Assembly (NCBI GenBank): GCA_945898275.1
Contig: CAMDHZ010000005.1
Location: forward strand, 1-64,000
DNA: 64,000 nt
Reading direction: 5' to 3'
Source of the DNA: Chitinophaga pinensis
GTDB taxonomy: Bacteria; Bacteroidota; Bacteroidia; UKL13-3
Shown here one piece after another: positions 1-64,000 of the stretch. The translations under genes and the position numbers were made by a program. The stretch's first letter is position 1. Every line of letters starts with the position of its first letter. The notes under the pieces are model-generated. The model searched no databases. It was not told where the DNA came from and saw nothing but the letters and a program-made list of their open reading frames with translations.

Positions 1-2106
1 CCAGGAACAGCACAGTTTTTATCGGGCACAAGTGCAACGAGCAAGAACCCATTGATACGTTTTACGCAACGTACTAAGTATACCGTTAAGTTGGTAGTAA
101 GAAATTCATTTGGAAGTGATTCAATCACCATAACAGATTATGTAAACATAGGTGCTTATGACCAACCAGCATGTTTGAGTTCAATAGGATTATCAGATGG
201 TAGCATAGGCATAAGCAGAGTAAGTTTAACAGGTGGTATAGACACAGCAACCAACCCAATCAACCCATGTTATGAGATGGTAGGTGGAAACCAAAGTGCA
301 AACTTATACAGAGGCAGCAAAGGCGTATTGAGTGTAAGCAGACCGGGAGTAAGCAGTCCAATGGATAGAAAAGTATGGATAGACTTTAACATGGATGGTT
401 TGTTTTCGAATGATGAGTTAGTGATGAATGAGTTGAATGCACAGAACTTAATGAAGATGGATACAGTAACCGTAAGCACCACTCAACCATTAGGAACTAC
501 CCGCATGAGAATAGGCGTAACGTATGCAGGAACGCAATTGAATTCAAGTGTAACGTTCTTAGGTTTGTTTAAGGATTTTGTAGTTAACTTCCCACAAGAT
601 ACAATTAAGCCAATGGCAAGTTTACGAGGTGGCTCAACTGTATTTGCGGAAATCAACAAGACCTATAATGATTCAGGTATCGTGGCAACGGATAACATCG
701 AGGGAAACATCAGTTCAAAATATGAAATCATAGGAAGTGTAGACAATACTAAAGTAGGACCAAACTACTTGAAATATATTGTACGCGACTTATACGGCAA
801 TGTGAGTGATACTTTATACAGAACAGTATTTGTAATCATTAATCAAACAGGACCGAGTATTTTACTTACAGGTTCATCTCAATATATTGAAGTATATGGT
901 AGATATGTTGAACCAGGCTATGTAGCAACCAATAATAATGGAATTGATATAACCAATCAAGTGATATTAACTACCAATCTTGATACCTCAAAAATTGGTT
1001 TATATACTAATAACTATACAATCATTGATGCCTTTGGCTTATCGGCGCAAGCAACTAGGTTGGTGCAAGTAGGAGATACAACAAAGCCAGTTATTACACC
1101 AATATCAAATCCATTTATTCATCAAGTGGGTACGGCAATTAACCTTCCCTCAATAGTACAAGTAAGAGATAATTATTGGTCTAAGGATTTTATAACCTTA
1201 ACAGTGCAAGGAACAGTTAATGTAAATCAGGTTGGTTCTTATTTTGTAACTTATCAGGCGAAGGATAATTCTAATAATACTTCTCCAATTACAACTTTAG
1301 AAGTAAGAGTGCGTGATACCAAAGCACCTGAAATAACCTTGCTTGGAGATAATCCTTTAGATTGGGCCGTTAAGACAACATTTATAGACCCAGGATTTAG
1401 TGCCAAAGACAACTTCTGGCCTGCAAATACAGTAGTGGTTACAAAGAAAGGAACAGTAAACATAAATCAAATTGGAAATTATACAATTTGGTACATTGCA
1501 ACAGACCCATCTGGCAACAAAGATTCTGTAAGCAGAGTGGTAAGGGTTAGAGATACAGGTAAACCAGTGATAGATTTACTAGGCATTAATGATATAAATC
1601 TACCTCGTTGGAGAGAATACATAGATCCACCAATTGCAATTGTAGATAACTTAGATTCTGATTCGACTTTAAGACAGTTTTTAGTAATAAATATTGGACT
1701 TCCAAAAAATCAAGAAGGAAAATATTTTGGTGATGTGGAAGGTCTATTTAATGCAACTTATTTTGTAAGAGATTTATCAGGTAATGTTTCTGACCTGGCT
1801 GTTAGAAGGATTCTTGTTGGACCGCCAGTTACTGCATTAGAAGAGCAAATGAACTTACCTAAATGGTTGCGTGTATATCCAAACCCTAGCAATGGTACCA
1901 TTAAGATTGGTTTGTTGGAGGCACAATCAGAAAACCTACAAATACAAATACTAGACATGCAAGGAAAAGAAATGCTGCACACTACCCATTTAAAGAATAA
2001 TTTAGCCAGCAGTGAAATTGATTTAACTTCGTTTGCTAAAGGTGTTTATTTGGTAAAAATTAAAGTGGACGATTCTATCTATTATAGCAGAATCCAACTG
2101 AATTAA
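1..2106 (+). CDS. T9SS type A secreted multi-Ig protein, 3' part only
   Basis: The reading frame is open from the first base, so the start lies before the window. The visible part begins in the end of a PKD-like domain (YTVKLVVRNSFGSDS). A GEVED-like region follows (KVWIDFNMDGLFSNDE, about nt 170-590). Then come five Ig-like repeats of the DUF5011/Cry22Aa type, each opening with a D-T-x-x-P-like motif, at about nt 598, 844, 1075, 1315 and 1552. The last 80 residues form a type A sorting domain (VYPNPSNGTIKIG ... GVYLVKIKVDD). It is therefore expected to be exported by the T9SS and anchored or released at the cell surface, probably as an adhesin-like or carbohydrate-associated protein. The ligand is unknown. 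A bidirectional terminator follows the stop codon. Confidence is high for the class and low for any specific role. Confidence 0.88.
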   Translation, partial: PGTAQFLSGTSATSKNPLIRFTQRTKYTVKLVVRNSFGSDSITITDYVNIGAYDQPACLSSIGLSDGSIGISRVSLTGGIDTATNPINPCYEMVGGNQSANLYRGSKGVLSVSRPGVSSPMDRKVWIDFNMDGLFSNDELVMNELNAQNLMKMDTVTVSTTQPLGTTRMRIGVTYAGTQLNSSVTFLGLFKDFVVNFPQDTIKPMASLRGGSTVFAEINKTYNDSGIVATDNIEGNISSKYEIIGSVDNTKVGPNYLKYIVRDLYGNVSDTLYRTVFVIINQTGPSILLTGSSQYIEVYGRYVEPGYVATNNNGIDITNQVILTTNLDTSKIGLYTNNYTIIDAFGLSAQATRLVQVGDTTKPVITPISNPFIHQVGTAINLPSIVQVRDNYWSKDFITLTVQGTVNVNQVGSYFVTYQAKDNSNNTSPITTLEVRVRDTKAPEITLLGDNPLDWAVKTTFIDPGFSAKDNFWPANTVVVTKKGTVNINQIGNYTIWYIATDPSGNKDSVSRVVRVRDTGKPVIDLLGINDINLPRWREYIDPPIAIVDNLDSDSTLRQFLVINIGLPKNQEGKYFGDVEGLFNATYFVRDLSGNVSDLAVRRILVGPPVTALEEQMNLPKWLRVYPNPSNGTIKIGLLEAQSENLQIQILDMQGKEMLHTTHLKNNLASSEIDLTSFAKGVYLVKIKVDDSIYYSRIQLN

Positions 2107-2108
2107 AG

Positions 2109-2122
2109 TTTGGTTCAAACCG
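2109..2122 (+). repeat. Dispersed motif TTTGGTTCAAACCG (intergenic copy)
   Basis: This is a full 14-base copy of the dispersed word and the only exact copy lying fully outside a coding region. It sits just after the stop codon of the preceding gene. The surrounding 19 bases (2109-2127) are identical to 56641-56659, which lies inside a protease gene. Confidence 0.75.
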
Positions 2123-2130
2123 AAACCTAA

Positions 2131-2167
2131 AAAAGCTGAGCTTGTTTAAACGGGCTCAGCTTTTTTT
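2131..2167. terminator. Bidirectional intrinsic terminator
   Basis: The hairpin arms AAAAGCTGAGC and GCTCAGCTTTTTTT enclose an AT-rich loop. There is a T run on the plus strand and an A run (T run on minus) on the other side. It serves the secreted protein gene on plus and tilS on minus, and the tilS stop codon (2156-2158) lies inside the right arm. Confidence 0.8.
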
Positions 2168-3487
2168 ATAAGTAATTTTTAAGATGTTTTGTGTAGCCTT
2201 ACTTACAGCAAAATTTTGAGAAGGAAAGAGGGGTAATAGCGCAATAATTTCATTTAATTGGGTCAATACAAAAACTTCTCTTTTGGCTATCGGACTTAAC
2301 TTCTTTTGGTTGATACTATCAGATACAAGCTTAGAACCTTTGCTCCCAAAAGGTTTAAACTTATCGCCCGGCGCTGCAAGCCTTAATTGTATGGGTAGTT
2401 TAATTTTATCTGCATCCAAATAAATAGCGCCATCTTTTAAATCTAGCACATCTGTTTTTGGTTCAACCTGAAAACAAATAATTTGATGATTGAAGTGATA
2501 GCTTTGATTTAGGGCAGTTACTTCAATAGAACTTGTAAATTCAAGATGTGGCAAAACATACAAACTATCTCTACTATAAATCACTTCCCACTTAGACGAT
2601 GCTATAGCCGCCATTTCATGTTTGTTAGCAATGGCAGTTAAAATGTTTTCGGTTTGAACCAAGTTGAAATTATACCTGTTTAGGATTGCATATAATAAGC
2701 CCTTTGCCTCATTAAAATTTAGCAAAGCCTTCGCTGGGATGATGAGTGCTTCTTGGTCTTTTTTGCAATGGGTTAATATAAAATCTTCAACAAAAGCTAC
2801 TAGCAAAGCCTGCGTTTCTTGAAGGATTTTCGCTGTTTGGGACATGTTAGCAATAGCGTTAGGAAAAGCATTTTGTAGGGGTTTTAAAACTTCATGCCTG
2901 ATTTTATTTCTACTATAGTCAAGTTTTGCATTAGAGCTGTCTTCGCAAAATTGAATATTATGTTGTTCAGCATAAGTTGAGAGTTCAACTTTACTAGCTT
3001 GCAACAATGGCCTTATGTGCCAACCGTTCACTAGTTTGATGCCGCCTAAACCCTTTAAACCAGTGCCTCTGCTTAAGTTAAACAGGATGGTTTCTGCTTG
3101 GTCGTTGGCATGATGTGCTGTAAATAAATAATCAAATTGATATTCATTTTTTAAGGTCTTGAACCAATTATACCTTAGCGTTCGGGCCTTTTCTTGAACA
3201 CCGCCAGCTTGTAAATCTTCTAAATCTTCTTGTGAAACATGTTGGATGAAAAGGGGTATATTGTTTATTTGGCAGGTCTTTTCAATGAATTGAACTTCAG
3301 TTTTATTCTCTTCAGGTCTTAAACCATAACAAAAGTAGGCTACAGAAAAGTTTAGTTTTAAGTGTAGGCATACCTCAAAAAGCACCATAGAATCTTGGCC
3401 TCCGCTAACTGCAAGCAATATTTTATTTTCTGGTTTGAACCAAGGTTCCTCCAAAAAATAATGATTTAGTTTATCCAAAAGATTCAT
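2156..3487 (-). CDS. tilS: tRNA(Ile)-lysidine synthase
   Basis: This enzyme attaches lysine to C34 of the CAU anticodon of tRNA-Ile2, using ATP, so that AUA is read as isoleucine. The PP-loop motif SGGQDS lies near residues 27-32 of the N-terminal N-type ATP pyrophosphatase domain. The C-terminal part (LRLAAPGDKFKPFGSKGSK) is the TilS substrate-binding region. The length of about 443 residues is normal. The ATG at 3487 (MNLLDKL) is preferred because the longer frame opens with TTG at 3499. It is divergent from the OstA-like gene, with 37 bases between the starts. The gene carries two copies of the dispersed motif, at 2652 and 3432. Confidence 0.93.
   Translation of the reverse strand: MNLLDKLNHYFLEEPWFKPENKILLAVSGGQDSMVLFEVCLHLKLNFSVAYFCYGLRPEENKTEVQFIEKTCQINNIPLFIQHVSQEDLEDLQAGGVQEKARTLRYNWFKTLKNEYQFDYLFTAHHANDQAETILFNLSRGTGLKGLGGIKLVNGWHIRPLLQASKVELSTYAEQHNIQFCEDSSNAKLDYSRNKIRHEVLKPLQNAFPNAIANMSQTAKILQETQALLVAFVEDFILTHCKKDQEALIIPAKALLNFNEAKGLLYAILNRYNFNLVQTENILTAIANKHEMAAIASSKWEVIYSRDSLYVLPHLEFTSSIEVTALNQSYHFNHQIICFQVEPKTDVLDLKDGAIYLDADKIKLPIQLRLAAPGDKFKPFGSKGSKLVSDSINQKKLSPIAKREVFVLTQLNEIIALLPLFPSQNFAVSKATQNILKITYKKS
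2651..2663 (-). repeat. Dispersed motif copy within tilS
   Basis: The minus strand reads TTGGTTCAAACCG, 13 of the 14 consensus bases. In the tilS frame it encodes LVQTE. Confidence 0.7.
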
Positions 3488-3506
3488 TTTAGAACTCAAA
3501 ATTATT

Positions 3507-3514
3507 TAGTTTTG
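3507..3514 (+). promoter_or_regulatory. Possible -7 box of the OstA-like gene
   Basis: TAGTTTTG fits the Bacteroidota -7 consensus TAnnTTTG. It lies 10 bases before the ATG, so the transcript would have almost no leader. No clear -33 TTTG was found at the usual distance, so support is modest. Confidence 0.3.
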
Positions 3515-3524
3515 ACAGATAATC

Positions 3525-5033
3525 ATGCGTAATCTTTCATTTTATTTTATACTCTCTTTCTTATTCGGTTTGAACCAAACCCATTTATTAGCGCAAGCTT
3601 CTCAGAAAGTTGAGATATTATCGGCAAAGAATTTTGAATATATTAAGTTACAAGATAAGAATGTAAGTAAGCTTATTGGCAATGTTAAGTTAAAGCAACA
3701 AGACACTTATATGGATTGTGATAGTGCTTTAATTTATGAAGCAGAGAACTTAGTGGAGGCTTTTTCTAATGTTCGAATCAAGTATAGAGACAGTGTAACC
3801 ATCACAGGCAATTACTTGATTTATGACGGCGCAACCAAGAAGGCTTTGATAAGTAAAAGTGTTACCTTGGAAGATAAGAATATGTTGCTTTCAACAGAAC
3901 AATTGGATTACGATTTAAATAATCAGTATGGCTATTATGCAAATGGCGCAACGATTACCACTAAGGAAAATAAGTTAACCAGTAAGCTTGGCTATTTTTA
4001 TGCTAGAAAAAATGAGTTCTTCTTTAAAGAACAAGTGGTTTTAACCAATGCAGATTATACCATGACGAGTGATACTTTAATGTATAATACTAAAACTAAA
4101 ACTGCTTACTTTTTTGGTTCAACCAAAATTATTGGAGAAAAGGAAAGTATCTTTTGTGAGAATGGTTGGTATAATACGGCCAAAGATCAATCGCAGTTTA
4201 GTAACAATGCAGTGCTAATTTCAGAAAGAAAAGTTTTGATGGCAGATAGTTTATACTATGATAGAAAATTACAATTAGGCAAAGCATATAGAAATATCCA
4301 TATCTACGATTCAATTCAAAAAATACATTTGTTTGGCCAGTATGGGTATAGTAATGAAAAAATTGGCGTAACACAAGTAAGTCATAAAAGCAAAGCCATT
4401 AAACTAATGGATGAAGGAGACAGTTTGTTTCTGTATGCTGATACTATTTTTATGACACAGAAATATAAAAAGCAAAAAGAAACCTTGCGTTTGTTTCATA
4501 AAGTAAAAATTTTTAAAAGTGATTTGCAAGCAGTTTGTGACAGTTTGGTTTATGTAAGAGACGATTCAACTATTTGGATGTTTAGGCAACCAATTATGTG
4601 GAGTGGATTAAATCAAATTACTTCAGATACTATCAGTTTCTTTTTAAACGCAGGAAAATTGGATTCATTTAATTTAATGGCAAATGCTTTAATCATAAGT
4701 AAAGTAAAGGGAGCACATTTTGACCAGATAAGAGGAAGGAATATGAAGGGTCAATTAGATTCAGGTAGAATAGAATTTGTAAGGGTATTAGGGAATGCCC
4801 AAAGTATCCATTACGAAAAGGAAGACAGTATTAATTTTATTGGTGTAAATGAAATTGATTGCAGTTATATGAATTTTATTTTTGAAAAGGGTCAAATTAA
4901 GAAAGCAGTTTTTGAGACTGCGCCAACAGCTACCATGCACCCACCCGATGCAATTAAACCAGAAGATTTTAGGTTAAAGGGATTTAAGTGGCATGAATAC
5001 AAGCGACCTCAAAGGCTTAATTTTCAGTATTGA
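3525..5033 (+). CDS. OstA-like / LptA-family organic solvent tolerance protein
   Basis: The protein has 502 residues with an N-terminal signal peptide (FYFILSFLFGLNQTHLLAQ). The mature part consists of OstA/LptA-type beta repeats: I-G-N-V-K-L ... M-D-C-D-S-A-L-I-Y, then repeated T-S-D-T-L-x-Y-N patterns. The family (OstA_2 in Bacteroidota) resembles the beta-jellyroll bridge that carries lipopolysaccharide across the periplasm. LPS transport is therefore the best guess, acting in the periplasm or at the outer membrane. It diverges from tilS. A full copy of the dispersed motif lies within the signal peptide codons (3566-3579). No partner lpt genes are in the window. Confidence 0.8.
   Translation: MRNLSFYFILSFLFGLNQTHLLAQASQKVEILSAKNFEYIKLQDKNVSKLIGNVKLKQQDTYMDCDSALIYEAENLVEAFSNVRIKYRDSVTITGNYLIYDGATKKALISKSVTLEDKNMLLSTEQLDYDLNNQYGYYANGATITTKENKLTSKLGYFYARKNEFFFKEQVVLTNADYTMTSDTLMYNTKTKTAYFFGSTKIIGEKESIFCENGWYNTAKDQSQFSNNAVLISERKVLMADSLYYDRKLQLGKAYRNIHIYDSIQKIHLFGQYGYSNEKIGVTQVSHKSKAIKLMDEGDSLFLYADTIFMTQKYKKQKETLRLFHKVKIFKSDLQAVCDSLVYVRDDSTIWMFRQPIMWSGLNQITSDTISFFLNAGKLDSFNLMANALIISKVKGAHFDQIRGRNMKGQLDSGRIEFVRVLGNAQSIHYEKEDSINFIGVNEIDCSYMNFIFEKGQIKKAVFETAPTATMHPPDAIKPEDFRLKGFKWHEYKRPQRLNFQY
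3566..3579 (-). repeat. Dispersed motif copy in the signal peptide of the OstA-like gene
   Basis: The plus strand reads CGGTTTGAACCAAA, a complete 14-base copy in inverse orientation. In frame it encodes GLNQ within the signal peptide, a region that tolerates sequence change. Confidence 0.75.
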
Positions 5034-5086
5034 AGTAGAAATAATTCAAAATTGTACCATAAAAAAACAGAATGAGTATTGACCTT

Positions 5087-5094
5087 TAACTTTG
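5087..5094 (+). promoter_or_regulatory. Possible -7 box upstream of the 2845-residue gene
   Basis: TAACTTTG matches TAnnTTTG in the 177-base AT-rich gap between the OstA-like gene and the giant gene. It would give a leader of about 110 bases. No matching -33 element was seen. No other feature was recognised in this gap. Confidence 0.3.
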
Positions 5095-5210
5095 TTTTAA
5101 CTACTTTTGGTTTAGCTCAATAACTTATTAATTATTTCCAAATGCTTGCATATGTCAATAATTTTTACAAAATTGAGCAACCAAATCAATAATAAATCAA
5201 TTCTAATATC

Positions 5211-8200
5211 ATGAAATACAACTACCGGATCAATTTTATTCGACTCGCTTTGATGCTATGCCTAGGAGGGCTAATGGGTTATCCCGTTGCTTGGGGGCAA
5301 GGATTAAAAAACAACACCACTTACATCATTAATGGTGGGCAAGATTTAGTAGCTCCAGTTGACACGTTTGCCAACCTAACTGGTTCGGCTTTTGGTCCTT
5401 CTTACGGAGCAATCACTTACCTAAATCAATTTGGTATGGACCAGAACCAAACGGCTTCAGGCCCTGTGGTGTTCTTATTAAGTGCAGGTTATAATCCTGT
5501 TGAGCCAACCCTAATTAACATTGGGCAACCAACTGGCGCAGGTGGCTGGCCAAATATGTATTGGAACGCTAATGCGCCAATTGTTTTAAAACCCGCTTCG
5601 GGTCAAAACTTTACCATTACATCTTTAGCTGCTGTAGGTGGTAATCAAGCCTTAGTTAGGTTCAATGGTGCATGGTTTTTTTCAATTGATGGTGAGGCTA
5701 CTCCAGGGCAAAGGAATTTGACCTTTAACATGAGTACAAATACCCAAACAACTGCTAGGGTTATTGACATCATACCTACCTCTGGAAATAGGATTCAAGG
5801 GGTTGGTGTTAAAAATTGTAATTTAGTAGGTGGTTCAAATGCTACCAGTGTATTTTCATATGCAGGTGTTTATTTAGGAGGTCCTACTGCCTCTCAAAAT
5901 GCAGTCAATGGTCAAAATCAAAATATTTCTGTTGAGAACAATTATATTATAGGTGTTCAAAATGGTATTTACATGAAAGGCTTGGGTAATGCTGCTAATA
6001 ACCATAATAGAAATATTGACATTAAAAACAACATCATTGGAGGATACACTAACCCTGTTAGTGCAACTGCTACTGCAGCCACTGGTGGCGCTAATAGCTC
6101 GGGTATCTATTTAATGGGTGCTGCTAATTCAATTATTCACGGAAACGTAATTAAAAATATAGTATCTACTTCTACTAATTACAGAGGGATTTTTCTAAAC
6201 CATGAAGGTGGATCAAATGATTTATCGGTTGACTCAAATATTCAAGTGACTTCAAATGAAATCACAAACCTTTCGATTGCTGCCACAGGTGGTGTTATAG
6301 GTATTAGAGTAAGTTTGAATACACATACTACACCAAAAAGGTTGCTAATTGCAAATAACTCTATTTCTAAGCTTTCAGCTACTGCTGCGCAAAATTTACC
6401 AGCTGGGTTTGGCTATCCTATCGGAATTCTTATTGATAACAGCTCAGCGAATGTAGGAGCAGAAGTTTTCTTTAACTCAGTTTATCTTTCTGGTTCTTCA
6501 TTGCCAATTAATGCATTGTCTGCTTGTTTTGTTGCAGGTCCAGCAACTACTGGTGGAATTATCATGATGAATAATTCATTTGCCAATACTATGGGTAGGC
6601 TTGCGACAAATAACACGAACTACTCAGTTTATAACATGTTGTTGTTGGGAGGTTTGCCGTTTACTTATTCTAGTTTTAATAACTATTATACAACTACTTT
6701 TGATGGTGGTATTGCTTATACTGCTAGGGTGGGAGCATTAGATTATGTAGCACTTAAAACCTACAGGTTAATTTCTAGGAGTGATTCAACTTCTTATTCT
6801 TTGATTCCTCCTTTTAAAAATGATTCAGATTTAACTGTTGCAACCGGTGTAAATCATAGAAACTTTAATACGGGTGTTAGTTTGCCACAGTTCAATAATT
6901 TTTATCCAAGCATATTCAGTGCAATTAACTTCAAAGTTGCAGTAGATAGATTTGGAACTGCTAGAAATAACATGGGTAGGTTTACGGCCATTGGTTCTCA
7001 TTTATGGAATGGTGATTCTATAAATAGCCCATCAGCTTTAACAGCTCCAAGGGTATATCCAATTAATGGATTTACATCTCGGCCTACCATCTTAAATTTA
7101 AATGGACAGTTTGCAACTGTAGCTGAAGCAATTGATTACTTAAATCATTATGGGATTACAGGTTCTGGAAATCTTGTATTAGAGATTCAACCTGGTTATA
7201 ACGGCGAAACTACTTCAATTCCAGCCTTAATAGATTTTCCAGGTGCTAGCGTAGGTACACCTGTAATATTAAGAACTGCTGATAATTATTCAACTACAGT
7301 TAGTATTCCAAATGCACAAATAATTAATAATTCTGCAGTATTTAGAATAATAGGAGGTAGACACTTCAGTATTACAGGAGGTTCAAACAATGGATTAACA
7401 TTTGCGTTACCTGTGCTTGCCACAAATGCGGTAACTCGTGTTATTGGTATTACGCCAATCGATACAAATTCAAGTAATATTACCATTCGAAATTGTAATT
7501 TAATTGGTAACTCTACTACAACAGCAATTAATACAAGTTATGGTGTATATGTAGGAAATGCTATTACAGCGCCAAACTTGGCTCCACAAACCAATAATAG
7601 TTTCATTCAATTGATTGGAAATAGAATTATGGCTGTTAGAACTGGTATTGCCATTTTAATGACCAATACTGGAACAATCAGCGCTTCAGATCACTTAATA
7701 AAAAGTAATATAATTGGTGGTGAAATACCTGTTGGAGGAGCTTTACCTACAACCTTCATTGGCGGTTCTGTAAATCAAGCAGGTATATTGGTTAGAGGAT
7801 TAAGAAATTCTATAATTGATAGTAACGTTATTAGAAATTGTATCCCTACCACTACTGTTTCAAATGGTTTTATGGGTATATTCTTAGAAGAAACTGCAGG
7901 AACCACCTTAGGTTCAGTAGAAGTTAGTAGGAATTTAATTTATAATTTGGTAACTACTACTGGAACATTTTGTACCGGTATTCGTGTGGGCTTACAAGGA
8001 GTTGTGCCTGCGGCACCACTACCTGCTAGGAGTGTTTTATTAGTAAATAATTTTATTGGTAAGATATTAGGTAATGGAACTACATCTAATTTCAGTAACC
8101 AAAACCCAGCAGGTATAATGATAGAAGCTGGTGGAGCATTAAGTAATGCTGGAGTTGCCATTGCACACAATACCGTGCATTTATCAGGAACAGGCTTAGG

Positions 8201-11200
8201 TGCAACTAACAGTTCATCTTCTGCAGTTTTCTTAAATGGAAACGTAAGAGGTGGTATAGAATTAGTAAATAATTTGCTAGTTAATAGAATGAACAGAACC
8301 AGCCCAACAGGAAATCGTTATGCTGTTTTGATGGGAAGTGCAACTACACCATTTACCACTGCGGCTGTTTTGCCTTTTAACATTAATAGCAATAATTATT
8401 ATGTATTTGGTACAGGAAACAACTTCATTGGTGGGGCTAATAATGGTACTGTCAATTATGCAAACATTAACAATTGGAGAACTTTCACTTCAACAGGCTT
8501 CCCTGGTATGGACGGAAATTCTTTCAGTTGGCCAACGGTTTTCCTAAATGATACAACCCCACATATCAGTTTGATTGATGGAGGTTTAGTACCAGGAGGA
8601 GCATCTATTATTTCAGGTTTATGTATAGATTTATATGGTAACCCAAGGTACTTGTGTTCGGGAGGTTCTACCACGGTAACACGTTGGGTAGGAGCTTTGG
8701 AAAGTGGATTGACTTATCCTGCTTTGCAAGGAAATGTAACCTATCCAATTAATGGAGTTGATGATCCACCTACACCAATCAGACCTGCTAGTGGTTCATT
8801 CAAAACCGTTAGAGCAGCTGTAAATTACTTAAATTCTCAAGGTGTAGATGATCCTAATTTCGGAGGGTCTAGAACAATTCGCCTAGAAATTCAGCAAGGA
8901 TATGTGGGTGAAACAGATTCATTCCTAATGCCTATCACAGTTTTGGATTACCCACGAATGGCTATAACTCGTCCTGTAGTATTAGGTATTGCAAATGGTA
9001 GAAATGATACTATTAGAGTTACTGGTGCTGTTAATGCATTATTTGCTACTAATAATAGTTTATTCAGATTTGCTGGTTGCAGATTCTTTAGCGTTGATGG
9101 TAATAATGGTTCTGGAAGAGGAATTACCATGGTGTTACCAACTAACTTCACTGCAAGTACTAATCGTGTTGTAGATTTTATTAGTGGTGTAAATACAGTT
9201 GTTTCAACTAATCCTAGTACACAAAACAATGCCATTAGAAATTGTAACATTATTGGAAACTCTACTACTACTGCTATTCAAACTTTTGCTGGTGTTTATT
9301 TTGGAGGTGTTTCTGCTCCATCAAGTGCAACAGTTGGTTCAAACGGTAATAACACAGTTGACAATAACTTTATTGGTGCTACTCAATATGGTGTTTATTT
9401 AAGAGGAGCTACACAGGTAGCAGAATTTGATTTTAACAACGCAATTATCAATAATACAATTGGTGGAGACGTTGCTCCAGGTGGTTCAGCTAACACAAAT
9501 TATTTTGGTGGTATTTCAAATGCTGCTGGTATTTATGTTTTGAGCCAAGCAAATATAAACCTTGAGAAAAATACTATTAAGAATAATATCCAATCATTTG
9601 GATCCCCACGTGGTATTGAATTAGCTGTAATTGCTGGTAATACTACTTCATTAAGCAGCTATGTAACTATTAGTCGTAATATCATCAGGAATATTGGAAC
9701 TACCTTAACAGGTGGTGCTTATGGTGTTTACATCGACTTTGGAAACACAAGTTCAAATGTTGATCGTAGTATTGTAATAGACAATAATATGATTTCTGGA
9801 GTATTCTCTGGAGGTTCTTCTCGTATTGGAACTACGTTTGCAGGTAATCCATATGGTGTTTACTTAAATGCAACTACAAATATTGGAACTGGCCCTAATA
9901 GCAATGTTGGTGTTAGCCTTTTATATAACTCAATTAATTTAGGACAAGCTAATAGCTTAACAGTTTCAAATTCAATTAGTGCTTGTGTTGGTATACCATC
10001 TTTTATTTCTAATGGTATAACCATGCAAAATAATTTGTTCCAAAATAGATTAGGAGCTGCTACAGTGCCTGCTACTAATTATGCGGTTGCAGTAGGTGGA
10101 GCCATTGAGCCATTTGTAATAAGTAACTTCAACAACTATTATGCAGTTAATCAAGGTACCTCAGTGGCTGCAAACTTTGCTTCTAATGTAAGTGCTGCAA
10201 CACCGGTAAATTATAACCAGTGGTTTGAGATTATGAATTTTACAAGACAAGATACCTTATCTTTAACTTCTCCGGTGCCATTTACCAATGATAATAACTT
10301 GTTTATTCCTGCAAATACAAATACCAATTTATATCAAAGTGGTAAGCCAATCTTTGGTAACAATTTGGACATAAATCTTTCAACTCGTAATTTCTTTACC
10401 CCTTCAATGGGTGCTCATGAATTTTCAGGTACTTATGTTGACGATATTGCTCCACGTGTATTTAATGTTACTGACCCAACTTTGTGTCAGGCAGGTACTA
10501 TATTATTAAACTTTAATATCTATGATAATTTCCTAGTAGGTGATACCTTGTATTATAGAATAAATGGCGGTACTGTTCAGTCAACACAAGCAAGCATTTC
10601 AGGAACAACTTTCCGTCAATATGCAATTCCACCTCAAACTAGTGGCACAATCATCGAGTATAGGGTGGCCGCAGTAGATTACCCAACTCCTCCAAATACA
10701 GGTATTTACCCAACAGGTAAATTATGGGATACTGTTAGTACTGGTATCAAGACTTTCCCTTATACAAATGGTTTTGAAGGTGTAAATAATCCTATTTGGG
10801 CTAGCAAAACAACTAATGGAAATGGAGCTTGGGAAATAGGTGTAGGAGGCTCAAACCTTAACCCACCTCAAGCTGCAAGACCAGGAGGAATTCGTTCAGC
10901 ATTGTTCCGTTCATCTACAATGACTGCAGGTGCAAGTGCTAGGTTAATCTCACCTTGTTTGGATTTAAGCAATCTTAAGAGCCCTACTTTGCGTTTCTAT
11001 ATTTCACAAAACAGTGATTTAACAAATAAGCGTGACTCAATTCAAATTTCTGTTTCTTATGGAAATGATATTTGGTCAAATCCTTTGAAAGGTGTTGAAC
11101 GCGTTAATGCAGCCTTCCCTCTTCCAGGTTACAGAATGATTGAAGTTTGTTTATCTGAGCACCGTCAAGATGGAATTAGAATTTCTTTTGAAGGTTTCTC

Positions 11201-13748
11201 TTCTGGAACTGGCCAAAACATTCAAATTGATGATATTACAATTTATGATGATGTTCAAGCACAAAACTTCACACCAAAATTATTGAATCATTGCTATAGA
11301 GACTCTATTCAATTAACCTTGAATAATTCGGATAGCAGATATACTTACCGTGCATTCCAATTAGGAACTGGTTTCACACTTGGAGAAAAGGGTGGATTGG
11401 ATCAAACCATTCAAATGGGCGTTAATGTACCTCAGAATGCAGATACTTTAAGGTTTGCTGTTGAAGCTAGTAATCTTTCTTCTGCAGCTAATTTCACAGG
11501 TTTCGGCGGTGGTTTAACTGTTTGTAGAAACGTTATGCCAGATACAGTTGTAGCCATTATCAATAGATATAATACCAATCCTTTAATTCAGCCTGGATTG
11601 CCTTTTAATGGCTCATTTAATAGTGGTACCTCAAATAGTCCTGATGGTTCTAAAATCGGAGACACAATTACTTATAGTATTATTCCTCCTTCTTTCTATA
11701 CCAATGCAAACTTTGGGTCACTTTGGTCTATCACTCAAATCAATGCTTACAGAGAGGGTTCTTTACTACCGTTAACCAATTTTGTGTATGTTCCACCAAC
11801 ACCATCTTCAAATGGTTATGTTAGATATATTACACAAGCAGCTTATTTAGATAGTAACATTGTATTCAATTTTGGATTTAGATTGAATGGTTCTAATTGT
11901 GATACCACTGTAACAAGAGTTTTAAGAATTGTTACACCAGCAAATGCTTGTTTTACAATTACACCATCTGCTAATCAATGTGCTCGTAATCCAATTCAGT
12001 TCTCTGGTTTATGCTCTAATCCTAAACCTGCAAATGGATTTCCATTTACATTTACTTTTAATTATGGTGATGGTACTTTCTCTACAGAAGAAGTTCCACA
12101 GCCTAAGTTATATCAAAATCCTGGAACTTACACTGTCAGATACACCATCACTGATAGGTTTGGCTTATCTTCAGAGCAAGTGCAACAAATAATCATCTTG
12201 CCTTCGCCAATAGTAGATTTCACGGTAACTAATCCTTGTGCTACAGATTCAACTGTTTTCACTCCTTCAACTCAACCTGCTGGTTCTAACTTTGTATGGT
12301 CTTTCCATAATTTTACAACACAAGGTAGAGAGCAAGCCAAGTTTAGCTACGTTAAGTTTGACACTGCCTATAATGTTAGAGTAAGAGTAACTAACTCTTC
12401 TGGTTGCTTTACGGATGCAAGTAAAAATGTTTACATATTCGCTAAACCTACTGCCTCATTTAGTTCATTGGCACATTGTAGAGGTCTTAACGTACCAGTA
12501 ACTAACTCAAGCACTATTCCTACAGGTGTAATGGGTTATACATGGGATTGGGGTAATGGTCAAACAAGTTTAAGTGCAAACCCTACCTATAAATATCCTC
12601 AAAGTGGTACGTTCAACGCTAAATTGCGTGTAAGTTCTGCTTTTGGTTGTATTGATTCTATTGTTAGAGCTGTAACGGTTTACGATAAACCAAATGTAGG
12701 TTTCAATATTGAAAACCCTTGTGTAGGTGATGCTACCAAGTTTAACAATACTACAATCTTTACAGGTGGTCAATCTAATGTTAATTACACATGGAATTTT
12801 GGAGATAACTTCGGAACATCTACCGAAATAAATCCAACTTATCAATACGTTTCACCAACAGATGATTTCTCTCCATTGCGTGTTACTTTGCTTGCTGTAG
12901 ATAAAGTAAATGGTTGTCGCGATTCATTAGGTATTAACCTTGATGTTAATCGTAAACCTAATGCAGGTTTTGGTATGCCAGACTTTGGTTGTGAAAACAA
13001 TCCACTTAATTTTGTTAACACTTCTTATACTATCGATGGCGAACAGTTTAAATGTGAGTGGATTTGGGGTGATGGCAAAACTGATACTGTTTGTAACTTA
13101 ACAACCAGAGTTTATACTGTTCATGGTGGTTATACTCCTAAGTTAGTTATCACCACTGCAAGTGGATGTAAGGATACTGTAGAAAAAAGTATCATCATAA
13201 ATCTACCACAAGAGAACACGATTACCATGGATACTTTAAATGCAAGCCAATATGGTTATTGCTTTAACAGTAGACGCTTAACCGCTTCTGTGCTAAATGC
13301 AGAGTACAAGTGGGAAATGGGTGATAAGTTAAATACCATCAAGATTGGTAATCCTATAGAGTTTGTATTTAGAGATAGTTCAACCTATAATGTTAAACTC
13401 ACAATTAAAGATGAAAGCGGATGCTCTACCGTTGATAATTACAGTGTTTACATCTATTGTAATGTTGGTAATGAAGATGCTCTTGCTTCGCATTACAGCT
13501 TAAATGCTTATCCAAATCCATTTAACAATGGAACTAACTTAAGCTTTGAACTGCCAAGTAGTGCTAATGTTAAAATTACTACACTTGACATGTTAGGAAG
13601 AGTAATCAAAGTAAATAATTTAGGAAGAGTAAATGCTGGTCAGCGTGAAGTTTACCTAGATGAAACCTACTTTGGAGCAGCTGGTGCTTATATGATTAAA
13701 GTTGAAATTGATGGTAAATCAGTTTACCAACAAATGATCAAACAATAA
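5211..13748 (+). CDS. Giant T9SS type A secreted protein with triplicated beta-helix module and PKD domains
   Basis: The protein has 2845 residues. A signal peptide (about 1-30, ending VAWGQ) is followed by three successive modules of about 560 residues (roughly 30-610, 610-1170, 1170-1740). Each starts with a conserved segment (Y-P-I-N-G, then A-I-x-Y-L-N and E-I-Q-x-G-Y) and continues with N/G/I-rich right-handed beta-helix repeats (NNxIxG patterns). A jelly-roll or MAM-like domain lies at about 1849-2013 (NGFEG ... IQIDDITIYD). Several PKD domains follow from about 2243 to 2740 (WDWGNGQTS, WNFGDNFG, WIWGDGKT). The last 85 residues are a type A sorting domain (AYPNPFNNGTNLSFEL). It should be secreted by the T9SS and act at the surface, perhaps in adhesion or polysaccharide contact. 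The target is not evident. A strong terminator follows, so it is probably transcribed alone. Confidence 0.9.
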   Translation: MKYNYRINFIRLALMLCLGGLMGYPVAWGQGLKNNTTYIINGGQDLVAPVDTFANLTGSAFGPSYGAITYLNQFGMDQNQTASGPVVFLLSAGYNPVEPTLINIGQPTGAGGWPNMYWNANAPIVLKPASGQNFTITSLAAVGGNQALVRFNGAWFFSIDGEATPGQRNLTFNMSTNTQTTARVIDIIPTSGNRIQGVGVKNCNLVGGSNATSVFSYAGVYLGGPTASQNAVNGQNQNISVENNYIIGVQNGIYMKGLGNAANNHNRNIDIKNNIIGGYTNPVSATATAATGGANSSGIYLMGAANSIIHGNVIKNIVSTSTNYRGIFLNHEGGSNDLSVDSNIQVTSNEITNLSIAATGGVIGIRVSLNTHTTPKRLLIANNSISKLSATAAQNLPAGFGYPIGILIDNSSANVGAEVFFNSVYLSGSSLPINALSACFVAGPATTGGIIMMNNSFANTMGRLATNNTNYSVYNMLLLGGLPFTYSSFNNYYTTTFDGGIAYTARVGALDYVALKTYRLISRSDSTSYSLIPPFKNDSDLTVATGVNHRNFNTGVSLPQFNNFYPSIFSAINFKVAVDRFGTARNNMGRFTAIGSHLWNGDSINSPSALTAPRVYPINGFTSRPTILNLNGQFATVAEAIDYLNHYGITGSGNLVLEIQPGYNGETTSIPALIDFPGASVGTPVILRTADNYSTTVSIPNAQIINNSAVFRIIGGRHFSITGGSNNGLTFALPVLATNAVTRVIGITPIDTNSSNITIRNCNLIGNSTTTAINTSYGVYVGNAITAPNLAPQTNNSFIQLIGNRIMAVRTGIAILMTNTGTISASDHLIKSNIIGGEIPVGGALPTTFIGGSVNQAGILVRGLRNSIIDSNVIRNCIPTTTVSNGFMGIFLEETAGTTLGSVEVSRNLIYNLVTTTGTFCTGIRVGLQGVVPAAPLPARSVLLVNNFIGKILGNGTTSNFSNQNPAGIMIEAGGALSNAGVAIAHNTVHLSGTGLGATNSSSSAVFLNGNVRGGIELVNNLLVNRMNRTSPTGNRYAVLMGSATTPFTTAAVLPFNINSNNYYVFGTGNNFIGGANNGTVNYANINNWRTFTSTGFPGMDGNSFSWPTVFLNDTTPHISLIDGGLVPGGASIISGLCIDLYGNPRYLCSGGSTTVTRWVGALESGLTYPALQGNVTYPINGVDDPPTPIRPASGSFKTVRAAVNYLNSQGVDDPNFGGSRTIRLEIQQGYVGETDSFLMPITVLDYPRMAITRPVVLGIANGRNDTIRVTGAVNALFATNNSLFRFAGCRFFSVDGNNGSGRGITMVLPTNFTASTNRVVDFISGVNTVVSTNPSTQNNAIRNCNIIGNSTTTAIQTFAGVYFGGVSAPSSATVGSNGNNTVDNNFIGATQYGVYLRGATQVAEFDFNNAIINNTIGGDVAPGGSANTNYFGGISNAAGIYVLSQANINLEKNTIKNNIQSFGSPRGIELAVIAGNTTSLSSYVTISRNIIRNIGTTLTGGAYGVYIDFGNTSSNVDRSIVIDNNMISGVFSGGSSRIGTTFAGNPYGVYLNATTNIGTGPNSNVGVSLLYNSINLGQANSLTVSNSISACVGIPSFISNGITMQNNLFQNRLGAATVPATNYAVAVGGAIEPFVISNFNNYYAVNQGTSVAANFASNVSAATPVNYNQWFEIMNFTRQDTLSLTSPVPFTNDNNLFIPANTNTNLYQSGKPIFGNNLDINLSTRNFFTPSMGAHEFSGTYVDDIAPRVFNVTDPTLCQAGTILLNFNIYDNFLVGDTLYYRINGGTVQSTQASISGTTFRQYAIPPQTSGTIIEYRVAAVDYPTPPNTGIYPTGKLWDTVSTGIKTFPYTNGFEGVNNPIWASKTTNGNGAWEIGVGGSNLNPPQAARPGGIRSALFRSSTMTAGASARLISPCLDLSNLKSPTLRFYISQNSDLTNKRDSIQISVSYGNDIWSNPLKGVERVNAAFPLPGYRMIEVCLSEHRQDGIRISFEGFSSGTGQNIQIDDITIYDDVQAQNFTPKLLNHCYRDSIQLTLNNSDSRYTYRAFQLGTGFTLGEKGGLDQTIQMGVNVPQNADTLRFAVEASNLSSAANFTGFGGGLTVCRNVMPDTVVAIINRYNTNPLIQPGLPFNGSFNSGTSNSPDGSKIGDTITYSIIPPSFYTNANFGSLWSITQINAYREGSLLPLTNFVYVPPTPSSNGYVRYITQAAYLDSNIVFNFGFRLNGSNCDTTVTRVLRIVTPANACFTITPSANQCARNPIQFSGLCSNPKPANGFPFTFTFNYGDGTFSTEEVPQPKLYQNPGTYTVRYTITDRFGLSSEQVQQIIILPSPIVDFTVTNPCATDSTVFTPSTQPAGSNFVWSFHNFTTQGREQAKFSYVKFDTAYNVRVRVTNSSGCFTDASKNVYIFAKPTASFSSLAHCRGLNVPVTNSSTIPTGVMGYTWDWGNGQTSLSANPTYKYPQSGTFNAKLRVSSAFGCIDSIVRAVTVYDKPNVGFNIENPCVGDATKFNNTTIFTGGQSNVNYTWNFGDNFGTSTEINPTYQYVSPTDDFSPLRVTLLAVDKVNGCRDSLGINLDVNRKPNAGFGMPDFGCENNPLNFVNTSYTIDGEQFKCEWIWGDGKTDTVCNLTTRVYTVHGGYTPKLVITTASGCKDTVEKSIIINLPQENTITMDTLNASQYGYCFNSRRLTASVLNAEYKWEMGDKLNTIKIGNPIEFVFRDSSTYNVKLTIKDESGCSTVDNYSVYIYCNVGNEDALASHYSLNAYPNPFNNGTNLSFELPSSANVKITTLDMLGRVIKVNNLGRVNAGQREVYLDETYFGAAGAYMIKVEIDGKSVYQQMIKQ
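5310..10430 (+). repeat. Three tandem ~1.7-kb protein-level modules
   Basis: The modules begin near nt 5310, 7050 and 8730. They share the order entry motif, A-I-x-Y-L-N, E-I-Q-P-G-Y, R-x-I-G-I/V-x-x-C-N-L-I/V-G, N-N-I-I-G-G and a closing F-x-S-x-G-A-x-E/H. Nucleotide identity is visibly low, so the duplication is old. Confidence 0.65.
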
Positions 13749-13770
13749 GCTAGATAAAAATAGCTCATAC

Positions 13771-13809
13771 AAAAAGAGGCTGTCCATTTGGACAGCCTCT
13801 TTTTTTTTA
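13771..13809 (+). terminator. Strong intrinsic terminator of the 2845-residue gene
   Basis: A perfect 11-base-pair stem (AGAGGCTGTCC / GGACAGCCTCT) with a four-base loop is extended by an A run before it and nine T after it. It may also act for the minus-strand LysE-family gene. The same kind of hairpin ends the 2044-residue gene at 39447. Confidence 0.9.
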
Positions 13810-13856
13810 ATTAATTTAGGTTTAGATTTTTTACACTAACTATTTTGAAATCTTTT

Positions 13857-14528
13857 TTATTTTAATCTATCAAATATTTTTTTTGTGGTTTGAGCCTTAT
13901 CTGATGTTTGACCACCAATTCCTATAAATAGTCCAATTCCAATTATTATAAATAATACCCCAATAACAATATTCATTTTATGTAAGAACTTCTCAGATAA
14001 ATAGCCTTTAATCTTGTTAGAAAAAATGCAAATTGCTGCCTGAGAAGCAAAGGTTGCAAGCATGGTTGCACTAAAGAAAATGAGTGTTTCTTGGCTATTG
14101 TACCTAAGTGTAGATTGCAGGTATAGACTTATGCCTAGCCATGTTAGCAAAACAAGAGGATTGATGATATTTAATAAAAATCCCTTTGTTATATAATAAT
14201 ACAATGGTCGATTTCCCTGTTCTGAACCAGAGACAATTTTACTTGATTTGATAATGGTTCTTATACCTAAAGCTAAGAAGGTAAATAAACCTATCCAGCG
14301 AATTGCTTCACTATATTTAGGAAGCTCTTCATTTACAATTGAAGTAGCAAATATTGAGATTCCTATAAAAATGATATCACTTAAAATTGCTCCAAGTGCA
14401 ATCATTAGCCCTTTTTGTAGCCCTTTTGTAATGCTGGTTTGAACCAATGCGAAAAAGCCTGCTCCAAACGACATGGTTAAGAGCAGGCCTGTAATTGCGC
14501 CTTGCAGAAATAAATTTGGTAAATGCAT
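13857..14528 (-). CDS. LysE/RhtB-family membrane exporter
   Basis: The protein has 223 residues with about six hydrophobic segments. The N-terminus (LFLQGAITGLLLTMSFGAGFFALVQTSITKG) resembles the LysE/RhtB start, in which a G-P/A-x-F-x-x-V motif precedes a conserved G. Members export amino acids or related small molecules across the inner membrane, and the substrate cannot be told here. It lies 26 bases after fumC on the same strand and is likely co-transcribed with it. It carries one copy of the dispersed motif core (14436-14445), encoding LVQT. Amino acid export is inferred from family only. Confidence 0.75.
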   Translation of the reverse strand: MHLPNLFLQGAITGLLLTMSFGAGFFALVQTSITKGLQKGLMIALGAILSDIIFIGISIFATSIVNEELPKYSEAIRWIGLFTFLALGIRTIIKSSKIVSGSEQGNRPLYYYITKGFLLNIINPLVLLTWLGISLYLQSTLRYNSQETLIFFSATMLATFASQAAICIFSNKIKGYLSEKFLHKMNIVIGVLFIIIGIGLFIGIGGQTSDKAQTTKKIFDRLK

Positions 14529-14554
14529 ACTACCGCAAGTTATAATCTTTTATA

Positions 14555-15949
14555 CTATAAGTTTCCAACCATATTGGCTGGAATTACCCATTGGTCGAAT
14601 TGCTCATTGGTAACCAATCCTAAAGCAATTGCTGCTTCTCTAAGTGTCAAATTCTCTTTATGAGCCTTTTTAGCAATCTTAGCAGCATTTTCATACCCAA
14701 TATGAGGGTTTAATGCTGTAACTAACATTAAGGAGTTCTCAAGATGCCTATTAATGATATCATGGTTTGGTAAAATGCCTACTGCACAGTTGTCATTAAA
14801 AGATACACAAGCATCTCCTATTAACCTTGCACTTTGTAACACATTAGCTGCAATTAATGGCTTAAAAACGTTTAACTCAAAGTGACCATTACTACCTCCA
14901 ATTGAAACTGCTACATCATTGCCAATAACTTGTGCTGCAACCATTGTTATGGCTTCTGGTTGAGTAGGATTTACTTTTCCAGGCATAATTGATGAGCCAG
15001 GTTCGTTATCAGGAATGATAATTTCTCCAATACCACTTCTTGGCCCAGAGGATAACATTCTTATGTCATTAGCAATTTTCATTAAGCTTACTGCTACGCG
15101 TTTTAAGGCACCACTCATTTCTACCATTGCATCATGTGCAGCTAAAGCTTCAAACTTATTTGGCGCAGTTACAAATGGTAAGTTTGTAAAGTCTGCAATC
15201 TTTTTTGCTACTAAAACATCATAACCTTTTGGGGCATTAAGTCCAGTTCCTACTGCTGTTCCGCCTAGTGCTAATTCAGAAACCATGGTCAATGCATTTT
15301 TTAATGCTTTAATTCCATTTTCTAATTGTTGCACATATCCGCTAAATTCTTGTCCTAATGTTAAAGGTGTTGCATCCATAAAATGGGTACGCCCAGTTTT
15401 AACGATGTCTTTGAATTCATTTGCCTTTTGTGCTAATGTATTTTTTAATTTTTCTATACCTGGAATGGTGTTTTCTACTACTAGTTTATAAGTTGCTATA
15501 TGCATGGCAGTAGGGTAGGTGTCGTTGCTACTTTGCGACTTGTTTACATCATCATTAGGATGTAAAACCTTTTTATCGTCTGTTAAACTTCCGCCACTTA
15601 AAACATGCGCTCTGTAAGCTACAACTTCATTTACATTCATGTTGCTTTGCGTTCCAGAACCTGTTTGCCAAATAACCAAAGGAAATTCATTGTCTAAAGT
15701 TCCAGTTAATATTTCATCACAAACACCAGAAATTAATTCGCATTTTTCGGAACTCAATACACCTAAATCTTTGTTAGCATGCGCTGCTGCTTTTTTTAAG
15801 TAAGCAAAGGCATAAATAATTTCTTTTGGCATGCTAGCTTCAGGCCCAATTTTAAAGTTGTTTCTAGAGCGTTCAGTTTGTGCTCCCCAATACCTATTTG
15901 CAGGCACTTGCACTGCGCCCATGGTATCATGTTCTGTTCTAAATTCCAT
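14555..15949 (-). CDS. fumC: Class II fumarate hydratase
   Basis: It catalyses reversible hydration of fumarate to L-malate in the TCA cycle, in the cytoplasm. The 464 residues match FumC length. The superfamily signature [11 protein letters not shown] is present near residue 318, together with the N-terminal [11 protein letters not shown] region and [13 protein letters not shown], which forms part of the active site. The ATG at 15949 gives the usual N-terminus ([11 protein letters not shown]). A possible -7 box lies on the minus strand at 15967-15974. The LysE-family gene follows directly. Confidence 0.96.
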
Positions 15950-15966
15950 AGTGTTTATAGTTTTGG

Positions 15967-15974
15967 CAAAAATA
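15967..15974 (-). promoter_or_regulatory. Possible -7 box of fumC
   Basis: The minus strand reads TATTTTTG, matching TAnnTTTG, about 18 bases before the fumC ATG. The -33 element is not clear. Confidence 0.3.
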
Positions 15975-16086
15975 GGATAATACCAATTAGAATAAATTAT
16001 CTAATCCTAGATTTTTTCAATTTAGCAATAAAGAACTTAAATGTCAAGTATTGAATTAGTTATAATTTGTTTACCTTGGTTTTTTA

Positions 16087-16458
16087 ATGATTACAACTAT
16101 GGCAACTGAAATTACCCAAGATTTATTCCTAACAGAACACATTGGTTGGCTAGCTAAATTAGATAGCACCAAGATGTATTTTAAAGAGCTAGAATTGCAA
16201 TTGCAAGATGGTTTAAAGGAGTTTACCAAAGCTAGGTTAATGCCTCAAGTTGAATCTTTTCAAAATAGGTTTATAAGGCAAAAAGAAGTGATTGATGAGT
16301 TGAGACACGATATTAAACAGCATGAAAACCATCTTCAACAATTGGATCAACCCGCACATTTATTGCTATTAACACATGTAAATTTAAGAGACCAATTCAA
16401 TCGGTTTCTTGAATTGTTTGTAGAATTAGAAAGAGATTTTGATGAGTTCCTTGCCTAA
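16087..16458 (+). CDS. Small helical protein of unknown function
   Basis: The protein has 123 residues with no signal peptide or membrane segment. It is rich in charged residues and leucine with heptad-like spacing (about 30-110), so a helical bundle or coiled coil is likely. I recognise no family. The start could be the ATG at 16087 or the second one at 16099 (MATEITQDL). It is convergent with the helicase gene and the two overlap by four bases (16455-16458). It stands alone between fumC and the helicase. Confidence 0.6.
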   Translation: MITTMATEITQDLFLTEHIGWLAKLDSTKMYFKELELQLQDGLKEFTKARLMPQVESFQNRFIRQKEVIDELRHDIKQHENHLQQLDQPAHLLLLTHVNLRDQFNRFLELFVELERDFDEFLA

Positions 16459-19400
16459 TCCTCTTCTTGTTCTATCAACCCAATTTTGCTATCTAAGACT
16501 TTTCCATTATAGTAGTTTTTAACAAAATTACACCAATGACAATCGTCTTTATTACAGCCATTTTTGAACTCCTTGTTTTGAATGCTTTGAAAGGTGTCTT
16601 GAATTTGCTTGGTAACAATTACTAAATCTTCTGGCAAAATGGTAATTGTTTCTTTATGAAAGGTGTATGCTGTTACCCCTTTGTCGCCTGCACTTGCTAT
16701 GGGTTCAACAAAATCAAAAATGCTTTTTTGCATTTCCCAATTCTTTTGAACATCATAATCCATGAGTAATTTATAGAATACTGCCTGACGCCAATAATCA
16801 CCTCCATGAACATCTTCAAATGAGGGTTCTTTTCCTTTTGCTAAAGCTATTTCAACAGCTTCTTGATTAGGACGCTTAAATTTATCTTTTGCATTTTTAT
16901 AAGAGCCCGTTTTGTAATCAATCACATCCACTAAGTTCCCTGTAAACTCTAGTTTATCTAGTTTTCCATTGAGTGGTATTCCTTTTACTACTACATTTCT
17001 GTATGGCTTTTCAACACTGGTAATTTTATTCCAACTTGCAGCATATTCATTATAATATGCAGGTAAGATGGTTTCACCATATTCTATTCTTCTTTTGAAT
17101 TCAGGTTCTGTAAAACTGTCTTTGTTTCGTTTCATATACCATTTAAAATCATTCACTATTTGTTCGGTTCCTCCAAATGATTTTTCTGGGTCTAAATTCA
17201 TCTTTTTAAATAATTGTTCAAGCGCAAAATGAATGGCTGAACCAAATGTCATGCTTGCACTTTTGGGAGCGGGAACTCGTATGAAATTATTGAAATAAAA
17301 ACTAACTGGACATTTTAAATAGGTGTTTAAATGAGTAACACTTAAACTATATTTTTCAAGTATAGAATCTGTAAAAGCGTTGTCAATAATCGATGCCGGA
17401 ATGCCAGCTTCTGCTTCTGGATAGGCATGTTGTAAATAGCTTGCAACTATGCTTTCCTCAAATGGAATGCTTGTTTCTTCAACCGATTCTTTTTCTAACA
17501 ATTCTGCTAAGAAACGCGAAGGTTCTAACTCTCTTTGGTTCAATTCAAATGCACAATAACTGAGCTCTAATTGCCTTCTTGCCCTTGTAATGCCCACATA
17601 AAATAAGCGCCTTGCTTCCTCGGCTTCATCTGCTGTAATGGTAAATAAATTATCTGGCAATTTAAATCCTCTATTAGATTGCCCATGATCCCATGATTTA
17701 CTATCACATCCAATCATAAATACATAATCAAATTCTAGCCCTTTTGCTGAATGTGTAGTGATAAAATTAATGCCATTGTTAGCATACCAAACTTTCTCTG
17801 CTGGTAAATCTATGTGGTCTTGCAGCATAAGGTCTAAGAGCTCAAGTAAACTCATTAAACTATGGTTAGGTTTTTTACTACATTCTTGCTTAATGAAATT
17901 AAAGAAAGTTTGAAGCACTTCCATTTGCCAGTTGCGTTCATTATTGCTTAAAGCAGAACCCAATAAACCACATTCTCTAATTACTGTATGTAATGTTTCT
18001 TGGGCGGTTTGGTTCAAACTATATGAAATTAAATACTCAATTGTTTGAATAAATTTCCCAAAATTATTACCAAGTTCTCCTTGACTAAATAAATCTGCTT
18101 TTTTTGGACGTGCCAATATTTTCAACTCCTCTCGCCAATTAGTTTGCCGTTCATTAAAATTAGTTCTTGCTATGGCTAAAGATAATTTTGCAATCTCTTG
18201 TGTGTCTAAATTAAATTCCTGAAAATGTAAAATTTCAAAAAGGTAGGATTCTCCGCTATGTGCATGTTTACTTTCTGCCACCAGATAACGTATCAAAAGC
18301 AAAAGCTTTTTAATTATTGGTTCCTCAAGAATATTAATTCTCTTTCGTGTATTAACTTCTATTTGTTTCCATTTTAAATATTGCAACATCTCGTCGGCTT
18401 GGCTATGTTTTCTATATATAATTGCAATTTCATTCATGGCTTGCCCTGCATCTCTAAGTTTTACAATTTCATCGCAAATGGCAGCACTTTCATGTATTTG
18501 GTGGTAGTATTTTTTTATTTTTGGTCGGTTTGATCCAATCAATCTATGCGGGTTTGAAGCTACTAAATGTTTACTTTGGTTTATCCTTTGGCTGTTATTT
18601 TGAATTAAGGTTTCTGCAGCAGTTAGAATGTGTGGTGTAGACCTGTAATTTTCTTCAAGTGTCACAAGGTTTAGATTCGAACCAAACTGCTTAATAAACA
18701 ACTCTATATTAGCCACACTTGCTCCTTGAAACCTGTAAATACTTTGGTCGTCATCACCCACTGCAAAAATGTTTGGCGAATCCCAATAGGATATCAATTC
18801 TTGCAACAAGTCATTTTGAGAACCGCTCGTATCCTGAAATTCATCCACTAAAATGTATTGGTACTTTTCTTGATAATTTGCAAGCATTGCTGGTTCTTTT
18901 CTAAAGGCTTTTAAAACCCATAAAATCATATCGCTAAAGTCGTACCTGAAATTTTTGAGGAGTAAGGTTTGATAGGATTCAAATAAATTTACACCTGCTT
19001 TGAGCAACTCCATTTTTCGAAGTTCTTCATTTATCTTGTCCGTTTTTAAATCTCCAGGTGCATAGGTTTTTCCGTCTTTTTTATTGGTAGTTTTCTTTTT
19101 ATAAATATACTCCTCTCTTAAGGGTAAATCTTTGCAATACAATTCTATTTTTTCTTGCAGGAATGAGGGCTCCCAATCCTCCTTTTTCATTACACTAAAC
19201 AAATCTTTAAGTCTGTTTATTTCAAAATATACATCACCCGTGTATCTTTTAAGAATATGATTTTTAGGCAAGCCATCTATAAGTGCTCTTAAAAATTGCA
19301 CCTCTTCCAATTGACTGATTGGGTCTAAGTTGCGATATCCAAAATAGTCTAAGTTTTCTTGTATAACTAAGTTGCAAAATGCATGAAATGTTGCAATTTG

Positions 19401-19676
19401 AACCCTGTAAGCATCTGGTCCAATAAAGCTTTGTAAACGCTTGCGCATTGCAACCGTTCCTGCCTCTGTATAGGTTAAGCAAAGAATATTTTCGGGATTA
19501 ATATCCGTTTGCAAAAGTATGTTCGCAATTCTGGCAGCAAGAATTTGTGTTTTCCCCGTTCCTGGTCCTGCAAGCACCATCACAGGCCCTTCAATTTGGT
19601 CAACCGCTAACTTTTGTTGTTGGTTAAGATTTTGATAAATCTCTTTGTATTTTTCTGTGTAATTTTTACCCGACAT
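16455..19676 (-). CDS. UvrD/PcrA-like helicase fused to a PD-(D/E)XK nuclease (AddB/RecB-like)
   Basis: The protein has 1073 residues. The N-terminal superfamily 1 helicase has Walker A GPGTGKTQ near residues 36-43, motif II VDEFQD near 277, motif III GDDDQSIYRFQG and the late motif TTHSAKGLEFDYVF. From about residue 770 a RecB-type nuclease domain follows, with LKCPVSFYF near 788 and VDVIDYKTG near 919 carrying the catalytic D and K. Cysteines GCNKDDCHWC near 1040-1050 together with the cysteine near 788 fit the four-cysteine iron-sulfur staple of AddB-like nucleases. It probably acts in double-strand break resection or repair. It is the last gene of the porU-porV-ispF run, 25 bases after ispF. 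No separate AddA/AddB partner is visible in this window. Confidence 0.87.
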   Translation of the reverse strand: MSGKNYTEKYKEIYQNLNQQQKLAVDQIEGPVMVLAGPGTGKTQILAARIANILLQTDINPENILCLTYTEAGTVAMRKRLQSFIGPDAYRVQIATFHAFCNLVIQENLDYFGYRNLDPISQLEEVQFLRALIDGLPKNHILKRYTGDVYFEINRLKDLFSVMKKEDWEPSFLQEKIELYCKDLPLREEYIYKKKTTNKKDGKTYAPGDLKTDKINEELRKMELLKAGVNLFESYQTLLLKNFRYDFSDMILWVLKAFRKEPAMLANYQEKYQYILVDEFQDTSGSQNDLLQELISYWDSPNIFAVGDDDQSIYRFQGASVANIELFIKQFGSNLNLVTLEENYRSTPHILTAAETLIQNNSQRINQSKHLVASNPHRLIGSNRPKIKKYYHQIHESAAICDEIVKLRDAGQAMNEIAIIYRKHSQADEMLQYLKWKQIEVNTRKRINILEEPIIKKLLLLIRYLVAESKHAHSGESYLFEILHFQEFNLDTQEIAKLSLAIARTNFNERQTNWREELKILARPKKADLFSQGELGNNFGKFIQTIEYLISYSLNQTAQETLHTVIRECGLLGSALSNNERNWQMEVLQTFFNFIKQECSKKPNHSLMSLLELLDLMLQDHIDLPAEKVWYANNGINFITTHSAKGLEFDYVFMIGCDSKSWDHGQSNRGFKLPDNLFTITADEAEEARRLFYVGITRARRQLELSYCAFELNQRELEPSRFLAELLEKESVEETSIPFEESIVASYLQHAYPEAEAGIPASIIDNAFTDSILEKYSLSVTHLNTYLKCPVSFYFNNFIRVPAPKSASMTFGSAIHFALEQLFKKMNLDPEKSFGGTEQIVNDFKWYMKRNKDSFTEPEFKRRIEYGETILPAYYNEYAASWNKITSVEKPYRNVVVKGIPLNGKLDKLEFTGNLVDVIDYKTGSYKNAKDKFKRPNQEAVEIALAKGKEPSFEDVHGGDYWRQAVFYKLLMDYDVQKNWEMQKSIFDFVEPIASAGDKGVTAYTFHKETITILPEDLVIVTKQIQDTFQSIQNKEFKNGCNKDDCHWCNFVKNYYNGKVLDSKIGLIEQEED

Positions 19677-19701
19677 AGGGCTTAAAATTACAACAATGCA
19701 A

Positions 19702-20175
19702 TTAAATTTTTACTAACAAAACAACGGCATAAGCTACAATTCCTTCTCTTCTTCCAATAAAACCCATCTTTTCGTTAGTGGTCGCTTTAATTGAAACATC
19801 ATCAATTGATACATTGGCTATTGCTGCAATTTTACTGCGCATGGATAAGGCATGAGGCATTATTTTTGGACTTTCGCAAACTACCGAACTATCAATGTTT
19901 CCAATTTTGTAGCCCTTTTCAGTTATAAGGTCAATTGTTTTTTTGAAAATTATTTTGCTATCAATGCCCTTGTTTTCATCAGAAGTATCTGGGAAATGGA
20001 TGCCAATATCACCTAAGGCCAAAGCCCCCAAAACCGCATCACTAATTGCATGTAACAATACATCTGCATCACTGTGACCTAGAATTCCTTTCTGAGCAGG
20101 AATTTGAATTCCGCCTAACCAAAAATCTCTTCCTTCTACGAGTTGATGGACATCAAAGCCAAATCCAATGCGCAT
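19702..20175 (-). CDS. ispF: 2-C-methyl-D-erythritol 2,4-cyclodiphosphate synthase
   Basis: It converts CDP-ME 2-phosphate to MEcPP and CMP in the non-mevalonate isoprenoid pathway. The 157 residues match the family. The metal-binding DVH motif (GFGFDVHQL, residues about 8-10) and HSDADVLLHAI (around 34-44) are present, as is the C-terminal ATTNEKMGFIGRREG. It starts two bases after porV ends, so it is likely translated from the same transcript. The partner of ispF to porV is probably positional rather than functional. Confidence 0.96.
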   Translation of the reverse strand: MRIGFGFDVHQLVEGRDFWLGGIQIPAQKGILGHSDADVLLHAISDAVLGALALGDIGIHFPDTSDENKGIDSKIIFKKTIDLITEKGYKIGNIDSSVVCESPKIMPHALSMRSKIAAIANVSIDDVSIKATTNEKMGFIGRREGIVAYAVVLLVKI

Positions 20176-20177
20176 TA

Positions 20178-21449
20178 TTAATTGTTAATTGGTGCTTTTT
20201 TGTCTTCTTCATTCTGAGTCACAAATGCATCTAAGTCGAATAGCATCGAGAATCTTATCGTCCTTTCAAGCGGATTTCTTTGTTCAATGGGTACTAAATA
20301 AGAAAGGTCTAAACCAAAGACATTAAATCTAAATCCAGCACCAAAGGTTAAGTATTTTCTGTTCCCTTTAGATTCTGGTTCATAAAAAAATCCAGACCTT
20401 AACGCAAACTGTTTGTCGTACCAATATTCTAGACCCAAAGAAATGTTTATTTCTTCCATTTCTTCTTTAAAGCCATTTGGCGCGTCATTAAAAGACTGTA
20501 ACATTCCTTGTATCACTGGTGGATTTGGGTCTTTACCTCTTTCTATAATTAGGTTATCATCATTGTCATACACAAAATCACCAACCGAATCCCTTTTATA
20601 AACCGGATTTGAAGGAACCAATAATTTGTTAAAGTCTAATGCTATGGCAAGTGTATTATATTGATCTATTTCTACTTGTGCATACCCGCCTACTCTTAGG
20701 TTAATTGGAATAAAGTTTTCATTTATTTTAGAAGTATAGCTAATTTTTGAACCAATATTTGTGGCAGCAGCGCCAATGCCATAGTTAAGCGTATACTTTT
20801 TTCCTTCTAACTTAATTTTTGTTTTATTTTTATAATATGCGGTGATATCACCAGCAAAGGCATTACCTGCCTTAACATCATTTTGGGAGCGGTTTAAGGC
20901 ACCAGCTAAGTCAGAACGAATGTATCGCATGGCAACACCTAAAGAGAAATTGTCAGAGAGTTTAGATGCGTAACCAATGTCTAAGGCAAATTCATTTGGG
21001 GTATAATCACCTGTGCCTTGGCCAAATTGGTCTGTAAAATTAATTTGACCCATCGAAAAATAGCGCAATGAACCAGCTACAGCAGAGCGATCATTTACTT
21101 TTGCATAACCAGTTAAATAAGTCAATGAAATATCTGGAACTAGACTCCTTAGCCATGGTGTATAGGATAAACCCACAGAACCTTTTTTGTCATTAAAAGG
21201 TAACTTAGAAATGTTCCAGTGCATGGCATATGGGTCGTTTGGTGTGGCCACGCCTACATCTCCCATTCCACCGCCTCTAGCTTCAGGCGTAATCATTAAA
21301 AAAGGAACCGCTGTGGTTATCGTATTTTGCCTTCCATCTAATTGGTTTTTGGAACCTCCAATTCCTTGTGCATTACTTTGTTCTAGGCACTGCGTCGTAA
21401 ACAGGGCACCTAAAAGCATTTTTTTAAAACTAAAATATCTATTTTTCAT
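20178..21449 (-). CDS. porV: T9SS outer membrane protein PorV (LptO)
   Basis: PorV is the outer membrane beta-barrel shuttle. It collects type A substrates from the T9SS translocon and delivers them to the PorU sortase complex. The sequence shows a signal peptide ending NAQG, then the family segment TTAVPFLMITPEARGGGMGD, and alternating beta strands ending in the barrel-type tail TIRFSMLFDLDAF. The ATG at 21449 (MKNRYFSFKK) is chosen because the longer frame opens with TTG at 21494 and would nearly touch porU. Mature length fits PorV. The order porU-porV is the known arrangement in Bacteroidota. Confidence 0.93.
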   Translation of the reverse strand: MKNRYFSFKKMLLGALFTTQCLEQSNAQGIGGSKNQLDGRQNTITTAVPFLMITPEARGGGMGDVGVATPNDPYAMHWNISKLPFNDKKGSVGLSYTPWLRSLVPDISLTYLTGYAKVNDRSAVAGSLRYFSMGQINFTDQFGQGTGDYTPNEFALDIGYASKLSDNFSLGVAMRYIRSDLAGALNRSQNDVKAGNAFAGDITAYYKNKTKIKLEGKKYTLNYGIGAAATNIGSKISYTSKINENFIPINLRVGGYAQVEIDQYNTLAIALDFNKLLVPSNPVYKRDSVGDFVYDNDDNLIIERGKDPNPPVIQGMLQSFNDAPNGFKEEMEEINISLGLEYWYDKQFALRSGFFYEPESKGNRKYLTFGAGFRFNVFGLDLSYLVPIEQRNPLERTIRFSMLFDLDAFVTQNEEDKKAPINN

Positions 21450-21495
21450 GTTCGCGTCTCTAAGCAAAAATAAGAATGGGAATAACTTTGGCAAC

Positions 21496-24400
21496 TTAAT
21501 TTAAAAGTAAGAGTTTTTCAATTTTCTCTACAAATGATTGTCCTTCTGCTTTCACTTTTACTTTATAAATATACACGCCATTTGCAAGCCTGTCTCCATA
21601 TTCATCTTTTCCATCCCATACAAATGATTCGAAATGAGAACCATCTGCAAGAATTTGGTCTTGAAAAGTTTTAATTAATTTTCCGTTTATGGTAAAAATT
21701 TGCAGCATTATTTGAAGGTTTTCACCTCTTAAATTATGGTCAAAATGGAAAGTAGTTTTTGTTGTGAATGGATTTGGATAGTTTAACAAGTTTGCAATTG
21801 CAGCTTTTTTATTGTCTTTCACTTCAAAATCTAAACTTGCCTCAGAAGGATTATTGTAAGTATCAAATGCTTTGAATTTTAGGACATGTTTGCCAGGAGG
21901 AAGATCTTTTAATTCATAGGTAACTTGTCCACTTTGATAACTATTTAAGGTGGCTTGGTAATAATCATTTACTACCACACTTTGGGTAAGGTTATCATTT
22001 AGATAAAAATTTAGGTCTCTTCCAATGCCTTTTCCAGTGGTATTGATCCCGTTTTGGTCAAATAATTTCACGATAAGTTTGGGATTAGGTCCAGTGAGGC
22101 CTCCATTGGCAAAATTTTCATTGTTTAGGAATAACTTAATCTCAGGTCCTTTATTGTCTGGTTCAATAGAATTGCTGGTGCCGCCTATAAGGATTGTATT
22201 TGTAAAACCATTTGCATCAACAGTTTCTGTATTGGCGTAATAGGAAATTTTTCCTAAACCATATTCATAGGCAATGTCTTTTGGCACAATAAAGTTAAAG
22301 CTAAACTCTCCATTTGCAACACTAGCCTTTCCCCTATATAACACATTGTTTTGCATCACAAATGGAATAATATTATTGTCGACTGTATTTGCTAAGGTTT
22401 GGTATTTCGCAAATTTGTCGAATACTACTGGGTAAACTACCCCATTATAATTCGTAAGCTTTTCACCATTTTGTCCCAATACTTCTCCCTTTACCTCAAA
22501 TTTCTCTAAGGCCTTTAAAGTATCCTTAAAAATGCTAATTGGAGTTCCATTTATTTGCGTAGTTTTAATCGTGTATTTTGGATAGGCTAATCTCACAAAT
22601 GGGTCGCCAAGTAATGCGAAGTTTCTAGTGTTTTTATCACTGTAATCATTTTTTGTGGCTCTAATGATGTCCCCTAACCTTGGTGGGTTTAATTGCGAAA
22701 TAGAATCAAAACCAATATGGCGATAAAATGCATTGTTGAGTGATAGATTCTGACCACTAAAAACCAATCTAACTGTGGTAAAAAGTGCAATTGCTCCGCC
22801 AATTGGATTTAAAAGCACTAGTTCACCAGCTGAATATCTGCTTGGGTCATCAAATCTGCTAAACTCGCAGGTAGCGGTTAGAAACATAGGCAACTTAACG
22901 CCGTTTTCTAATTTCCCATTGGTCCAAGAAGTAACGTCTTCAATGCCCATCACGCGTTCTGCAGTTAAGCCAACTTCGCCACCATGCCCAGTATAATTAA
23001 ATATCAAACAGCCATTTTCAATACTATTATTAATGGCTTTTTTGGCATCTGGATATCTTGCGCCACCTGCTGTGCTTTCAAGTTTGTAGGCATCAAGATA
23101 GATTTTTTCAATATTGTATTCAGGATATTTGCTTGAAATATTTGAGGCAATTCCGTCTGCTTGGGAAATATGTGCACTCCCATCTCCATCATCTGCAGAG
23201 AAAACAAGTTTGTTTCTCCAGTTCCCATAAGAAATCGCTGAGGTATAAGAAATAACTTTATTTACCATGTTCGCTGCTTCTTCTTCGTTGGTAACTATTA
23301 GTCTTCCTATGCCAATATCTAAAGTTTCTTTAACACCCTGATTAGGCCATAAATCCAAAGGATCGTCCCATAATCCTTCATTGTCTTCCAGGTGGGCAAA
23401 AAAATCATCGCTGCAGTAAGAGCTTGTTGGAGAAAAAGACTCCAAACTTTCAAAAGTTGGGATAAAATTGGTGTTCGGAGTTTGACGGTACTTATAATCA
23501 TAAGAAGCCCTTCCAAAAAGCAAAGCATACTTTGGCGCCTGAGAAGGAGTATTTGCCCTTAAATAAAACATTCTCAGAAAATCTCTAACAGCTGTTATGT
23601 CTTGGGCTCCGCCAGAAAATTCGTTGTAAATTTCTTGAATATTAACTACTAGAATATTTAGTCCTTGACTTTTCTTATGATGCTCGGCTAATCTATTTGC
23701 CTCTTTTGTAAATGCAGGATGGGTAATGATAAAACCATCAGGTATGTTTAAAGCATGCAAGTTTTGGTTTGCCATTGATTGCCATCCAGAAATTTGTAAA
23801 AAGTTGCTCCCGTCAAAGGCAGCAAAAGTTTTTAATGAATCGGTTTTGGCTTTAAAAGTATACAAGCCTGCGCTTAAATTTCCCTCAATTAAACTAGGTT
23901 CAAGCGGGCTTGTAACGTCCCAAATAATTAAGTTTCGGCTTGAACCAATTGAATAACTAGCAGTGTTTCCCAGCCCCATATGAGAACCATCTTTGAATAC
24001 AAAATTACCATTGATATTTCTTAGAACCGCGTTTGCCTGAATTTCAAAATAATCTAACCAACCTACGCTGCCAGAAACAGGTTTGTTATAAACATAAGTC
24101 AAGGTAAAATTGGAAGAAGTAGGTTTAAAAGTTCCAGTATTGATGACTAAACCACAAGTATAAGGAGCCTCGTAACCTGGAGATACTGTTGAACAGTTTT
24201 GGGTTAGAATAATTGAGTTTCCAATTTTTATGTCGAACGTGCTTGGAAAAAATGACCTTGCGGTTACAGAAGACTTTAAAGTAATGGAAGACCCAATTTC
24301 CCAATTAGGAATACTAACATTAAAAGATTGTTGGTTTACTTTATCAAATTCTTCGCCTACCCATACTTTACCCGATTTACCAAGATTTGACTTTTCGTTA

Positions 24401-25002
24401 TTATAGACATACAAGTGCCTATAGGTAGAAATTGTTGTATCCGTATTGCTAGGACTATTAGCTTTAGAAACCCGTTTGCCAGGCGAGTTTGAAAGGGTTA
24501 AAAAGTAGTAAGTAGTGTCACAATATAAATTGGAGTTGAAAGCATAATTTTTAGTTTGCTCATTAAATGTCCATTGATTTACCTGAGATTCCCCATAGAA
24601 AATAACAAAATCACTAGGATTTAATTTCCCATCTTCTTCGCCAGTTATACTGATAGCGATTTCTTTTAGATCATCAATTCTAGGAATGCTGTTAGGCACA
24701 GGTTGCATGCCTGCACCTCTGCCATATAGTTTAAGATTTTTTGGATTAAGTTGATCTACGTTAAAACCCATTGATTTGAGTAAAGTATAGTCAATTCGAT
24801 AAATCCCATTTTGGGTTGTGGCAATTTTGAACCAATTTCCTGAAGCCAAAACTGAATTGGCAACAAAATTGGGTTTCTTCTTATTTTGCGTAATAGTATT
24901 TTGTTCACTTACTTTTTGAGCAGAACCGTTCTTTAGGTTCAGACACAATAAAAAACTGAAAACTAAATACTTAATTAAAAAATTACCTTGGCTATTTTTC
25001 AT
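21496..25002 (-). CDS. porU: T9SS C-terminal signal peptidase / sortase PorU
   Basis: PorU is a gingipain-family (C25) cysteine protease at the cell surface. It removes the C-terminal signal of T9SS cargo and helps attach it to A-LPS or release it. The protein has about 1168 residues with a signal peptide ending NGSAQK. The catalytic region contains GHGGEVGL, with the His near residue 673, and TATCEFSRFDDPSR, with the Cys near 711. It ends with a FlgD/CTD-like domain (NYPNPFTTKTTFHF ... NGVYIYKVKVK), as PorU itself carries a CTD. The ATG at 25002 (MKNSQGN) is preferred over the TTG at 25029. It is first in the porU-porV-ispF-helicase run and divergent from porP. Confidence 0.94.
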   Translation of the reverse strand: MKNSQGNFLIKYLVFSFLLCLNLKNGSAQKVSEQNTITQNKKKPNFVANSVLASGNWFKIATTQNGIYRIDYTLLKSMGFNVDQLNPKNLKLYGRGAGMQPVPNSIPRIDDLKEIAISITGEEDGKLNPSDFVIFYGESQVNQWTFNEQTKNYAFNSNLYCDTTYYFLTLSNSPGKRVSKANSPSNTDTTISTYRHLYVYNNEKSNLGKSGKVWVGEEFDKVNQQSFNVSIPNWEIGSSITLKSSVTARSFFPSTFDIKIGNSIILTQNCSTVSPGYEAPYTCGLVINTGTFKPTSSNFTLTYVYNKPVSGSVGWLDYFEIQANAVLRNINGNFVFKDGSHMGLGNTASYSIGSSRNLIIWDVTSPLEPSLIEGNLSAGLYTFKAKTDSLKTFAAFDGSNFLQISGWQSMANQNLHALNIPDGFIITHPAFTKEANRLAEHHKKSQGLNILVVNIQEIYNEFSGGAQDITAVRDFLRMFYLRANTPSQAPKYALLFGRASYDYKYRQTPNTNFIPTFESLESFSPTSSYCSDDFFAHLEDNEGLWDDPLDLWPNQGVKETLDIGIGRLIVTNEEEAANMVNKVISYTSAISYGNWRNKLVFSADDGDGSAHISQADGIASNISSKYPEYNIEKIYLDAYKLESTAGGARYPDAKKAINNSIENGCLIFNYTGHGGEVGLTAERVMGIEDVTSWTNGKLENGVKLPMFLTATCEFSRFDDPSRYSAGELVLLNPIGGAIALFTTVRLVFSGQNLSLNNAFYRHIGFDSISQLNPPRLGDIIRATKNDYSDKNTRNFALLGDPFVRLAYPKYTIKTTQINGTPISIFKDTLKALEKFEVKGEVLGQNGEKLTNYNGVVYPVVFDKFAKYQTLANTVDNNIIPFVMQNNVLYRGKASVANGEFSFNFIVPKDIAYEYGLGKISYYANTETVDANGFTNTILIGGTSNSIEPDNKGPEIKLFLNNENFANGGLTGPNPKLIVKLFDQNGINTTGKGIGRDLNFYLNDNLTQSVVVNDYYQATLNSYQSGQVTYELKDLPPGKHVLKFKAFDTYNNPSEASLDFEVKDNKKAAIANLLNYPNPFTTKTTFHFDHNLRGENLQIMLQIFTINGKLIKTFQDQILADGSHFESFVWDGKDEYGDRLANGVYIYKVKVKAEGQSFVEKIEKLLLLN

Positions 25003-25155
25003 TTTTATGGTCGAAATATTTAATACCAAATTGCGTTATTTCGAAACAATAACGACAACAAATTAAAGTAAATTGTTTGAACACGTAACAACATATTAAA
25101 ACTATTCTTATAATTGCATTTCTGTGTTTTTCAATAAAGGCCATTAAAATAACAA

Positions 25156-26151
25156 ATGAATCGGGTGAAAAGCTTTCTTACAAGGCTAAAATTATTTCTG
25201 CTGTTTACATTGCTCCTTGCGGGGCATGTATCTGCGCAGGATCCGCAGTTTTCGCAATTTTATGCGAATCCGGTTTACGTCAATCCTGCTTTTGCAGGTA
25301 GCTCAAAGGTTGGGCGTTTCGTACTTAACTCAAGAAGTCAATGGCCAAGTATTTCAGGGTCATTCACTACAGGTTCATTAAGTTATGATGAACATTTTAA
25401 TAATATCAATGGTGGTATAGCAATTCAAGCGGTTTATGATGAGCAAGGGGTAGGTACTTTAAGAACAGTTGGTGTAAATTTTGCCTATGCTTATGAAATT
25501 CCAGTTACAAGGAACTTTACCATGAGAGCTGCTATTCAGGCTGGTTTTTTTCAGAAGACTATAGATTTTTCGAAACTACTTTGGTATGATCAAATCGTTA
25601 GAACTCAGGGTTTTGTTTTACCTACTAGTGAGCCACCAGGTACGCCATCTATCTTAAGTCCGAATTTCGCAACGGGTATTATTGGGTATTCTAGAAATTT
25701 TTATGCTGGATTTGCAGTTCATAATTTGTTAGAGCCTTCACAAAAATTTTATTCAGGCGCAGCTAATCCAGTCCCAAGAAGATTTACTGGAAATATGGGT
25801 TTAGTTATCCCTATTATAGAAGACCGATCAAATAAACGTTCTGTAAATTTATATCCAAATGTAGTTGTAATGTCACAAAGGCAATTCAACCAAGTTAATC
25901 TTGGTATGTATGGCAGCCGCGGGCCTTATATAGTTGGTGCATACTATCGCCAAAATACGATTAATGCTGATGCTTTTATTATTGTGGCAGGTGTTAGAAC
26001 AGGAAAACTTAAATTTGGTTATTCATTTGATGGAACCCTTAGCGAGGCTAGAAGAGGTGCTGTAAATTCGCACGAGATTTCCCTTGCCTACGAAATCAAA
26101 AAAAGAAATCCGCGCGTAAAAATTAGAAAAGTTACTTGTCCTGATTTTTAA
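25156..26151 (+). CDS. PorP/SprF-family T9SS membrane protein (first copy)
   Basis: The protein has 331 residues. A signal peptide ending HVSAQ leads into the PorP/SprF hallmark DPQFSQFYANPVYVNPAFAG, then barrel strands with N-F-A-T-G-I-I-G-Y and FAVHNLLEP motifs. Family members are outer membrane beta-barrels needed for T9SS function (PorP), or partners that secrete specific large type B adhesins (SprF with SprB). It is followed by a paralogue after 71 bases and then gldJ, with porU divergent upstream. PorP versus SprF role cannot be decided from sequence. The nearby type B giants make an SprF-like role plausible. Confidence 0.9.
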   Translation: MNRVKSFLTRLKLFLLFTLLLAGHVSAQDPQFSQFYANPVYVNPAFAGSSKVGRFVLNSRSQWPSISGSFTTGSLSYDEHFNNINGGIAIQAVYDEQGVGTLRTVGVNFAYAYEIPVTRNFTMRAAIQAGFFQKTIDFSKLLWYDQIVRTQGFVLPTSEPPGTPSILSPNFATGIIGYSRNFYAGFAVHNLLEPSQKFYSGAANPVPRRFTGNMGLVIPIIEDRSNKRSVNLYPNVVVMSQRQFNQVNLGMYGSRGPYIVGAYYRQNTINADAFIIVAGVRTGKLKFGYSFDGTLSEARRGAVNSHEISLAYEIKKRNPRVKIRKVTCPDF

Positions 26152-26222
26152 TTTTGTAAATTTTTCTTAAGTTGCAATTCGATATACTTTATTAAGAATT
26201 AATCAGTTTCTTAATTATTCCG

Positions 26223-27230
26223 ATGTCGATTTATACTATGAATAGAATTATTTTATTCTTTACGTTGTTATTGCTGATGCTAGGGGATGTTCTTGGACAA
26301 GATCCTCAGCTCACACAATACTATGCATCTCCTTTATATACAAATCCCGCAATGGCTGGGGCCGCCAGGAAAATTCGTTTCACCTTAAATGCTAGGGACC
26401 AATATACAGCACTTAATAATAATTATCGCACTGCAGTTGTAGGCCTAGATACTTATTTGCCTAAAATTAAGAGTGGACTTGGAGTTGTTTCCATGTATGA
26501 TATTGCAGGTGACGGGAATCTAACAACAACCAGTATTAGTGCCATTTATTCTTATAATTTAGAAATAAATAGAGAGTGGGCATTTAATGCTGCAATTCAA
26601 GGAGGAATCCTTCAGAGAAGATACGACTTTAGCAAGTTTGTATTTAGAGATATGATTGATCCAACTAGGGGGCCAATATTACCAACTGCTGAAGCCAAAG
26701 GTTTAGAGCAAATTGCAGTTCCAAATTTTGGATTTGGAGGTTTAATATATAGCAGCAGAGTTTTCTTTGGCGCTGCAATTCATAATTTGCTTGAGCCAAA
26801 CATGTCTTTTTATACACCCGATGCAGACAATGAAGCACTCAAACTCCCACGTAAATATACAGCGCATGGTGGTTTGAATATTTATTTAAATAAATCTAGG
26901 TATGAGGAAAACAGGGTGATTCTTTCCCCTAATATTTTGTTCATGCAGCAAAGAAATTTCTATCAAATGAACTTAGGTTTATACATTAAGCAAAAGGCTC
27001 TTACAATTGGCGGATGGTACAGACAAACCTCTACAAATGGCGATGCAGCTATTTTTATGATAGGGTTTAAACTACCTGCTATTAGGATAGGATATAGTTA
27101 TGATGCCATAATTTCTTCTGCTAAAACCGCCACTATCGGTTCTCATGAGATTTCTTTAGGCTTCGAAATAAAGCCTAAGAACAAATCGGGTGCGCGCTAT
27201 AATAAAAAATTAATCTGTCCTGCGCTATAA
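26223..27230 (+). CDS. PorP/SprF-family T9SS membrane protein (second copy)
   Basis: The protein has 335 residues, with signal peptide MNRIILFFTLLLLMLGDVLGQ and the family start DPQLTQYYASPLYTNPAMAG. It is clearly homologous along its length to the preceding gene but strongly diverged, so the tandem pair is old. The ATG at 26238 (MNRII) would give a more typical signal peptide than the first ATG. Two adjacent barrels may serve different substrates or different steps. Both end in a basic C-terminal tail with a conserved cysteine (TCPDF / ICPAL). Confidence 0.9.
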   Translation: MSIYTMNRIILFFTLLLLMLGDVLGQDPQLTQYYASPLYTNPAMAGAARKIRFTLNARDQYTALNNNYRTAVVGLDTYLPKIKSGLGVVSMYDIAGDGNLTTTSISAIYSYNLEINREWAFNAAIQGGILQRRYDFSKFVFRDMIDPTRGPILPTAEAKGLEQIAVPNFGFGGLIYSSRVFFGAAIHNLLEPNMSFYTPDADNEALKLPRKYTAHGGLNIYLNKSRYEENRVILSPNILFMQQRNFYQMNLGLYIKQKALTIGGWYRQTSTNGDAAIFMIGFKLPAIRIGYSYDAIISSAKTATIGSHEISLGFEIKPKNKSGARYNKKLICPAL

Positions 27231-27280
27231 TATTTTATAAAAAAAAGTGGACAATTACATGATTTTGTTAAAAAATTCGT

Positions 27281-27288
27281 TAGTTTTG
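27281..27288 (+). promoter_or_regulatory. Possible -7 box of gldJ
   Basis: TAGTTTTG matches TAnnTTTG and lies 23 bases before the gldJ ATG. A TTTG at 27264-27267 is only 13 bases upstream, shorter than the usual spacing. It would let gldJ be transcribed apart from the porP pair. Confidence 0.35.
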
Positions 27289-27311
27289 AAAATTCCAAAA
27301 GTTATCAAATT

Positions 27312-28757
27312 ATGAAAGGTATCTCAAAATTCTTTCTTATTGCTACAGCAGCAGCCGGTATTTTAACTGGCACCTCATGTAATAAGGCCGGGAAATCCAG
27401 CAACACTGGGTGGAAGTACAACGACGCAAAGTGGGGTGGCTTCGAGAAACATAAGTTTAAGGAGCAAGAAACTGGGCCAGGTTTAATTTTTGTTGAAGGT
27501 GGTACCTTCACCATGGGTCAAGCTGAACAAGACCTAACCTACGATCATAACAATATGAAACGTAGAATTTCTGTGAGCAGTTTTTACATGGACGAAACAG
27601 AAGTGTCTAACTTTCACTACTTAGAATATTTGCATTGGTTAATGCGCCAATATTCTGATAATCCTGTAATTTTTACAAAAGCCTTACCTGATACATTGGT
27701 TTGGAGAGATAAGCTTTCTTACAACGAGCCTTATGTATTGTATTACCTTCGTCATCCTGCCTACAGAGATTACCCTGTAGTTGGTGTTAACTGGGTGCAA
27801 GCTGCAGAATACTGCAAATGGCGCACAGACAGGGTAAATGAAATGATCATGGTGAGAGAAGGATTTGTTACCCTTGATATACAAAAGCAAACAGGTGACA
27901 ATAATTTTAATACCGAGGCTTACCTTTTAGGCCTTTATACACCTACCATTAAAAAAGAACTACGTGATTACGCTCCAGGCGGAAAGCAGCGCCAAGTTCG
28001 TATGGAAGATGGTATCCTTTTACCTTCTTACCGCTTACCAACAGAAGCTGAATGGGAATATGCAGCTAATGCATACAAATCAGCAGGGTTTAATGAAAAC
28101 GTTGATGTGAAAAGAATTTATCCTTGGAATGGTTTAACCTTGCGTAGAGCTGATACTGAAAAAACCCGTGGACGTATGTATGCCAACTATACTCGTGGAC
28201 GTGGCGACGGAGCAGGTATTGCTGGTAACTTAAATGATGGTGCTATTTACACTACTTTGGTTAAAGATAAAACGTATTTACCTAACGATTTCGGTTTATA
28301 CCATATGGCTGGTAATGTAAGTGAATGGACTAACGACGTTTACCGTCCATTGTCTTTAGAAGATATGACTGGTTTTAACCCATATCGTGGTAATGAGTAC
28401 AAGAAAATTCAAGCAGATGCTGATGGTTATATTTCAGAAAAAGATTCATTGGGCCGCTTAATTTATATCGATGTAACCGAAGAGGATAATGCAAAACGTA
28501 GAAACTACAAGAAAGCAGACAATATTGGTTATAAAGATGAACTACAGTATACAGACATCGAAATGAAATATGAATATGGTGTTAGTTCATTAATTGATAA
28601 CGCAGCAAGAGTTTACAAAGGTGGTTCATGGGCTGATAAAGCATATTGGTTAGTACCAGGAACTCGCCGCTATTTGGATCAAGAACAAGCTACTGCAACC
28701 ATTGGTTTCCGTTGCGTAATGGACAGAGTTGGTTCTATGACAAAAGGAAAGAAATAA
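27312..28757 (+). CDS. gldJ: Gliding motility / T9SS lipoprotein GldJ
   Basis: The protein has 481 residues. The lipoprotein signal ends in LTGTSC, giving an acylated Cys near residue 23. The rest is a formylglycine-generating-enzyme-like (SUMF1) fold: FVEGGTFTMGQ, SFYMDETEVSNF, YPVVGVNWVQAAEYCKWR, YRLPTEAEWEYAA and GGSWADKAYWL. GldJ and GldK share this fold. GldJ is chosen because of the N-terminal N-T-G-W-K-Y-N-D-A-K-W-G-G-F segment, adjacency to porU, and absence of gldL, gldM and gldN after it. GldJ forms part of the T9SS/gliding machinery in the periplasm and stabilises GldK. A terminator follows directly. Confidence 0.9.
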   Translation: MKGISKFFLIATAAAGILTGTSCNKAGKSSNTGWKYNDAKWGGFEKHKFKEQETGPGLIFVEGGTFTMGQAEQDLTYDHNNMKRRISVSSFYMDETEVSNFHYLEYLHWLMRQYSDNPVIFTKALPDTLVWRDKLSYNEPYVLYYLRHPAYRDYPVVGVNWVQAAEYCKWRTDRVNEMIMVREGFVTLDIQKQTGDNNFNTEAYLLGLYTPTIKKELRDYAPGGKQRQVRMEDGILLPSYRLPTEAEWEYAANAYKSAGFNENVDVKRIYPWNGLTLRRADTEKTRGRMYANYTRGRGDGAGIAGNLNDGAIYTTLVKDKTYLPNDFGLYHMAGNVSEWTNDVYRPLSLEDMTGFNPYRGNEYKKIQADADGYISEKDSLGRLIYIDVTEEDNAKRRNYKKADNIGYKDELQYTDIEMKYEYGVSSLIDNAARVYKGGSWADKAYWLVPGTRRYLDQEQATATIGFRCVMDRVGSMTKGKK

Positions 28758-28776
28758 TAACTTTTATCTTATAAAG

Positions 28777-28806
28777 AAAGGCTCCCAATTTTGGGGGCCT
28801 TTTTTA
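28777..28806. terminator. Bidirectional terminator after gldJ
   Basis: The 12-pair stem AAAGGCTCCCAA / TTGGGGGCCTTT (one G-T pair) has a two-base loop and is followed by a T run on plus and preceded by an A-rich stretch. It separates gldJ from the convergent type B secreted protein gene. Confidence 0.8.
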
Positions 28807-31608
28807 TTTTATTAAAGTTATTGTGCCATGATAATCTTTCCACTGCTCTTCGGTTCTCTTTTTGGTCTTTAATATGTAATAATAAACACCTTCAGCCATT
28901 TCATTACCAACTTGGTCTTGGCCATTCCACCTGAAATTAATACTCTTAGATTCAAAGATTAATTGGCCCCATCTGTTGTATATAAATATTTCTCCTTCCT
29001 CGCATTGACCAATTGCGCCATCCAATCGATACTCATCATTTAAGCCATCTCCATTCGGAGTAAACACATTTGCTCTTTTAATATTACTCAAGGAGTCGGA
29101 TATATTTACCGAACCAGGCGCAGTATCTGCACAATTTGTTCCGAATTCTGTAATTAACACAATTGGAAGGTTATAGTACTTGCTACTTAATTGTTTAACT
29201 GGATTCTCTTGAAAACTGGAATCTCCATCTGGAAAGCGCCAAAAAAAGTTTGCAGCTCCAGGCGTTTCATTGAAAAAACTAAAGGTTGAGGAACAAGTGT
29301 CTATAGTATACCTAAATTGCGTTTTTGAAATCCTAAAGTCAAATTTTAGAGCCGCATTGCTGCAACGTGGACTAACATTAACTAGTCCAAATACATTTGC
29401 TGGAGTGGTTTTTAAGTCAGTAAATGGAGTAGTCCCAAGTGGGCAGCTTGCGCACATACTTTGATATACAACGCCGCGTTTATCAAACCTGCTCGTGCCT
29501 CCATCCACATGGTCGCCCGTATTATTTGGGTTATCACCTCCTAAAAAGGTGGCATAGAGCAAGTCACTTGCTTCTTTGTTCAGCAACATCAAGTAAAAAT
29601 CACTTCCATCTGTTTTGGTTTGGAAAGCATCTGTTGTTACTTGTAAACCAACGGTTGAAGAATTTGTTCCATCTATTTTAGTAGCTGTTCTGCCGCCCCA
29701 AGAGCTTACATAAATTCGTTTGCAGTCATCCACCAAAAATGCATTTATGGTTAAGTCAATTTGGTTTCGGCCTGAACCAAAAACAGTTGACCATCTTTTT
29801 GTTTTTAAGTCTTCAGTTAATGAGGCAATGAATTGATGAGAATTTGGATTATTATATTTCCCCGCTGTTACTGGGATAGTCCCTTTGCTTTGCCCAACCA
29901 CATAAATGTTGTTATCAGCATCTTCTTCCAAAGAAATGGTTTGGTCGTATTGGTCAGTTCCAAAATAGGTAGCAGCTAAAAGCGTCTTTCCATCGCTTGA
30001 AATCTTTGCTATGAGCCCATCACATGTTCCACCAGCAAAGGAAGGTTGAAAGGAGTTGGGCGCTGTTTTAAAATCAATGCTGTTGGTGCCACCACAAAGC
30101 AGGATTTCTCCATTTTTTGCGAAATCAATGCTATAAAATGCATCAACGCCAGAGCCACCAAGCAAGGTGCTCCACTCTAAGGTACTTAAACCAGGACTAA
30201 ACTTTGCCACTACACCATCTTGAGTGCCATTGAGTTTGGTTTGAATAACACCGCTGCTTGTTGGGAAGGTGTCAGATTGCGTAAAAGTACAAATGAAAAT
30301 ATTGTTGTCGGCATCGGTAATAACATCACCTCGGTAGCTATCCGCAAAAAAGTAATTGGTAATATTATTAAAATTGATGCCATCATTGGCAGGTCCACCT
30401 AAATAGGTTGAGGCAATTAGTTGCCCATTTGCATTAAACTTTGAAAGGATAATATCATGCCTACCATTATGGCTATTATCAAATACGCCAGAAGTAGTTG
30501 GGAAGTTAGCGGAATAGGTGTTTCCTAAAACTACTAAATTGTTATTATTGTCAACTACCAAGCTGTGGGGAATTTCATTGTTGGTTCCTCCTAAATAAGT
30601 AGCATAAAGTAGTTGGCTGCCATCTGCACTGTATTTGGAAATTGTAATGTCACAAGGAAATTGAGAAAGACCAATTTCTCCTTCCGAAAAACCACCTCCT
30701 GCGAAATCCAATTGAAAGGCGCCTGCTGTGGTTGGGTATTTACCATTCGCAATGGTGCTTGGTCCAGTGGTTATTCCCGCGGCATATAAGGTTCCATTTT
30801 CTCCATAGGTTGCAGAACAACCAAAATTATCTGCGGTTGACCCAGAATAGGTTAGAAAGACAATTTCAGGGTCAATTACAAGCGGATAACTAGTATTATA
30901 AGATGCGTTTGGTTCAAAACTAATTATAGACCCTTCTAATCTAAAGTTTACCTCAACTTCAACTTTTCTTCCATCAATGTATTGCCAAGCAATTGGACGA
31001 GTTTCTTTAAGGGTTTCAAAACTTGTTTGAATGTATAACTCGCCATATTGCAAGTAAATTTTTTGTGCCCCCTCTATTTTTATTTGCAGGTCGGCGAGCT
31101 TTGCATTTGGCGCTATGTGGTATTCGTATTTTAGTTTGTTTTGGTCGTTTTTAAGATACAAACTGATACCTTGATACAAATTTTGTAAGGAAACAGCTAC
31201 GGCAACTGGCACCTTGCTTTGCCATTGCGCGGGATTATTCCCCAGAAAGTAATTATGGTAAAAACCAGAAGTTGTTTCAATTTGTGGTTTTCCTCCTTTT
31301 GAGTTTAAATAGGTTAGGTTCAAACCGTGAACTGATAAGGCTGTATCTGAGGCCAATTTTGCAGCGTGATGCCCGCCTAATCTGCTGGTTTGGATAGGGT
31401 CAAAAAAGTAATATTGAATACCATTGGCTTGAAGCTGAATTTCATGAGCAGCGGCAATGCTTCTAAATAAAATAGTCTTGTCCCATTGGCCATTATTTTG
31501 AACCCAATGGAAACCATTGTTTTGAGGCTTATCATTTGAAGAGGGTTTGGCGCTTATTTCAAGGTTTTGAAAAAGCAGGATAAGGATTATCAAAAGTTTT
31601 TGGTTCAA
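28804..31608 (-). CDS. T9SS type B secreted protein with SBBP beta-propeller repeats
   Basis: The protein has 934 residues. The signal peptide (LLIILILLFQNLEISA) is followed by an N-terminal domain beginning FHWVQNNGQWDKTILFRS (DUF7948-like). Next come SBBP-type repeats with TYLGG and D-x-x-N-N-x-x-V motifs, about 280-690. A PKD-like unit lies near 775 and the C-terminal gliding-motility-associated (CHU_C, type B) domain from about 845 (NVFTPNGDGLND ... YNRWGQLIFES). It is a likely surface or released protein. The start is TTG: no ATG is available before the signal peptide, and an in-frame stop lies shortly upstream. The dispersed motif overlaps this start codon. It is divergent from the sigma factor gene. 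Confidence 0.85.
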   Translation of the reverse strand: MNQKLLIILILLFQNLEISAKPSSNDKPQNNGFHWVQNNGQWDKTILFRSIAAAHEIQLQANGIQYYFFDPIQTSRLGGHHAAKLASDTALSVHGLNLTYLNSKGGKPQIETTSGFYHNYFLGNNPAQWQSKVPVAVAVSLQNLYQGISLYLKNDQNKLKYEYHIAPNAKLADLQIKIEGAQKIYLQYGELYIQTSFETLKETRPIAWQYIDGRKVEVEVNFRLEGSIISFEPNASYNTSYPLVIDPEIVFLTYSGSTADNFGCSATYGENGTLYAAGITTGPSTIANGKYPTTAGAFQLDFAGGGFSEGEIGLSQFPCDITISKYSADGSQLLYATYLGGTNNEIPHSLVVDNNNNLVVLGNTYSANFPTTSGVFDNSHNGRHDIILSKFNANGQLIASTYLGGPANDGINFNNITNYFFADSYRGDVITDADNNIFICTFTQSDTFPTSSGVIQTKLNGTQDGVVAKFSPGLSTLEWSTLLGGSGVDAFYSIDFAKNGEILLCGGTNSIDFKTAPNSFQPSFAGGTCDGLIAKISSDGKTLLAATYFGTDQYDQTISLEEDADNNIYVVGQSKGTIPVTAGKYNNPNSHQFIASLTEDLKTKRWSTVFGSGRNQIDLTINAFLVDDCKRIYVSSWGGRTATKIDGTNSSTVGLQVTTDAFQTKTDGSDFYLMLLNKEASDLLYATFLGGDNPNNTGDHVDGGTSRFDKRGVVYQSMCASCPLGTTPFTDLKTTPANVFGLVNVSPRCSNAALKFDFRISKTQFRYTIDTCSSTFSFFNETPGAANFFWRFPDGDSSFQENPVKQLSSKYYNLPIVLITEFGTNCADTAPGSVNISDSLSNIKRANVFTPNGDGLNDEYRLDGAIGQCEEGEIFIYNRWGQLIFESKSINFRWNGQDQVGNEMAEGVYYYILKTKKRTEEQWKDYHGTITLIK

Positions 31609-31613
31609 ACCGT
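31600..31613 (+). repeat. Dispersed motif copy spanning a start codon
   Basis: This complete 14-base motif covers the TTG start of the minus-strand type B protein. The coding strand reads CGGTTTGAACCAAA, with TTG (31608-31606) as the inferred initiator. Confidence 0.7.
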
Positions 31614-31752
31614 ATTTATTTTCTCCACTAAATTAGGCAATTCGCATGGTAAAAGACAAACAGTAACTCAATTATGGATTAATTAAGAAAAAAAATAGGA
31701 GCATTGCAACCAAATGTATTTCTTTTTAATCTGATACAATAAGGAAGTTAAA

Positions 31753-32298
31753 GTGAACAAACAGCTTGATGAAAAAATTCTCCAGGGGTGTTTAAGGAAA
31801 GAGGTAAAATGCCAAAAGGAATTTTACCAACACTTTAGCAGTACTATGTATGCGGTATGCCTTAGGTATAGCAATACCAAGGAAGATGCGAAGGATATTT
31901 TACAAGAAGGATTTGTTAAAGTATTTACTAAGCTAAACCAGTATACAGGAAAGGGTTCTTTGGAAGGTTGGATGAAAAGAGTTTTTATTAATACGGCTTT
32001 AGAGCACTACCGCGTAAATAAGAACCACATGAATCAAAGTGATGTGGAAGAGGCCTATAACATAGGCCAAGAAGCAGATGCCATGGGTAAAATTTCTCAA
32101 AAAGAGATTTTTGAGATAATGCAAAACATGGCAACTGGCTATCGAACCATACTCAATTTGTATGCTATTGAAGGTTATTCTCATGCAGAAATTGCCGAAA
32201 TGCTCTGCATAAGCGAAGGAACCTCAAAAAGTCAGTTGTCTAGGGCACGTGTGATTTTCATTCAAACTTGGAAGGCATTAAATAAAGAAAAAGAATAG
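31753..32298 (+). CDS. ECF-family RNA polymerase sigma factor
   Basis: The protein has 181 residues. Sigma region 2 covers about 20-90 (YAVCLRYSNTKEDAKDILQEGFVKVFTKL, with the D-x-x-Q-E core-binding patch). Region 4 covers about 130-170, with the helix-turn-helix GYSHAEIAEMLCISEGTSKSQLSRAR. It is a cytoplasmic transcription initiation factor. The start is GTG at 31753, with AAGGAAG ten bases before it. The next ATG (residue 32) would cut region 2. The next gene begins three bases after its stop. That gene looks like a membrane-bound regulator carrying a T9SS type B-like domain, so it may control this factor. The regulon is unknown. Confidence 0.92.
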   Translation: MNKQLDEKILQGCLRKEVKCQKEFYQHFSSTMYAVCLRYSNTKEDAKDILQEGFVKVFTKLNQYTGKGSLEGWMKRVFINTALEHYRVNKNHMNQSDVEEAYNIGQEADAMGKISQKEIFEIMQNMATGYRTILNLYAIEGYSHAEIAEMLCISEGTSKSQLSRARVIFIQTWKALNKEKE

Positions 32299-32301
32299 GT
32301 T

Positions 32302-33222
32302 TTGAAAATAGAAAATAAAATAGATCAATTGCTATCCGCTAAAATGGACGGTTATAGGGCAGAGCCACCGGCGAATGTTTGGGATTCAATCCAAGCAGAT
32401 TTACAATCAACGGGCTTTTCTAATGTTGCCGAGCCAGCTAGCAATACAATTATAAGTGTCGCAAAATCCATTTCAACTTTTACTAAAGTGGTAGTGGTAG
32501 CTGGCACAATCTCAGTTGGGTCAATTGCTTATTATTTTTTAAGTGAAGAGGCTATTGTTCAACCTGTAACAGAAACTGCAAAAGAAGCAACAGCTGCAAG
32601 TATCGGTTTGAACCAAAAGGAGGAAATGGAGGTTCAAAGCTTTGAGAAAAAGAAAGAAGTAGTACAAAATAAATCTATTGCTAAAACTTCAAGTAACCAA
32701 ATTACTCAACACATTGAACCTTCGTCAGTAGAATCGGAAACTCAACATGCTCCGTTTCAAGCTAATGTGGTAACTATTGAGGATTTAATTTCAAAGCTCG
32801 AAAGTCCAAAAGAGTCAATTAAAAATGAGCAATTAGCAAGTTCAAAAGAAAATGGAGCATTGAGTCGTTCAACCAATGAGACGGAAGAGCCGTCAGAATT
32901 GTTAAATGAAGTACAGAATAATGCAGATTTTACAGAAAATAGACAACCTAAATTTTACAATGTAATTTCACCAAATGGTGATGGGAAAAATGACACTTGG
33001 TTTGTAGAAATAGAGGAAATAACTGAATACCATTTAAGTATATATGATTTTAAAGGCCAATTGGTGTTTGAATCAGATAAGGTAAATGAGCATTGGAACG
33101 GCGAAAATGAAAGAACTGGGGAATTATGTTCAACAGGTAAATTTGCTTTTGTTTTGAATTATAGGTATAAAAATGAAACAAAGATGAACACCAACCAAGG
33201 ATTAATAATGCTATTTAGATAA
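32302..33222 (+). CDS. Putative membrane anti-sigma protein ending in a type B (CHU_C-like) domain
   Basis: The protein has 306 residues. The N-terminal cytoplasmic segment of about 50 residues contains EPPANVWDSIQADL, a pattern common in Bacteroidota proteins encoded right after ECF sigma genes. One membrane segment lies at about 61-80 (TKVVVVAGTISVGSIAYYFL). A low-complexity E/S/Q-rich stretch of about 130 residues follows. The end (about 217-306) is a gliding-motility-associated C-terminal domain (YNVISPNGDGKNDTWF ... SIYDFKGQLVFES). Predicted topology is N-in with the C-terminal domain in the periplasm. There is no cleavable signal peptide, so it is probably not an ordinary T9SS cargo. 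The TTG start at 32302 keeps the conserved N-terminus. Anti-sigma function is inferred from position and layout. Confidence 0.72.
   Translation: MKIENKIDQLLSAKMDGYRAEPPANVWDSIQADLQSTGFSNVAEPASNTIISVAKSISTFTKVVVVAGTISVGSIAYYFLSEEAIVQPVTETAKEATAASIGLNQKEEMEVQSFEKKKEVVQNKSIAKTSSNQITQHIEPSSVESETQHAPFQANVVTIEDLISKLESPKESIKNEQLASSKENGALSRSTNETEEPSELLNEVQNNADFTENRQPKFYNVISPNGDGKNDTWFVEIEEITEYHLSIYDFKGQLVFESDKVNEHWNGENERTGELCSTGKFAFVLNYRYKNETKMNTNQGLIMLFR
32604..32617 (-). repeat. Dispersed motif copy in the putative anti-sigma gene
   Basis: The plus strand reads CGGTTTGAACCAAA, a full 14-base copy encoding GLNQ in the low-complexity linker just after the membrane segment. Confidence 0.75.
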
Positions 33223-33240
33223 TTTGAAAATTGAAATAAA

Positions 33241-33297
33241 ATGAATAGATTGGCAAACAATTTTAAAAAGAACTACACACTAAATTATATAATATGA
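33241..33297 (+). CDS. Possible 18-codon upstream ORF coupled to the giant gene
   Basis: The ATG at 33241 opens a frame of 18 codons (MNRLANNFKKNYTLNYII). Its TGA overlaps the ATG of the 2044-residue gene as ATGA (33294-33297). The first four residues, MNRL, equal those of the downstream protein. It may be a leader peptide that couples translation, a remnant of a duplicated start, or chance. Confidence 0.3.
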   Translation: MNRLANNFKKNYTLNYII

Positions 33298-36200
33298 ATC
33301 GATTATTTACCAGATTAGCCTTTTGGGTGATTGCAGTGTTACTATCTGCATCCTCATTTGCGCAGACGCTTTCCCTTGATGTGGGTCCAAACATAATCTG
33401 TTTTGGCAAGCCGCTTCAAATAAGAGCTGTGCTAACAGGGGTAAGCCCTACAGATGTTACTGCCTATCGTTTTGATTGGGGTAATGGAGACTCTACTGTT
33501 AATTTCATTGGAAATCCAGTTGTAAATTTTGCAACCAAGCAGTATGCAGCTGCTGGTGTTTATTTAATTACGGTTACCGCTAGATTTTCAAACCGTGGTC
33601 CATTAACTGCTAGTTACATAGACACAGTTTATAATCTTCCAGTAGCCGGATTTTCTTTAACTAGCTTAGATTCTCAATGCTACTCTGGGAATAGCTATTG
33701 TTTTAAGGAAGCGGCAACACAAGGCCTAGCGCCAAGTTTACCATTGGTTTTAAGAACTTTAACTTATGGTGATGGTAATCAGGATCAATTAGCCATTGGT
33801 GAAACTAAATGCCACACATTTGGAAAAGGTGGCGTTCCATTTAATGTGGGTTATTCAGTTTCTGATATTGGTGGTTGTGCTTCTCAAGCCTTCCGTTCCA
33901 TATATGTAGGAAACGATTTAAGGCCAAGATTCGCAGTGAGTGGAAACCCTCGTTGCGATACAACCCCGTATGTTTTTATTAACCAAACACCAACTTCTCC
34001 TTCTAGTCTACAGTGGTTTAAATGGGAATTTGATGACGGAACATTTTATAATTCATCAGATCCTATTGTGCCAGCTGATTTGGTTTGGTGGAGTAATTTT
34101 ACGCATAACTATACTAAAAATGGTGTTTTCAACCCAACCTTAACCATTAAAGGTAAATTTTTAAATTGTTCAGAATCATTTCAGTACAGTATGTCAGGAA
34201 ATCAATTACCTGAAAATATCATAGTGCGTTATGATTTACGCTCTCGCAGAGGTTCTATGAATGATACAATTGCAGACAGTGTATGTATTGCAAATTTAAT
34301 GCAAGGTGGTGTTTGTTTGTACAATATGTATCCATTGCAAGGAGTGAATACTCCAATTCAAATTTTATGGGATTTTGCTGATCCAAATGCAAACCCACCT
34401 GGTTCTGATAAGTTTTTAAACCAAACAGGTCCTTGTTATAAATACCAAGGTCAAGGTCACTATTTCCCAAAACTTTATGTACAATGCCCTGGTAAACCTT
34501 TGAAGCGCCTAGATTTTTGGTCGAGAATTAGCGAGCCTAGTCCTTCAGATACCTTGTATAATGTTCCTCCTATTCCCAATCCTAGATTGCATACCATAAA
34601 TGGGTATATTTTCTCTGCAACAGACAGGATCTCTAAGTATCGTTGGATACCAGTTTCAGGAGGCGTGCCAAGAGATAGTATTGTTAGTTACTGGAAGTAT
34701 TTTACTGACGATACTTTAGATAGATATAAATTTAAAAGGCGTGCAGACCTTGTAGGGTTTGGTGTTAATGTACTTGGTCCAACGGTTGCGATTGAGAATC
34801 CAATTATTCCAATAGTAGTTAAACAAAATTTAAAAGTGCAATGTGCACCAACCTTCCCTGTAGAATTTGTAAATGCTAGTAGTATTTATCAAAGTCATAA
34901 TTTATACATACGTTGGGAATTTGGGGATCAATATGCGCCAAGATGTACTTCTTTTTCAGTGCCTGATCCTAGTAAACCTAATGGTGGTATGCAACCCTAT
35001 ACTACTGCCATTGATTTAGCAAACAGAACTTTGCCTAGATTTGTATTTAGAGGAAATATTTATCCAGGTGGTGTTAATTGTGCGTTCTCTCATGATACCT
35101 TGCCTATTCACAAATATGAGCGTTGGAGCAGAATATACCAATGGCAAAGGAATGGTCACGATTATCCTCCTTATGATTCTTCTGCAACAGGTTGGACAAA
35201 AGACCCAGCTCAAGCTTCACCAGGAGGTAAAAAACTTGTAGCACCAATTGATCTAGCAGATTGGGGAAAACCAATGTTCTCTTCTGGTCCAACACCTTCT
35301 AGAATTGATACTTTGGATATGTATCCACAAGATATACAACCCAACCGTCCCATTACAGTTAGAAATGGTGTGATCCCTGATCCAATTGCTAACTACTACG
35401 GTTATTGGGAATTGACCTTGCCAAATGGTACAACAGCTGATACCAGTGGTTTCTTAAGGCAAAGTCCAGGTGGCCCGAATTTGAATATGCCTAATATGCC
35501 AAATGGAATTTCCAGAAGATATCGCGGAAACACGGTGATTCCAGGAACTAATATGACCATGTATGAGTATATTTTCAATAGGGTAGTTCAACGCTGTCCA
35601 ACTGTAACCTTATTGATGAAGGATAGTTTCAATAATCAAAGTGCTGACCCGATTAAAGATTTTAGAAAAATTTATATGAACATGGCTGATAGTTCTTTGG
35701 TGATAAGCCAAGAGCATCAATTATCTGAAGGTTCACCTAAATTCATCATGGCAACGGATACTTTTAGTTGGAGAAAAGGAAATGTGAATATTGTTTCTAA
35801 CCCAAAGACATTTTACTACAAGCAAAAACATCATTTCGACTCATTGAGATATAGCCCAACATTTGATATATATTACTTTCCATCTGATTCCACTTTTAAT
35901 CCAATTACCTCTACAGTTAGTTTTTGTGGAGAGGCTTGGAAATACGTGAAGCCTCAAGATACTATTTACGTAGGTACAAATATGGTAATAGTACCAGCAG
36001 ACTCAGTTATTGAGTATGTAGATGTGTGCAGATTTATTAAATATTCAGTTAGATATAATTCATATAACTATGATTTATTGTTAGATTCTAGTACAATGGG
36101 TTATTATATACTATTCCCTGAAGACCATTTCTTTGTAGATGGATTGGATTGCGGTGGTACATCAACCTTGCAATTACCTTTGGTAGGCGCAGATGCATTT

Positions 36201-39200
36201 GGTTTGGGAAGAACTGGAAAAATTTGCCCAGATTTATTTAGTGGCGCTTCAGGAGGTCGTATTAGATTCGAATTTGGAAGAGTGGATACCATTCCTGGAA
36301 CTTATCCAGATTGCGGTGGAAGAACTTTCATGTTGTTTAATTATGACTCATTAGCTGATAGAAGAGACCAAACTCCATGCGATTTGGATGGATTTGTTCA
36401 TTATGATGGTAGCTGGGGTGGAGCACCTCCGGGTCAGAATCTAATGACACCTGGCGGAAATACTTGGCCTTCGTTTAATAATGCGCCAAACTTTAATCCT
36501 TTAACTGTTTGGACAGGCCCAGGGGGAACCTCTAGTATAACCCATTATTTACCAGCTGGTCCTTGGCCTTATACAAATAGCCCTGTTGACCCTAAAGGCT
36601 ATGTTACAGTAGGATTGATGTTAGGTTCCGGTTGTAACAATAGTGGTTGTACAGGCCCAGATCCTAATTGTATATCAGATACAGTTTGGTATCATAAATT
36701 TTTACATTTGATTACCTTAAACGCAACTTTTACCTTCCGTAAAGCGGGTGGAAATATTGCCTATGGTGTTCCTAGCAGATTGCCTAGTCAAGATTATACG
36801 TATGATTCGGCACAGTTTTATCCTTCAACTGCTGGTCCGTTGCCAAATGGTAACTGGAGAGAACCATGGAATCGTTTATATGGTAAAGGAGATATAATTG
36901 AGTTTGAAACATATGTGAAAGAGCAGGATTTTGTATTAGCAGACATTTGGGATTGGGGTGACGGTACTGTAACCATTGACTCATTCTATACCAATCAGCA
37001 AGATACTTTTGTAACATTAGACCCTGTAAATTTCCCTAACGATAGTGTTTTCTTTGAAAGATATACTTATCCAATTAATCGCGTAAGGTTCTTTGTTTCC
37101 ACAGAAACGATTCCATTTACTGTGTTGAGTGCAACTGTACCACATCCTATGGGTGTAAGAGTTTTCAGAGGAATTAAGAGAGATACAATTTGGAGATGTG
37201 ATGACCCAACACACGCTTTTCCTCCGCAAAGTATTAAAGTTACAAATGTGTTAATCGATTCTGCTTTCCATTTGTGGCCACTTACGCATCAATACTTTAA
37301 ATCATCGTATGAGATGACTGCTGGACCTGGTACAACTATAAAGAGAGGTGCAATTACACCAGTTGATCATATATTAGTAACAACCACACAATGTTTGAAT
37401 TCTAAGCAAAGACAACTTGTTGTTGGTACGGTAGACACATTCACTGTTTTTGAAAAAAATGGACTTTCAGATGGTGTATTTTGTATTGGCCAAGAGGCAT
37501 TGTTTGTAGATTCTATCCGTTATTGGTTCCCTAAACCTTATGGAACAAACAATGTGTTTGGACCTAGCCGTCCATTGGATATACCAGATTATACCTTCCC
37601 TGGTGGAGAAGTTGAAATTTACAACGACAACCATGGCAGAGCAATGAATGGTTATCCTAATGATTCCATCAAGACTTTTGTTAATTATTCTAAGTATTAT
37701 GTTACTACTGCTGCTACTTGCCCATTTGGTTGGGTGCAACAAGCGGGTACTATTAACAATACTTGTTATAAAATTGATACTGCATTTTTTGAAAGAATCT
37801 ATTGGGACTTTGAATCGGATGGGGTAGTTGATTTCGCTGGAAAAAATGCGCGTCACACCTACAAAGTGCCTGGAAAATACACAGTTTCTATGATAACCAG
37901 AGATACTGTGGGCTACTACGATACTTGTTTTACAGTATTAAATGTAGTTGAACCAGTTGCTCGAATTTCTAGTGCTGATTTGTTTAATTGCGATAATCCA
38001 GTTCAGTTCTTTGATTCTTCTTATATAGTTGATGGCTGTGTTGCAGATCAAGGCTTCCCATGTGATAATGTTGATTGGAGACGTTGGTGGTTTGGTGATG
38101 CTGGATTCGATTCAATGGCTTGGAGGTCTGAAGCGCCAAATCCAACCTATGCTTATAAGAAAAATGGCTGGTACTCGATAATGCAAGTACTTAAAACACA
38201 ACAAGGATGTTATGATACGGCTCGTAAAGACATATACCTAAGAGGGCCACGTCCTAGAATTAAACTACTTGGAGATACTTTAGGATGTACGCCTTATAGG
38301 TTGAAAATTGTATCATATCCAAATGACTCTGGAATATTTAGTGTTACTCCTGCTACCTTTATTAGACCAGGTAGACCAGATGGAGCTTACGAAACGATTC
38401 TATTGAATAATCCAGATACAATTGAGGTTGTATATGACTATGAAGGGGTATATGAATTAACTGCTGTTGGGTATGATACTTATCCAATTACCAATGCACT
38501 TTGTCCACCTGTTGTTGTTCCTGATACTGCCGGAGGGGAAAAACGAATAAAAATCTATGTGAAGAATCCATATAAGGTAGAGGTTGCTAGTTCTAAGAAC
38601 TTAGTATGTGTGGGCGAACCATTTATAATATCTAACCGTTCGTCAATGGATACCATTACCAAGTTTAGAATGTATGCTTATAATTCTAATTACACGGCAA
38701 TAGTTGATACCATGTTCAAGACTAATTACCTCCAAGATACTTCGTTTGGTTACATCTTCCAAACAGCTGGTACATATAACTTAGTAATGCAATCAACAAG
38801 CTTTATAGAGAACACACCTAAATGTTCTAGCACTGATACTGTGACTATAAAGGCAGTGAAAGCAAAAGCCGACTTGAGGATAGATAGTATAGGAGTACCT
38901 AAATACATTGTTTGGAATGAATCTGATAGCACTAGCGCAGATGCCTATGTATGGCGTGTGTATAACCCAGATGGCGCTATTCGCACCGAAGTACAAGTGC
39001 CTAGTAATAGTGATAAGTTTTTCAACTTAGGTGAACTCGACTTTAAGAACGACATTGGAGTATTTAAAGTTTGTGTTTGGGCTGTTACTAAAGGTTTGGA
39101 GTATTGTATAGACAGTGCTTGTAAGGAGGTTACAAATAACTTTGAAGTAAAAATCAAAGTGCCAAATGTGTTCACACCTAATGGGGATGGAAAGAATGAT

Positions 39201-39428
39201 GTCTTTAATATCGACATCAATGGTGAAGAAATGTATGACCTTAAAATTTGGAACCGTTGGGGTGGTTTAGTATTTGAAAGCACAAAATCAGATTTTATGT
39301 GGAATGGACGCACCCAAAATGTGGGTGAAGAAAATCCAGAAGGTACCTACTACTTTGTATTCAAGTACGCCTTAAGAGGTCAGACTGAAGAAACAGTTAG
39401 AGGTTCAATAACCCTGATTAGAGATTAA
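33294..39428 (+). CDS. Giant T9SS type B secreted protein (2044 residues)
   Basis: The signal peptide (FWVIAVLLSASSFAQ) leads into PKD-like units (FDWGNGDSTV, KWEFDDGTFYN, IRWEFGDQYAPR, WDWGDGTVTIDSF, IYWDFESDGVVDF) scattered through long stretches with no recognised fold. These stretches are rich in Pro, Tyr, Asp and Asn. The last 90 residues (from about 1955) are a gliding-motility-associated type B domain (VPNVFTPNGDGKNDVFNI ... IWNRWGGLVFES). It should be exported by the T9SS, with a PorP/SprF-type partner by analogy to SprB. The role is unknown, and adhesion is a guess. It follows the sigma factor and the membrane protein on the same strand and ends at a strong terminator. Confidence 0.87.
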   Translation: MNRLFTRLAFWVIAVLLSASSFAQTLSLDVGPNIICFGKPLQIRAVLTGVSPTDVTAYRFDWGNGDSTVNFIGNPVVNFATKQYAAAGVYLITVTARFSNRGPLTASYIDTVYNLPVAGFSLTSLDSQCYSGNSYCFKEAATQGLAPSLPLVLRTLTYGDGNQDQLAIGETKCHTFGKGGVPFNVGYSVSDIGGCASQAFRSIYVGNDLRPRFAVSGNPRCDTTPYVFINQTPTSPSSLQWFKWEFDDGTFYNSSDPIVPADLVWWSNFTHNYTKNGVFNPTLTIKGKFLNCSESFQYSMSGNQLPENIIVRYDLRSRRGSMNDTIADSVCIANLMQGGVCLYNMYPLQGVNTPIQILWDFADPNANPPGSDKFLNQTGPCYKYQGQGHYFPKLYVQCPGKPLKRLDFWSRISEPSPSDTLYNVPPIPNPRLHTINGYIFSATDRISKYRWIPVSGGVPRDSIVSYWKYFTDDTLDRYKFKRRADLVGFGVNVLGPTVAIENPIIPIVVKQNLKVQCAPTFPVEFVNASSIYQSHNLYIRWEFGDQYAPRCTSFSVPDPSKPNGGMQPYTTAIDLANRTLPRFVFRGNIYPGGVNCAFSHDTLPIHKYERWSRIYQWQRNGHDYPPYDSSATGWTKDPAQASPGGKKLVAPIDLADWGKPMFSSGPTPSRIDTLDMYPQDIQPNRPITVRNGVIPDPIANYYGYWELTLPNGTTADTSGFLRQSPGGPNLNMPNMPNGISRRYRGNTVIPGTNMTMYEYIFNRVVQRCPTVTLLMKDSFNNQSADPIKDFRKIYMNMADSSLVISQEHQLSEGSPKFIMATDTFSWRKGNVNIVSNPKTFYYKQKHHFDSLRYSPTFDIYYFPSDSTFNPITSTVSFCGEAWKYVKPQDTIYVGTNMVIVPADSVIEYVDVCRFIKYSVRYNSYNYDLLLDSSTMGYYILFPEDHFFVDGLDCGGTSTLQLPLVGADAFGLGRTGKICPDLFSGASGGRIRFEFGRVDTIPGTYPDCGGRTFMLFNYDSLADRRDQTPCDLDGFVHYDGSWGGAPPGQNLMTPGGNTWPSFNNAPNFNPLTVWTGPGGTSSITHYLPAGPWPYTNSPVDPKGYVTVGLMLGSGCNNSGCTGPDPNCISDTVWYHKFLHLITLNATFTFRKAGGNIAYGVPSRLPSQDYTYDSAQFYPSTAGPLPNGNWREPWNRLYGKGDIIEFETYVKEQDFVLADIWDWGDGTVTIDSFYTNQQDTFVTLDPVNFPNDSVFFERYTYPINRVRFFVSTETIPFTVLSATVPHPMGVRVFRGIKRDTIWRCDDPTHAFPPQSIKVTNVLIDSAFHLWPLTHQYFKSSYEMTAGPGTTIKRGAITPVDHILVTTTQCLNSKQRQLVVGTVDTFTVFEKNGLSDGVFCIGQEALFVDSIRYWFPKPYGTNNVFGPSRPLDIPDYTFPGGEVEIYNDNHGRAMNGYPNDSIKTFVNYSKYYVTTAATCPFGWVQQAGTINNTCYKIDTAFFERIYWDFESDGVVDFAGKNARHTYKVPGKYTVSMITRDTVGYYDTCFTVLNVVEPVARISSADLFNCDNPVQFFDSSYIVDGCVADQGFPCDNVDWRRWWFGDAGFDSMAWRSEAPNPTYAYKKNGWYSIMQVLKTQQGCYDTARKDIYLRGPRPRIKLLGDTLGCTPYRLKIVSYPNDSGIFSVTPATFIRPGRPDGAYETILLNNPDTIEVVYDYEGVYELTAVGYDTYPITNALCPPVVVPDTAGGEKRIKIYVKNPYKVEVASSKNLVCVGEPFIISNRSSMDTITKFRMYAYNSNYTAIVDTMFKTNYLQDTSFGYIFQTAGTYNLVMQSTSFIENTPKCSSTDTVTIKAVKAKADLRIDSIGVPKYIVWNESDSTSADAYVWRVYNPDGAIRTEVQVPSNSDKFFNLGELDFKNDIGVFKVCVWAVTKGLEYCIDSACKEVTNNFEVKIKVPNVFTPNGDGKNDVFNIDINGEEMYDLKIWNRWGGLVFESTKSDFMWNGRTQNVGEENPEGTYYFVFKYALRGQTEETVRGSITLIRD

Positions 39429-39446
39429 TATTTTGAGTTTATTTAA

Positions 39447-39478
39447 AAGAGGCTGCCAAAGGCAGCCTCTTTTTTTTA
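39447..39478 (+). terminator. Strong intrinsic terminator of the sigma/type B cluster
   Basis: The stem AAAGAGGCTGCC / GGCAGCCTCTTT has a short A-rich loop and is followed by eight T. It closely resembles the terminator at 13771 after the other giant gene. Confidence 0.9.
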
Positions 39479-39490
39479 TACCTAATGTAA

Positions 39491-39964
39491 ATGAATGTGA
39501 AAAATTTGGTTCAAACCGCCTTTGTGTTATTTATATTAAACTTTGCAGCTTGTAAAAGTAAACAGGTATACCAAGCTTCAAACCTACCTGCAAGCTATCT
39601 CGAATTTGGCACGTTTAATACAAGCTCTGGCGTTAAAGTTTCATGGATCTTTCTAGAGAACGGACAGGTTTTTTATAAGAATAATTTGTTTATATCTGAG
39701 CAAAAGCCCCTGAAAAAAGCCACTGCCTCTTCATTGTTTGCTGAAGCCAAACGGGTTAAACGTTCTGGATATAAAATTAGAGTTGAGGGTGCCTACATGG
39801 CACATATTACATTAAAATCAAGTGTTCAAGATACCGAGTATACCTGGACATGGCCTTATGGTGGTTCAAAAGATTACCCAGATGAATTAAAAGCATTATA
39901 TATCCAAGTTGAAAATGCTTTAAAGCTAACTAGTAGTATTTCCTCACCTATTCTACCTGATTAA
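39491..39964 (+). CDS. Small lipoprotein of unknown function
   Basis: The protein has 157 residues. The signal (FVLFILNFAAC) ends in a lipobox, with the acylated Cys near residue 21. The rest is a mixed soluble domain with TWTWPYGGSKDYPDELKALY near the end, as in small Bacteroidota proteins of unknown role. No catalytic motif was seen. The start lies just after the terminator of the preceding giant gene, so it needs its own promoter, which I could not identify. A full copy of the dispersed motif lies in its first codons. Confidence 0.7.
   Translation: MNVKNLVQTAFVLFILNFAACKSKQVYQASNLPASYLEFGTFNTSSGVKVSWIFLENGQVFYKNNLFISEQKPLKKATASSLFAEAKRVKRSGYKIRVEGAYMAHITLKSSVQDTEYTWTWPYGGSKDYPDELKALYIQVENALKLTSSISSPILPD
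39505..39518 (+). repeat. Dispersed motif copy in a lipoprotein signal sequence
   Basis: TTTGGTTCAAACCG, a full copy encoding LVQT in the lipoprotein signal peptide. Confidence 0.75.
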
Positions 39965-39967
39965 ATT

Positions 39968-40852
39968 TTATTTAGCGAATCTTCTTTTAACAATTCTTTC
40001 TAGTTCTACTACTAATTCATTGTTATTGGTCCAAGTATTTTGATGTTTAAGCTCACTAAGAATTCTTAAGGCATCATTTAAATCAAGGGCTTGGTTCAAC
40101 CTATCTATTGATTTGGCATACTCAAAAACATTTTTATTAAATAGCTCATTTACAAATGCAATTTTCTTGTTTAAGGTTATTGCGCCTTTTATATTGTCAA
40201 TAGGTGCTTCTAATGTTTTCTCTACTATAGGACTAATATTTTCTTTGCTATTTTTATCATTGTAAGTCGCCTCTCTTTCTTTGTATATTTCATTGAGTGG
40301 CGTGGCTGGTTTTTCAGAGATTTCTGGCATTACAGTTTTTAATATTCTCTTATTCTCAACTGCTTTTTCAATGTTAATTTCTATAGGAAATTCAGTTTTT
40401 GGAATTATTGCGTGTTCTTTTGGGAATGCTATAAATTCTGGTTCAATTGGGTTTTCAATTGGTAGAGGTAATTCTTCAATGGGCTCTGTTGTTTTTATTT
40501 CAATTTCATCAAGGGTAGTTTCAGGAGAAACGTCTTTCAATAAGTCCTTAAAATCATGAACTTCAACCATTGGTGAAATTGGTTTTTCAATTTTTGGTAT
40601 TTCAATGGTTTCTTCTGGTTTTAGGGTTTGAACCATGTTCTGTGCTGGGGTTTGTTGATCTTGATCCTCTGTCTTCAATTTTAAAATGAGTTCAAACAAA
40701 TCAATGCACTGTTTTTTAAGTAGTTCTTTTTCAAGAATTGAGAAAGTTGTTCCATTTGATAATATTTGTTTAATATTTTGGTGCAGGTCCTCAGTTTTTC
40801 CCTTTAATTTGCTTATAAGTTGCAGTGAATTCATTTTAATTAGATTATTCAT
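39968..40852 (-). CDS. Acidic protein of unknown function with conserved-looking ends
   Basis: The protein has 294 residues with no signal peptide or membrane segment. Residues about 1-65 form a helical start (SKLKGKTEDLHQNIKQIL). The middle (about 70-215) is rich in Glu, Pro, Ile and Lys and looks disordered. The last 70 residues (KKIAFVNELFNKNVFEYAKSI ... LVVELERIVKRRFAK) resemble a C-terminal element I have seen in Bacteroidota hypothetical proteins. It may be a scaffold or regulatory protein. The ATG at 40834 (MNSLQL) is an alternative start. It converges on the lipoprotein gene with a three-base gap and carries the motif core at 40625. Confidence 0.6.
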   Translation of the reverse strand: MNNLIKMNSLQLISKLKGKTEDLHQNIKQILSNGTTFSILEKELLKKQCIDLFELILKLKTEDQDQQTPAQNMVQTLKPEETIEIPKIEKPISPMVEVHDFKDLLKDVSPETTLDEIEIKTTEPIEELPLPIENPIEPEFIAFPKEHAIIPKTEFPIEINIEKAVENKRILKTVMPEISEKPATPLNEIYKEREATYNDKNSKENISPIVEKTLEAPIDNIKGAITLNKKIAFVNELFNKNVFEYAKSIDRLNQALDLNDALRILSELKHQNTWTNNNELVVELERIVKRRFAK

Positions 40853-40890
40853 GCAAATTTTAGGATAAGAATTAAAGATTAATTAACATT

Positions 40891-40924
40891 TTTGTTTGGC
40901 TACAATGTAATCGCATACTATTTG
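40891..40924 (+). promoter_or_regulatory. Possible promoter of tdk
   Basis: TTTG at 40895-40898 is followed after 17 bases by TACTATTTG (40916-40924). This is close to the -33 TTTG / -7 TAnnTTTG pair of Bacteroidota but has one extra base in the -7 box. It ends 11 bases before the tdk ATG. Confidence 0.35.
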
Positions 40925-40935
40925 AAACACTAAAC

Positions 40936-41532
40936 ATGTCTGAAGAAATGTTCATAGAACCCCGCTATTTTCCTCATCATCGCAAAGGATGGATAGAGGT
41001 TGTATGTGGTTCTATGTTTTCTGGTAAGACAGAAGAGTTGATTCGTAGGGTTAATCGGGCAAAAATCGCTGGTCAAAAGGTAGAAATCTTCAAACCCACT
41101 ATTGATAGAAGGTATCATGAAGTTGAAGTTACTTCTCATAATGATAACAAAATAATTTCTACGCCAGTTGATAGCCCATTGAATATTCTTTTAATGGTTA
41201 ACACTGCCACTGTTGTTGCCATTGATGAAGCACAATTTTTTGATGATGGACTGATTTATGTTGCGGAGAATTTAGCCTCCAAAGGAATTAGAGTTATGAT
41301 TGCTGGACTTGATATGGATTATTTGGGAAATCCATTTGGACCAATGCCTAAATTAATGGCTGTTGCAGAATATGTAACGAAAGTTCATGCTATTTGCGTT
41401 TCTTGTGGTGATTTAGCTACACACTCTTTTCGAAAAGTTAACAATCAAGCATTAATTATGCTTGGAGAAACAGAGTCTTATGAAGCACGTTGCAGGCATT
41501 GTTTTAATAAAGGAATGAGTGAACAAATATGA
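40936..41532 (+). CDS. tdk: Thymidine kinase
   Basis: It phosphorylates thymidine to dTMP in the pyrimidine salvage pathway. The 198 residues fit type II TK. The P-loop is GSMFSGKTEEL near residues 26-36. VVAIDEAQFF carries the catalytic Glu and Asp region. A zinc site is formed by C-V-S-C near 157 and C-R-H-C near 187. The substrate lasso region follows. The next gene, a glycosyltransferase, overlaps its stop as ATGA (41529-41532), so the two are translationally coupled, though their roles are unrelated. Confidence 0.95.
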   Translation: MSEEMFIEPRYFPHHRKGWIEVVCGSMFSGKTEELIRRVNRAKIAGQKVEIFKPTIDRRYHEVEVTSHNDNKIISTPVDSPLNILLMVNTATVVAIDEAQFFDDGLIYVAENLASKGIRVMIAGLDMDYLGNPFGPMPKLMAVAEYVTKVHAICVSCGDLATHSFRKVNNQALIMLGETESYEARCRHCFNKGMSEQI

Positions 41533-42749
41533 TAGATAAAAAGGATCTTATCTTTTTTTCAGTAACCCGTTGGAATCAATCTAATCCTGGTTCATCTATT
41601 TCTTTACTCAAAGAATTTAGTAAGCATTATCGCGTTTTTTTTATAGAAAGACCCTATTCTATTTGGGATTTGATTAAGAGTTGGGATAGCTTTGCTTTAA
41701 AACAAAGGAAATTTGCTGTCTTGTTTCGTCACAAGCCTTATTTAGAGGTTGATACTGGGTTTTCAAACTTTGTGGTAGTAACACCAGGTTTATGTTTGCC
41801 TGTTAATTTTTTACCCAAAGGAATAATTTATAAATTATTCAATGCCTACAATAATTTGGTGGTTGCAAGGGCTATTAAATCTGCTATTCGTAAGTATCAA
41901 GTCAAAGATTTTATTTACTTCAATTATTTTAATCCAGTAATTCTTCCAGTTTTTGAAAGTATTTTCTACAAGCCAAAAATCAATGTTTATTATGTCACTA
42001 ATGATATAAATACCTCTAAATATTTGTCAAAACATGGCGCTGCTGCAGAGCAAAAAACACTCGAAGAGACAGACCTTGTTTTGGTAAATTCTAAGTTTCA
42101 TTATGATAGAATTTTAAAAAAGAAATTAAACATGCATTACTTTCCAAATGCAGTTGATTTGCCATTCTTTGAAAGTATTCGCAACAAGGAAATTGCAAGG
42201 CCCTATGATTTGCTTAATATAGGGGATACAAAGGTGTTAATGTATTGCGGATATATCAGTAGTATAAGGTTAGATTACCAATTGTTGAGAGCGGTATGTG
42301 AGAATTTCCCTCAGTATTTAGTTGTTTTAATAGGCACTTATGATGAGGTAGATTTAATCCGGTATAAGCTAGATCAAATCCCAAATCTTATTATACTTGG
42401 TAATAGACGTTATGAGTCTATTCCATCTTACCTCAAAGTAGCCTCGGTAACGCTGATTCCTTATTTATGTAATGAACTAAACATTGGTTCATGCCCCCTA
42501 AAACTTAATGAATATTTGGCCATGGGAAAACCAGTAGTTTCAACCAATTTTAGTCCAGATATGCAAGCATTTAAAGATGTAGTTTATGTGGCAAATGATT
42601 ACGAAGACTTTTTAAATTCAATTGAGTTGGCCATCATTGAAGATCACGTAGGATTGCAACATAGCAGAATAGAGGTGGCTGCTCATAATACTTGGGAAAT
42701 AAGGGCTGAACAATTTAAACTTTTAATTGAAACCTTTTTAGCCAAATAG
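41529..42749 (+). CDS. GT4-like glycosyltransferase
   Basis: The protein has 406 residues in two Rossmann-like halves. The N-terminal half begins FFSVTRWNQSNPGSSISLLKEFSK. The C-terminal half has the nucleotide-sugar binding pattern CPLKLNEYLAMGKPVVSTNF near 335-355 and the typical YCGYISSIRLDY start of the donor domain. It probably transfers a sugar from a nucleotide donor to a cell-surface or lipid acceptor in the cytoplasm. Donor and acceptor are not evident. The ATGA overlap with tdk couples their translation. It is convergent with the VWA gene. Confidence 0.85.
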   Translation: MIDKKDLIFFSVTRWNQSNPGSSISLLKEFSKHYRVFFIERPYSIWDLIKSWDSFALKQRKFAVLFRHKPYLEVDTGFSNFVVVTPGLCLPVNFLPKGIIYKLFNAYNNLVVARAIKSAIRKYQVKDFIYFNYFNPVILPVFESIFYKPKINVYYVTNDINTSKYLSKHGAAAEQKTLEETDLVLVNSKFHYDRILKKKLNMHYFPNAVDLPFFESIRNKEIARPYDLLNIGDTKVLMYCGYISSIRLDYQLLRAVCENFPQYLVVLIGTYDEVDLIRYKLDQIPNLIILGNRRYESIPSYLKVASVTLIPYLCNELNIGSCPLKLNEYLAMGKPVVSTNFSPDMQAFKDVVYVANDYEDFLNSIELAIIEDHVGLQHSRIEVAAHNTWEIRAEQFKLLIETFLAK

Positions 42750-42752
42750 GCT

Positions 42753-44837
42753 TTATATGTGGCCATTCCATTTTCTAATGAGCCATTCTCCTGTCATTAT
42801 CATTAGGATTAAAGCAAATAACCATTTAGCATTTAAAAGAAGTTGCAAATCTTCTTCTTCATAAACAATAGGTTTTATTTGTGCATTCTCTTGTAAGGAT
42901 TTTTTAAGCTTTTCTATTTCGTTTGGTAAAAACATACTTCCACCTGTTTCATTTGCTAAAGCATTGAGCATTCCATGGTCGGCTTTGGTTTGAACCAACT
43001 CTGTTTGCAAGGCCTGAACCATGAATTTCCCCTTTTTTATAGGATATGATTTATTATTCAATACAGATGCCTCATAAGAATATATGCCTGGTCCTAATCT
43101 GCCTGCGTTTAACTCATAACCTTTGCCATTCTTTGATAAATTGTATTGATAACTTCTTCCATTTTCTCCAAGTATTTTTAAATCAATTTCTTGGTTTTGG
43201 ATAAGTTCAAAAGACTCATTATAAATTTCAGCTTCAAATAACACTGCTTCTGTTTCATCAAAGCGCTTTTTCATTGGGTAAATTCTAAACCTACTCTGAT
43301 CTGTATTTGAAGCAGTCCATTGCACAATTTTCGAAATAAAATTCTGAGTAATTAACTGGTTTTGGTTCAATAAGAAATCTTGTAAACGCCATTTCCAAAA
43401 TCCTTCACCTGCTAAAACTGCATACTTCAATTCTTTGGCCTGACTAAAAAACAACAATGGATTATTGGTTTTAACATACCCTAATTGTTGATTAAGCAAG
43501 GTTGAAACATCTGTCGAAACTTTGTAAGTTCCATATAAACTAATAAGGGGAGGAGCCTTTTTTATGAATTCATTGAGCTGTTCGTCTATGATGAATTGAG
43601 AAAAATTTTCATTTATCCAACCTTGGGTTTCATTATAATTTTGTGGTGGTCCTATAATATTTACAATTCCAAGATTAGCAAGAGCATTTGCGTTACTTTG
43701 TTTTCCAAGCACAAAAAATATGGGTTTATTTCTTTGCTTTAAGGTTTTTATTAAAGTCTCTCCAGTGCTATTTAATCCAGGTAATTGGTGCAAAATAAAT
43801 AAGGAAGCATCGTTTAAATGTTCTTCCTTATAATCTTGTATAAGATAACTAAAAACATCAAAATTTTGGTTCGTTTTTAAGGTTTGAACCAAAGCGCTAA
43901 CGTCGGGATGAGGACTCTGTGCAAGTAGCACAATTTTTTGTTTGGATTTAAGTGATTCTATTTGAAATGAGTAAACATTATTCAATAAATTCTTTTCTCC
44001 CAAAAGTGGTTTAAGTCTTAATTGATAGGTGTGCAATCCTTCTGAGGCCGCCGGCATATTCAGTGTTAAAATTTCACTGGCAGGGTCGTTGTTAAGCCTG
44101 AGTTGGCCATTTAGGATGGTTTTTGAATTTTCGCTAATCGAATACTCAATTAAACTTCCTTTGAAATAATTTGCAGCGATATTGGCTTGAACCAAGAAGT
44201 TATTTCCTTCAAATACAATTTCATTGTGTTTGATATGTTTAATCCAAACATCTTTTTTGCGCGAACTATCGCCAAAAGCAATGGTATAAATTCTTGTTTT
44301 TTGTTGAATCGCTTCATACAAGGGCTGTTCTCCAACATTGTAAATACCGTCACTTGCCAAAATCATTCCAGCAAGGTTAAGGTTATAATGCGCTTCACTT
44401 ACGGTTTTAATTCCTTCCGAAAGATTACTTTGTTTTTCACTAAAGCTGATGCTATCACTTTGCCTTGTTTTTTCGCCAATGGTATAGGTTTTCACCAAGT
44501 AATCTTCACCTAATTCTTGCTGTAATTTTAATAATTCTGAAACCGCAGCATTAACAGAAGTTTTAGCAGAAGTTTCCTGCACCATAGAGCTAGAATTGTC
44601 TATTAGAAGCGCAATGATAGGTTTATCAGTTCTTTGGAGTTTAAGTTGAAATAACGGACCTAAGACTAGAAAAAGAATTAGGAAAATAGCACTAAATCTT
44701 AAAAAATAGAGAACCCTTCTCAGCCAAACATTTGCTAAGGTTAATGGATTATTTTGGTATAAGAAATAACTAATTCCGGCCGATAACAGAAGCCAAATTA
44801 AAATAAAAGCAAATGGATAGGGAGTACTAAAACTCAT
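42753..44837 (-). CDS. VWA-domain membrane protein (BatA/BatB-like topology)
   Basis: The protein has 694 residues. Two N-terminal membrane segments (about 8-27 and 40-62) are followed by a von Willebrand A-like domain with MIDAS-type DNSSSM near 80-85. A long periplasmic part follows with an Ig-like segment around 560-620, and a last membrane segment lies near the C-terminus (WLFALILMIMTGEWLI). Such proteins in Bacteroidota are usually linked to envelope homeostasis, but the exact role is unknown. It is the last gene of a minus-strand run, three bases after fabG. It carries two copies of the motif core, at 42987 and 43881, each encoding LVQT. Confidence 0.75.
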   Translation of the reverse strand: MSFSTPYPFAFILIWLLLSAGISYFLYQNNPLTLANVWLRRVLYFLRFSAIFLILFLVLGPLFQLKLQRTDKPIIALLIDNSSSMVQETSAKTSVNAAVSELLKLQQELGEDYLVKTYTIGEKTRQSDSISFSEKQSNLSEGIKTVSEAHYNLNLAGMILASDGIYNVGEQPLYEAIQQKTRIYTIAFGDSSRKKDVWIKHIKHNEIVFEGNNFLVQANIAANYFKGSLIEYSISENSKTILNGQLRLNNDPASEILTLNMPAASEGLHTYQLRLKPLLGEKNLLNNVYSFQIESLKSKQKIVLLAQSPHPDVSALVQTLKTNQNFDVFSYLIQDYKEEHLNDASLFILHQLPGLNSTGETLIKTLKQRNKPIFFVLGKQSNANALANLGIVNIIGPPQNYNETQGWINENFSQFIIDEQLNEFIKKAPPLISLYGTYKVSTDVSTLLNQQLGYVKTNNPLLFFSQAKELKYAVLAGEGFWKWRLQDFLLNQNQLITQNFISKIVQWTASNTDQSRFRIYPMKKRFDETEAVLFEAEIYNESFELIQNQEIDLKILGENGRSYQYNLSKNGKGYELNAGRLGPGIYSYEASVLNNKSYPIKKGKFMVQALQTELVQTKADHGMLNALANETGGSMFLPNEIEKLKKSLQENAQIKPIVYEEEDLQLLLNAKWLFALILMIMTGEWLIRKWNGHI

Positions 44838-44840
44838 TTT

Positions 44841-45584
44841 TTACATTACCATACCGCCACAAACATTGATGGTTTGCCCACTAATGTATGCAGAAGCATC
44901 ACTTGCTAAAAACAAAACACAGTTTGCAACATCTTCTGGTTTTCCTCCTCTTTTAAGTGGAATCGTTTTAATCCATTCAGCTTTTACTTCTTCTGATAAG
45001 GTTTCTGTCATTTCTGTTTCAATAAAACCTGGTGCAATGGCGTTGCAACGAATATTTCTTGAACCAAGTTCTTTAGCCACACTTTTTGTTAAACCTATCA
45101 TTCCGGCTTTTGAGGCAGCATAATTAGCTTGTCCAGCATTTCCAGTAATTCCAACAATAGAAGTAATATTGATGATGGAGCCCATTTTTGCTTTCATCAT
45201 GGGTTTCATAGCAGCTTTGGTCATCGCAAAAGCAGATTTTAAATTGGTATCCATTACTTCATCCCATTGCTGTTCGCTCATGCGCATCATCAATGTATCG
45301 CGTGTTATTCCAGCATTGTTTACGAGTACATCCAAGTTTCCAAAGTCTACTAAAATTTCATCCACTAATTTTTCTGCTTCTGCAAACTCAGCTGCATTAC
45401 TTTGGTATCCTTTGGCTTTAATCCCTAAAGCTTGCAATTCTGCCTCAAATGCTTTTGCCTTTTCAACCGAACTCACAAATGTGAAGGCAATATTAGCGCC
45501 TGCTTGTGCCAATTTAAATGCAATTCCTTTTCCAATTCCGCGCGTTGCGCCAGTTACTAAAGCTGTTTTTCCTTGTAAATTCAT
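44841..45584 (-). CDS. fabG: 3-oxoacyl-[acyl-carrier-protein] reductase
   Basis: This NADPH-dependent enzyme reduces 3-oxoacyl-ACP in fatty acid elongation, in the cytoplasm. The 247 residues fit FabG. The Rossmann motif TGATRGIGKGIA is near residue 11, with NNAG near 90. The catalytic Ser-Tyr-Lys set appears in NITSIVG and YAASKAG. The C-terminus PEDVANCVLFLASDASAYISGQTINVCGGM is typical. It lies 31 bases after the ABC exporter gene and three before the VWA gene, suggesting one transcript dealing with the envelope. Confidence 0.95.
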   Translation of the reverse strand: MNLQGKTALVTGATRGIGKGIAFKLAQAGANIAFTFVSSVEKAKAFEAELQALGIKAKGYQSNAAEFAEAEKLVDEILVDFGNLDVLVNNAGITRDTLMMRMSEQQWDEVMDTNLKSAFAMTKAAMKPMMKAKMGSIINITSIVGITGNAGQANYAASKAGMIGLTKSVAKELGSRNIRCNAIAPGFIETEMTETLSEEVKAEWIKTIPLKRGGKPEDVANCVLFLASDASAYISGQTINVCGGMVM

Positions 45585-45615
45585 TTACTTAACGTTTTGT
45601 GCGAATATACTCAAT

Positions 45616-47376
45616 TTATGAAATTGTAGAAGCAAACTGATGTTCATACAATTCTTTGTAGAATTTGCTGTTTTGAAGCAAGTGTGTATGCGTCCCTCTT
45701 TCAACTATTTCTCCTTTGTCTAGCACAATGATTTCATCGGCATGTGAAATGGTACTAAGTCTATGTGCTATCATGATGCTGCTTCTTCCTTGCCTCATTT
45801 TTTCTATAGCATTTTGAATGATTTCTTCTGTTTCATGGTCAATGGAGGAAGTAGCTTCATCTAATACTAAAATTGCAGGGTTATGCACCATGGCGCGCAC
45901 AAATGAAATCAGTTGTCTTTGCCCCACACTTAAGGTTGCGCCTCTTTCCATAACTGGTTGCATGTAACCCTTCGGCAATAAGCTTATAAAATTATGTGCT
46001 CCCAATAATTTTGCGGTTTCAATTACTTTTTCATCACTTATTTCTGAGTTGTACAATTTGATGTTATCCATAATGGTGCCACTAAAAAGAAAAACATCTT
46101 GCAAAACCACAGCAATTTTGCTTCTTAAACTTTCCAAGGTGTAGGTTTGAACCGAAATGCCGTCAATCGTTATTTTGCCACTTGAAATGTCATAAAATCT
46201 GCTCAATAAATTTATTATACTAGATTTTCCAGCACCAGTGGCCCCAACCAATGCTAAAGTTTTGCCTTTTTCCAAAGTAAATGAAATATCTTTAAGTACT
46301 GGCTGACCTTCATTATAGGAAAAGTTTACTTTTTCAAAAAGGATATTACCTTGAATTTCATTCGCAGTTAAGTTTCCATCCACCTCTTTGGGTTGATTAT
46401 CATCCAAAAGATTGAATATTCTTTCAGACGCCACCATTCCCATTTGCAAATTGTTAAACCTATCTGCGAGCTGGCGAATTGGACGAAAGAATAAATTCAA
46501 ATACATAATAAATGCAATCAGTACACCTGTAGAAAACTCACCATTAATAACACCACTCGAACCATACCAAACCACTAGTCCTATTGCTATGGCACTTAAC
46601 ACTTCAACCACCGGAAAAAAAACAGAGTAATAAAAAACACTCTGAATATTTGCATTGCGATGGTCAGCATTTATCTCCTTAAACTTTTTGAATTCCTGTT
46701 CTTCTCTGTTAAAAATTTGAACTATTTGCATTCCAGTAAGGTGTTCCTGAACAAATGTATTTATTTGAGACACCTTATTTCTTACCTCTTCAAAACTAGA
46801 TTTCACCGCCTCTTTAAAAAGGTAACCACTGTAAAACAACAAAGGTAAAACCGACAAACAAACCAATGATAATTTCACATCGGTTGCAAACATAAGAATG
46901 AGTAAAACAGCAATTTGAAGGATATCGCCAACAATATTTATCATGCCTTCACTAAATACTTCACTAATTACTTCAATATCGCTAATGCTTCTGGTTACTA
47001 AATTCCCTACAGGAGTTTTGTCGAAATAGGATTGTTTAAAGCTTAATAAGTGTTTGTATACCTTGTTTCTTAAATCATAAATAATTTGTTGCCCTAAGAA
47101 GTTAGAAAGTAAGGTTCCCCACCACTGCATTGCTGCACCAAGGATAAGTAAGAACAATAAAAGAACTGACATATTTAACAAGCCATTTCCGTCTCCAATA
47201 GCAATATACTTATCAATGGTAACTTGAATTAAATAGGGTCTAAGAGGGCCAAGAATTGCAATGCTAACCGTTAAAAAAACTGCAGTTAAGAATTTTTCTT
47301 TATAGGGTAATGCAAGAGAAAAAACCCTTACTAGTAATTTCCAATCGAAGGATTCCTTTTTCTTTGGTTTTGTCAT
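45616..47376 (-). CDS. ABC exporter (MsbA-like, fused TMD-NBD)
   Basis: The protein has 586 residues. Six membrane helices lie in the first 320 residues. The nucleotide-binding domain has Walker A GATGAGKSS near 375, signature LSVGQRQ near 478, Walker B ILVLDEATSSID near 500 and switch His in IAHRLSTI. It is a half-transporter that would dimerise and export a lipid, peptide or drug across the inner membrane. The substrate is unknown. Position between a TonB receptor and fabG fits an envelope lipid role, but this is only suggestive. It contains one motif core (46144), encoding VQT. Confidence 0.9.
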   Translation of the reverse strand: MTKPKKKESFDWKLLVRVFSLALPYKEKFLTAVFLTVSIAILGPLRPYLIQVTIDKYIAIGDGNGLLNMSVLLLFLLILGAAMQWWGTLLSNFLGQQIIYDLRNKVYKHLLSFKQSYFDKTPVGNLVTRSISDIEVISEVFSEGMINIVGDILQIAVLLILMFATDVKLSLVCLSVLPLLFYSGYLFKEAVKSSFEEVRNKVSQINTFVQEHLTGMQIVQIFNREEQEFKKFKEINADHRNANIQSVFYYSVFFPVVEVLSAIAIGLVVWYGSSGVINGEFSTGVLIAFIMYLNLFFRPIRQLADRFNNLQMGMVASERIFNLLDDNQPKEVDGNLTANEIQGNILFEKVNFSYNEGQPVLKDISFTLEKGKTLALVGATGAGKSSIINLLSRFYDISSGKITIDGISVQTYTLESLRSKIAVVLQDVFLFSGTIMDNIKLYNSEISDEKVIETAKLLGAHNFISLLPKGYMQPVMERGATLSVGQRQLISFVRAMVHNPAILVLDEATSSIDHETEEIIQNAIEKMRQGRSSIMIAHRLSTISHADEIIVLDKGEIVERGTHTHLLQNSKFYKELYEHQFASTIS

Positions 47377-47378
47377 GG

Positions 47379-49868
47379 CTAGAAACGCATCTGCATTTTT
47401 ATATTAACCCTTCTATTGGTGAGATAGTTTGGTACTGCATATCTTGCAGCAGTTACGTCTTCAATCCAGATATAACTGATTGTATTATTTACCCCTAGTA
47501 AATTAAACACTTCGATACCAATCCATGCACTTTGAATATTTTTACGCCAAAAATTATCTCTCTTTTTAGAGTCCTCTTCTATTATAACCCTATTGATTCC
47601 AAGGTCAACTCGCCTGTAACTCGGAATTCTATTTAAATCATTGTAACGATTTCTATCTGGCACCCCAAAAGGTAAACCACTTCCATAAACCAAATTTAAG
47701 TTCATCCTTAACTTTGGGTTTTTACGCAGATAATCTTGAAAGAAAATCGCGAAGTTTACACGTTGGTCTGTTGGACGAGGGATATAGGAAGGGGTGATGG
47801 CATTTCCTTGTGCATCTACAGCATCTGTTATCTGTTCCTGTGTTTTCATTACACTTATGCTGGCCCAACTTTCTGCTCCTTTCACAAATTCGCCATTTAC
47901 CCTAAGGTCAATTCCACTCGCGTATCCACTAGAATTGTTATTGGCAAAATACCTTATCCTAACATTATCTATTTCATAAGGAACCAAAAAATCAAGTTGC
48001 TTATAATATAATTCTCCAATAAACTTAAATGGTCTGTTCCAAGCCACAAAGTTCATGTCACCACCCATTACATAATGTATGGCTCTTTGTGCTTTGATTG
48101 TTGGGTTCAAAACGCCATCAAAATTTCTTAATTCTCGGTAAAACGGCGGTTGATAATACCAACCATAAGCAAACTTCAACAACCAATCTTTCCGAACTTT
48201 TTTATCCAATTTCTGCTCCTTCACAAGCTTATTGTATCTTTTATTTGGTTCAAACGAAAACTGTGCCCTTGGACTTACTACTGTTTGTTGGTTAAAACTC
48301 CAATAGTTCATTCTGATACCATAAGTAATACTAGCGTTGTTGCTTTTATTTAGGAGTTGTGTGTTTTGAAAGTACCCGTTTAAACGGTAGGTTTCTAAAC
48401 GCAATCTTGTACTTAGATAATTGCTCAATTCAAAGTTACCGCTAGTATCTATTTTAGGTCTCGAGAATCCTGCAGAATCATCGTAGTACCATTCATGCAG
48501 TTTGTCGTTAACTGCTTCAGTTTGCACAAACGCACCCCATTGCAAGGTGTTTTTTCCTGTGCTATGAAAACCTCTGTGGCCAATATTATTTACCCTTGCA
48601 ACCACAGAATTTCTTGCATTATTTATAAAATAGCCAACACCTCTTAAACTTCTTGCTCTGGCAAAATTATCAGACCCTAGGTCGGTTTCGATGTCGCTTA
48701 AACGGTAGGCTCCTTCAACTGTAAAGATTTCATTTTCGTTAGAATAAAAGCTTGAACCGATTAATTTTAACTGGGTTTTATGGTTGAGTTTATAATCCAA
48801 TGTAGCAGCAGCCATGCCAGTTTGGTACTCCATTAAGTCGGCACCCTCAAAAAATATATTAAGCTGATACGCCCTATTTACCGTGCCGAAAGTGGTTTGT
48901 CTGTTTTGCGGAACAAAGTAGTATTTATTGCTGGCAAAACTTCCTAAAGCACTAAGGGTTAATTTATCTGTAAGGTGCCAATTGAGAAGGGTTTGTACAT
49001 CATAAAATTTTGGTTGATAATCGCCTTGTACGTCAAATGTGCCAAGCACATAGGCATTGCTCCAATATCTTGCGCCCAATAACCAAGTAAATCTTAAATC
49101 TTTTGAAGCACCTTCAACATGGGTTTGAAGTCCAAGAAGACTGACAGTTGCCGAAGCGCCAAATTTTTTAGGGTCTTTGTATTTGATATCGAGGACACTG
49201 CTCATTTTATCTCCATACCTGGCTTCAAAACCACCTGCAGAGAATTTTACGTTTTGAACCAATTCGGTATGAATGAAACTCAATCCTTCTTGTTGTCCGC
49301 TTCTTGGTAAAAATGGACGGTAGATTTCAATATCATTAACATAAATTAGGTTTTCATCATAATTTCCGCCTCTAACATTATACTGTGAACTAAGTTCATT
49401 GTTGGAAGAAACGCCGGGGAGAGTTTTAAGAATTTGTTCAAATGAGCCGCTCACATTAGCCAAAATACTAGCCTTTTTTGGGTCGATAGTATACATCGAA
49501 ACTTTGTCTCTGTCTTTTTCTTCGCTTACCACAAAAACACGCAAGGAAACGCCGTATTCCATTTGCACATCAAGCTTGTGTTTTTCTCCTTTTTGGAGTG
49601 GTGCTACATCTATTTTTCTGGGTGGGCGACCAACATACGTGAAAACCAAGGTTAAGGCAGTTTCTGTTGGGACTTGAAAAGAATAATATCCAAATTTATC
49701 GCTGTTGCCAGTAGCATTACTTGGGAAGATCTGAATATTAACATCTTCAATGGGCCGATTGAGGGAATCGCTTATGGTGCCAAATAAGGTGGCTTTATCC
49801 TGCGCCTTCACATTGGCAATCAGGAGTTGGGTCAAACCGAACAAAAAACAGGCTATATAATTTCTCAA
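47379..49868 (-). CDS. TonB-dependent outer membrane receptor with carboxypeptidase-like regulatory domain
   Basis: The protein has 829 residues. A signal peptide ending VKAQ is followed by a CarboxypepD_reg-like domain at about 25-110 (LFGTISDSLNRPIEDVNIQIF). The plug comes next (about 130-230: QILKTLPGVSSNNELSSQYNVRGGNYDENLIYVND), then a 22-strand barrel to the C-terminal MQMRF. It takes up an unknown ligand. No SusD partner is adjacent, so a glycan utilisation locus is unlikely. The start is TTG at 49868: no in-frame ATG precedes the signal peptide. A degenerate motif copy lies in the signal peptide. It is two bases upstream of the ABC exporter gene. Confidence 0.9.
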   Translation of the reverse strand: MRNYIACFLFGLTQLLIANVKAQDKATLFGTISDSLNRPIEDVNIQIFPSNATGNSDKFGYYSFQVPTETALTLVFTYVGRPPRKIDVAPLQKGEKHKLDVQMEYGVSLRVFVVSEEKDRDKVSMYTIDPKKASILANVSGSFEQILKTLPGVSSNNELSSQYNVRGGNYDENLIYVNDIEIYRPFLPRSGQQEGLSFIHTELVQNVKFSAGGFEARYGDKMSSVLDIKYKDPKKFGASATVSLLGLQTHVEGASKDLRFTWLLGARYWSNAYVLGTFDVQGDYQPKFYDVQTLLNWHLTDKLTLSALGSFASNKYYFVPQNRQTTFGTVNRAYQLNIFFEGADLMEYQTGMAAATLDYKLNHKTQLKLIGSSFYSNENEIFTVEGAYRLSDIETDLGSDNFARARSLRGVGYFINNARNSVVARVNNIGHRGFHSTGKNTLQWGAFVQTEAVNDKLHEWYYDDSAGFSRPKIDTSGNFELSNYLSTRLRLETYRLNGYFQNTQLLNKSNNASITYGIRMNYWSFNQQTVVSPRAQFSFEPNKRYNKLVKEQKLDKKVRKDWLLKFAYGWYYQPPFYRELRNFDGVLNPTIKAQRAIHYVMGGDMNFVAWNRPFKFIGELYYKQLDFLVPYEIDNVRIRYFANNNSSGYASGIDLRVNGEFVKGAESWASISVMKTQEQITDAVDAQGNAITPSYIPRPTDQRVNFAIFFQDYLRKNPKLRMNLNLVYGSGLPFGVPDRNRYNDLNRIPSYRRVDLGINRVIIEEDSKKRDNFWRKNIQSAWIGIEVFNLLGVNNTISYIWIEDVTAARYAVPNYLTNRRVNIKMQMRF

Positions 49869-49883
49869 CGCTATGCTTAACGA

Positions 49884-50561
49884 TTAGGCCTTACTTGTGG
49901 TATTGCCATGAATATTTTTTAAACTTTCTATGGTTGCCAGAGGATTTTCAGAACCAAAAACATAATTACCTGCTACTAGCACATCAGCACCAGCTTCCAA
50001 TAATAAAGGTGCAGTATTTTGGTTGACCCCACCATCAATTTCAATTAGGCATTTTGAACCTGAATTTTCGATTAAGGTGCGGAGTTCTCGGCACTTTTCG
50101 TAGGTTTGTTCAATGAATTTTTGTCCTCCAAAACCAGGATTTACACTCATCATGCAAACCAAATCTGTATCCTTAATTACATCCTTCAACAAACTGATGG
50201 GCGTGTGTGGGTTTATGGCGATTCCGGCTTTCATTCCTTCCTCTTTTATGGCAAAAATAGTTCTATGAAGGTGGGTACAAGCCTCATAGTGTACAGAAAG
50301 ATATTCTGCCCCAACTGCTTTAAAATCTTTTATATAGCGCTCTGGTTGCACAATCATTAGGTGCACGTCTAAAGGTTTTTTTGCCAATTTTTGGATAGAC
50401 TTGATTATTGGGAATCCAAAAGAAATATTGGGTACGAAAACCCCATCCATTACATCTATATGAAACCAATCTGCCTTACTGGCATTTATCATTTCAATGT
50501 CGTTGCCTAGGTTGGCAAAATCTGCTGAAAGCACTGAGGGAGCGATTATTGGAAAACTCAT
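49884..50561 (-). CDS. rpe: Ribulose-phosphate 3-epimerase
   Basis: It interconverts ribulose 5-phosphate and xylulose 5-phosphate in the pentose phosphate pathway. The 225-residue TIM barrel shows the metal-binding HIDVMDGVFVPN near 34, HLMI near 68, MSVNPGFGGQKF near 140 and EIDGGVN near 175. It is 15 bases before the TonB receptor gene and 29 bases after the class IV aminotransferase gene, all on minus. Confidence 0.96.
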   Translation of the reverse strand: MSFPIIAPSVLSADFANLGNDIEMINASKADWFHIDVMDGVFVPNISFGFPIIKSIQKLAKKPLDVHLMIVQPERYIKDFKAVGAEYLSVHYEACTHLHRTIFAIKEEGMKAGIAINPHTPISLLKDVIKDTDLVCMMSVNPGFGGQKFIEQTYEKCRELRTLIENSGSKCLIEIDGGVNQNTAPLLLEAGADVLVAGNYVFGSENPLATIESLKNIHGNTTSKA

Positions 50562-50590
50562 GCGGCGAAGATAATCAAAATGTGCAAAGG

Positions 50591-51319
50591 CTAAGGATTC
50601 AAAATAAATTCCCTATGAAGGAATAGTGCATTGGTGAGTAGGCGTTGCTCGGCGGTTTGCAAATCTGTTAACGTGCAAGGCATTTCAATGACTGGATGAG
50701 ATTCCATGAAAACCCTTCTACCAACTCCTTCAATACAACCTTCAGATAGGGGAGGAGTATACCATTGGTTATTTTTGAACCAAAAAATATTGCTGCTGGT
50801 ACTTTCGATGATATTGCCAAAGGTATTTAGGATTAGCGCTTCATCCCAATTGTTCTCTTTGGCATAAATGGCAGACATTATGTAAATTAGAGCATTTCCA
50901 GTTTTTAAGTTAGCGAGTATTCCAGGTGCTTTTACTTGCTCTGGGTAAATTCCAAGGGTTAAGAATTTATTATTTTTTGATAAAATGGGTTGAACCGAGG
51001 TTTCATAAATGATTTGAGGATTGATAGGAAGATAATTTCCTAATCCATTTCTTTTAGCTGTAAATCTAATTCTGAGCTTACTTTCATATGGGTTTTGGTT
51101 CAAACCGAAAATGGCTGCTTGCCTAGCTATTTCAAGGAATTCTTCAATTGATAAAAAGGGTTTAGGCATTTTTAGAATTTCTAAACCCTTGATTAAACGC
51201 TCGAAATGAAAATTGGCAAAACGTATTTCGTTGCCTTCAAAAAGCATGGTTTCAAATAAAAGGTCTCCATATTGATTGGCTCTTTCCATAAAATGATTTG
51301 TTCGTAAAGGTAAAATCAT
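50591..51319 (-). CDS. Class IV PLP-dependent aminotransferase / lyase (PabC-like)
   Basis: The protein has 242 residues of the fold-type IV family. The PLP lysine is in LANLKTGNAL near residue 138, and the conserved Glu and cofactor-binding loop are in NIIESTSSNIFW. Length and lack of a branched-chain signature suggest aminodeoxychorismate lyase (folate pathway), but a D- or branched-chain aminotransferase is not excluded. The ATG at 51289 (MERANQYGDLLFET) is an alternative and perhaps better start. The first ATG lies on the edge of the divergent thiolase promoter. It heads the six-gene minus-strand run and holds a full dispersed motif (51094-51107). Confidence 0.8.
   Translation of the reverse strand: MILPLRTNHFMERANQYGDLLFETMLFEGNEIRFANFHFERLIKGLEILKMPKPFLSIEEFLEIARQAAIFGLNQNPYESKLRIRFTAKRNGLGNYLPINPQIIYETSVQPILSKNNKFLTLGIYPEQVKAPGILANLKTGNALIYIMSAIYAKENNWDEALILNTFGNIIESTSSNIFWFKNNQWYTPPLSEGCIEGVGRRVFMESHPVIEMPCTLTDLQTAEQRLLTNALFLHREFILNP
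51094..51107 (+). repeat. Dispersed motif copy in the class IV aminotransferase gene
   Basis: TTTGGTTCAAACCG on plus. On the coding (minus) strand it encodes GLNQ. Confidence 0.75.
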
Positions 51320-51326
51320 AGATTTG
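51297..51326 (+). promoter_or_regulatory. Promoter of the thiolase gene
   Basis: TTTG (51297-51300), an 18-base spacer and TAGATTTG (51319-51326) fit the Bacteroidota -33/-7 promoter. The start codon is 22 bases after the -7 box. This is the best-supported promoter in the window. Confidence 0.55.
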
Positions 51327-51348
51327 CCCCACCAAATCTAAAATTTAT

Positions 51349-52527
51349 ATGAAAACAGTTTATATTGTTTCTGTTGCTCGTACACCAATTGGTGCATTTA
51401 ATGGCGTTTTAGCACCTTTAAGTGCTACACAGTTGGGCGCAATTGCAATTAAAGGAGCCTTAGAAAAGGCTGGAGTTGCACCTGAAATGGTGAATGAAGT
51501 ATTTATGGGAAATGTGATTTCGGCGGGCTTAGGTCAGGCTCCTGCCACCCAAGCTATGATTTATGCTGGAATTCCAAACACAGTTCCAGCTACCGTAATT
51601 AACAAGGTTTGTGCTTCTGGCTCAAAAGCCATTATGGTTGCAGCTCAAAGCATTATGACGGGAATCAACGATGTTGTGGTAGCAGGTGGAATGGAAAGCA
51701 TGAGTAATATTCCTTATTACCTAGATAAGGCTAGAAACGGCTACCGTTTGGGTCATGGAACCATTATTGATGGGATGATAAAAGATGGCTTGTGGGATGT
51801 TTATAAAGATTTTCACATGGGTAATGCAGCTGAAATGTGCGCAAGAGATTATAAGTTTTCACGTGAGGATCAAGATGCATTTGCCATTGAAAGTTATACT
51901 AGGGCACAAAATGCTTACAAGAAAAATGCTTTTGATGCAGAATTGGTTGCGGTAGAGGTTCCAGTTAGAGGTAAAGACCCAATCAGAATAACTGAAGATG
52001 AGGAATATTTGAAGGTGAATTTTGATAAATTAAAAACATTAAAACCTGCCTTTGAGAAAGATGGTACGATTACGGCTGCAAATGCTTCGAAATTAAATGA
52101 TGGTGCGAGTGCATTGGTATTGATGAGTGAAGAGAAAGTAAAAGAATTGGGATTAAAGCCTTTGGCAAAAATCATTGCTTTTGCTGATGCTGCTCAAGCG
52201 CCTGAGTGGTTTACGACAGCGCCTTCTTTAGCCATTCCAAAAGCATTAAAATGGGCGGGATTAGAGATAAAAGACATTGATTATTTTGAATTAAATGAAG
52301 CATTCTCAGTAGTTGGAATGGTAAATAATCAAATACTAGGTTTAGATGACAAGAAAGTAAATGTTTATGGTGGGGCAGTTTCATTAGGACATCCATTGGG
52401 AAGTTCTGGTTCTAGAATTGTGGCAACCTTAACAAGTGTTTTGAAGCAAGAAGGCGGCAAGTATGGCGTAACTGGCATTTGTAATGGCGGTGGCGGCGCG
52501 TCTGCAATAGTATTAGAAGCTGTTTAA
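51349..52527 (+). CDS. Acetyl-CoA C-acetyltransferase (thiolase)
   Basis: The protein has 392 residues. The nucleophilic Cys is in NKVCASGSKA near residue 88, the catalytic His motif NEAFSVVG near 321, GGAVSLGHPLGSSGSR near 344-359 and the second Cys in GICNGGGGAS near 380. It condenses two acetyl-CoA or cleaves acetoacetyl-CoA. With the 3-hydroxyacyl-CoA dehydrogenase at 54500 it could take part in short-chain acyl-CoA metabolism, although the two are on opposite strands. The next gene starts 32 bases downstream and contains a terminator-like hairpin early in its frame. Confidence 0.95.
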   Translation: MKTVYIVSVARTPIGAFNGVLAPLSATQLGAIAIKGALEKAGVAPEMVNEVFMGNVISAGLGQAPATQAMIYAGIPNTVPATVINKVCASGSKAIMVAAQSIMTGINDVVVAGGMESMSNIPYYLDKARNGYRLGHGTIIDGMIKDGLWDVYKDFHMGNAAEMCARDYKFSREDQDAFAIESYTRAQNAYKKNAFDAELVAVEVPVRGKDPIRITEDEEYLKVNFDKLKTLKPAFEKDGTITAANASKLNDGASALVLMSEEKVKELGLKPLAKIIAFADAAQAPEWFTTAPSLAIPKALKWAGLEIKDIDYFELNEAFSVVGMVNNQILGLDDKKVNVYGGAVSLGHPLGSSGSRIVATLTSVLKQEGGKYGVTGICNGGGGASAIVLEAV

Positions 52528-52559
52528 TAAGAAAATGGAAAGAGAGACGTTAGCAAACT

Positions 52560-53429
52560 ATGAAGTATTTTAGTATTCTATTTTTACTCTTTTCTGTTTT
52601 TAATTTAAAGGCCCAAAAGATTGATTCAGCCAACCTTGAGGTGCTTAGAGATTATGAAATTAGACTAAGTGGATTAGGCGAAAATATGGTTCGTAATTTT
52701 GACGAAGCGACTCGCATTACTTCTGGAAAAAATTTTATCATGCAATTATCAAGAGCCCTCCGAGTAGAGGGCTCTTTTTATTATCCCTTTGATTCGTTGA
52801 AAAACGTAATGAAACTAACTTCTCCAGATGGGTTGTTTAGAATGCTGACTTGGAATGTTGCCACTAATGATGAGCATTTTAGGTATTTTGGGGTTGTTCA
52901 AATGAACCCAAAAAAGCTAGAAGAGCTAAATAGTGTTGAACCAATGTATGAGTCTTTTTACCCTTTAATAGATAGAAGTGATAGTTTAAAGAGTTATTTG
53001 TTTGTTGAAACTGGCGCGAATCATTGGTATGGGGCAAACTATTACAAAATAATTAAGACCTCATTGAACAAGAAAGACTACTATACTTTATTGGGTTGGG
53101 ATGGGGCAGACAGTTTGATTACCAAAAAGATTGCAGATGTATTACATTTCAAAGAGGGCAAACCTAGGTTCGGAGCACCTATCTTTGATTTGAAGCGAAA
53201 AACAGTTTTTTATAGAATGGTATTTGAATTTAATGATGAGGCCACCATGGCCTTGAGATATGATGAAAAACGAAAGTATCTCATTTATGAAAACATTGTT
53301 CCTGATAAGCCAGAGAATGCTGCTTTCGCAGAGCATTACTACCCAGATGGTTCTTTTGATTATATGATTTGGAACAAAAAGGGGCAATGGGAAAAGCAAC
53401 CCAAAATGCTTGAAGTATTTGAAAAGTAA
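52560..53429 (+). CDS. Secreted or periplasmic protein of unknown function
   Basis: The protein has 289 residues. The signal peptide MKYFSILFLLFSVFNLKAQ leads to a soluble domain with the pattern RALRVEGSFYYPFDSLKNVMKLTSPDGLFRMLTWNVA, which resembles conserved Bacteroidota hypothetical proteins. No catalytic motif was recognised. It is likely co-transcribed with the thiolase gene. A perfect 10-base-pair hairpin followed by a T run lies inside the frame about 190 bases after the ATG, and may reduce transcription of most of the gene. Confidence 0.7.
   Translation: MKYFSILFLLFSVFNLKAQKIDSANLEVLRDYEIRLSGLGENMVRNFDEATRITSGKNFIMQLSRALRVEGSFYYPFDSLKNVMKLTSPDGLFRMLTWNVATNDEHFRYFGVVQMNPKKLEELNSVEPMYESFYPLIDRSDSLKSYLFVETGANHWYGANYYKIIKTSLNKKDYYTLLGWDGADSLITKKIADVLHFKEGKPRFGAPIFDLKRKTVFYRMVFEFNDEATMALRYDEKRKYLIYENIVPDKPENAAFAEHYYPDGSFDYMIWNKKGQWEKQPKMLEVFEK
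52751..52779 (+). terminator. Terminator-like hairpin inside a coding sequence
   Basis: The stem AAGAGCCCTC / GAGGGCTCTT with a six-base loop is followed at once by a T run. It meets the usual criteria for an intrinsic terminator, but the reading frame continues through it (QLSRALRVEGSFYYP). Confidence 0.6.
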
Positions 53430-53448
53430 ATTATTGGGCAAGATTAAC

Positions 53449-54405
53449 TTACTTAACAGCAGCTCTTCTCAATCGGTCATTGATAGCTCTACCCAAATTT
53501 TCCTCGGGTAATAAATTGGCAATAATTAATTTTTGCTTCATTTTGTCGGCCTGCCGTAGCGCTCCAAATAAGTTTTGGGCGGCCTCTGCAAAGTTGCCAG
53601 TTCTTGATAGTATAATCTGATTACTTAAGGGTATTTCAGCATGTGGAAGCTTAAATCCTATATAAACCATTTCTGAGAACTTAGCCTCTGTCAAATGCAA
53701 AATAGCCTCGTTAATATATAAAGGTGTTTTTGGAGCATAATGCCTACTTAGCATACCTGGTGCCTCTGGATTTTCATTGTTTATGAGTTTGGTTTGATCC
53801 AAAGACTTACCTAGGATTTCTTCGATTGCTTCCAAACTTAAACCCCCTAAACGCAATAGTTTTGGGTGATTACCCATAAATGAAATTATGGTAGATTCTA
53901 ATCCAATAGTGCATGGTCCACCCTCCAAAACAGCTGCTATTTCATCTCCAAATTGTTCTTCTACATCTTTTGCTTGGGTTGGGCTAATACTTCCCGATTT
54001 GTTGGCACTTGGAGCTGCTAATGGAAAGGGAAGTTGGCGCAGTAATTCTAAGGTTAAAGGATGATTAGGAATTCTTATGGCCACACTATTATGGCCAGCA
54101 GTTACGAGGTCTGGAATCAACTCGCTTTTTGGAACAACAAAGGTAATTGGGCCCGGAGAAAACTTTTCTGCCAATAATAAGGCCTCTTCTGGGATTTCAA
54201 TTCCCCATTCCTTAAATCGAGCTATGGAATTGGAGTGTAAAATTAATGGATTAAACTGAGGCCGATTTTTGGCCTGAAAAATTCCTGCAACAGCTGCTCC
54301 ACTAAACCCATTGGCAGCAAGGCCATAAACCGTTTCGGTTGGAATGGCAACCAATTTGCCAGCCATTAAAAGGTCAATTGCCAATTGCAGGTTTTTTGTA
54401 ATCAT
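53449..54405 (-). CDS. L-threonylcarbamoyladenylate synthase, long (Sua5) form
   Basis: It makes threonylcarbamoyl-AMP from threonine, bicarbonate and ATP for the t6A37 modification of tRNAs reading ANN codons. The N-terminal YrdC domain has the family start KLVAIPTETVYGLAANGF and SANKSGSISPT. The C-terminal Sua5 domain follows a linker with PGMLSRHYAPKTPL near 240. The 318-residue length marks the Sua5 rather than the short TsaC form. The ATG at 54405 (MITKNLQLAI) is chosen. The longer frame would begin at a TTG within a degenerate dispersed motif and next to the upstream terminator. Confidence 0.93.
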   Translation of the reverse strand: MITKNLQLAIDLLMAGKLVAIPTETVYGLAANGFSGAAVAGIFQAKNRPQFNPLILHSNSIARFKEWGIEIPEEALLLAEKFSPGPITFVVPKSELIPDLVTAGHNSVAIRIPNHPLTLELLRQLPFPLAAPSANKSGSISPTQAKDVEEQFGDEIAAVLEGGPCTIGLESTIISFMGNHPKLLRLGGLSLEAIEEILGKSLDQTKLINNENPEAPGMLSRHYAPKTPLYINEAILHLTEAKFSEMVYIGFKLPHAEIPLSNQIILSRTGNFAEAAQNLFGALRQADKMKQKLIIANLLPEENLGRAINDRLRRAAVK

Positions 54406-54437
54406 TTTTCGAAACTGTTGGTTTTGGTTCAAAACTG

Positions 54438-54483
54438 ATAAAAAAAGCCGTAAGAAATAAATTAATATTTCTTACGGCTTTTA
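54438..54483 (-). terminator. Long-stem intrinsic terminator of the 3-hydroxyacyl-CoA dehydrogenase gene
   Basis: A perfect 17-base-pair stem (arms 54443-54459 and 54466-54482) with a six-base loop has a T run on the minus strand. It separates the dehydrogenase gene from sua5 on the same strand. Confidence 0.85.
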
Positions 54484-54499
54484 TGTATTCAAAGTTAAA

Positions 54500-55387
54500 T
54501 TAGTTGAACCTAGGAGAAACTACTAATTCCTTAGAACCTGGTGTATAAACATAAAATCCTTCTCCAGATTTTACACCCATAATACCAGCGGTTACCATAT
54601 TTACTAATAATGGACTTGGTGCATATTTAGTGTCGCCTAATCCATCATAAAGTACATTCATGATAGCAAGACAAACATCTAAACCAATAAAGTCGGCTAA
54701 TTGCAAAGGTCCCATTGGATGTGCCATACCTAATTTCATTACGGTATCAATAGATTCTACCGTTCCAACGCCACTTTGCAAACAAATGATAGCCTCATTT
54801 ATCATTGGCATTAAAATACGGTTTGCAATAAATCCAGCATAATCATTAGCCTCTGCAGGTACTTTGCCAATGGCTTTTGACAAGTTTACCACTGCTTCGC
54901 TAACTTCCTTTGAAGTTTTATAGCCATTGATTACTTCTACTAATTTCATCACAGGCACTGGATTCATAAAGTGCATGCCAATTACTTGTTCTGGGCGTTT
55001 GGTTACGCTTGCAATTTTAGTAATAGAAATTGAAGAGGTATTAGAAGCTAAAATGCAATGCGCTGGCGCATATTCATCTATTTGCTTAAAAATATCCAAC
55101 TTAATATTGATGTTTTCGCTCGCTGCTTCAACTATTAAGTCTGCATTTGCGCTTGCTTCTTTTAAACTTGTAAAAGTTGTGATGTTTGCCAAAGTGGAAA
55201 CTTTTATTTCTTCGGTAATACTCCCTTTACCAACCATACGGTCTAGGTTTTTACCAATGGTTTCAATGGCTTTCTTCAATTGAGCCTCATTCACATCAAT
55301 AAGGTTTACCTTATAGTTGTTTTGTGCAAATACATGGGCAATGCCATTTCCCATGGTGCCTGATCCTATAACTGTTATATTCTTCAT
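54500..55387 (-). CDS. 3-hydroxybutyryl-CoA dehydrogenase (HbdA-like)
   Basis: The protein has about 295 residues. The NAD-binding motif VIGSGTMGNGIAHVFA is at the N-terminus, followed by NTSSISITKI, the catalytic His in GMHFMNPVPVMKLVEVI and the C-terminal helical dimer domain with GMAHPMGPLQLADFIGLD. It oxidises or reduces 3-hydroxyacyl-CoA, most likely C4. The ATG at 55387 is chosen because the longer frame opens with TTG and adds 12 untypical residues. It is transcribed alone, with a strong terminator after it. Confidence 0.94.
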   Translation of the reverse strand: MKNITVIGSGTMGNGIAHVFAQNNYKVNLIDVNEAQLKKAIETIGKNLDRMVGKGSITEEIKVSTLANITTFTSLKEASANADLIVEAASENINIKLDIFKQIDEYAPAHCILASNTSSISITKIASVTKRPEQVIGMHFMNPVPVMKLVEVINGYKTSKEVSEAVVNLSKAIGKVPAEANDYAGFIANRILMPMINEAIICLQSGVGTVESIDTVMKLGMAHPMGPLQLADFIGLDVCLAIMNVLYDGLGDTKYAPSPLLVNMVTAGIMGVKSGEGFYVYTPGSKELVVSPRFN

Positions 55388-55485
55388 AATTTGATTATAT
55401 ACTAATTTTAAAATGCTGCGCAAATGTAAAAAAGGATGTTAGATAAAAAAGCAATGAATGAACTAAAAACCACAAATCTTTGTCT

Positions 55486-55493
55486 TATGTTTG
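55486..55493 (+). promoter_or_regulatory. Possible -7 box of the M43 protease gene
   Basis: TATGTTTG matches TAnnTTTG, 11 bases before the ATG. No -33 TTTG at the usual spacing was seen. Confidence 0.3.
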
Positions 55494-55504
55494 ATTAAAT
55501 AATT

Positions 55505-56890
55505 ATGAAACCATTTATAGTACTGCTTTTTAGTTTATTAGCTTTTGGGGCAAATGCCCAAAATACCTATTGTCCAACAAAATTGTCACAAGACCAATTG
55601 CAATGGTTGCGCCAATTTCAAAGCGAAATTGACACTAAAGGATTGCCTTCACAATCTGCGGTGATTACCTATGTTCCGGTTAAATTTCACATTATTGGAA
55701 ATAATGAAGGAAAAGGATATTATTCTGTTAGTTCTTTATTACGTGCTTTGTGCGATTTAAACGAGGATTTTCTTCCTGCCCGCTTGCAATTTTATTTTGC
55801 AGAGGCTATCAGTTATATCGATGATGATGAATTATATGCAGGCAATAGTGATGCAATTTGGTTTCGGTCGGAAGATTATAAGAAAGATGGAGCAGTTAAT
55901 GTTTTCTTTCATGGCGCTGGCATGCAATGGTGTGGCGTTTATTTTCCAGGGGTGGATGTAGTTTTTGTTAAAAATTCTTGTCAAGGAAGCACTGCTACCA
56001 CTTTAACACATGAACTAGGGCATTTTTTTAGTTTGCCACATACCTTTTCTGGATGGGAAGGTGGCAATGACCCCGGGGTTTGGGAGCGCTTAGATGGCGC
56101 CAATTGCAGAAATGCTGGCGATGGATTTTGCGATACCAAAGCAGATTATGTGAGTCAACGCTGGAGTTGCCCTTTACCTTGGACGCTCAAAGACCAAACA
56201 GGAGCAAGTTTTAAGCCTGATAGTTCTATTTATATGAGCTATTCCTCAGACCAATGTCAATCTAGGTTTAGTGAGGAGCAAATGGCTGCTATGCGAGCAA
56301 ATGTTGCTGCTAGAAGCATTTCTACCCTAACTGCCGATGTAAGAGAATTACCTACACCTAAATTAGTTTCTCCTCAAAATTTGGACTCTAATATTTCCCC
56401 TAACGCCGTTAATTTTACTTGGCGCAAAGTGGCAGGTGCTTTTGCTTATCACTTGCAGGTGGCGAGGTTTGGCGATTGGAATTTTATAAACCATGATGTT
56501 CTGGTTTATGATACCACAACTGTTTTAAATTTATTCGGAACATGGGAATACACTTGGCGTGTAAAGGCAATTACTAATGCCTATTCCTGCGGAAGCTTTG
56601 GTGCTTCTGATACTTTTTATACTAAAGAAACCGCTTCCGGTTTGGTTCAAACCGAAACCCAAAATGTTTTAAAGGTATTTCCTAATCCTACTGGGGGAAG
56701 CCAATTTGTAAATTTGGAGGCCAACGAAGCTTGTGAAATTGAAATCAGGAATGTGCAAGGAAGCTTAATTCAAAGTTTTCGGCTTGAACCTAAACGTTTG
56801 CATCAGGTAATGTTTGATAAATCTGGATTATACCTAGTTTATTGCAAGCAGGCAGAAAGCGTTAGTGTTAGAAAGTTATTGGTGGATTAG
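55505..56890 (+). CDS. T9SS type A secreted M43-like zinc metalloprotease
   Basis: The protein has 461 residues. The signal peptide (VLLFSLLAFGANAQ) is followed by a catalytic domain with the metzincin motif HELGHFFSLPH near 169-179 and a Met-turn in IYMSYSSDQC. Cysteines suggest disulfides as in pappalysin-like (M43) enzymes. A fibronectin-like domain lies at about 280-375 (PKLVSPQNLDSNISPNAVNFTW). A type A sorting domain ends the protein (KVFPNPTGGSQFVNLE ... GLYLVYCKQAE). It is a surface or released protease. A full dispersed motif sits in the linker before the sorting domain. It converges on the THEP1-MobA gene with a four-base overlap. Confidence 0.9.
   Translation: MKPFIVLLFSLLAFGANAQNTYCPTKLSQDQLQWLRQFQSEIDTKGLPSQSAVITYVPVKFHIIGNNEGKGYYSVSSLLRALCDLNEDFLPARLQFYFAEAISYIDDDELYAGNSDAIWFRSEDYKKDGAVNVFFHGAGMQWCGVYFPGVDVVFVKNSCQGSTATTLTHELGHFFSLPHTFSGWEGGNDPGVWERLDGANCRNAGDGFCDTKADYVSQRWSCPLPWTLKDQTGASFKPDSSIYMSYSSDQCQSRFSEEQMAAMRANVAARSISTLTADVRELPTPKLVSPQNLDSNISPNAVNFTWRKVAGAFAYHLQVARFGDWNFINHDVLVYDTTTVLNLFGTWEYTWRVKAITNAYSCGSFGASDTFYTKETASGLVQTETQNVLKVFPNPTGGSQFVNLEANEACEIEIRNVQGSLIQSFRLEPKRLHQVMFDKSGLYLVYCKQAESVSVRKLLVD
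56641..56654 (+). repeat. Dispersed motif copy in the M43 protease linker
   Basis: A full 14-base copy, extended to 19 bases identical with 2109-2127, encoding LVQTE in the linker before the sorting domain. Confidence 0.75.
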
Positions 56891-57981
56891 AGATAAGTTC
56901 GAAAGGAGCTGAATTCCATAGGCGTGTCAAAGCTTTTAATCTTGTTTGGGTACTCTACTACTATTTTAATGGCATTGAGTTGCCTAAGTATTTTACTGAG
57001 TGAGTTTTCCTTTTTATCAAAGTATAAATTTTGAATTGCCTTAAAATCTTTTGGATGTATGCAGCAAAGCATGGGTTCTAGTGGCTCATCAACACTTTTA
57101 CTTAATGCAACAGAGCAATTCAATAATTGACAGGCTTCTGTAAGTTGTTGCATATATTCTTTAGACAATAGGGGATAGTCGCAGCCAATAATTAAAATGG
57201 CTGAAGTTATATTAGTTTCTAACAAGGTCAATAAACCTGTTAAGGGTCCGGCATCTTCATACTTAGGATTATCATGAATTTGTTTAAGGCTTGTATCGAA
57301 CCAATTTGATTGCTCTTTTTTACAAGAGATAAAAACTTCTTTTACCAAAGGTTGCGCCAAAAGATTTAGCCAGAGGTACTGCGGTAACTCATGATAATTT
57401 AGTAATGCTTTGGGCTGCTTCATGCGGCGGCTAAAGCCGCCGCATAAAACCAGCGCAATAGTTTCCATGGGATGCTCAGGAATAACCTCCACCATTTGCT
57501 CACTACCCACAATTTCCGCATCTTGCAAGGAATAATGTTTTATTGCTTCATCCAATAAATAATCTCTAACTACTAAATAACATTTTCTATCCTTGTTTTC
57601 TAAAGCCAATAATTTCAAACCTTCGCTTAATGCCGGTTCAAACCCCGAATTATTTTTAAATTCTAACTTCCCAATTTCATCGATTACTATATCATTAGTT
57701 GAAAGATTTATGGCATCTAAAAGTAGTTGTTGGGCAAACAAAAAGGGTTCCTTTAGAAAAGTAAATCTTCCAATTTGAACCAACTCTGATTCTGAAAAGT
57801 CTTTTTCAAACACCTCTAAAGGCAAAACCAGATTTAAATGGTTAAGGTATAATTTCCTTTTTCCAGCCAAATCAGGCATTAAAACCCCAAACACCTGTGG
57901 GTGTTGGTTGAGCCAATGGATTAATCGGCTTGTTTTGCCAGACCTTATAGGGTCGCTAATGATTGTAAATTTAGTTTTCAT
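56887..57981 (-). CDS. THEP1-type NTPase fused to a MobA-like nucleotidyltransferase
   Basis: The protein has 364 residues with two halves. Residues 1-170 resemble nucleoside-triphosphatase THEP1, with a P-loop in SDPIRSGKTSRLIHWL and Walker B VIDEIGKLEF. Residues about 173-364 resemble molybdenum cofactor guanylyltransferase MobA: ALVLCGGFSRRMKQPKALLNY, then DAGPLTGLL and IIGCDYPLL. The MobA half would attach a nucleotide to molybdopterin. The THEP1 half is a P-loop NTPase with no assigned partner. The gene overlaps the upstream membrane protein gene by 11 bases, so the two are coupled. No other molybdenum cofactor gene is in the window. It carries a motif core at 57635. Confidence 0.82.
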   Translation of the reverse strand: MKTKFTIISDPIRSGKTSRLIHWLNQHPQVFGVLMPDLAGKRKLYLNHLNLVLPLEVFEKDFSESELVQIGRFTFLKEPFLFAQQLLLDAINLSTNDIVIDEIGKLEFKNNSGFEPALSEGLKLLALENKDRKCYLVVRDYLLDEAIKHYSLQDAEIVGSEQMVEVIPEHPMETIALVLCGGFSRRMKQPKALLNYHELPQYLWLNLLAQPLVKEVFISCKKEQSNWFDTSLKQIHDNPKYEDAGPLTGLLTLLETNITSAILIIGCDYPLLSKEYMQQLTEACQLLNCSVALSKSVDEPLEPMLCCIHPKDFKAIQNLYFDKKENSLSKILRQLNAIKIVVEYPNKIKSFDTPMEFSSFRTYL

Positions 57982-58957
57982 CCGGTGGATAAAGGCTTAT
58001 GGCCAAAAGTAATTCCATAAAGTACCATACCCTTCCTATTCGATTTTTACGCCCTCCACTAAATTGCCAAACCGACTGAACGCTTTCTGTAAAATACTGC
58101 ATTTGCTTGTTCACCAAAGCGAAAAGACTTTCTGATGCCATCTTTTTAGATATTTTCTGCAATAACATTCTCAATAAAGGATTCACTATAAAAAGAAGTA
58201 CAAATATCACCACAAGGGTTCTTGTAAATACATATAAACCTTTGTGCAAGGTACCCTCGCTAAGCCAAAACGTAATCCCAATGAATACTAAAGTTAAGAG
58301 CAGGCTAAGCCATTTTAAAGAAAGCTTCTTTGTCTTTTTGTTTACTGCAACTGGGTTTGGTTCAAACCGAGGTAAAATGCTTGCTAACTTCAAAAGCTTT
58401 TGAGGGAGGAAATACGATTTATACCCTAAAAATAATCCCCATAAAAAGTAAATTGATGCGTAAATAATAATTAGCCAATAGCTAAATGAAAAATTTTGAC
58501 TAAGGTTGAAATCTTTTAGCAGCCCAATCACAAATAAATCCAGAGCCTCCCAAATGCTTTTGCCATAAATTAAAGTTGCCAATAAAAACTTTTGCAAGGC
58601 CGATTCTAACAAAGCAATCGAAGCATACAGCATGCAAGTGAGCAAGTTTCTTCCAAAAACACCAAATACAAGCCAAGCAAATAAGCCCTGAAAAGCAACA
58701 GCAATGTAGGCTGGTAAAGGGGCCTGTGGACTAACCATAAATTTTATGGACATTACCAATAAGGTGGCTTTGAGTATTTGGTATGGTTTATGTTTAAATT
58801 GCTCTGCCAGCAACATGAGAATAATACAAGCAAACCCACCCACAAAAAATCCTGTAAAGGGAAGTTTGATAGCATGTAAAATGCCGCCAAGGCCACTTTC
58901 GCAAAATGCCCAAAGCGCAATTAGGTTTATTTGTTCTTTTGTATGTTGTTTATCCAA
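57971..58957 (-). CDS. Polytopic inner membrane protein of unknown function
   Basis: The protein has 328 residues and about eight hydrophobic segments. The first part (LWAFCESGLGGILHAIKLPFTGFFVGG) is rich in small residues and resembles substrate-binding subunits of membrane transporters, but I cannot assign a family. The start is TTG at 58957, because an in-frame stop lies two codons upstream and no ATG is near. It is upstream of and overlaps the THEP1-MobA gene by 11 bases. A transport role linked to molybdenum cofactor use is a context-based guess. It contains a full dispersed motif (58356-58369), encoding RFEPN. Confidence 0.6.
   Translation of the reverse strand: MDKQHTKEQINLIALWAFCESGLGGILHAIKLPFTGFFVGGFACIILMLLAEQFKHKPYQILKATLLVMSIKFMVSPQAPLPAYIAVAFQGLFAWLVFGVFGRNLLTCMLYASIALLESALQKFLLATLIYGKSIWEALDLFVIGLLKDFNLSQNFSFSYWLIIIYASIYFLWGLFLGYKSYFLPQKLLKLASILPRFEPNPVAVNKKTKKLSLKWLSLLLTLVFIGITFWLSEGTLHKGLYVFTRTLVVIFVLLFIVNPLLRMLLQKISKKMASESLFALVNKQMQYFTESVQSVWQFSGGRKNRIGRVWYFMELLLAISLYPPDEN
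58356..58369 (+). repeat. Dispersed motif copy in the membrane protein gene
   Basis: TTTGGTTCAAACCG on plus. On the coding (minus) strand it encodes RFEPN, a third reading frame of the same word. Confidence 0.75.
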
Positions 58958-58990
58958 TTTTAACTATTTTTACAAACCAATTACAGTAAC

Positions 58991-59497
58991 ATGAAAAAGT
59001 TATTCTTAATCCTTTTTATTAGCGCCATTTGTTTAAACAATATTAATGCGCAAAAGGAATCGCAAACCATGCCATCCATAGATTTGAAAGATATGAATGG
59101 AAAGCCTAAAAACATGTCTGAGTATTCTAAATCGGGAAAAATAACCATAATAAGTTTTTGGGCAACTTGGTGCTCTCCTTGTAAAAAAGAACTTAACAAT
59201 ATTAATGAATTATACGATGATTGGAAAAACAAGTATGACCTAGTATTGGTTGCAGTTAATACCGACAACGCTAGAAACACTCAAAAAGTTAAGCCTTACG
59301 TGGATGGTCAAGGTTGGGAATACGACATCATTATGGACGTAAACCAAGATTTCCAAAGGGCCTTGAACATTGTTCAAATTCCACATACTTTTCTATTAGA
59401 TCAAAATGGTCAAATAGTTTACCAACACAGCGGCTATGTAGAAGGTGATGAACTTGCACTTGAAGAAAAGATAAAAGCCTTGTTGGCCAAAAAATAA
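58991..59497 (+). CDS. TlpA/ResA-like thioredoxin-fold protein
   Basis: The protein has 168 residues. The signal peptide (LFLILFISAICLNNINAQ) is followed by a thioredoxin domain with the redox motif WCSPC near residues 60-64 (FWATWCSPCKKEL). The cis-Pro region is in IVQIPHTFLLDQNG near 130. It should act as a periplasmic thiol-disulfide oxidoreductase. Its stop codon touches the ATG of the subtilase gene (TAA then ATG with no gap), which suggests that it may help folding of that cysteine-containing secreted protease or act on envelope thiols generally. Confidence 0.9.
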   Translation: MKKLFLILFISAICLNNINAQKESQTMPSIDLKDMNGKPKNMSEYSKSGKITIISFWATWCSPCKKELNNINELYDDWKNKYDLVLVAVNTDNARNTQKVKPYVDGQGWEYDIIMDVNQDFQRALNIVQIPHTFLLDQNGQIVYQHSGYVEGDELALEEKIKALLAKK

Positions 59498-61675
59498 ATG
59501 AAAAGACTATTTGCAGTCTTATTAATTCAAACCCTTTGCCTTGAACTACTTTCAGGGCAAAGGGTTTTTAATGAAAATACACCTCGAAATTTTACAGACA
59601 CCACTGGTAAATATTGCGAATGGGATGCTTGGGGGTATAATAACATCCCCGAATACCTTTGTACTTGCAATAACCTAGACGCAGCCAAAACAACCCAAAC
59701 AAATGCCTTGTGGCCAAGCGGTAGTTTAGGTTTGAACCTAAGTGGAGCGGGCTTAAATAAACTTGGCGTTTGGGATGGGGGAAGGGCCCGCACCTCTCAT
59801 ATAGAATTTGGAGGCCGTGTGATTATTATGGATTCTGGTGGTACCCTTAGTGCGCATACCACAGCGGTTGTTGGAAACATGGTTGCCGCAGGATTGTTGC
59901 CAAATGCCAAAGGAATGAGCTTTGCTGCACAATTAAAGAACTGGAATTTCACAAGTGATAATGCAGAAATCATTGCCGCCGCTCCAGACTTATTTTTATC
60001 TAACCATTCCTATGCCACCACCGCTGCATGGACCAATATTAGTGGGCAATGGTACTGGTATGGCGATAGCAGTTTACATCCTACACGCGATTGGAAATTT
60101 GGTTATTATGATAATCGCAGCAGAATATGGGACAGTGTAATGTATGCCAATCCTTATTATTTAATGGTTAAAGCAAGTGGCAACGACCGTGGCGCAGGTA
60201 TTGCACCTGGAACGCCCCATTATTATTGGAATGGAACCGCTTGGGCTTTGAGTACCACCATACGAGATACGGTGGGTCCTTATGATTGCATTTCTACCTT
60301 TGGAAATGCAAAGAACATCCTTTGTGTAGGCGCCATTCCCGTTCAGCCTAGTGGACCAACAGGCAATATCAATACCTTAAGTTTTAGCACTTGGGGCCCA
60401 ACTGATGATGGCAGAATCAAACCAGATTTAGTGGCAGCCAGTGGAAATATTATTTCTGTGGGTTCAGCCACCGATTCAGCCTATGCGGGACTTGGTGGCA
60501 CTTCTATTGCTGCACCAAATGTTACGGGTTCCTTATTATTACTGCAACAGTACAATCACCAATTAAGAGGGACTTACCTGTTAAACTCAACCCTCAAAGC
60601 ATTAGCCATTCATAGCGCAAGAAGGTGCAAACCCACTTTGCTTGGTCCAGATTATGAATGTGGTTGGGGTATACCTAATTTAAACAAAGCAGCCTTATGC
60701 CTCAAAGATTCTCTTAAGCATAAAGTAATTGAATTCAATCTGCAAAATCAAGATTCGTTTGAGATATTTGTCTATTTAAATGCAGGCGATACTGTTAAAA
60801 GTACCTTGGTTTGGACAGACCCCAAAGGCATAACCGCTGCACCAGTTTACAATGACACTACCTTGAAATTGGTTAACGACCTAGACATGCGATTGCTCAC
60901 CCAGAACGATTCTTTGATTAGGATGCCATTCATCTTAAATCCAGCGAATCCCTCTGCCGCAGCAACTACTGGCGATAATTTTAGAGACAATATAGAGCAA
61001 ATAATTGCTACCAATTTACCAAGTACTTGGTATAAAGTTAAAATTAAACACAAAGGAACACTTCAAAATAATTTGGCTCAAAAAGCTTCTTTGGTAATTA
61101 GCGGAGGCCAAACCTTGTTGGCGCTGCCAGTAACTTATCTTAAGTTTACTGCCGAGCAAAAGAGTGCGCAAGAAATTCAGTTAAGCTGGACAACTGCTCA
61201 AGAAATCAACAACAAAGCTTTTGAAATTTGGCATGGAACTTCAATTGAAACCTTAAAACCCATTGGAACAATAACTGGAAAAGGGAATTCAAATAGGGTG
61301 AATGCTTACGTTTTTTCAGTGGAAAACAGGAATGGTTTCGCGGGCACGCAATACTTTCAATTGAGGCAAATAGACTTTGATGGAGAGGTGTCAAATTCAA
61401 GAATTATAAGTCTTGAACCAAAGTTTGAATTGTCTTTGTATGCAATAGCACCAAATCCTTTTAAAAACGAGTTTACCATTTATTATAGCACAAGCGAAAA
61501 AACTACAGTCAGCATTTTTAAAATGACTGGCGAGTTGATACTTAGCGAAGAACTAATTCCTATGAAAAATGGCAGCCATAAAATAAACTTAAAAGACCTA
61601 CCTGCTGGTCTTTACCTTATGAGTTTGCAACATGGCAATGAAAGATATTATAGGAACTTATTGAAGGAGCAATAA
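59498..61675 (+). CDS. T9SS type A secreted subtilisin-like (S8) protease
   Basis: The protein has 725 residues. The signal peptide (FAVLLIQTLCLELLSGQ) is followed by an S8 domain with catalytic Asp in GVWDGGRART near 92, His in SAHTTAVVGNM near 120 and Ser in GGTSIAAPNVTGS near 336. A beta-sandwich domain follows (about 405-545). The segment LPVTYLKFTAEQKSAQEIQLSWTTAQEINN near 545-580 is typical just before type A sorting domains, and the end is IAPNPFKNEFTIYYST ... AGLYLMSLQHGNERYYR. Cysteines near the N-terminus (YCEWDAW, YLCTCNN) may form disulfides, which would explain the adjacent TlpA gene. A motif core lies at 59729. Confidence 0.9.
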   Translation: MKRLFAVLLIQTLCLELLSGQRVFNENTPRNFTDTTGKYCEWDAWGYNNIPEYLCTCNNLDAAKTTQTNALWPSGSLGLNLSGAGLNKLGVWDGGRARTSHIEFGGRVIIMDSGGTLSAHTTAVVGNMVAAGLLPNAKGMSFAAQLKNWNFTSDNAEIIAAAPDLFLSNHSYATTAAWTNISGQWYWYGDSSLHPTRDWKFGYYDNRSRIWDSVMYANPYYLMVKASGNDRGAGIAPGTPHYYWNGTAWALSTTIRDTVGPYDCISTFGNAKNILCVGAIPVQPSGPTGNINTLSFSTWGPTDDGRIKPDLVAASGNIISVGSATDSAYAGLGGTSIAAPNVTGSLLLLQQYNHQLRGTYLLNSTLKALAIHSARRCKPTLLGPDYECGWGIPNLNKAALCLKDSLKHKVIEFNLQNQDSFEIFVYLNAGDTVKSTLVWTDPKGITAAPVYNDTTLKLVNDLDMRLLTQNDSLIRMPFILNPANPSAAATTGDNFRDNIEQIIATNLPSTWYKVKIKHKGTLQNNLAQKASLVISGGQTLLALPVTYLKFTAEQKSAQEIQLSWTTAQEINNKAFEIWHGTSIETLKPIGTITGKGNSNRVNAYVFSVENRNGFAGTQYFQLRQIDFDGEVSNSRIISLEPKFELSLYAIAPNPFKNEFTIYYSTSEKTTVSIFKMTGELILSEELIPMKNGSHKINLKDLPAGLYLMSLQHGNERYYRNLLKEQ

Positions 61676-61677
61676 GC

Positions 61678-62544
61678 TTAGAATTGCTCCATCAATCCAT
61701 CTAGCTTATTGGCAGGTTCCTTGTGAATGGGCACTAGCGGCAGCCTAACCACATTTTCACAAAGTCCCATTTTATGCATAATATATTTTACCCCACCCGG
61801 ATTTCCATCTAAGAAAATGCCTTTCATCAAATTGTATAATTTATAATGCAATTGGCGGGCTTCTACAAATTTTCCATCCAATCCAAGTCTAACCATACTG
61901 GTAAATTCTTTGGGGTAGGCTTGGCCAATTACAGAAATTACACCACTCATGCCCATGGCTAGAAATGGTAAGGTAAGGTTATCGTCGCCAGAGATAATTT
62001 CAAAATCAGCAGGCTTTTCATTGAGCAGGTCCATAAATTGTTCTGCATTACCGCTTGCTTCTTTAATAGCCACAAACTTTTCGGATGCATTTGCCAAACG
62101 TAGGGTTGTTGCCGCACTCATGTTAGAACCGGTTCTTCCTGGCACATTATACAAAATTATTGGAAGTTCACTTACAGCTTCAATAGCCATAAAGTGTTGG
62201 TAAATGCCTTCATGACTTGGCTTATTGTAATAAGGACTCACAGATAAAAAAGCATCGTATCCATCTGCTTCAAAATGCTTTATGGCTTCTAAAACTTCTT
62301 GGGTATTGTTACCGCCCATTCCTGCCACACAGGCTACTCTGCCTGCTGCTTGTTTAGCGATATGGGCATAGATTTGCTTTTTTTCTTCCTTGTTTAAAGT
62401 TACACTCTCACCAGTAGTGCCAAGTGCCACCAAATATTCTACGCCACCAGAAATGGCATGTTCAATAATTTTTGAGAGAGAATCAAAATCAACTTCACCA
62501 GTTTTGGTAAATGGAGTAATAAGTGCAACACCAGTGCCTTTCAT
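61678..62544 (-). CDS. dapA: 4-hydroxy-tetrahydrodipicolinate synthase
   Basis: It condenses pyruvate and aspartate semialdehyde in the lysine and meso-diaminopimelate pathway. The 288-residue TIM barrel has TTGESVTL near 43, the catalytic Tyr in ILYNVPGRTG near 134 and the Schiff-base Lys in VAIKEASGN near 162. It converges on the subtilase gene with two bases between stop codons. An 8-base-pair stem (61666-61673 / 61683-61690) covers both gene ends but has no T run. Confidence 0.96.
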   Translation of the reverse strand: MKGTGVALITPFTKTGEVDFDSLSKIIEHAISGGVEYLVALGTTGESVTLNKEEKKQIYAHIAKQAAGRVACVAGMGGNNTQEVLEAIKHFEADGYDAFLSVSPYYNKPSHEGIYQHFMAIEAVSELPIILYNVPGRTGSNMSAATTLRLANASEKFVAIKEASGNAEQFMDLLNEKPADFEIISGDDNLTLPFLAMGMSGVISVIGQAYPKEFTSMVRLGLDGKFVEARQLHYKLYNLMKGIFLDGNPGGVKYIMHKMGLCENVVRLPLVPIHKEPANKLDGLMEQF

Positions 62545-62579
62545 AATCGTAAAAATTTACATTCAAATATATTGCTTTC

Positions 62580-63236
62580 TCAGAATTTACCTCTTATGCC
62601 AGCAGAAAGAATTCCATTGTAGCCAAATCCAAATTCTGCAAACCCACTGATTTCTTTGCCCACTTCAACTGCAATGGGAGTGAGCTGTCCAGCATAATAG
62701 TTGTTATTGATAGATTTACTCCATTCCGCTGGATCTACAGTTTCCACTCTTTGGCTAAAACTATGCCTGCTTGCACCAAGTTTTCCATATAACTTTACAA
62801 ATTCGTTTTTGTTATAAACAAACATGCATTCAAGTACAATTGTGTAGGTTTTGTTATAATAGGTGCCATACTTTTCAAAGCTATAACTCCCACTACTAAT
62901 TTCCATTTCTATATCTTCTTGTACATGGTCTATTCCAATTCCTAATCCAAATCTAAAACGCTTTTTCGGAGCAAAATGATATTGCGCAAACAGTGCGCCA
63001 GTTGCGATTTTGTTGGTATATCTATCTGTACTAGCTGCATAGTAGTAAGAATTCAGAAATTTCGCGAATTTATTTAGAATTTGTGGCACACTTCCAATGC
63101 CTGCTTGTAATGCAAGGTGGTGAGCGGGTGTGTGCTTAAAGGCGCTATCATTTGAAGTATTTTGAGTGCCTTGCCCCAAAAGGGTTTGGGTTGAACCAAA
63201 ACAAACTAATAGAAATAAGCAGATTGCAGTTTTCAT
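62580..63236 (-). CDS. Probable outer membrane beta-barrel protein
   Basis: The protein has about 218 residues. The signal peptide (MKTAICLFLLVCFGSTQTLLGQ) is followed by alternating amphipathic strands with many Tyr and Gly and a C-terminal strand ending GIRGKF, typical of small outer membrane barrels. No family was recognised. The start at 63236 is chosen because it gives a normal signal peptide. An ATG at 63257 would add seven residues. A nine-base relative of the dispersed motif (GGTTGAACC) lies in the signal peptide. It is 35 bases upstream of dapA and may be co-transcribed with it. Confidence 0.7.
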   Translation of the reverse strand: MKTAICLFLLVCFGSTQTLLGQGTQNTSNDSAFKHTPAHHLALQAGIGSVPQILNKFAKFLNSYYYAASTDRYTNKIATGALFAQYHFAPKKRFRFGLGIGIDHVQEDIEMEISSGSYSFEKYGTYYNKTYTIVLECMFVYNKNEFVKLYGKLGASRHSFSQRVETVDPAEWSKSINNNYYAGQLTPIAVEVGKEISGFAEFGFGYNGILSAGIRGKF

Positions 63237-63305
63237 TAGTGAAGATAATTGAATCATAAAGGTAGTAAAAAGTATTTTAAATAATATTGGCTTTTAAATC
63301 TGTTG

Positions 63306-63337
63306 CATCTGTGAGAAAAAGGGTGGCTCACAGATAG
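63306..63337. repeat. Intergenic inverted repeat
   Basis: The arms ATCTGTGAG (63307-63315) and CTCACAGAT (63327-63335) form a perfect nine-base stem with an 11-base loop. They lie in the 280-base gap between the barrel gene and the last lipoprotein. There is no T run. The words resemble repeats I recall from intergenic DNA of other Bacteroidota, which I cannot verify here. Confidence 0.55.
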
Positions 63338-63355
63338 CACAGATAACACGGAAAA

Positions 63356-63446
63356 AGACCAGGGTCGATTGACCATTGCAAATAGCTAGGTAATTCTGCT
63401 TGAAAGCAAAATAGCACTATCGACCATGGTCCATGGACCATGGTCT
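63356..63446. repeat. 91-base inverted-repeat element with a 24-base palindrome
   Basis: The ends AGACCAGGGTCGATTGACCATTG and (from the other strand) AGACCATGGTCCATGGACCATGG match at 19 of 23 bases. The right end contains a perfect 24-base palindrome at 63422-63445, built from the CCATGG unit. The centre has GCTTgaAAGC, so the whole element can fold as one long hairpin. It looks like a REP- or MITE-type intergenic element without coding content. Confidence 0.65.
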
Positions 63447-63516
63447 TATATCAAAAGCCATCTTTGTTTTCCAACCTTATTTTAATAATCTTTGATATAC
63501 CCAACTTTTTTAGCTT

Positions 63517-64000
63517 ATGAAAAAACAAATTTTATTCATTCCCATCACTTTAATTATTTTAAGTTTAGGGGTAAGCTCTTGCAAGGAGGATTGTGTAAGT
63601 CCAGTTAAACTTTATCAAGGATATAAACGATACCAAAGTTGGTATCCATATAAAGAAAATGATACCTTAAACTTTTTAAGGCTTCCTGAAAATGATACAA
63701 TATCATTCTATGGAAGTACATATAGCTTTCCAAGTTTTGATAGAGTTGTAGCTTGTGATTGTTGTGGTGTAGTTAGAAATGAATTTTTACAACAAACCTT
63801 TTACAGTGAAGACAAAAAAAACAATATAAGCGTAGAAATGGATGGAAGAAACGTCAAATTTAAGGTAAATGGGAGTTGGGAGTATGGATATGATTTTGGA
63901 GGACATGCTTTGCTTCGAAGTGAAGTTACAACACCCGATTCTGTTTATGAATGGGCCTACAAACTCAATGATGCAGGCCATTCCTGCTATTATGCGACTA
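63517..64000 (+). CDS. Lipoprotein of unknown function, cut by the window end
   Basis: The frame opens with ATG at 63517 and is still open at 64000 (161 codons seen). The signal peptide (ILFIPITLIILSLGVSSC) ends in a lipobox, with the acylated Cys near residue 22. The mature part has several further cysteines (KEDC, CDCC), aromatic residues and no recognised domain. The C-terminus is not in the window. Confidence 0.75.
   Translation, partial: MKKQILFIPITLIILSLGVSSCKEDCVSPVKLYQGYKRYQSWYPYKENDTLNFLRLPENDTISFYGSTYSFPSFDRVVACDCCGVVRNEFLQQTFYSEDKKNNISVEMDGRNVKFKVNGSWEYGYDFGGHALLRSEVTTPDSVYEWAYKLNDAGHSCYYAT

Follow-up and report, generated by a model that had tools for sequence, protein, structure and literature searches.

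The 64-kb window, meaning the whole stretch of DNA that was analysed, carries among its genes a TilS-like (PP-loop) gene, an OstA-like gene, a LysE-family gene, two giant genes (5211–13748 and 33294–39428) and, at 16455–19676, the gene of an AddA-like UvrD/PDDEXK protein; neither Rfam families nor tRNAs were found in it. Dispersed over this region are 18 exact copies of the word GGTTCAAACC, eight forward and ten reverse, compared with 0.15 expected from dinucleotide shuffles (Table 1). The full 14-mer is present eight times, and with up to two mismatches it matches 31 places, compared with 0.84 expected. All 18 cores, their strand split and the eight complete copies had been reported in the initial annotation, whose start positions were exact for all but one (2652, where the copy lies at 2651–2660). 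The related words it listed fall on matches with up to two mismatches or on weight-matrix sites.

Table 1. Exact and degenerate copies of the word in the window, with strand and context.
Site	Position	Strand	Context
Exact 14-mer	2109..2122	+	Intergenic; flanked by the stop of 52-2106 and a hairpin that by eye resembles a terminator
Exact core	2651..2660	-	LVQT in TilS-like (PP-loop) gene 2156-3499
Exact core	3432..3441	-	WFKP in TilS-like gene 2156-3499
Exact 14-mer	3566..3579	-	GLNQ, codon 15 of OstA-like gene 3525-5033
Exact core	14436..14445	-	LVQT, codon 28 of LysE-family gene
Exact core	31317..31326	+	GLNL; in 28804-31608, opposite strand
Exact 14-mer	31599..31612	+	Overlaps start of ORF 28804-31608
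Exact 14-mer	32604..32617	-	GLNQ; in 32302-33222, opposite strand
Exact 14-mer	39505..39518	+	LVQT, codon 6 of 39491-39964
Exact core	40625..40634	-	MVQT in 39968-40852
Exact core	42987..42996	-	LVQT in 42753-44837
Exact core	43881..43890	-	LVQT in 42753-44837
Exact core	46144..46153	-	SVQT in 45616-47376
Exact 14-mer	51094..51107	+	GLNQ; in 50591-51319, opposite strand
Exact 14-mer	56641..56654	+	LVQT in 55505-56890
Exact core	57635..57644	+	GFEP; in 56887-57981, opposite strand
Exact 14-mer	58356..58369	+	RFEP; in 57971-58957, opposite strand
Exact core	59729..59738	-	GLNL; in 59498-61675, opposite strand
Degenerate site, enriched T->A variant GGATCAAACC	18526..18539	-	Within the stretch that the initial annotation called empty
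Degenerate site, enriched A->G variant GGTTCAAGCC	23936..23949	-	
Degenerate site, enriched A->C variant GGTTCAACCC	63187..63200	-	

The consensus around the word is TT(T/A)GGTTCAAACC(G/A)AAA, a near-dyad GGTT..AACC with A/T flanks whose specificity is uneven, the left half being stricter than the right. Because motif information stops at about -3/+15, a longer insertion element as the carrier of the word was rejected. Eight of the 18 cores are read as VQT (six LVQT, one MVQT and one SVQT), five as GLN and three as F-K/E-P, while one lies over an ORF start and one is intergenic. The earlier frame counts agree for GLN (six, including the start-codon copy) and for F-K/E-P; the eight copies that had been assigned to LVQT include the MVQT and SVQT readings. 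The stretch from 14.5 to 31.3 kb and both giant genes had been described as free of the word, which holds for exact copies, but the weight matrix placed degenerate sites within that stretch and in the first giant gene; it gave no site in the second.

In the whole genome (3.52 Mb), 785 copies of GGTTCAAACC (394 and 391 by strand) were counted compared with 29 of the reversed word. A 464-kb sample contained 111 copies, whereas 3.4 are expected under an order-4 Markov model and 8.4 under an order-5 model, which already includes the hexamers of the word; the over-representation noted in the window thus holds genome-wide. Variants are enriched in the same sample, with 18 copies seen and 0.8 expected for GGATCAAACC, 22 and 1.1 for GGTTCAACCC, 12 and 1.2 for GGTTCAAGCC, and 41 and 6.5 for the 9-mer GGTTCAACC. 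Only at T2, A7, C8 and C9 are one-base changes enriched, with as many as 22 copies, and at the other six positions every one-base change has at most five copies.

The bias acts on DNA, as the initial annotation had concluded, and it alters protein. Exact-codon VQT was found 36 times compared with 5.6 expected from codon usage, and the corresponding values were 18 and 1.3 for GSN and 25 and 2.2 for GLN; the tripeptide VQT itself was seen 54 times compared with 17 expected. That the word simply follows from codon or oligonucleotide usage, or from a protein motif shared by the genes, would fit the frequent readings VQT and GLN, but enrichment extends to several frames and to intergenic DNA, and both the order-5 Markov expectation and the codon tests were exceeded, so that we rejected this explanation and give it next to no credence.

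Exact copies are distributed over the strands at 29:27 on contig C1 and 17:20 on contig C2, and degenerate sites at 59:76 and 46:46, respectively. GC skew on C1 is negative in 11 of 12 20-kb bins, and a polar element with a 75:25 bias would there give 42:14. The non-polarity claimed from the window is therefore borne out for exact copies, and polarity of the Chi or KOPS type was rejected. A Chi-like regulator of AddAB or of another recombination nuclease, to which an over-represented oligomer and the AddA-like protein in the window would point, is improbable given these counts and the intergenic excess. Density per kb was 1.24 in convergent gaps, 0.63 in tandem gaps, 0.40 in divergent gaps and 0.20 in coding sequence (20 intergenic sites), and an inverted-pair hairpin was seen once. 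By eye, no regional gradient was apparent over 400 kb.

The sites are well kept at short evolutionary distance. The nearest relative, G008, retains 26 of 26 aligned words compared with a fraction of 0.55 for GC-matched 10-mers, and G005, which together with G008 makes up the two nearest relatives, retains 12 of 17 compared with 0.081. In distant congeners the word is common to 3 of 81 homologous places, near control rates, and copies sit elsewhere. Enriched one-base variants are not better kept in G008 than other one-base neighbours (11 of 14 and 8 of 10 identical, respectively). As a check on whether copies arise through substitution rather than insertion, alignment gaps were counted: one was present at 8 of 89 word sites compared with 51 of 983 flank windows, in alignments that are distant and noisy.

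We surveyed 64 genomes in the family and 396 in the class. The skeleton TTNGGWTCRRNCC is enriched in 19 of 19 genomes of the genus, and 45 other genomes of the family and 389 of the class (11 overlapping) were near background; among the genomes searched, the system is restricted to one genus. Exact word counts per genus genome range from 46 to 1318. Two clean dialects, GGTTCAAACC and GGTTCGAACC, were distinguished, and most genomes outside them are mixtures. The CAA:CGA sites number 172:10 in G000 and 4:59 in G012, palindromes being counted twice. The GGTTCGAACC dialect is palindromic, whereas GGTTCAAACC and GGTTCAGnCC are asymmetric. On a tree of one gene (TilS) from 16 genomes, the GGTTCGAACC genomes require one change (support 78/72). 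The fit of all dialects to this tree hinges on the labelling: hand-set labels gave five changes where the minimum is four (0 of 200 shuffles as low) and commonest-class labels gave two (1 of 200), whereas labels set by the observed/expected ratio gave six and did not cluster (51 of 200); the case for dialects tracking the phylogeny is weaker for it.

ComEC, DprA and a helix-hairpin-helix protein were each found in 41 of 41 genomes, comprising the 19 of the genus and 22 word-free relatives. Because all 22 of these relatives have them, they do not discriminate. To our knowledge, the known DNA uptake sequence (DUS) and uptake signal sequence (USS) systems use a type IV pilus, which the genus seems to lack. 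The pilus ATPase family PF00437 gave weak partial matches in 10 of the 19 genomes, one of them above the cut-off (a fragment in G003, 26.3 bits), and a full-length ATPase was found in none of the 19, nor was the secretin PF00263. Inspection of six comEC neighbourhoods of the genus by eye revealed no obvious partner or receptor. Transformation in Riemerella anatipestifer involves ComEC, DprA, ComF and RecA together with four proteins unlike known machinery, as described in part of PMC8459023. DUF5689, a domain found in a transformation protein of R. anatipestifer, matched weakly in 10 of the 19 genomes, three matches being barely above the cut-off, and was set aside as a receptor marker.

Word-free gaps were considered as mobile islands, which the sampled proteins do not support: nine proteins taken from three gaps, out of seven listed, were mostly ordinary (EF-Ts, DXS, MnmG). 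The gap at C1 111552–117795 (GC 0.32) encodes an AbiEii-like ATPase, a trypsin-like protein and one protein without a family. The 14-mer was also found in at least 120 stretches of viral DNA, with a single match in each of the 80 listed, and these matches look like chance.

We favour, with a probability of about 0.57, the reading that the word works as a dispersed self-DNA tag like the DUS and USS of Neisseriaceae and Pasteurellaceae. Its likeness to uptake sequences exceeds that to Chi, KOPS or HIP1, and from its behaviour we infer an uptake receptor as its reader and transformation as its driver. A putative sequence-specific surface or periplasmic receptor would prefer DNA containing TTnGGWTCRRnCC. 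Because tagged fragments would recombine into the chromosome more often, the word would accumulate by molecular drive and persist at sites where it does not disturb protein or RNA function. In some lineages the preference of the receptor may have shifted and the genome-wide word followed, which would produce dialects and mixtures. Because full-length type IV pilus genes were not found in the genus, we propose that uptake might use a route of the Bacteroidota resembling the one in Riemerella, with ComEC, DprA, a periplasmic helix-hairpin-helix protein and outer-membrane partners. Points against the uptake reading are the outcome of the pilus searches, the presence of ComEC, DprA and helix-hairpin-helix proteins in word-free relatives too, the weak DUF5689 matches, the many mixed genomes with their label-dependent fit to the tree, the enriched variants that are no better kept in G008, the mostly ordinary proteins of the word-free gaps and the comEC neighbourhoods. 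We tentatively propose, at slightly less than even odds, that DNA uptake signals forming dialects operate in a genus that has no type IV pilus.

A site bound by an abundant chromosomal protein (a nucleoid organiser, or one serving segregation or anti-silencing), selected genome-wide, would account for the near-dyad with its A/T flanks, the full palindrome of the GGTTCGAACC dialect and the strong site retention in near relatives. However, strong selection would be needed on each of hundreds of sites, dialect shifts would require whole-genome re-tuning without drive, and distant congeners do not share the positions; strand polarity and, by eye, a regional gradient are also lacking. We consider such a site unlikely, though it deserves some weight. 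A HIP1-like iterated word, kept by an orphan DNA methyltransferase or by mutational or repair bias, has a rather small probability: the word is genus-wide, present on both strands, mostly in genes (88 of 111 copies in the 464-kb sample) and palindromic in one dialect, but HIP1 is itself palindromic and linked to methyltransferases that read internal palindromes, according to part of PMC4390886, and neither GGTTCAAACC nor GGTTCAGnCC is palindromic. The stricter left half and the denser copies between convergent genes also speak against it. The initial annotation had likened the word to both iterated palindromes and uptake sequences; because the palindrome occurs only in the GGTTCGAACC dialect, the window word is asymmetric and convergent gaps are densest, the evidence favours the uptake analogy.

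Uptake sequences have been described from Neisseriaceae and Pasteurellaceae (PMC3630211, PMC2397512, PMC1626085). If the uptake reading is true, the genus would provide a third, pilus-free case with dialects and an independent origin of sequence-specific uptake through a receptor that is not a pilin, and the trait could arise with other receptors. Dialects would then act as recombination barriers among these bacteria, and barriers to gene exchange could be predicted from sequence alone. The word would offer a concrete bait for a putative outer-membrane DNA receptor of Bacteroidota; should a chromosomal protein turn out to read it, the word would define a new class of highly iterated sites with dialects. 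No paper turned up in a literature search that combined 'DNA uptake sequence' with Bacteroidota, and a looser search gave none on uptake words in Bacteroidota among the matches listed; a search for the exact word gave no title on the topic among the matches listed. Flavobacteriaceae combined with natural transformation returned only PMC7965970, in part of which self-preference is reported without such a word.

That study concerns Riemerella columbina, likewise of the Bacteroidota, which prefers its own DNA in transformation; unlike in our genus, the top k-mers in its Table 3 are only A/T-rich and include no such word (PMC7965970). The likeness to the Neisseriaceae DUS is broader. Parts of PMC3630211 and PMC2397512 describe 10–12-mers that occur hundreds to thousands of times and on either strand, dialects that share a fixed core and vary at a few positions beside it, two of them together in one genome, inverted pairs as terminators, and strongly conserved copies. 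The genus word differs in its unrelated sequence, its fewer exact copies, its many mixed genomes, its Bacteroidota hosts, for which uptake is proposed from the word, and the missing full-length pilus ATPase and secretin. The Pasteurellaceae USS, whose copies arise at least mostly by substitution, shares a core of about 9–10 bp, an A-rich 3′ flank and long-lived single copies, but has two clear flank segments (PMC1626085, in part). In the GGTTCAAACC group the flank instead consists of a single short A tract and a second, weak rise at +17/+18, and pilus machinery was not found in the genus. The cyanobacterial HIP1, GCGATCGC, is similarly clade-restricted and highly iterated and has variants, but it is palindromic and methyltransferase-linked, as set out in part of PMC4390886, whereas two of the main words in the genus are asymmetric and their strict portion is a non-palindromic half-site.

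The window, positions 1–64000 of contig C5, holds 18 exact copies of the 10-base core GGTTCAAACC (0.15 expected), and all of the eight forward and ten reverse cores listed in the initial annotation were recovered; 8 of the 18 carry the full 14-mer, which 31 sites match with at most two mismatches (0.84 expected). In the draft genome of 3,522,268 bases, we counted 394 forward and 391 reverse copies versus 29 of the reversed word, a composition control, and a 464-kb sample (400 kb plus the window) contained 111 exact sites versus 8.4 under an order-5 Markov model; both comparisons bear out the over-representation first claimed.

The logo of these 111 sites reads TT(T/A)GGTTCAAACC(G/A)AAA and is flat outside about −3 and +15. 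One-base neighbours of the core are clearly enriched at T2, A7, C8 and C9, reaching 22 copies. Changes at the remaining six positions each occur at most five times, a few still above expectation (A5 to G, 4 versus 0.5). The left half of the core is the stricter one, which makes the specificity asymmetric. The whole motif resembles GGTTCRANNCC, the consensus of the tRNA T-arm and B-box. Only 3% of sites have a C immediately following the core, so that no T-stem forms, and the resemblance is probably a coincidence.

Among 41 genomes, the core is raised in all 19 of the genus (46–1318 copies; controls, 6–37), with 4–19 copies in six family genomes of other genera and 0–20 in 16 genomes from other families. 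The degenerate skeleton TTNGGWTCRRNCC, whose palindromic copies were scored on both strands, occurs 110–1331 times in genus members and 3–33 times in 45 other family genomes. Among 396 class genomes (203 genera), only seven genus members stand out (113–1331); the other 389, 11 of which are also among the 45, do not exceed 58, a count from a genome of 9.5 Mb. A few are somewhat higher than their own controls (G294, 38 versus 4).

Samples from 17 of the 19 genus genomes revealed dialects. The top dispersed word is GGTTCAAACC in the window's genome (G000), G005, G008 and G013, and the palindrome GGTTCGAACC in G012, G010 and, more weakly, G016; G009 has the additional word GGATCAAACC, words of the form GGTTCAGnCC stand out in G001, G002, G004, G006, G007 and G014, mostly alongside GGTTCAAACC, and G003 (8% contamination) is a mixture. 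A clear top word was not seen in the G015 and G018 samples. When GG(T/A)TCxyNCC classes were counted by xy, palindromes counting twice, AA, AG and GA numbered 172, 9 and 10 in G000, 4, 3 and 59 in G012, 5, 12 and 3 in G006, and 16 each in G003; 152 kb of G012 contain GGTTCAAACC once and GGTTCGAACC at 22 places. Starting from the left half alone, a matrix recovered each right half, at site densities of 43–198 per 100 kb for 16 of the 17 genomes and 12 for G015 (nominal 15% false discovery). Because three outgroup samples also yield 11–17 sites, with different consensuses, this matrix alone proves nothing, and the dialect evidence is carried by the word counts. Separate repeats were observed in G015 (L313–L322; core CTCATACCTC at 20 strand counts over 185 kb), not a top dispersed word after merging copies within 300 bp, and in G003 (L283–L292; core ACAGGTCGCGACC, with the palindrome GGTCGCGACC at 10 strand counts in 200 kb), unrelated to GGTTCAAACC and outside the top-word list.

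On a TilS gene tree of 16 genomes, hand-set labels required 5 changes against a minimum of 4, a score that 0 of 200 shuffles reached. Commonest-class labels required 2 (minimum 2; reached by 1 of 200), with GGTTCGAACC a single change (support 78/72), and observed/expected labels 6 (reached by 51 of 200). Given these results under the different labellings, the GGTTCGAACC dialect looks like one lineage; the order of the mixed genomes cannot be derived from the present samples.

Sites are retained between close relatives. The alignment to G008 spans 70.7 kb (9 HSPs, 94.1% identity) and preserves 26 of 26 words unchanged, versus 0.55 for GC-matched 10-mers; in G005 (6 HSPs, 35.7 kb, 77.6%) 12 of 17 are kept versus 0.081 for the control; two of the five unkept read as a one-base variant, and the 35.7 kb contain no G005-only words. 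Enriched one-base variants were kept in G008 in 11 of 14 cases and other neighbours in 8 of 10, which shows no difference there. By protein alignment, using best matches within samples with orthology not checked, the site is present at 21 of 22 places in G008, 12 of 18 in G005 and 3 of 81 in 13 more distant genus genomes, close to control rates (0–5.6%). In distant, noisy alignments to genus and outgroup genomes, word codons are gapped at 8 of 89 places and flanking 4-residue windows at 51 of 983, with identities of 0.35 and 0.40.

VQT tripeptides number 54 (17 expected), 36 of them in the word's own codons (5.6 expected); because the overall excess of VQT approximates the number of word copies in that frame, the word has altered protein sequence. 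Word-codon GSN (18 versus 1.3) and GLN (25 versus 2.2) are likewise raised. Called ORFs contain 88 of the 111 sites (52 same strand, 36 opposite), three straddle ORF ends and the remaining 20 are intergenic: with ORFs from a simple greedy script, convergent gaps hold 7 sites in 5.7 kb, tandem gaps 9 in 14.3 kb and divergent gaps 4 in 10.0 kb.

On contig C1 (240 kb), where GC skew is negative in 11 of 12 bins, strands split 29:27 (exact) and 59:76 (degenerate); contig C2 gives 17:20 and 46:46. If the word were Chi-like, the AddA-like protein encoded in the window would be a natural partner.

Features in the window and elsewhere in its genome
Location	Feature	Remark
5211-13748	ORF, 2845 aa	several weight-matrix sites
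16455-19676	AddA-like UvrD helicase with PD-(D/E)XK nuclease	
20178-27230	PorV and two PorP/SprF genes	type IX secretion
21496-25029	ORF, 1177 aa	between these type IX secretion genes
33294-39428	ORF, 2044 aa	zero sites, weight matrix included
C2 99849-99877	inverted-pair hairpin	2 of 7 convergent sites; read by eye
C1 120334	terminator-like loop	1 of 7 convergent sites; read by eye
C42 6261-6872	second DprA-family gene, lower-scoring	G004 also has one

ComEC, DprA and helix-hairpin-helix proteins are each present in 41 of 41 genomes. Full-length T2SS/T4P ATPase matches, and secretins, occur only in the same five other-family genomes; the genus has weak partial ATPase matches in ten genomes, one over the cut-off. 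A pilus is therefore unlikely as the reader of the word. Transformation in Riemerella anatipestifer reportedly involves ComEC, DprA, ComF and RecA, together with four proteins that do not resemble known machinery (PMC8459023); R. columbina is reported to prefer its own DNA, with only A/T-rich k-mers listed (PMC7965970).

We put a probability of about 0.57 on the word working like an uptake sequence, a wording to which we hold because the pilus is missing and uptake itself is only inferred. Several properties of the word fit what has been published on the DUS of Neisseriaceae and USS of Pasteurellaceae (PMC3630211, PMC2397512, PMC1626085): it occurs throughout the genome, has an asymmetric core, forms dialects and is in excess between genes, and its copies are highly retained and turn over slowly.
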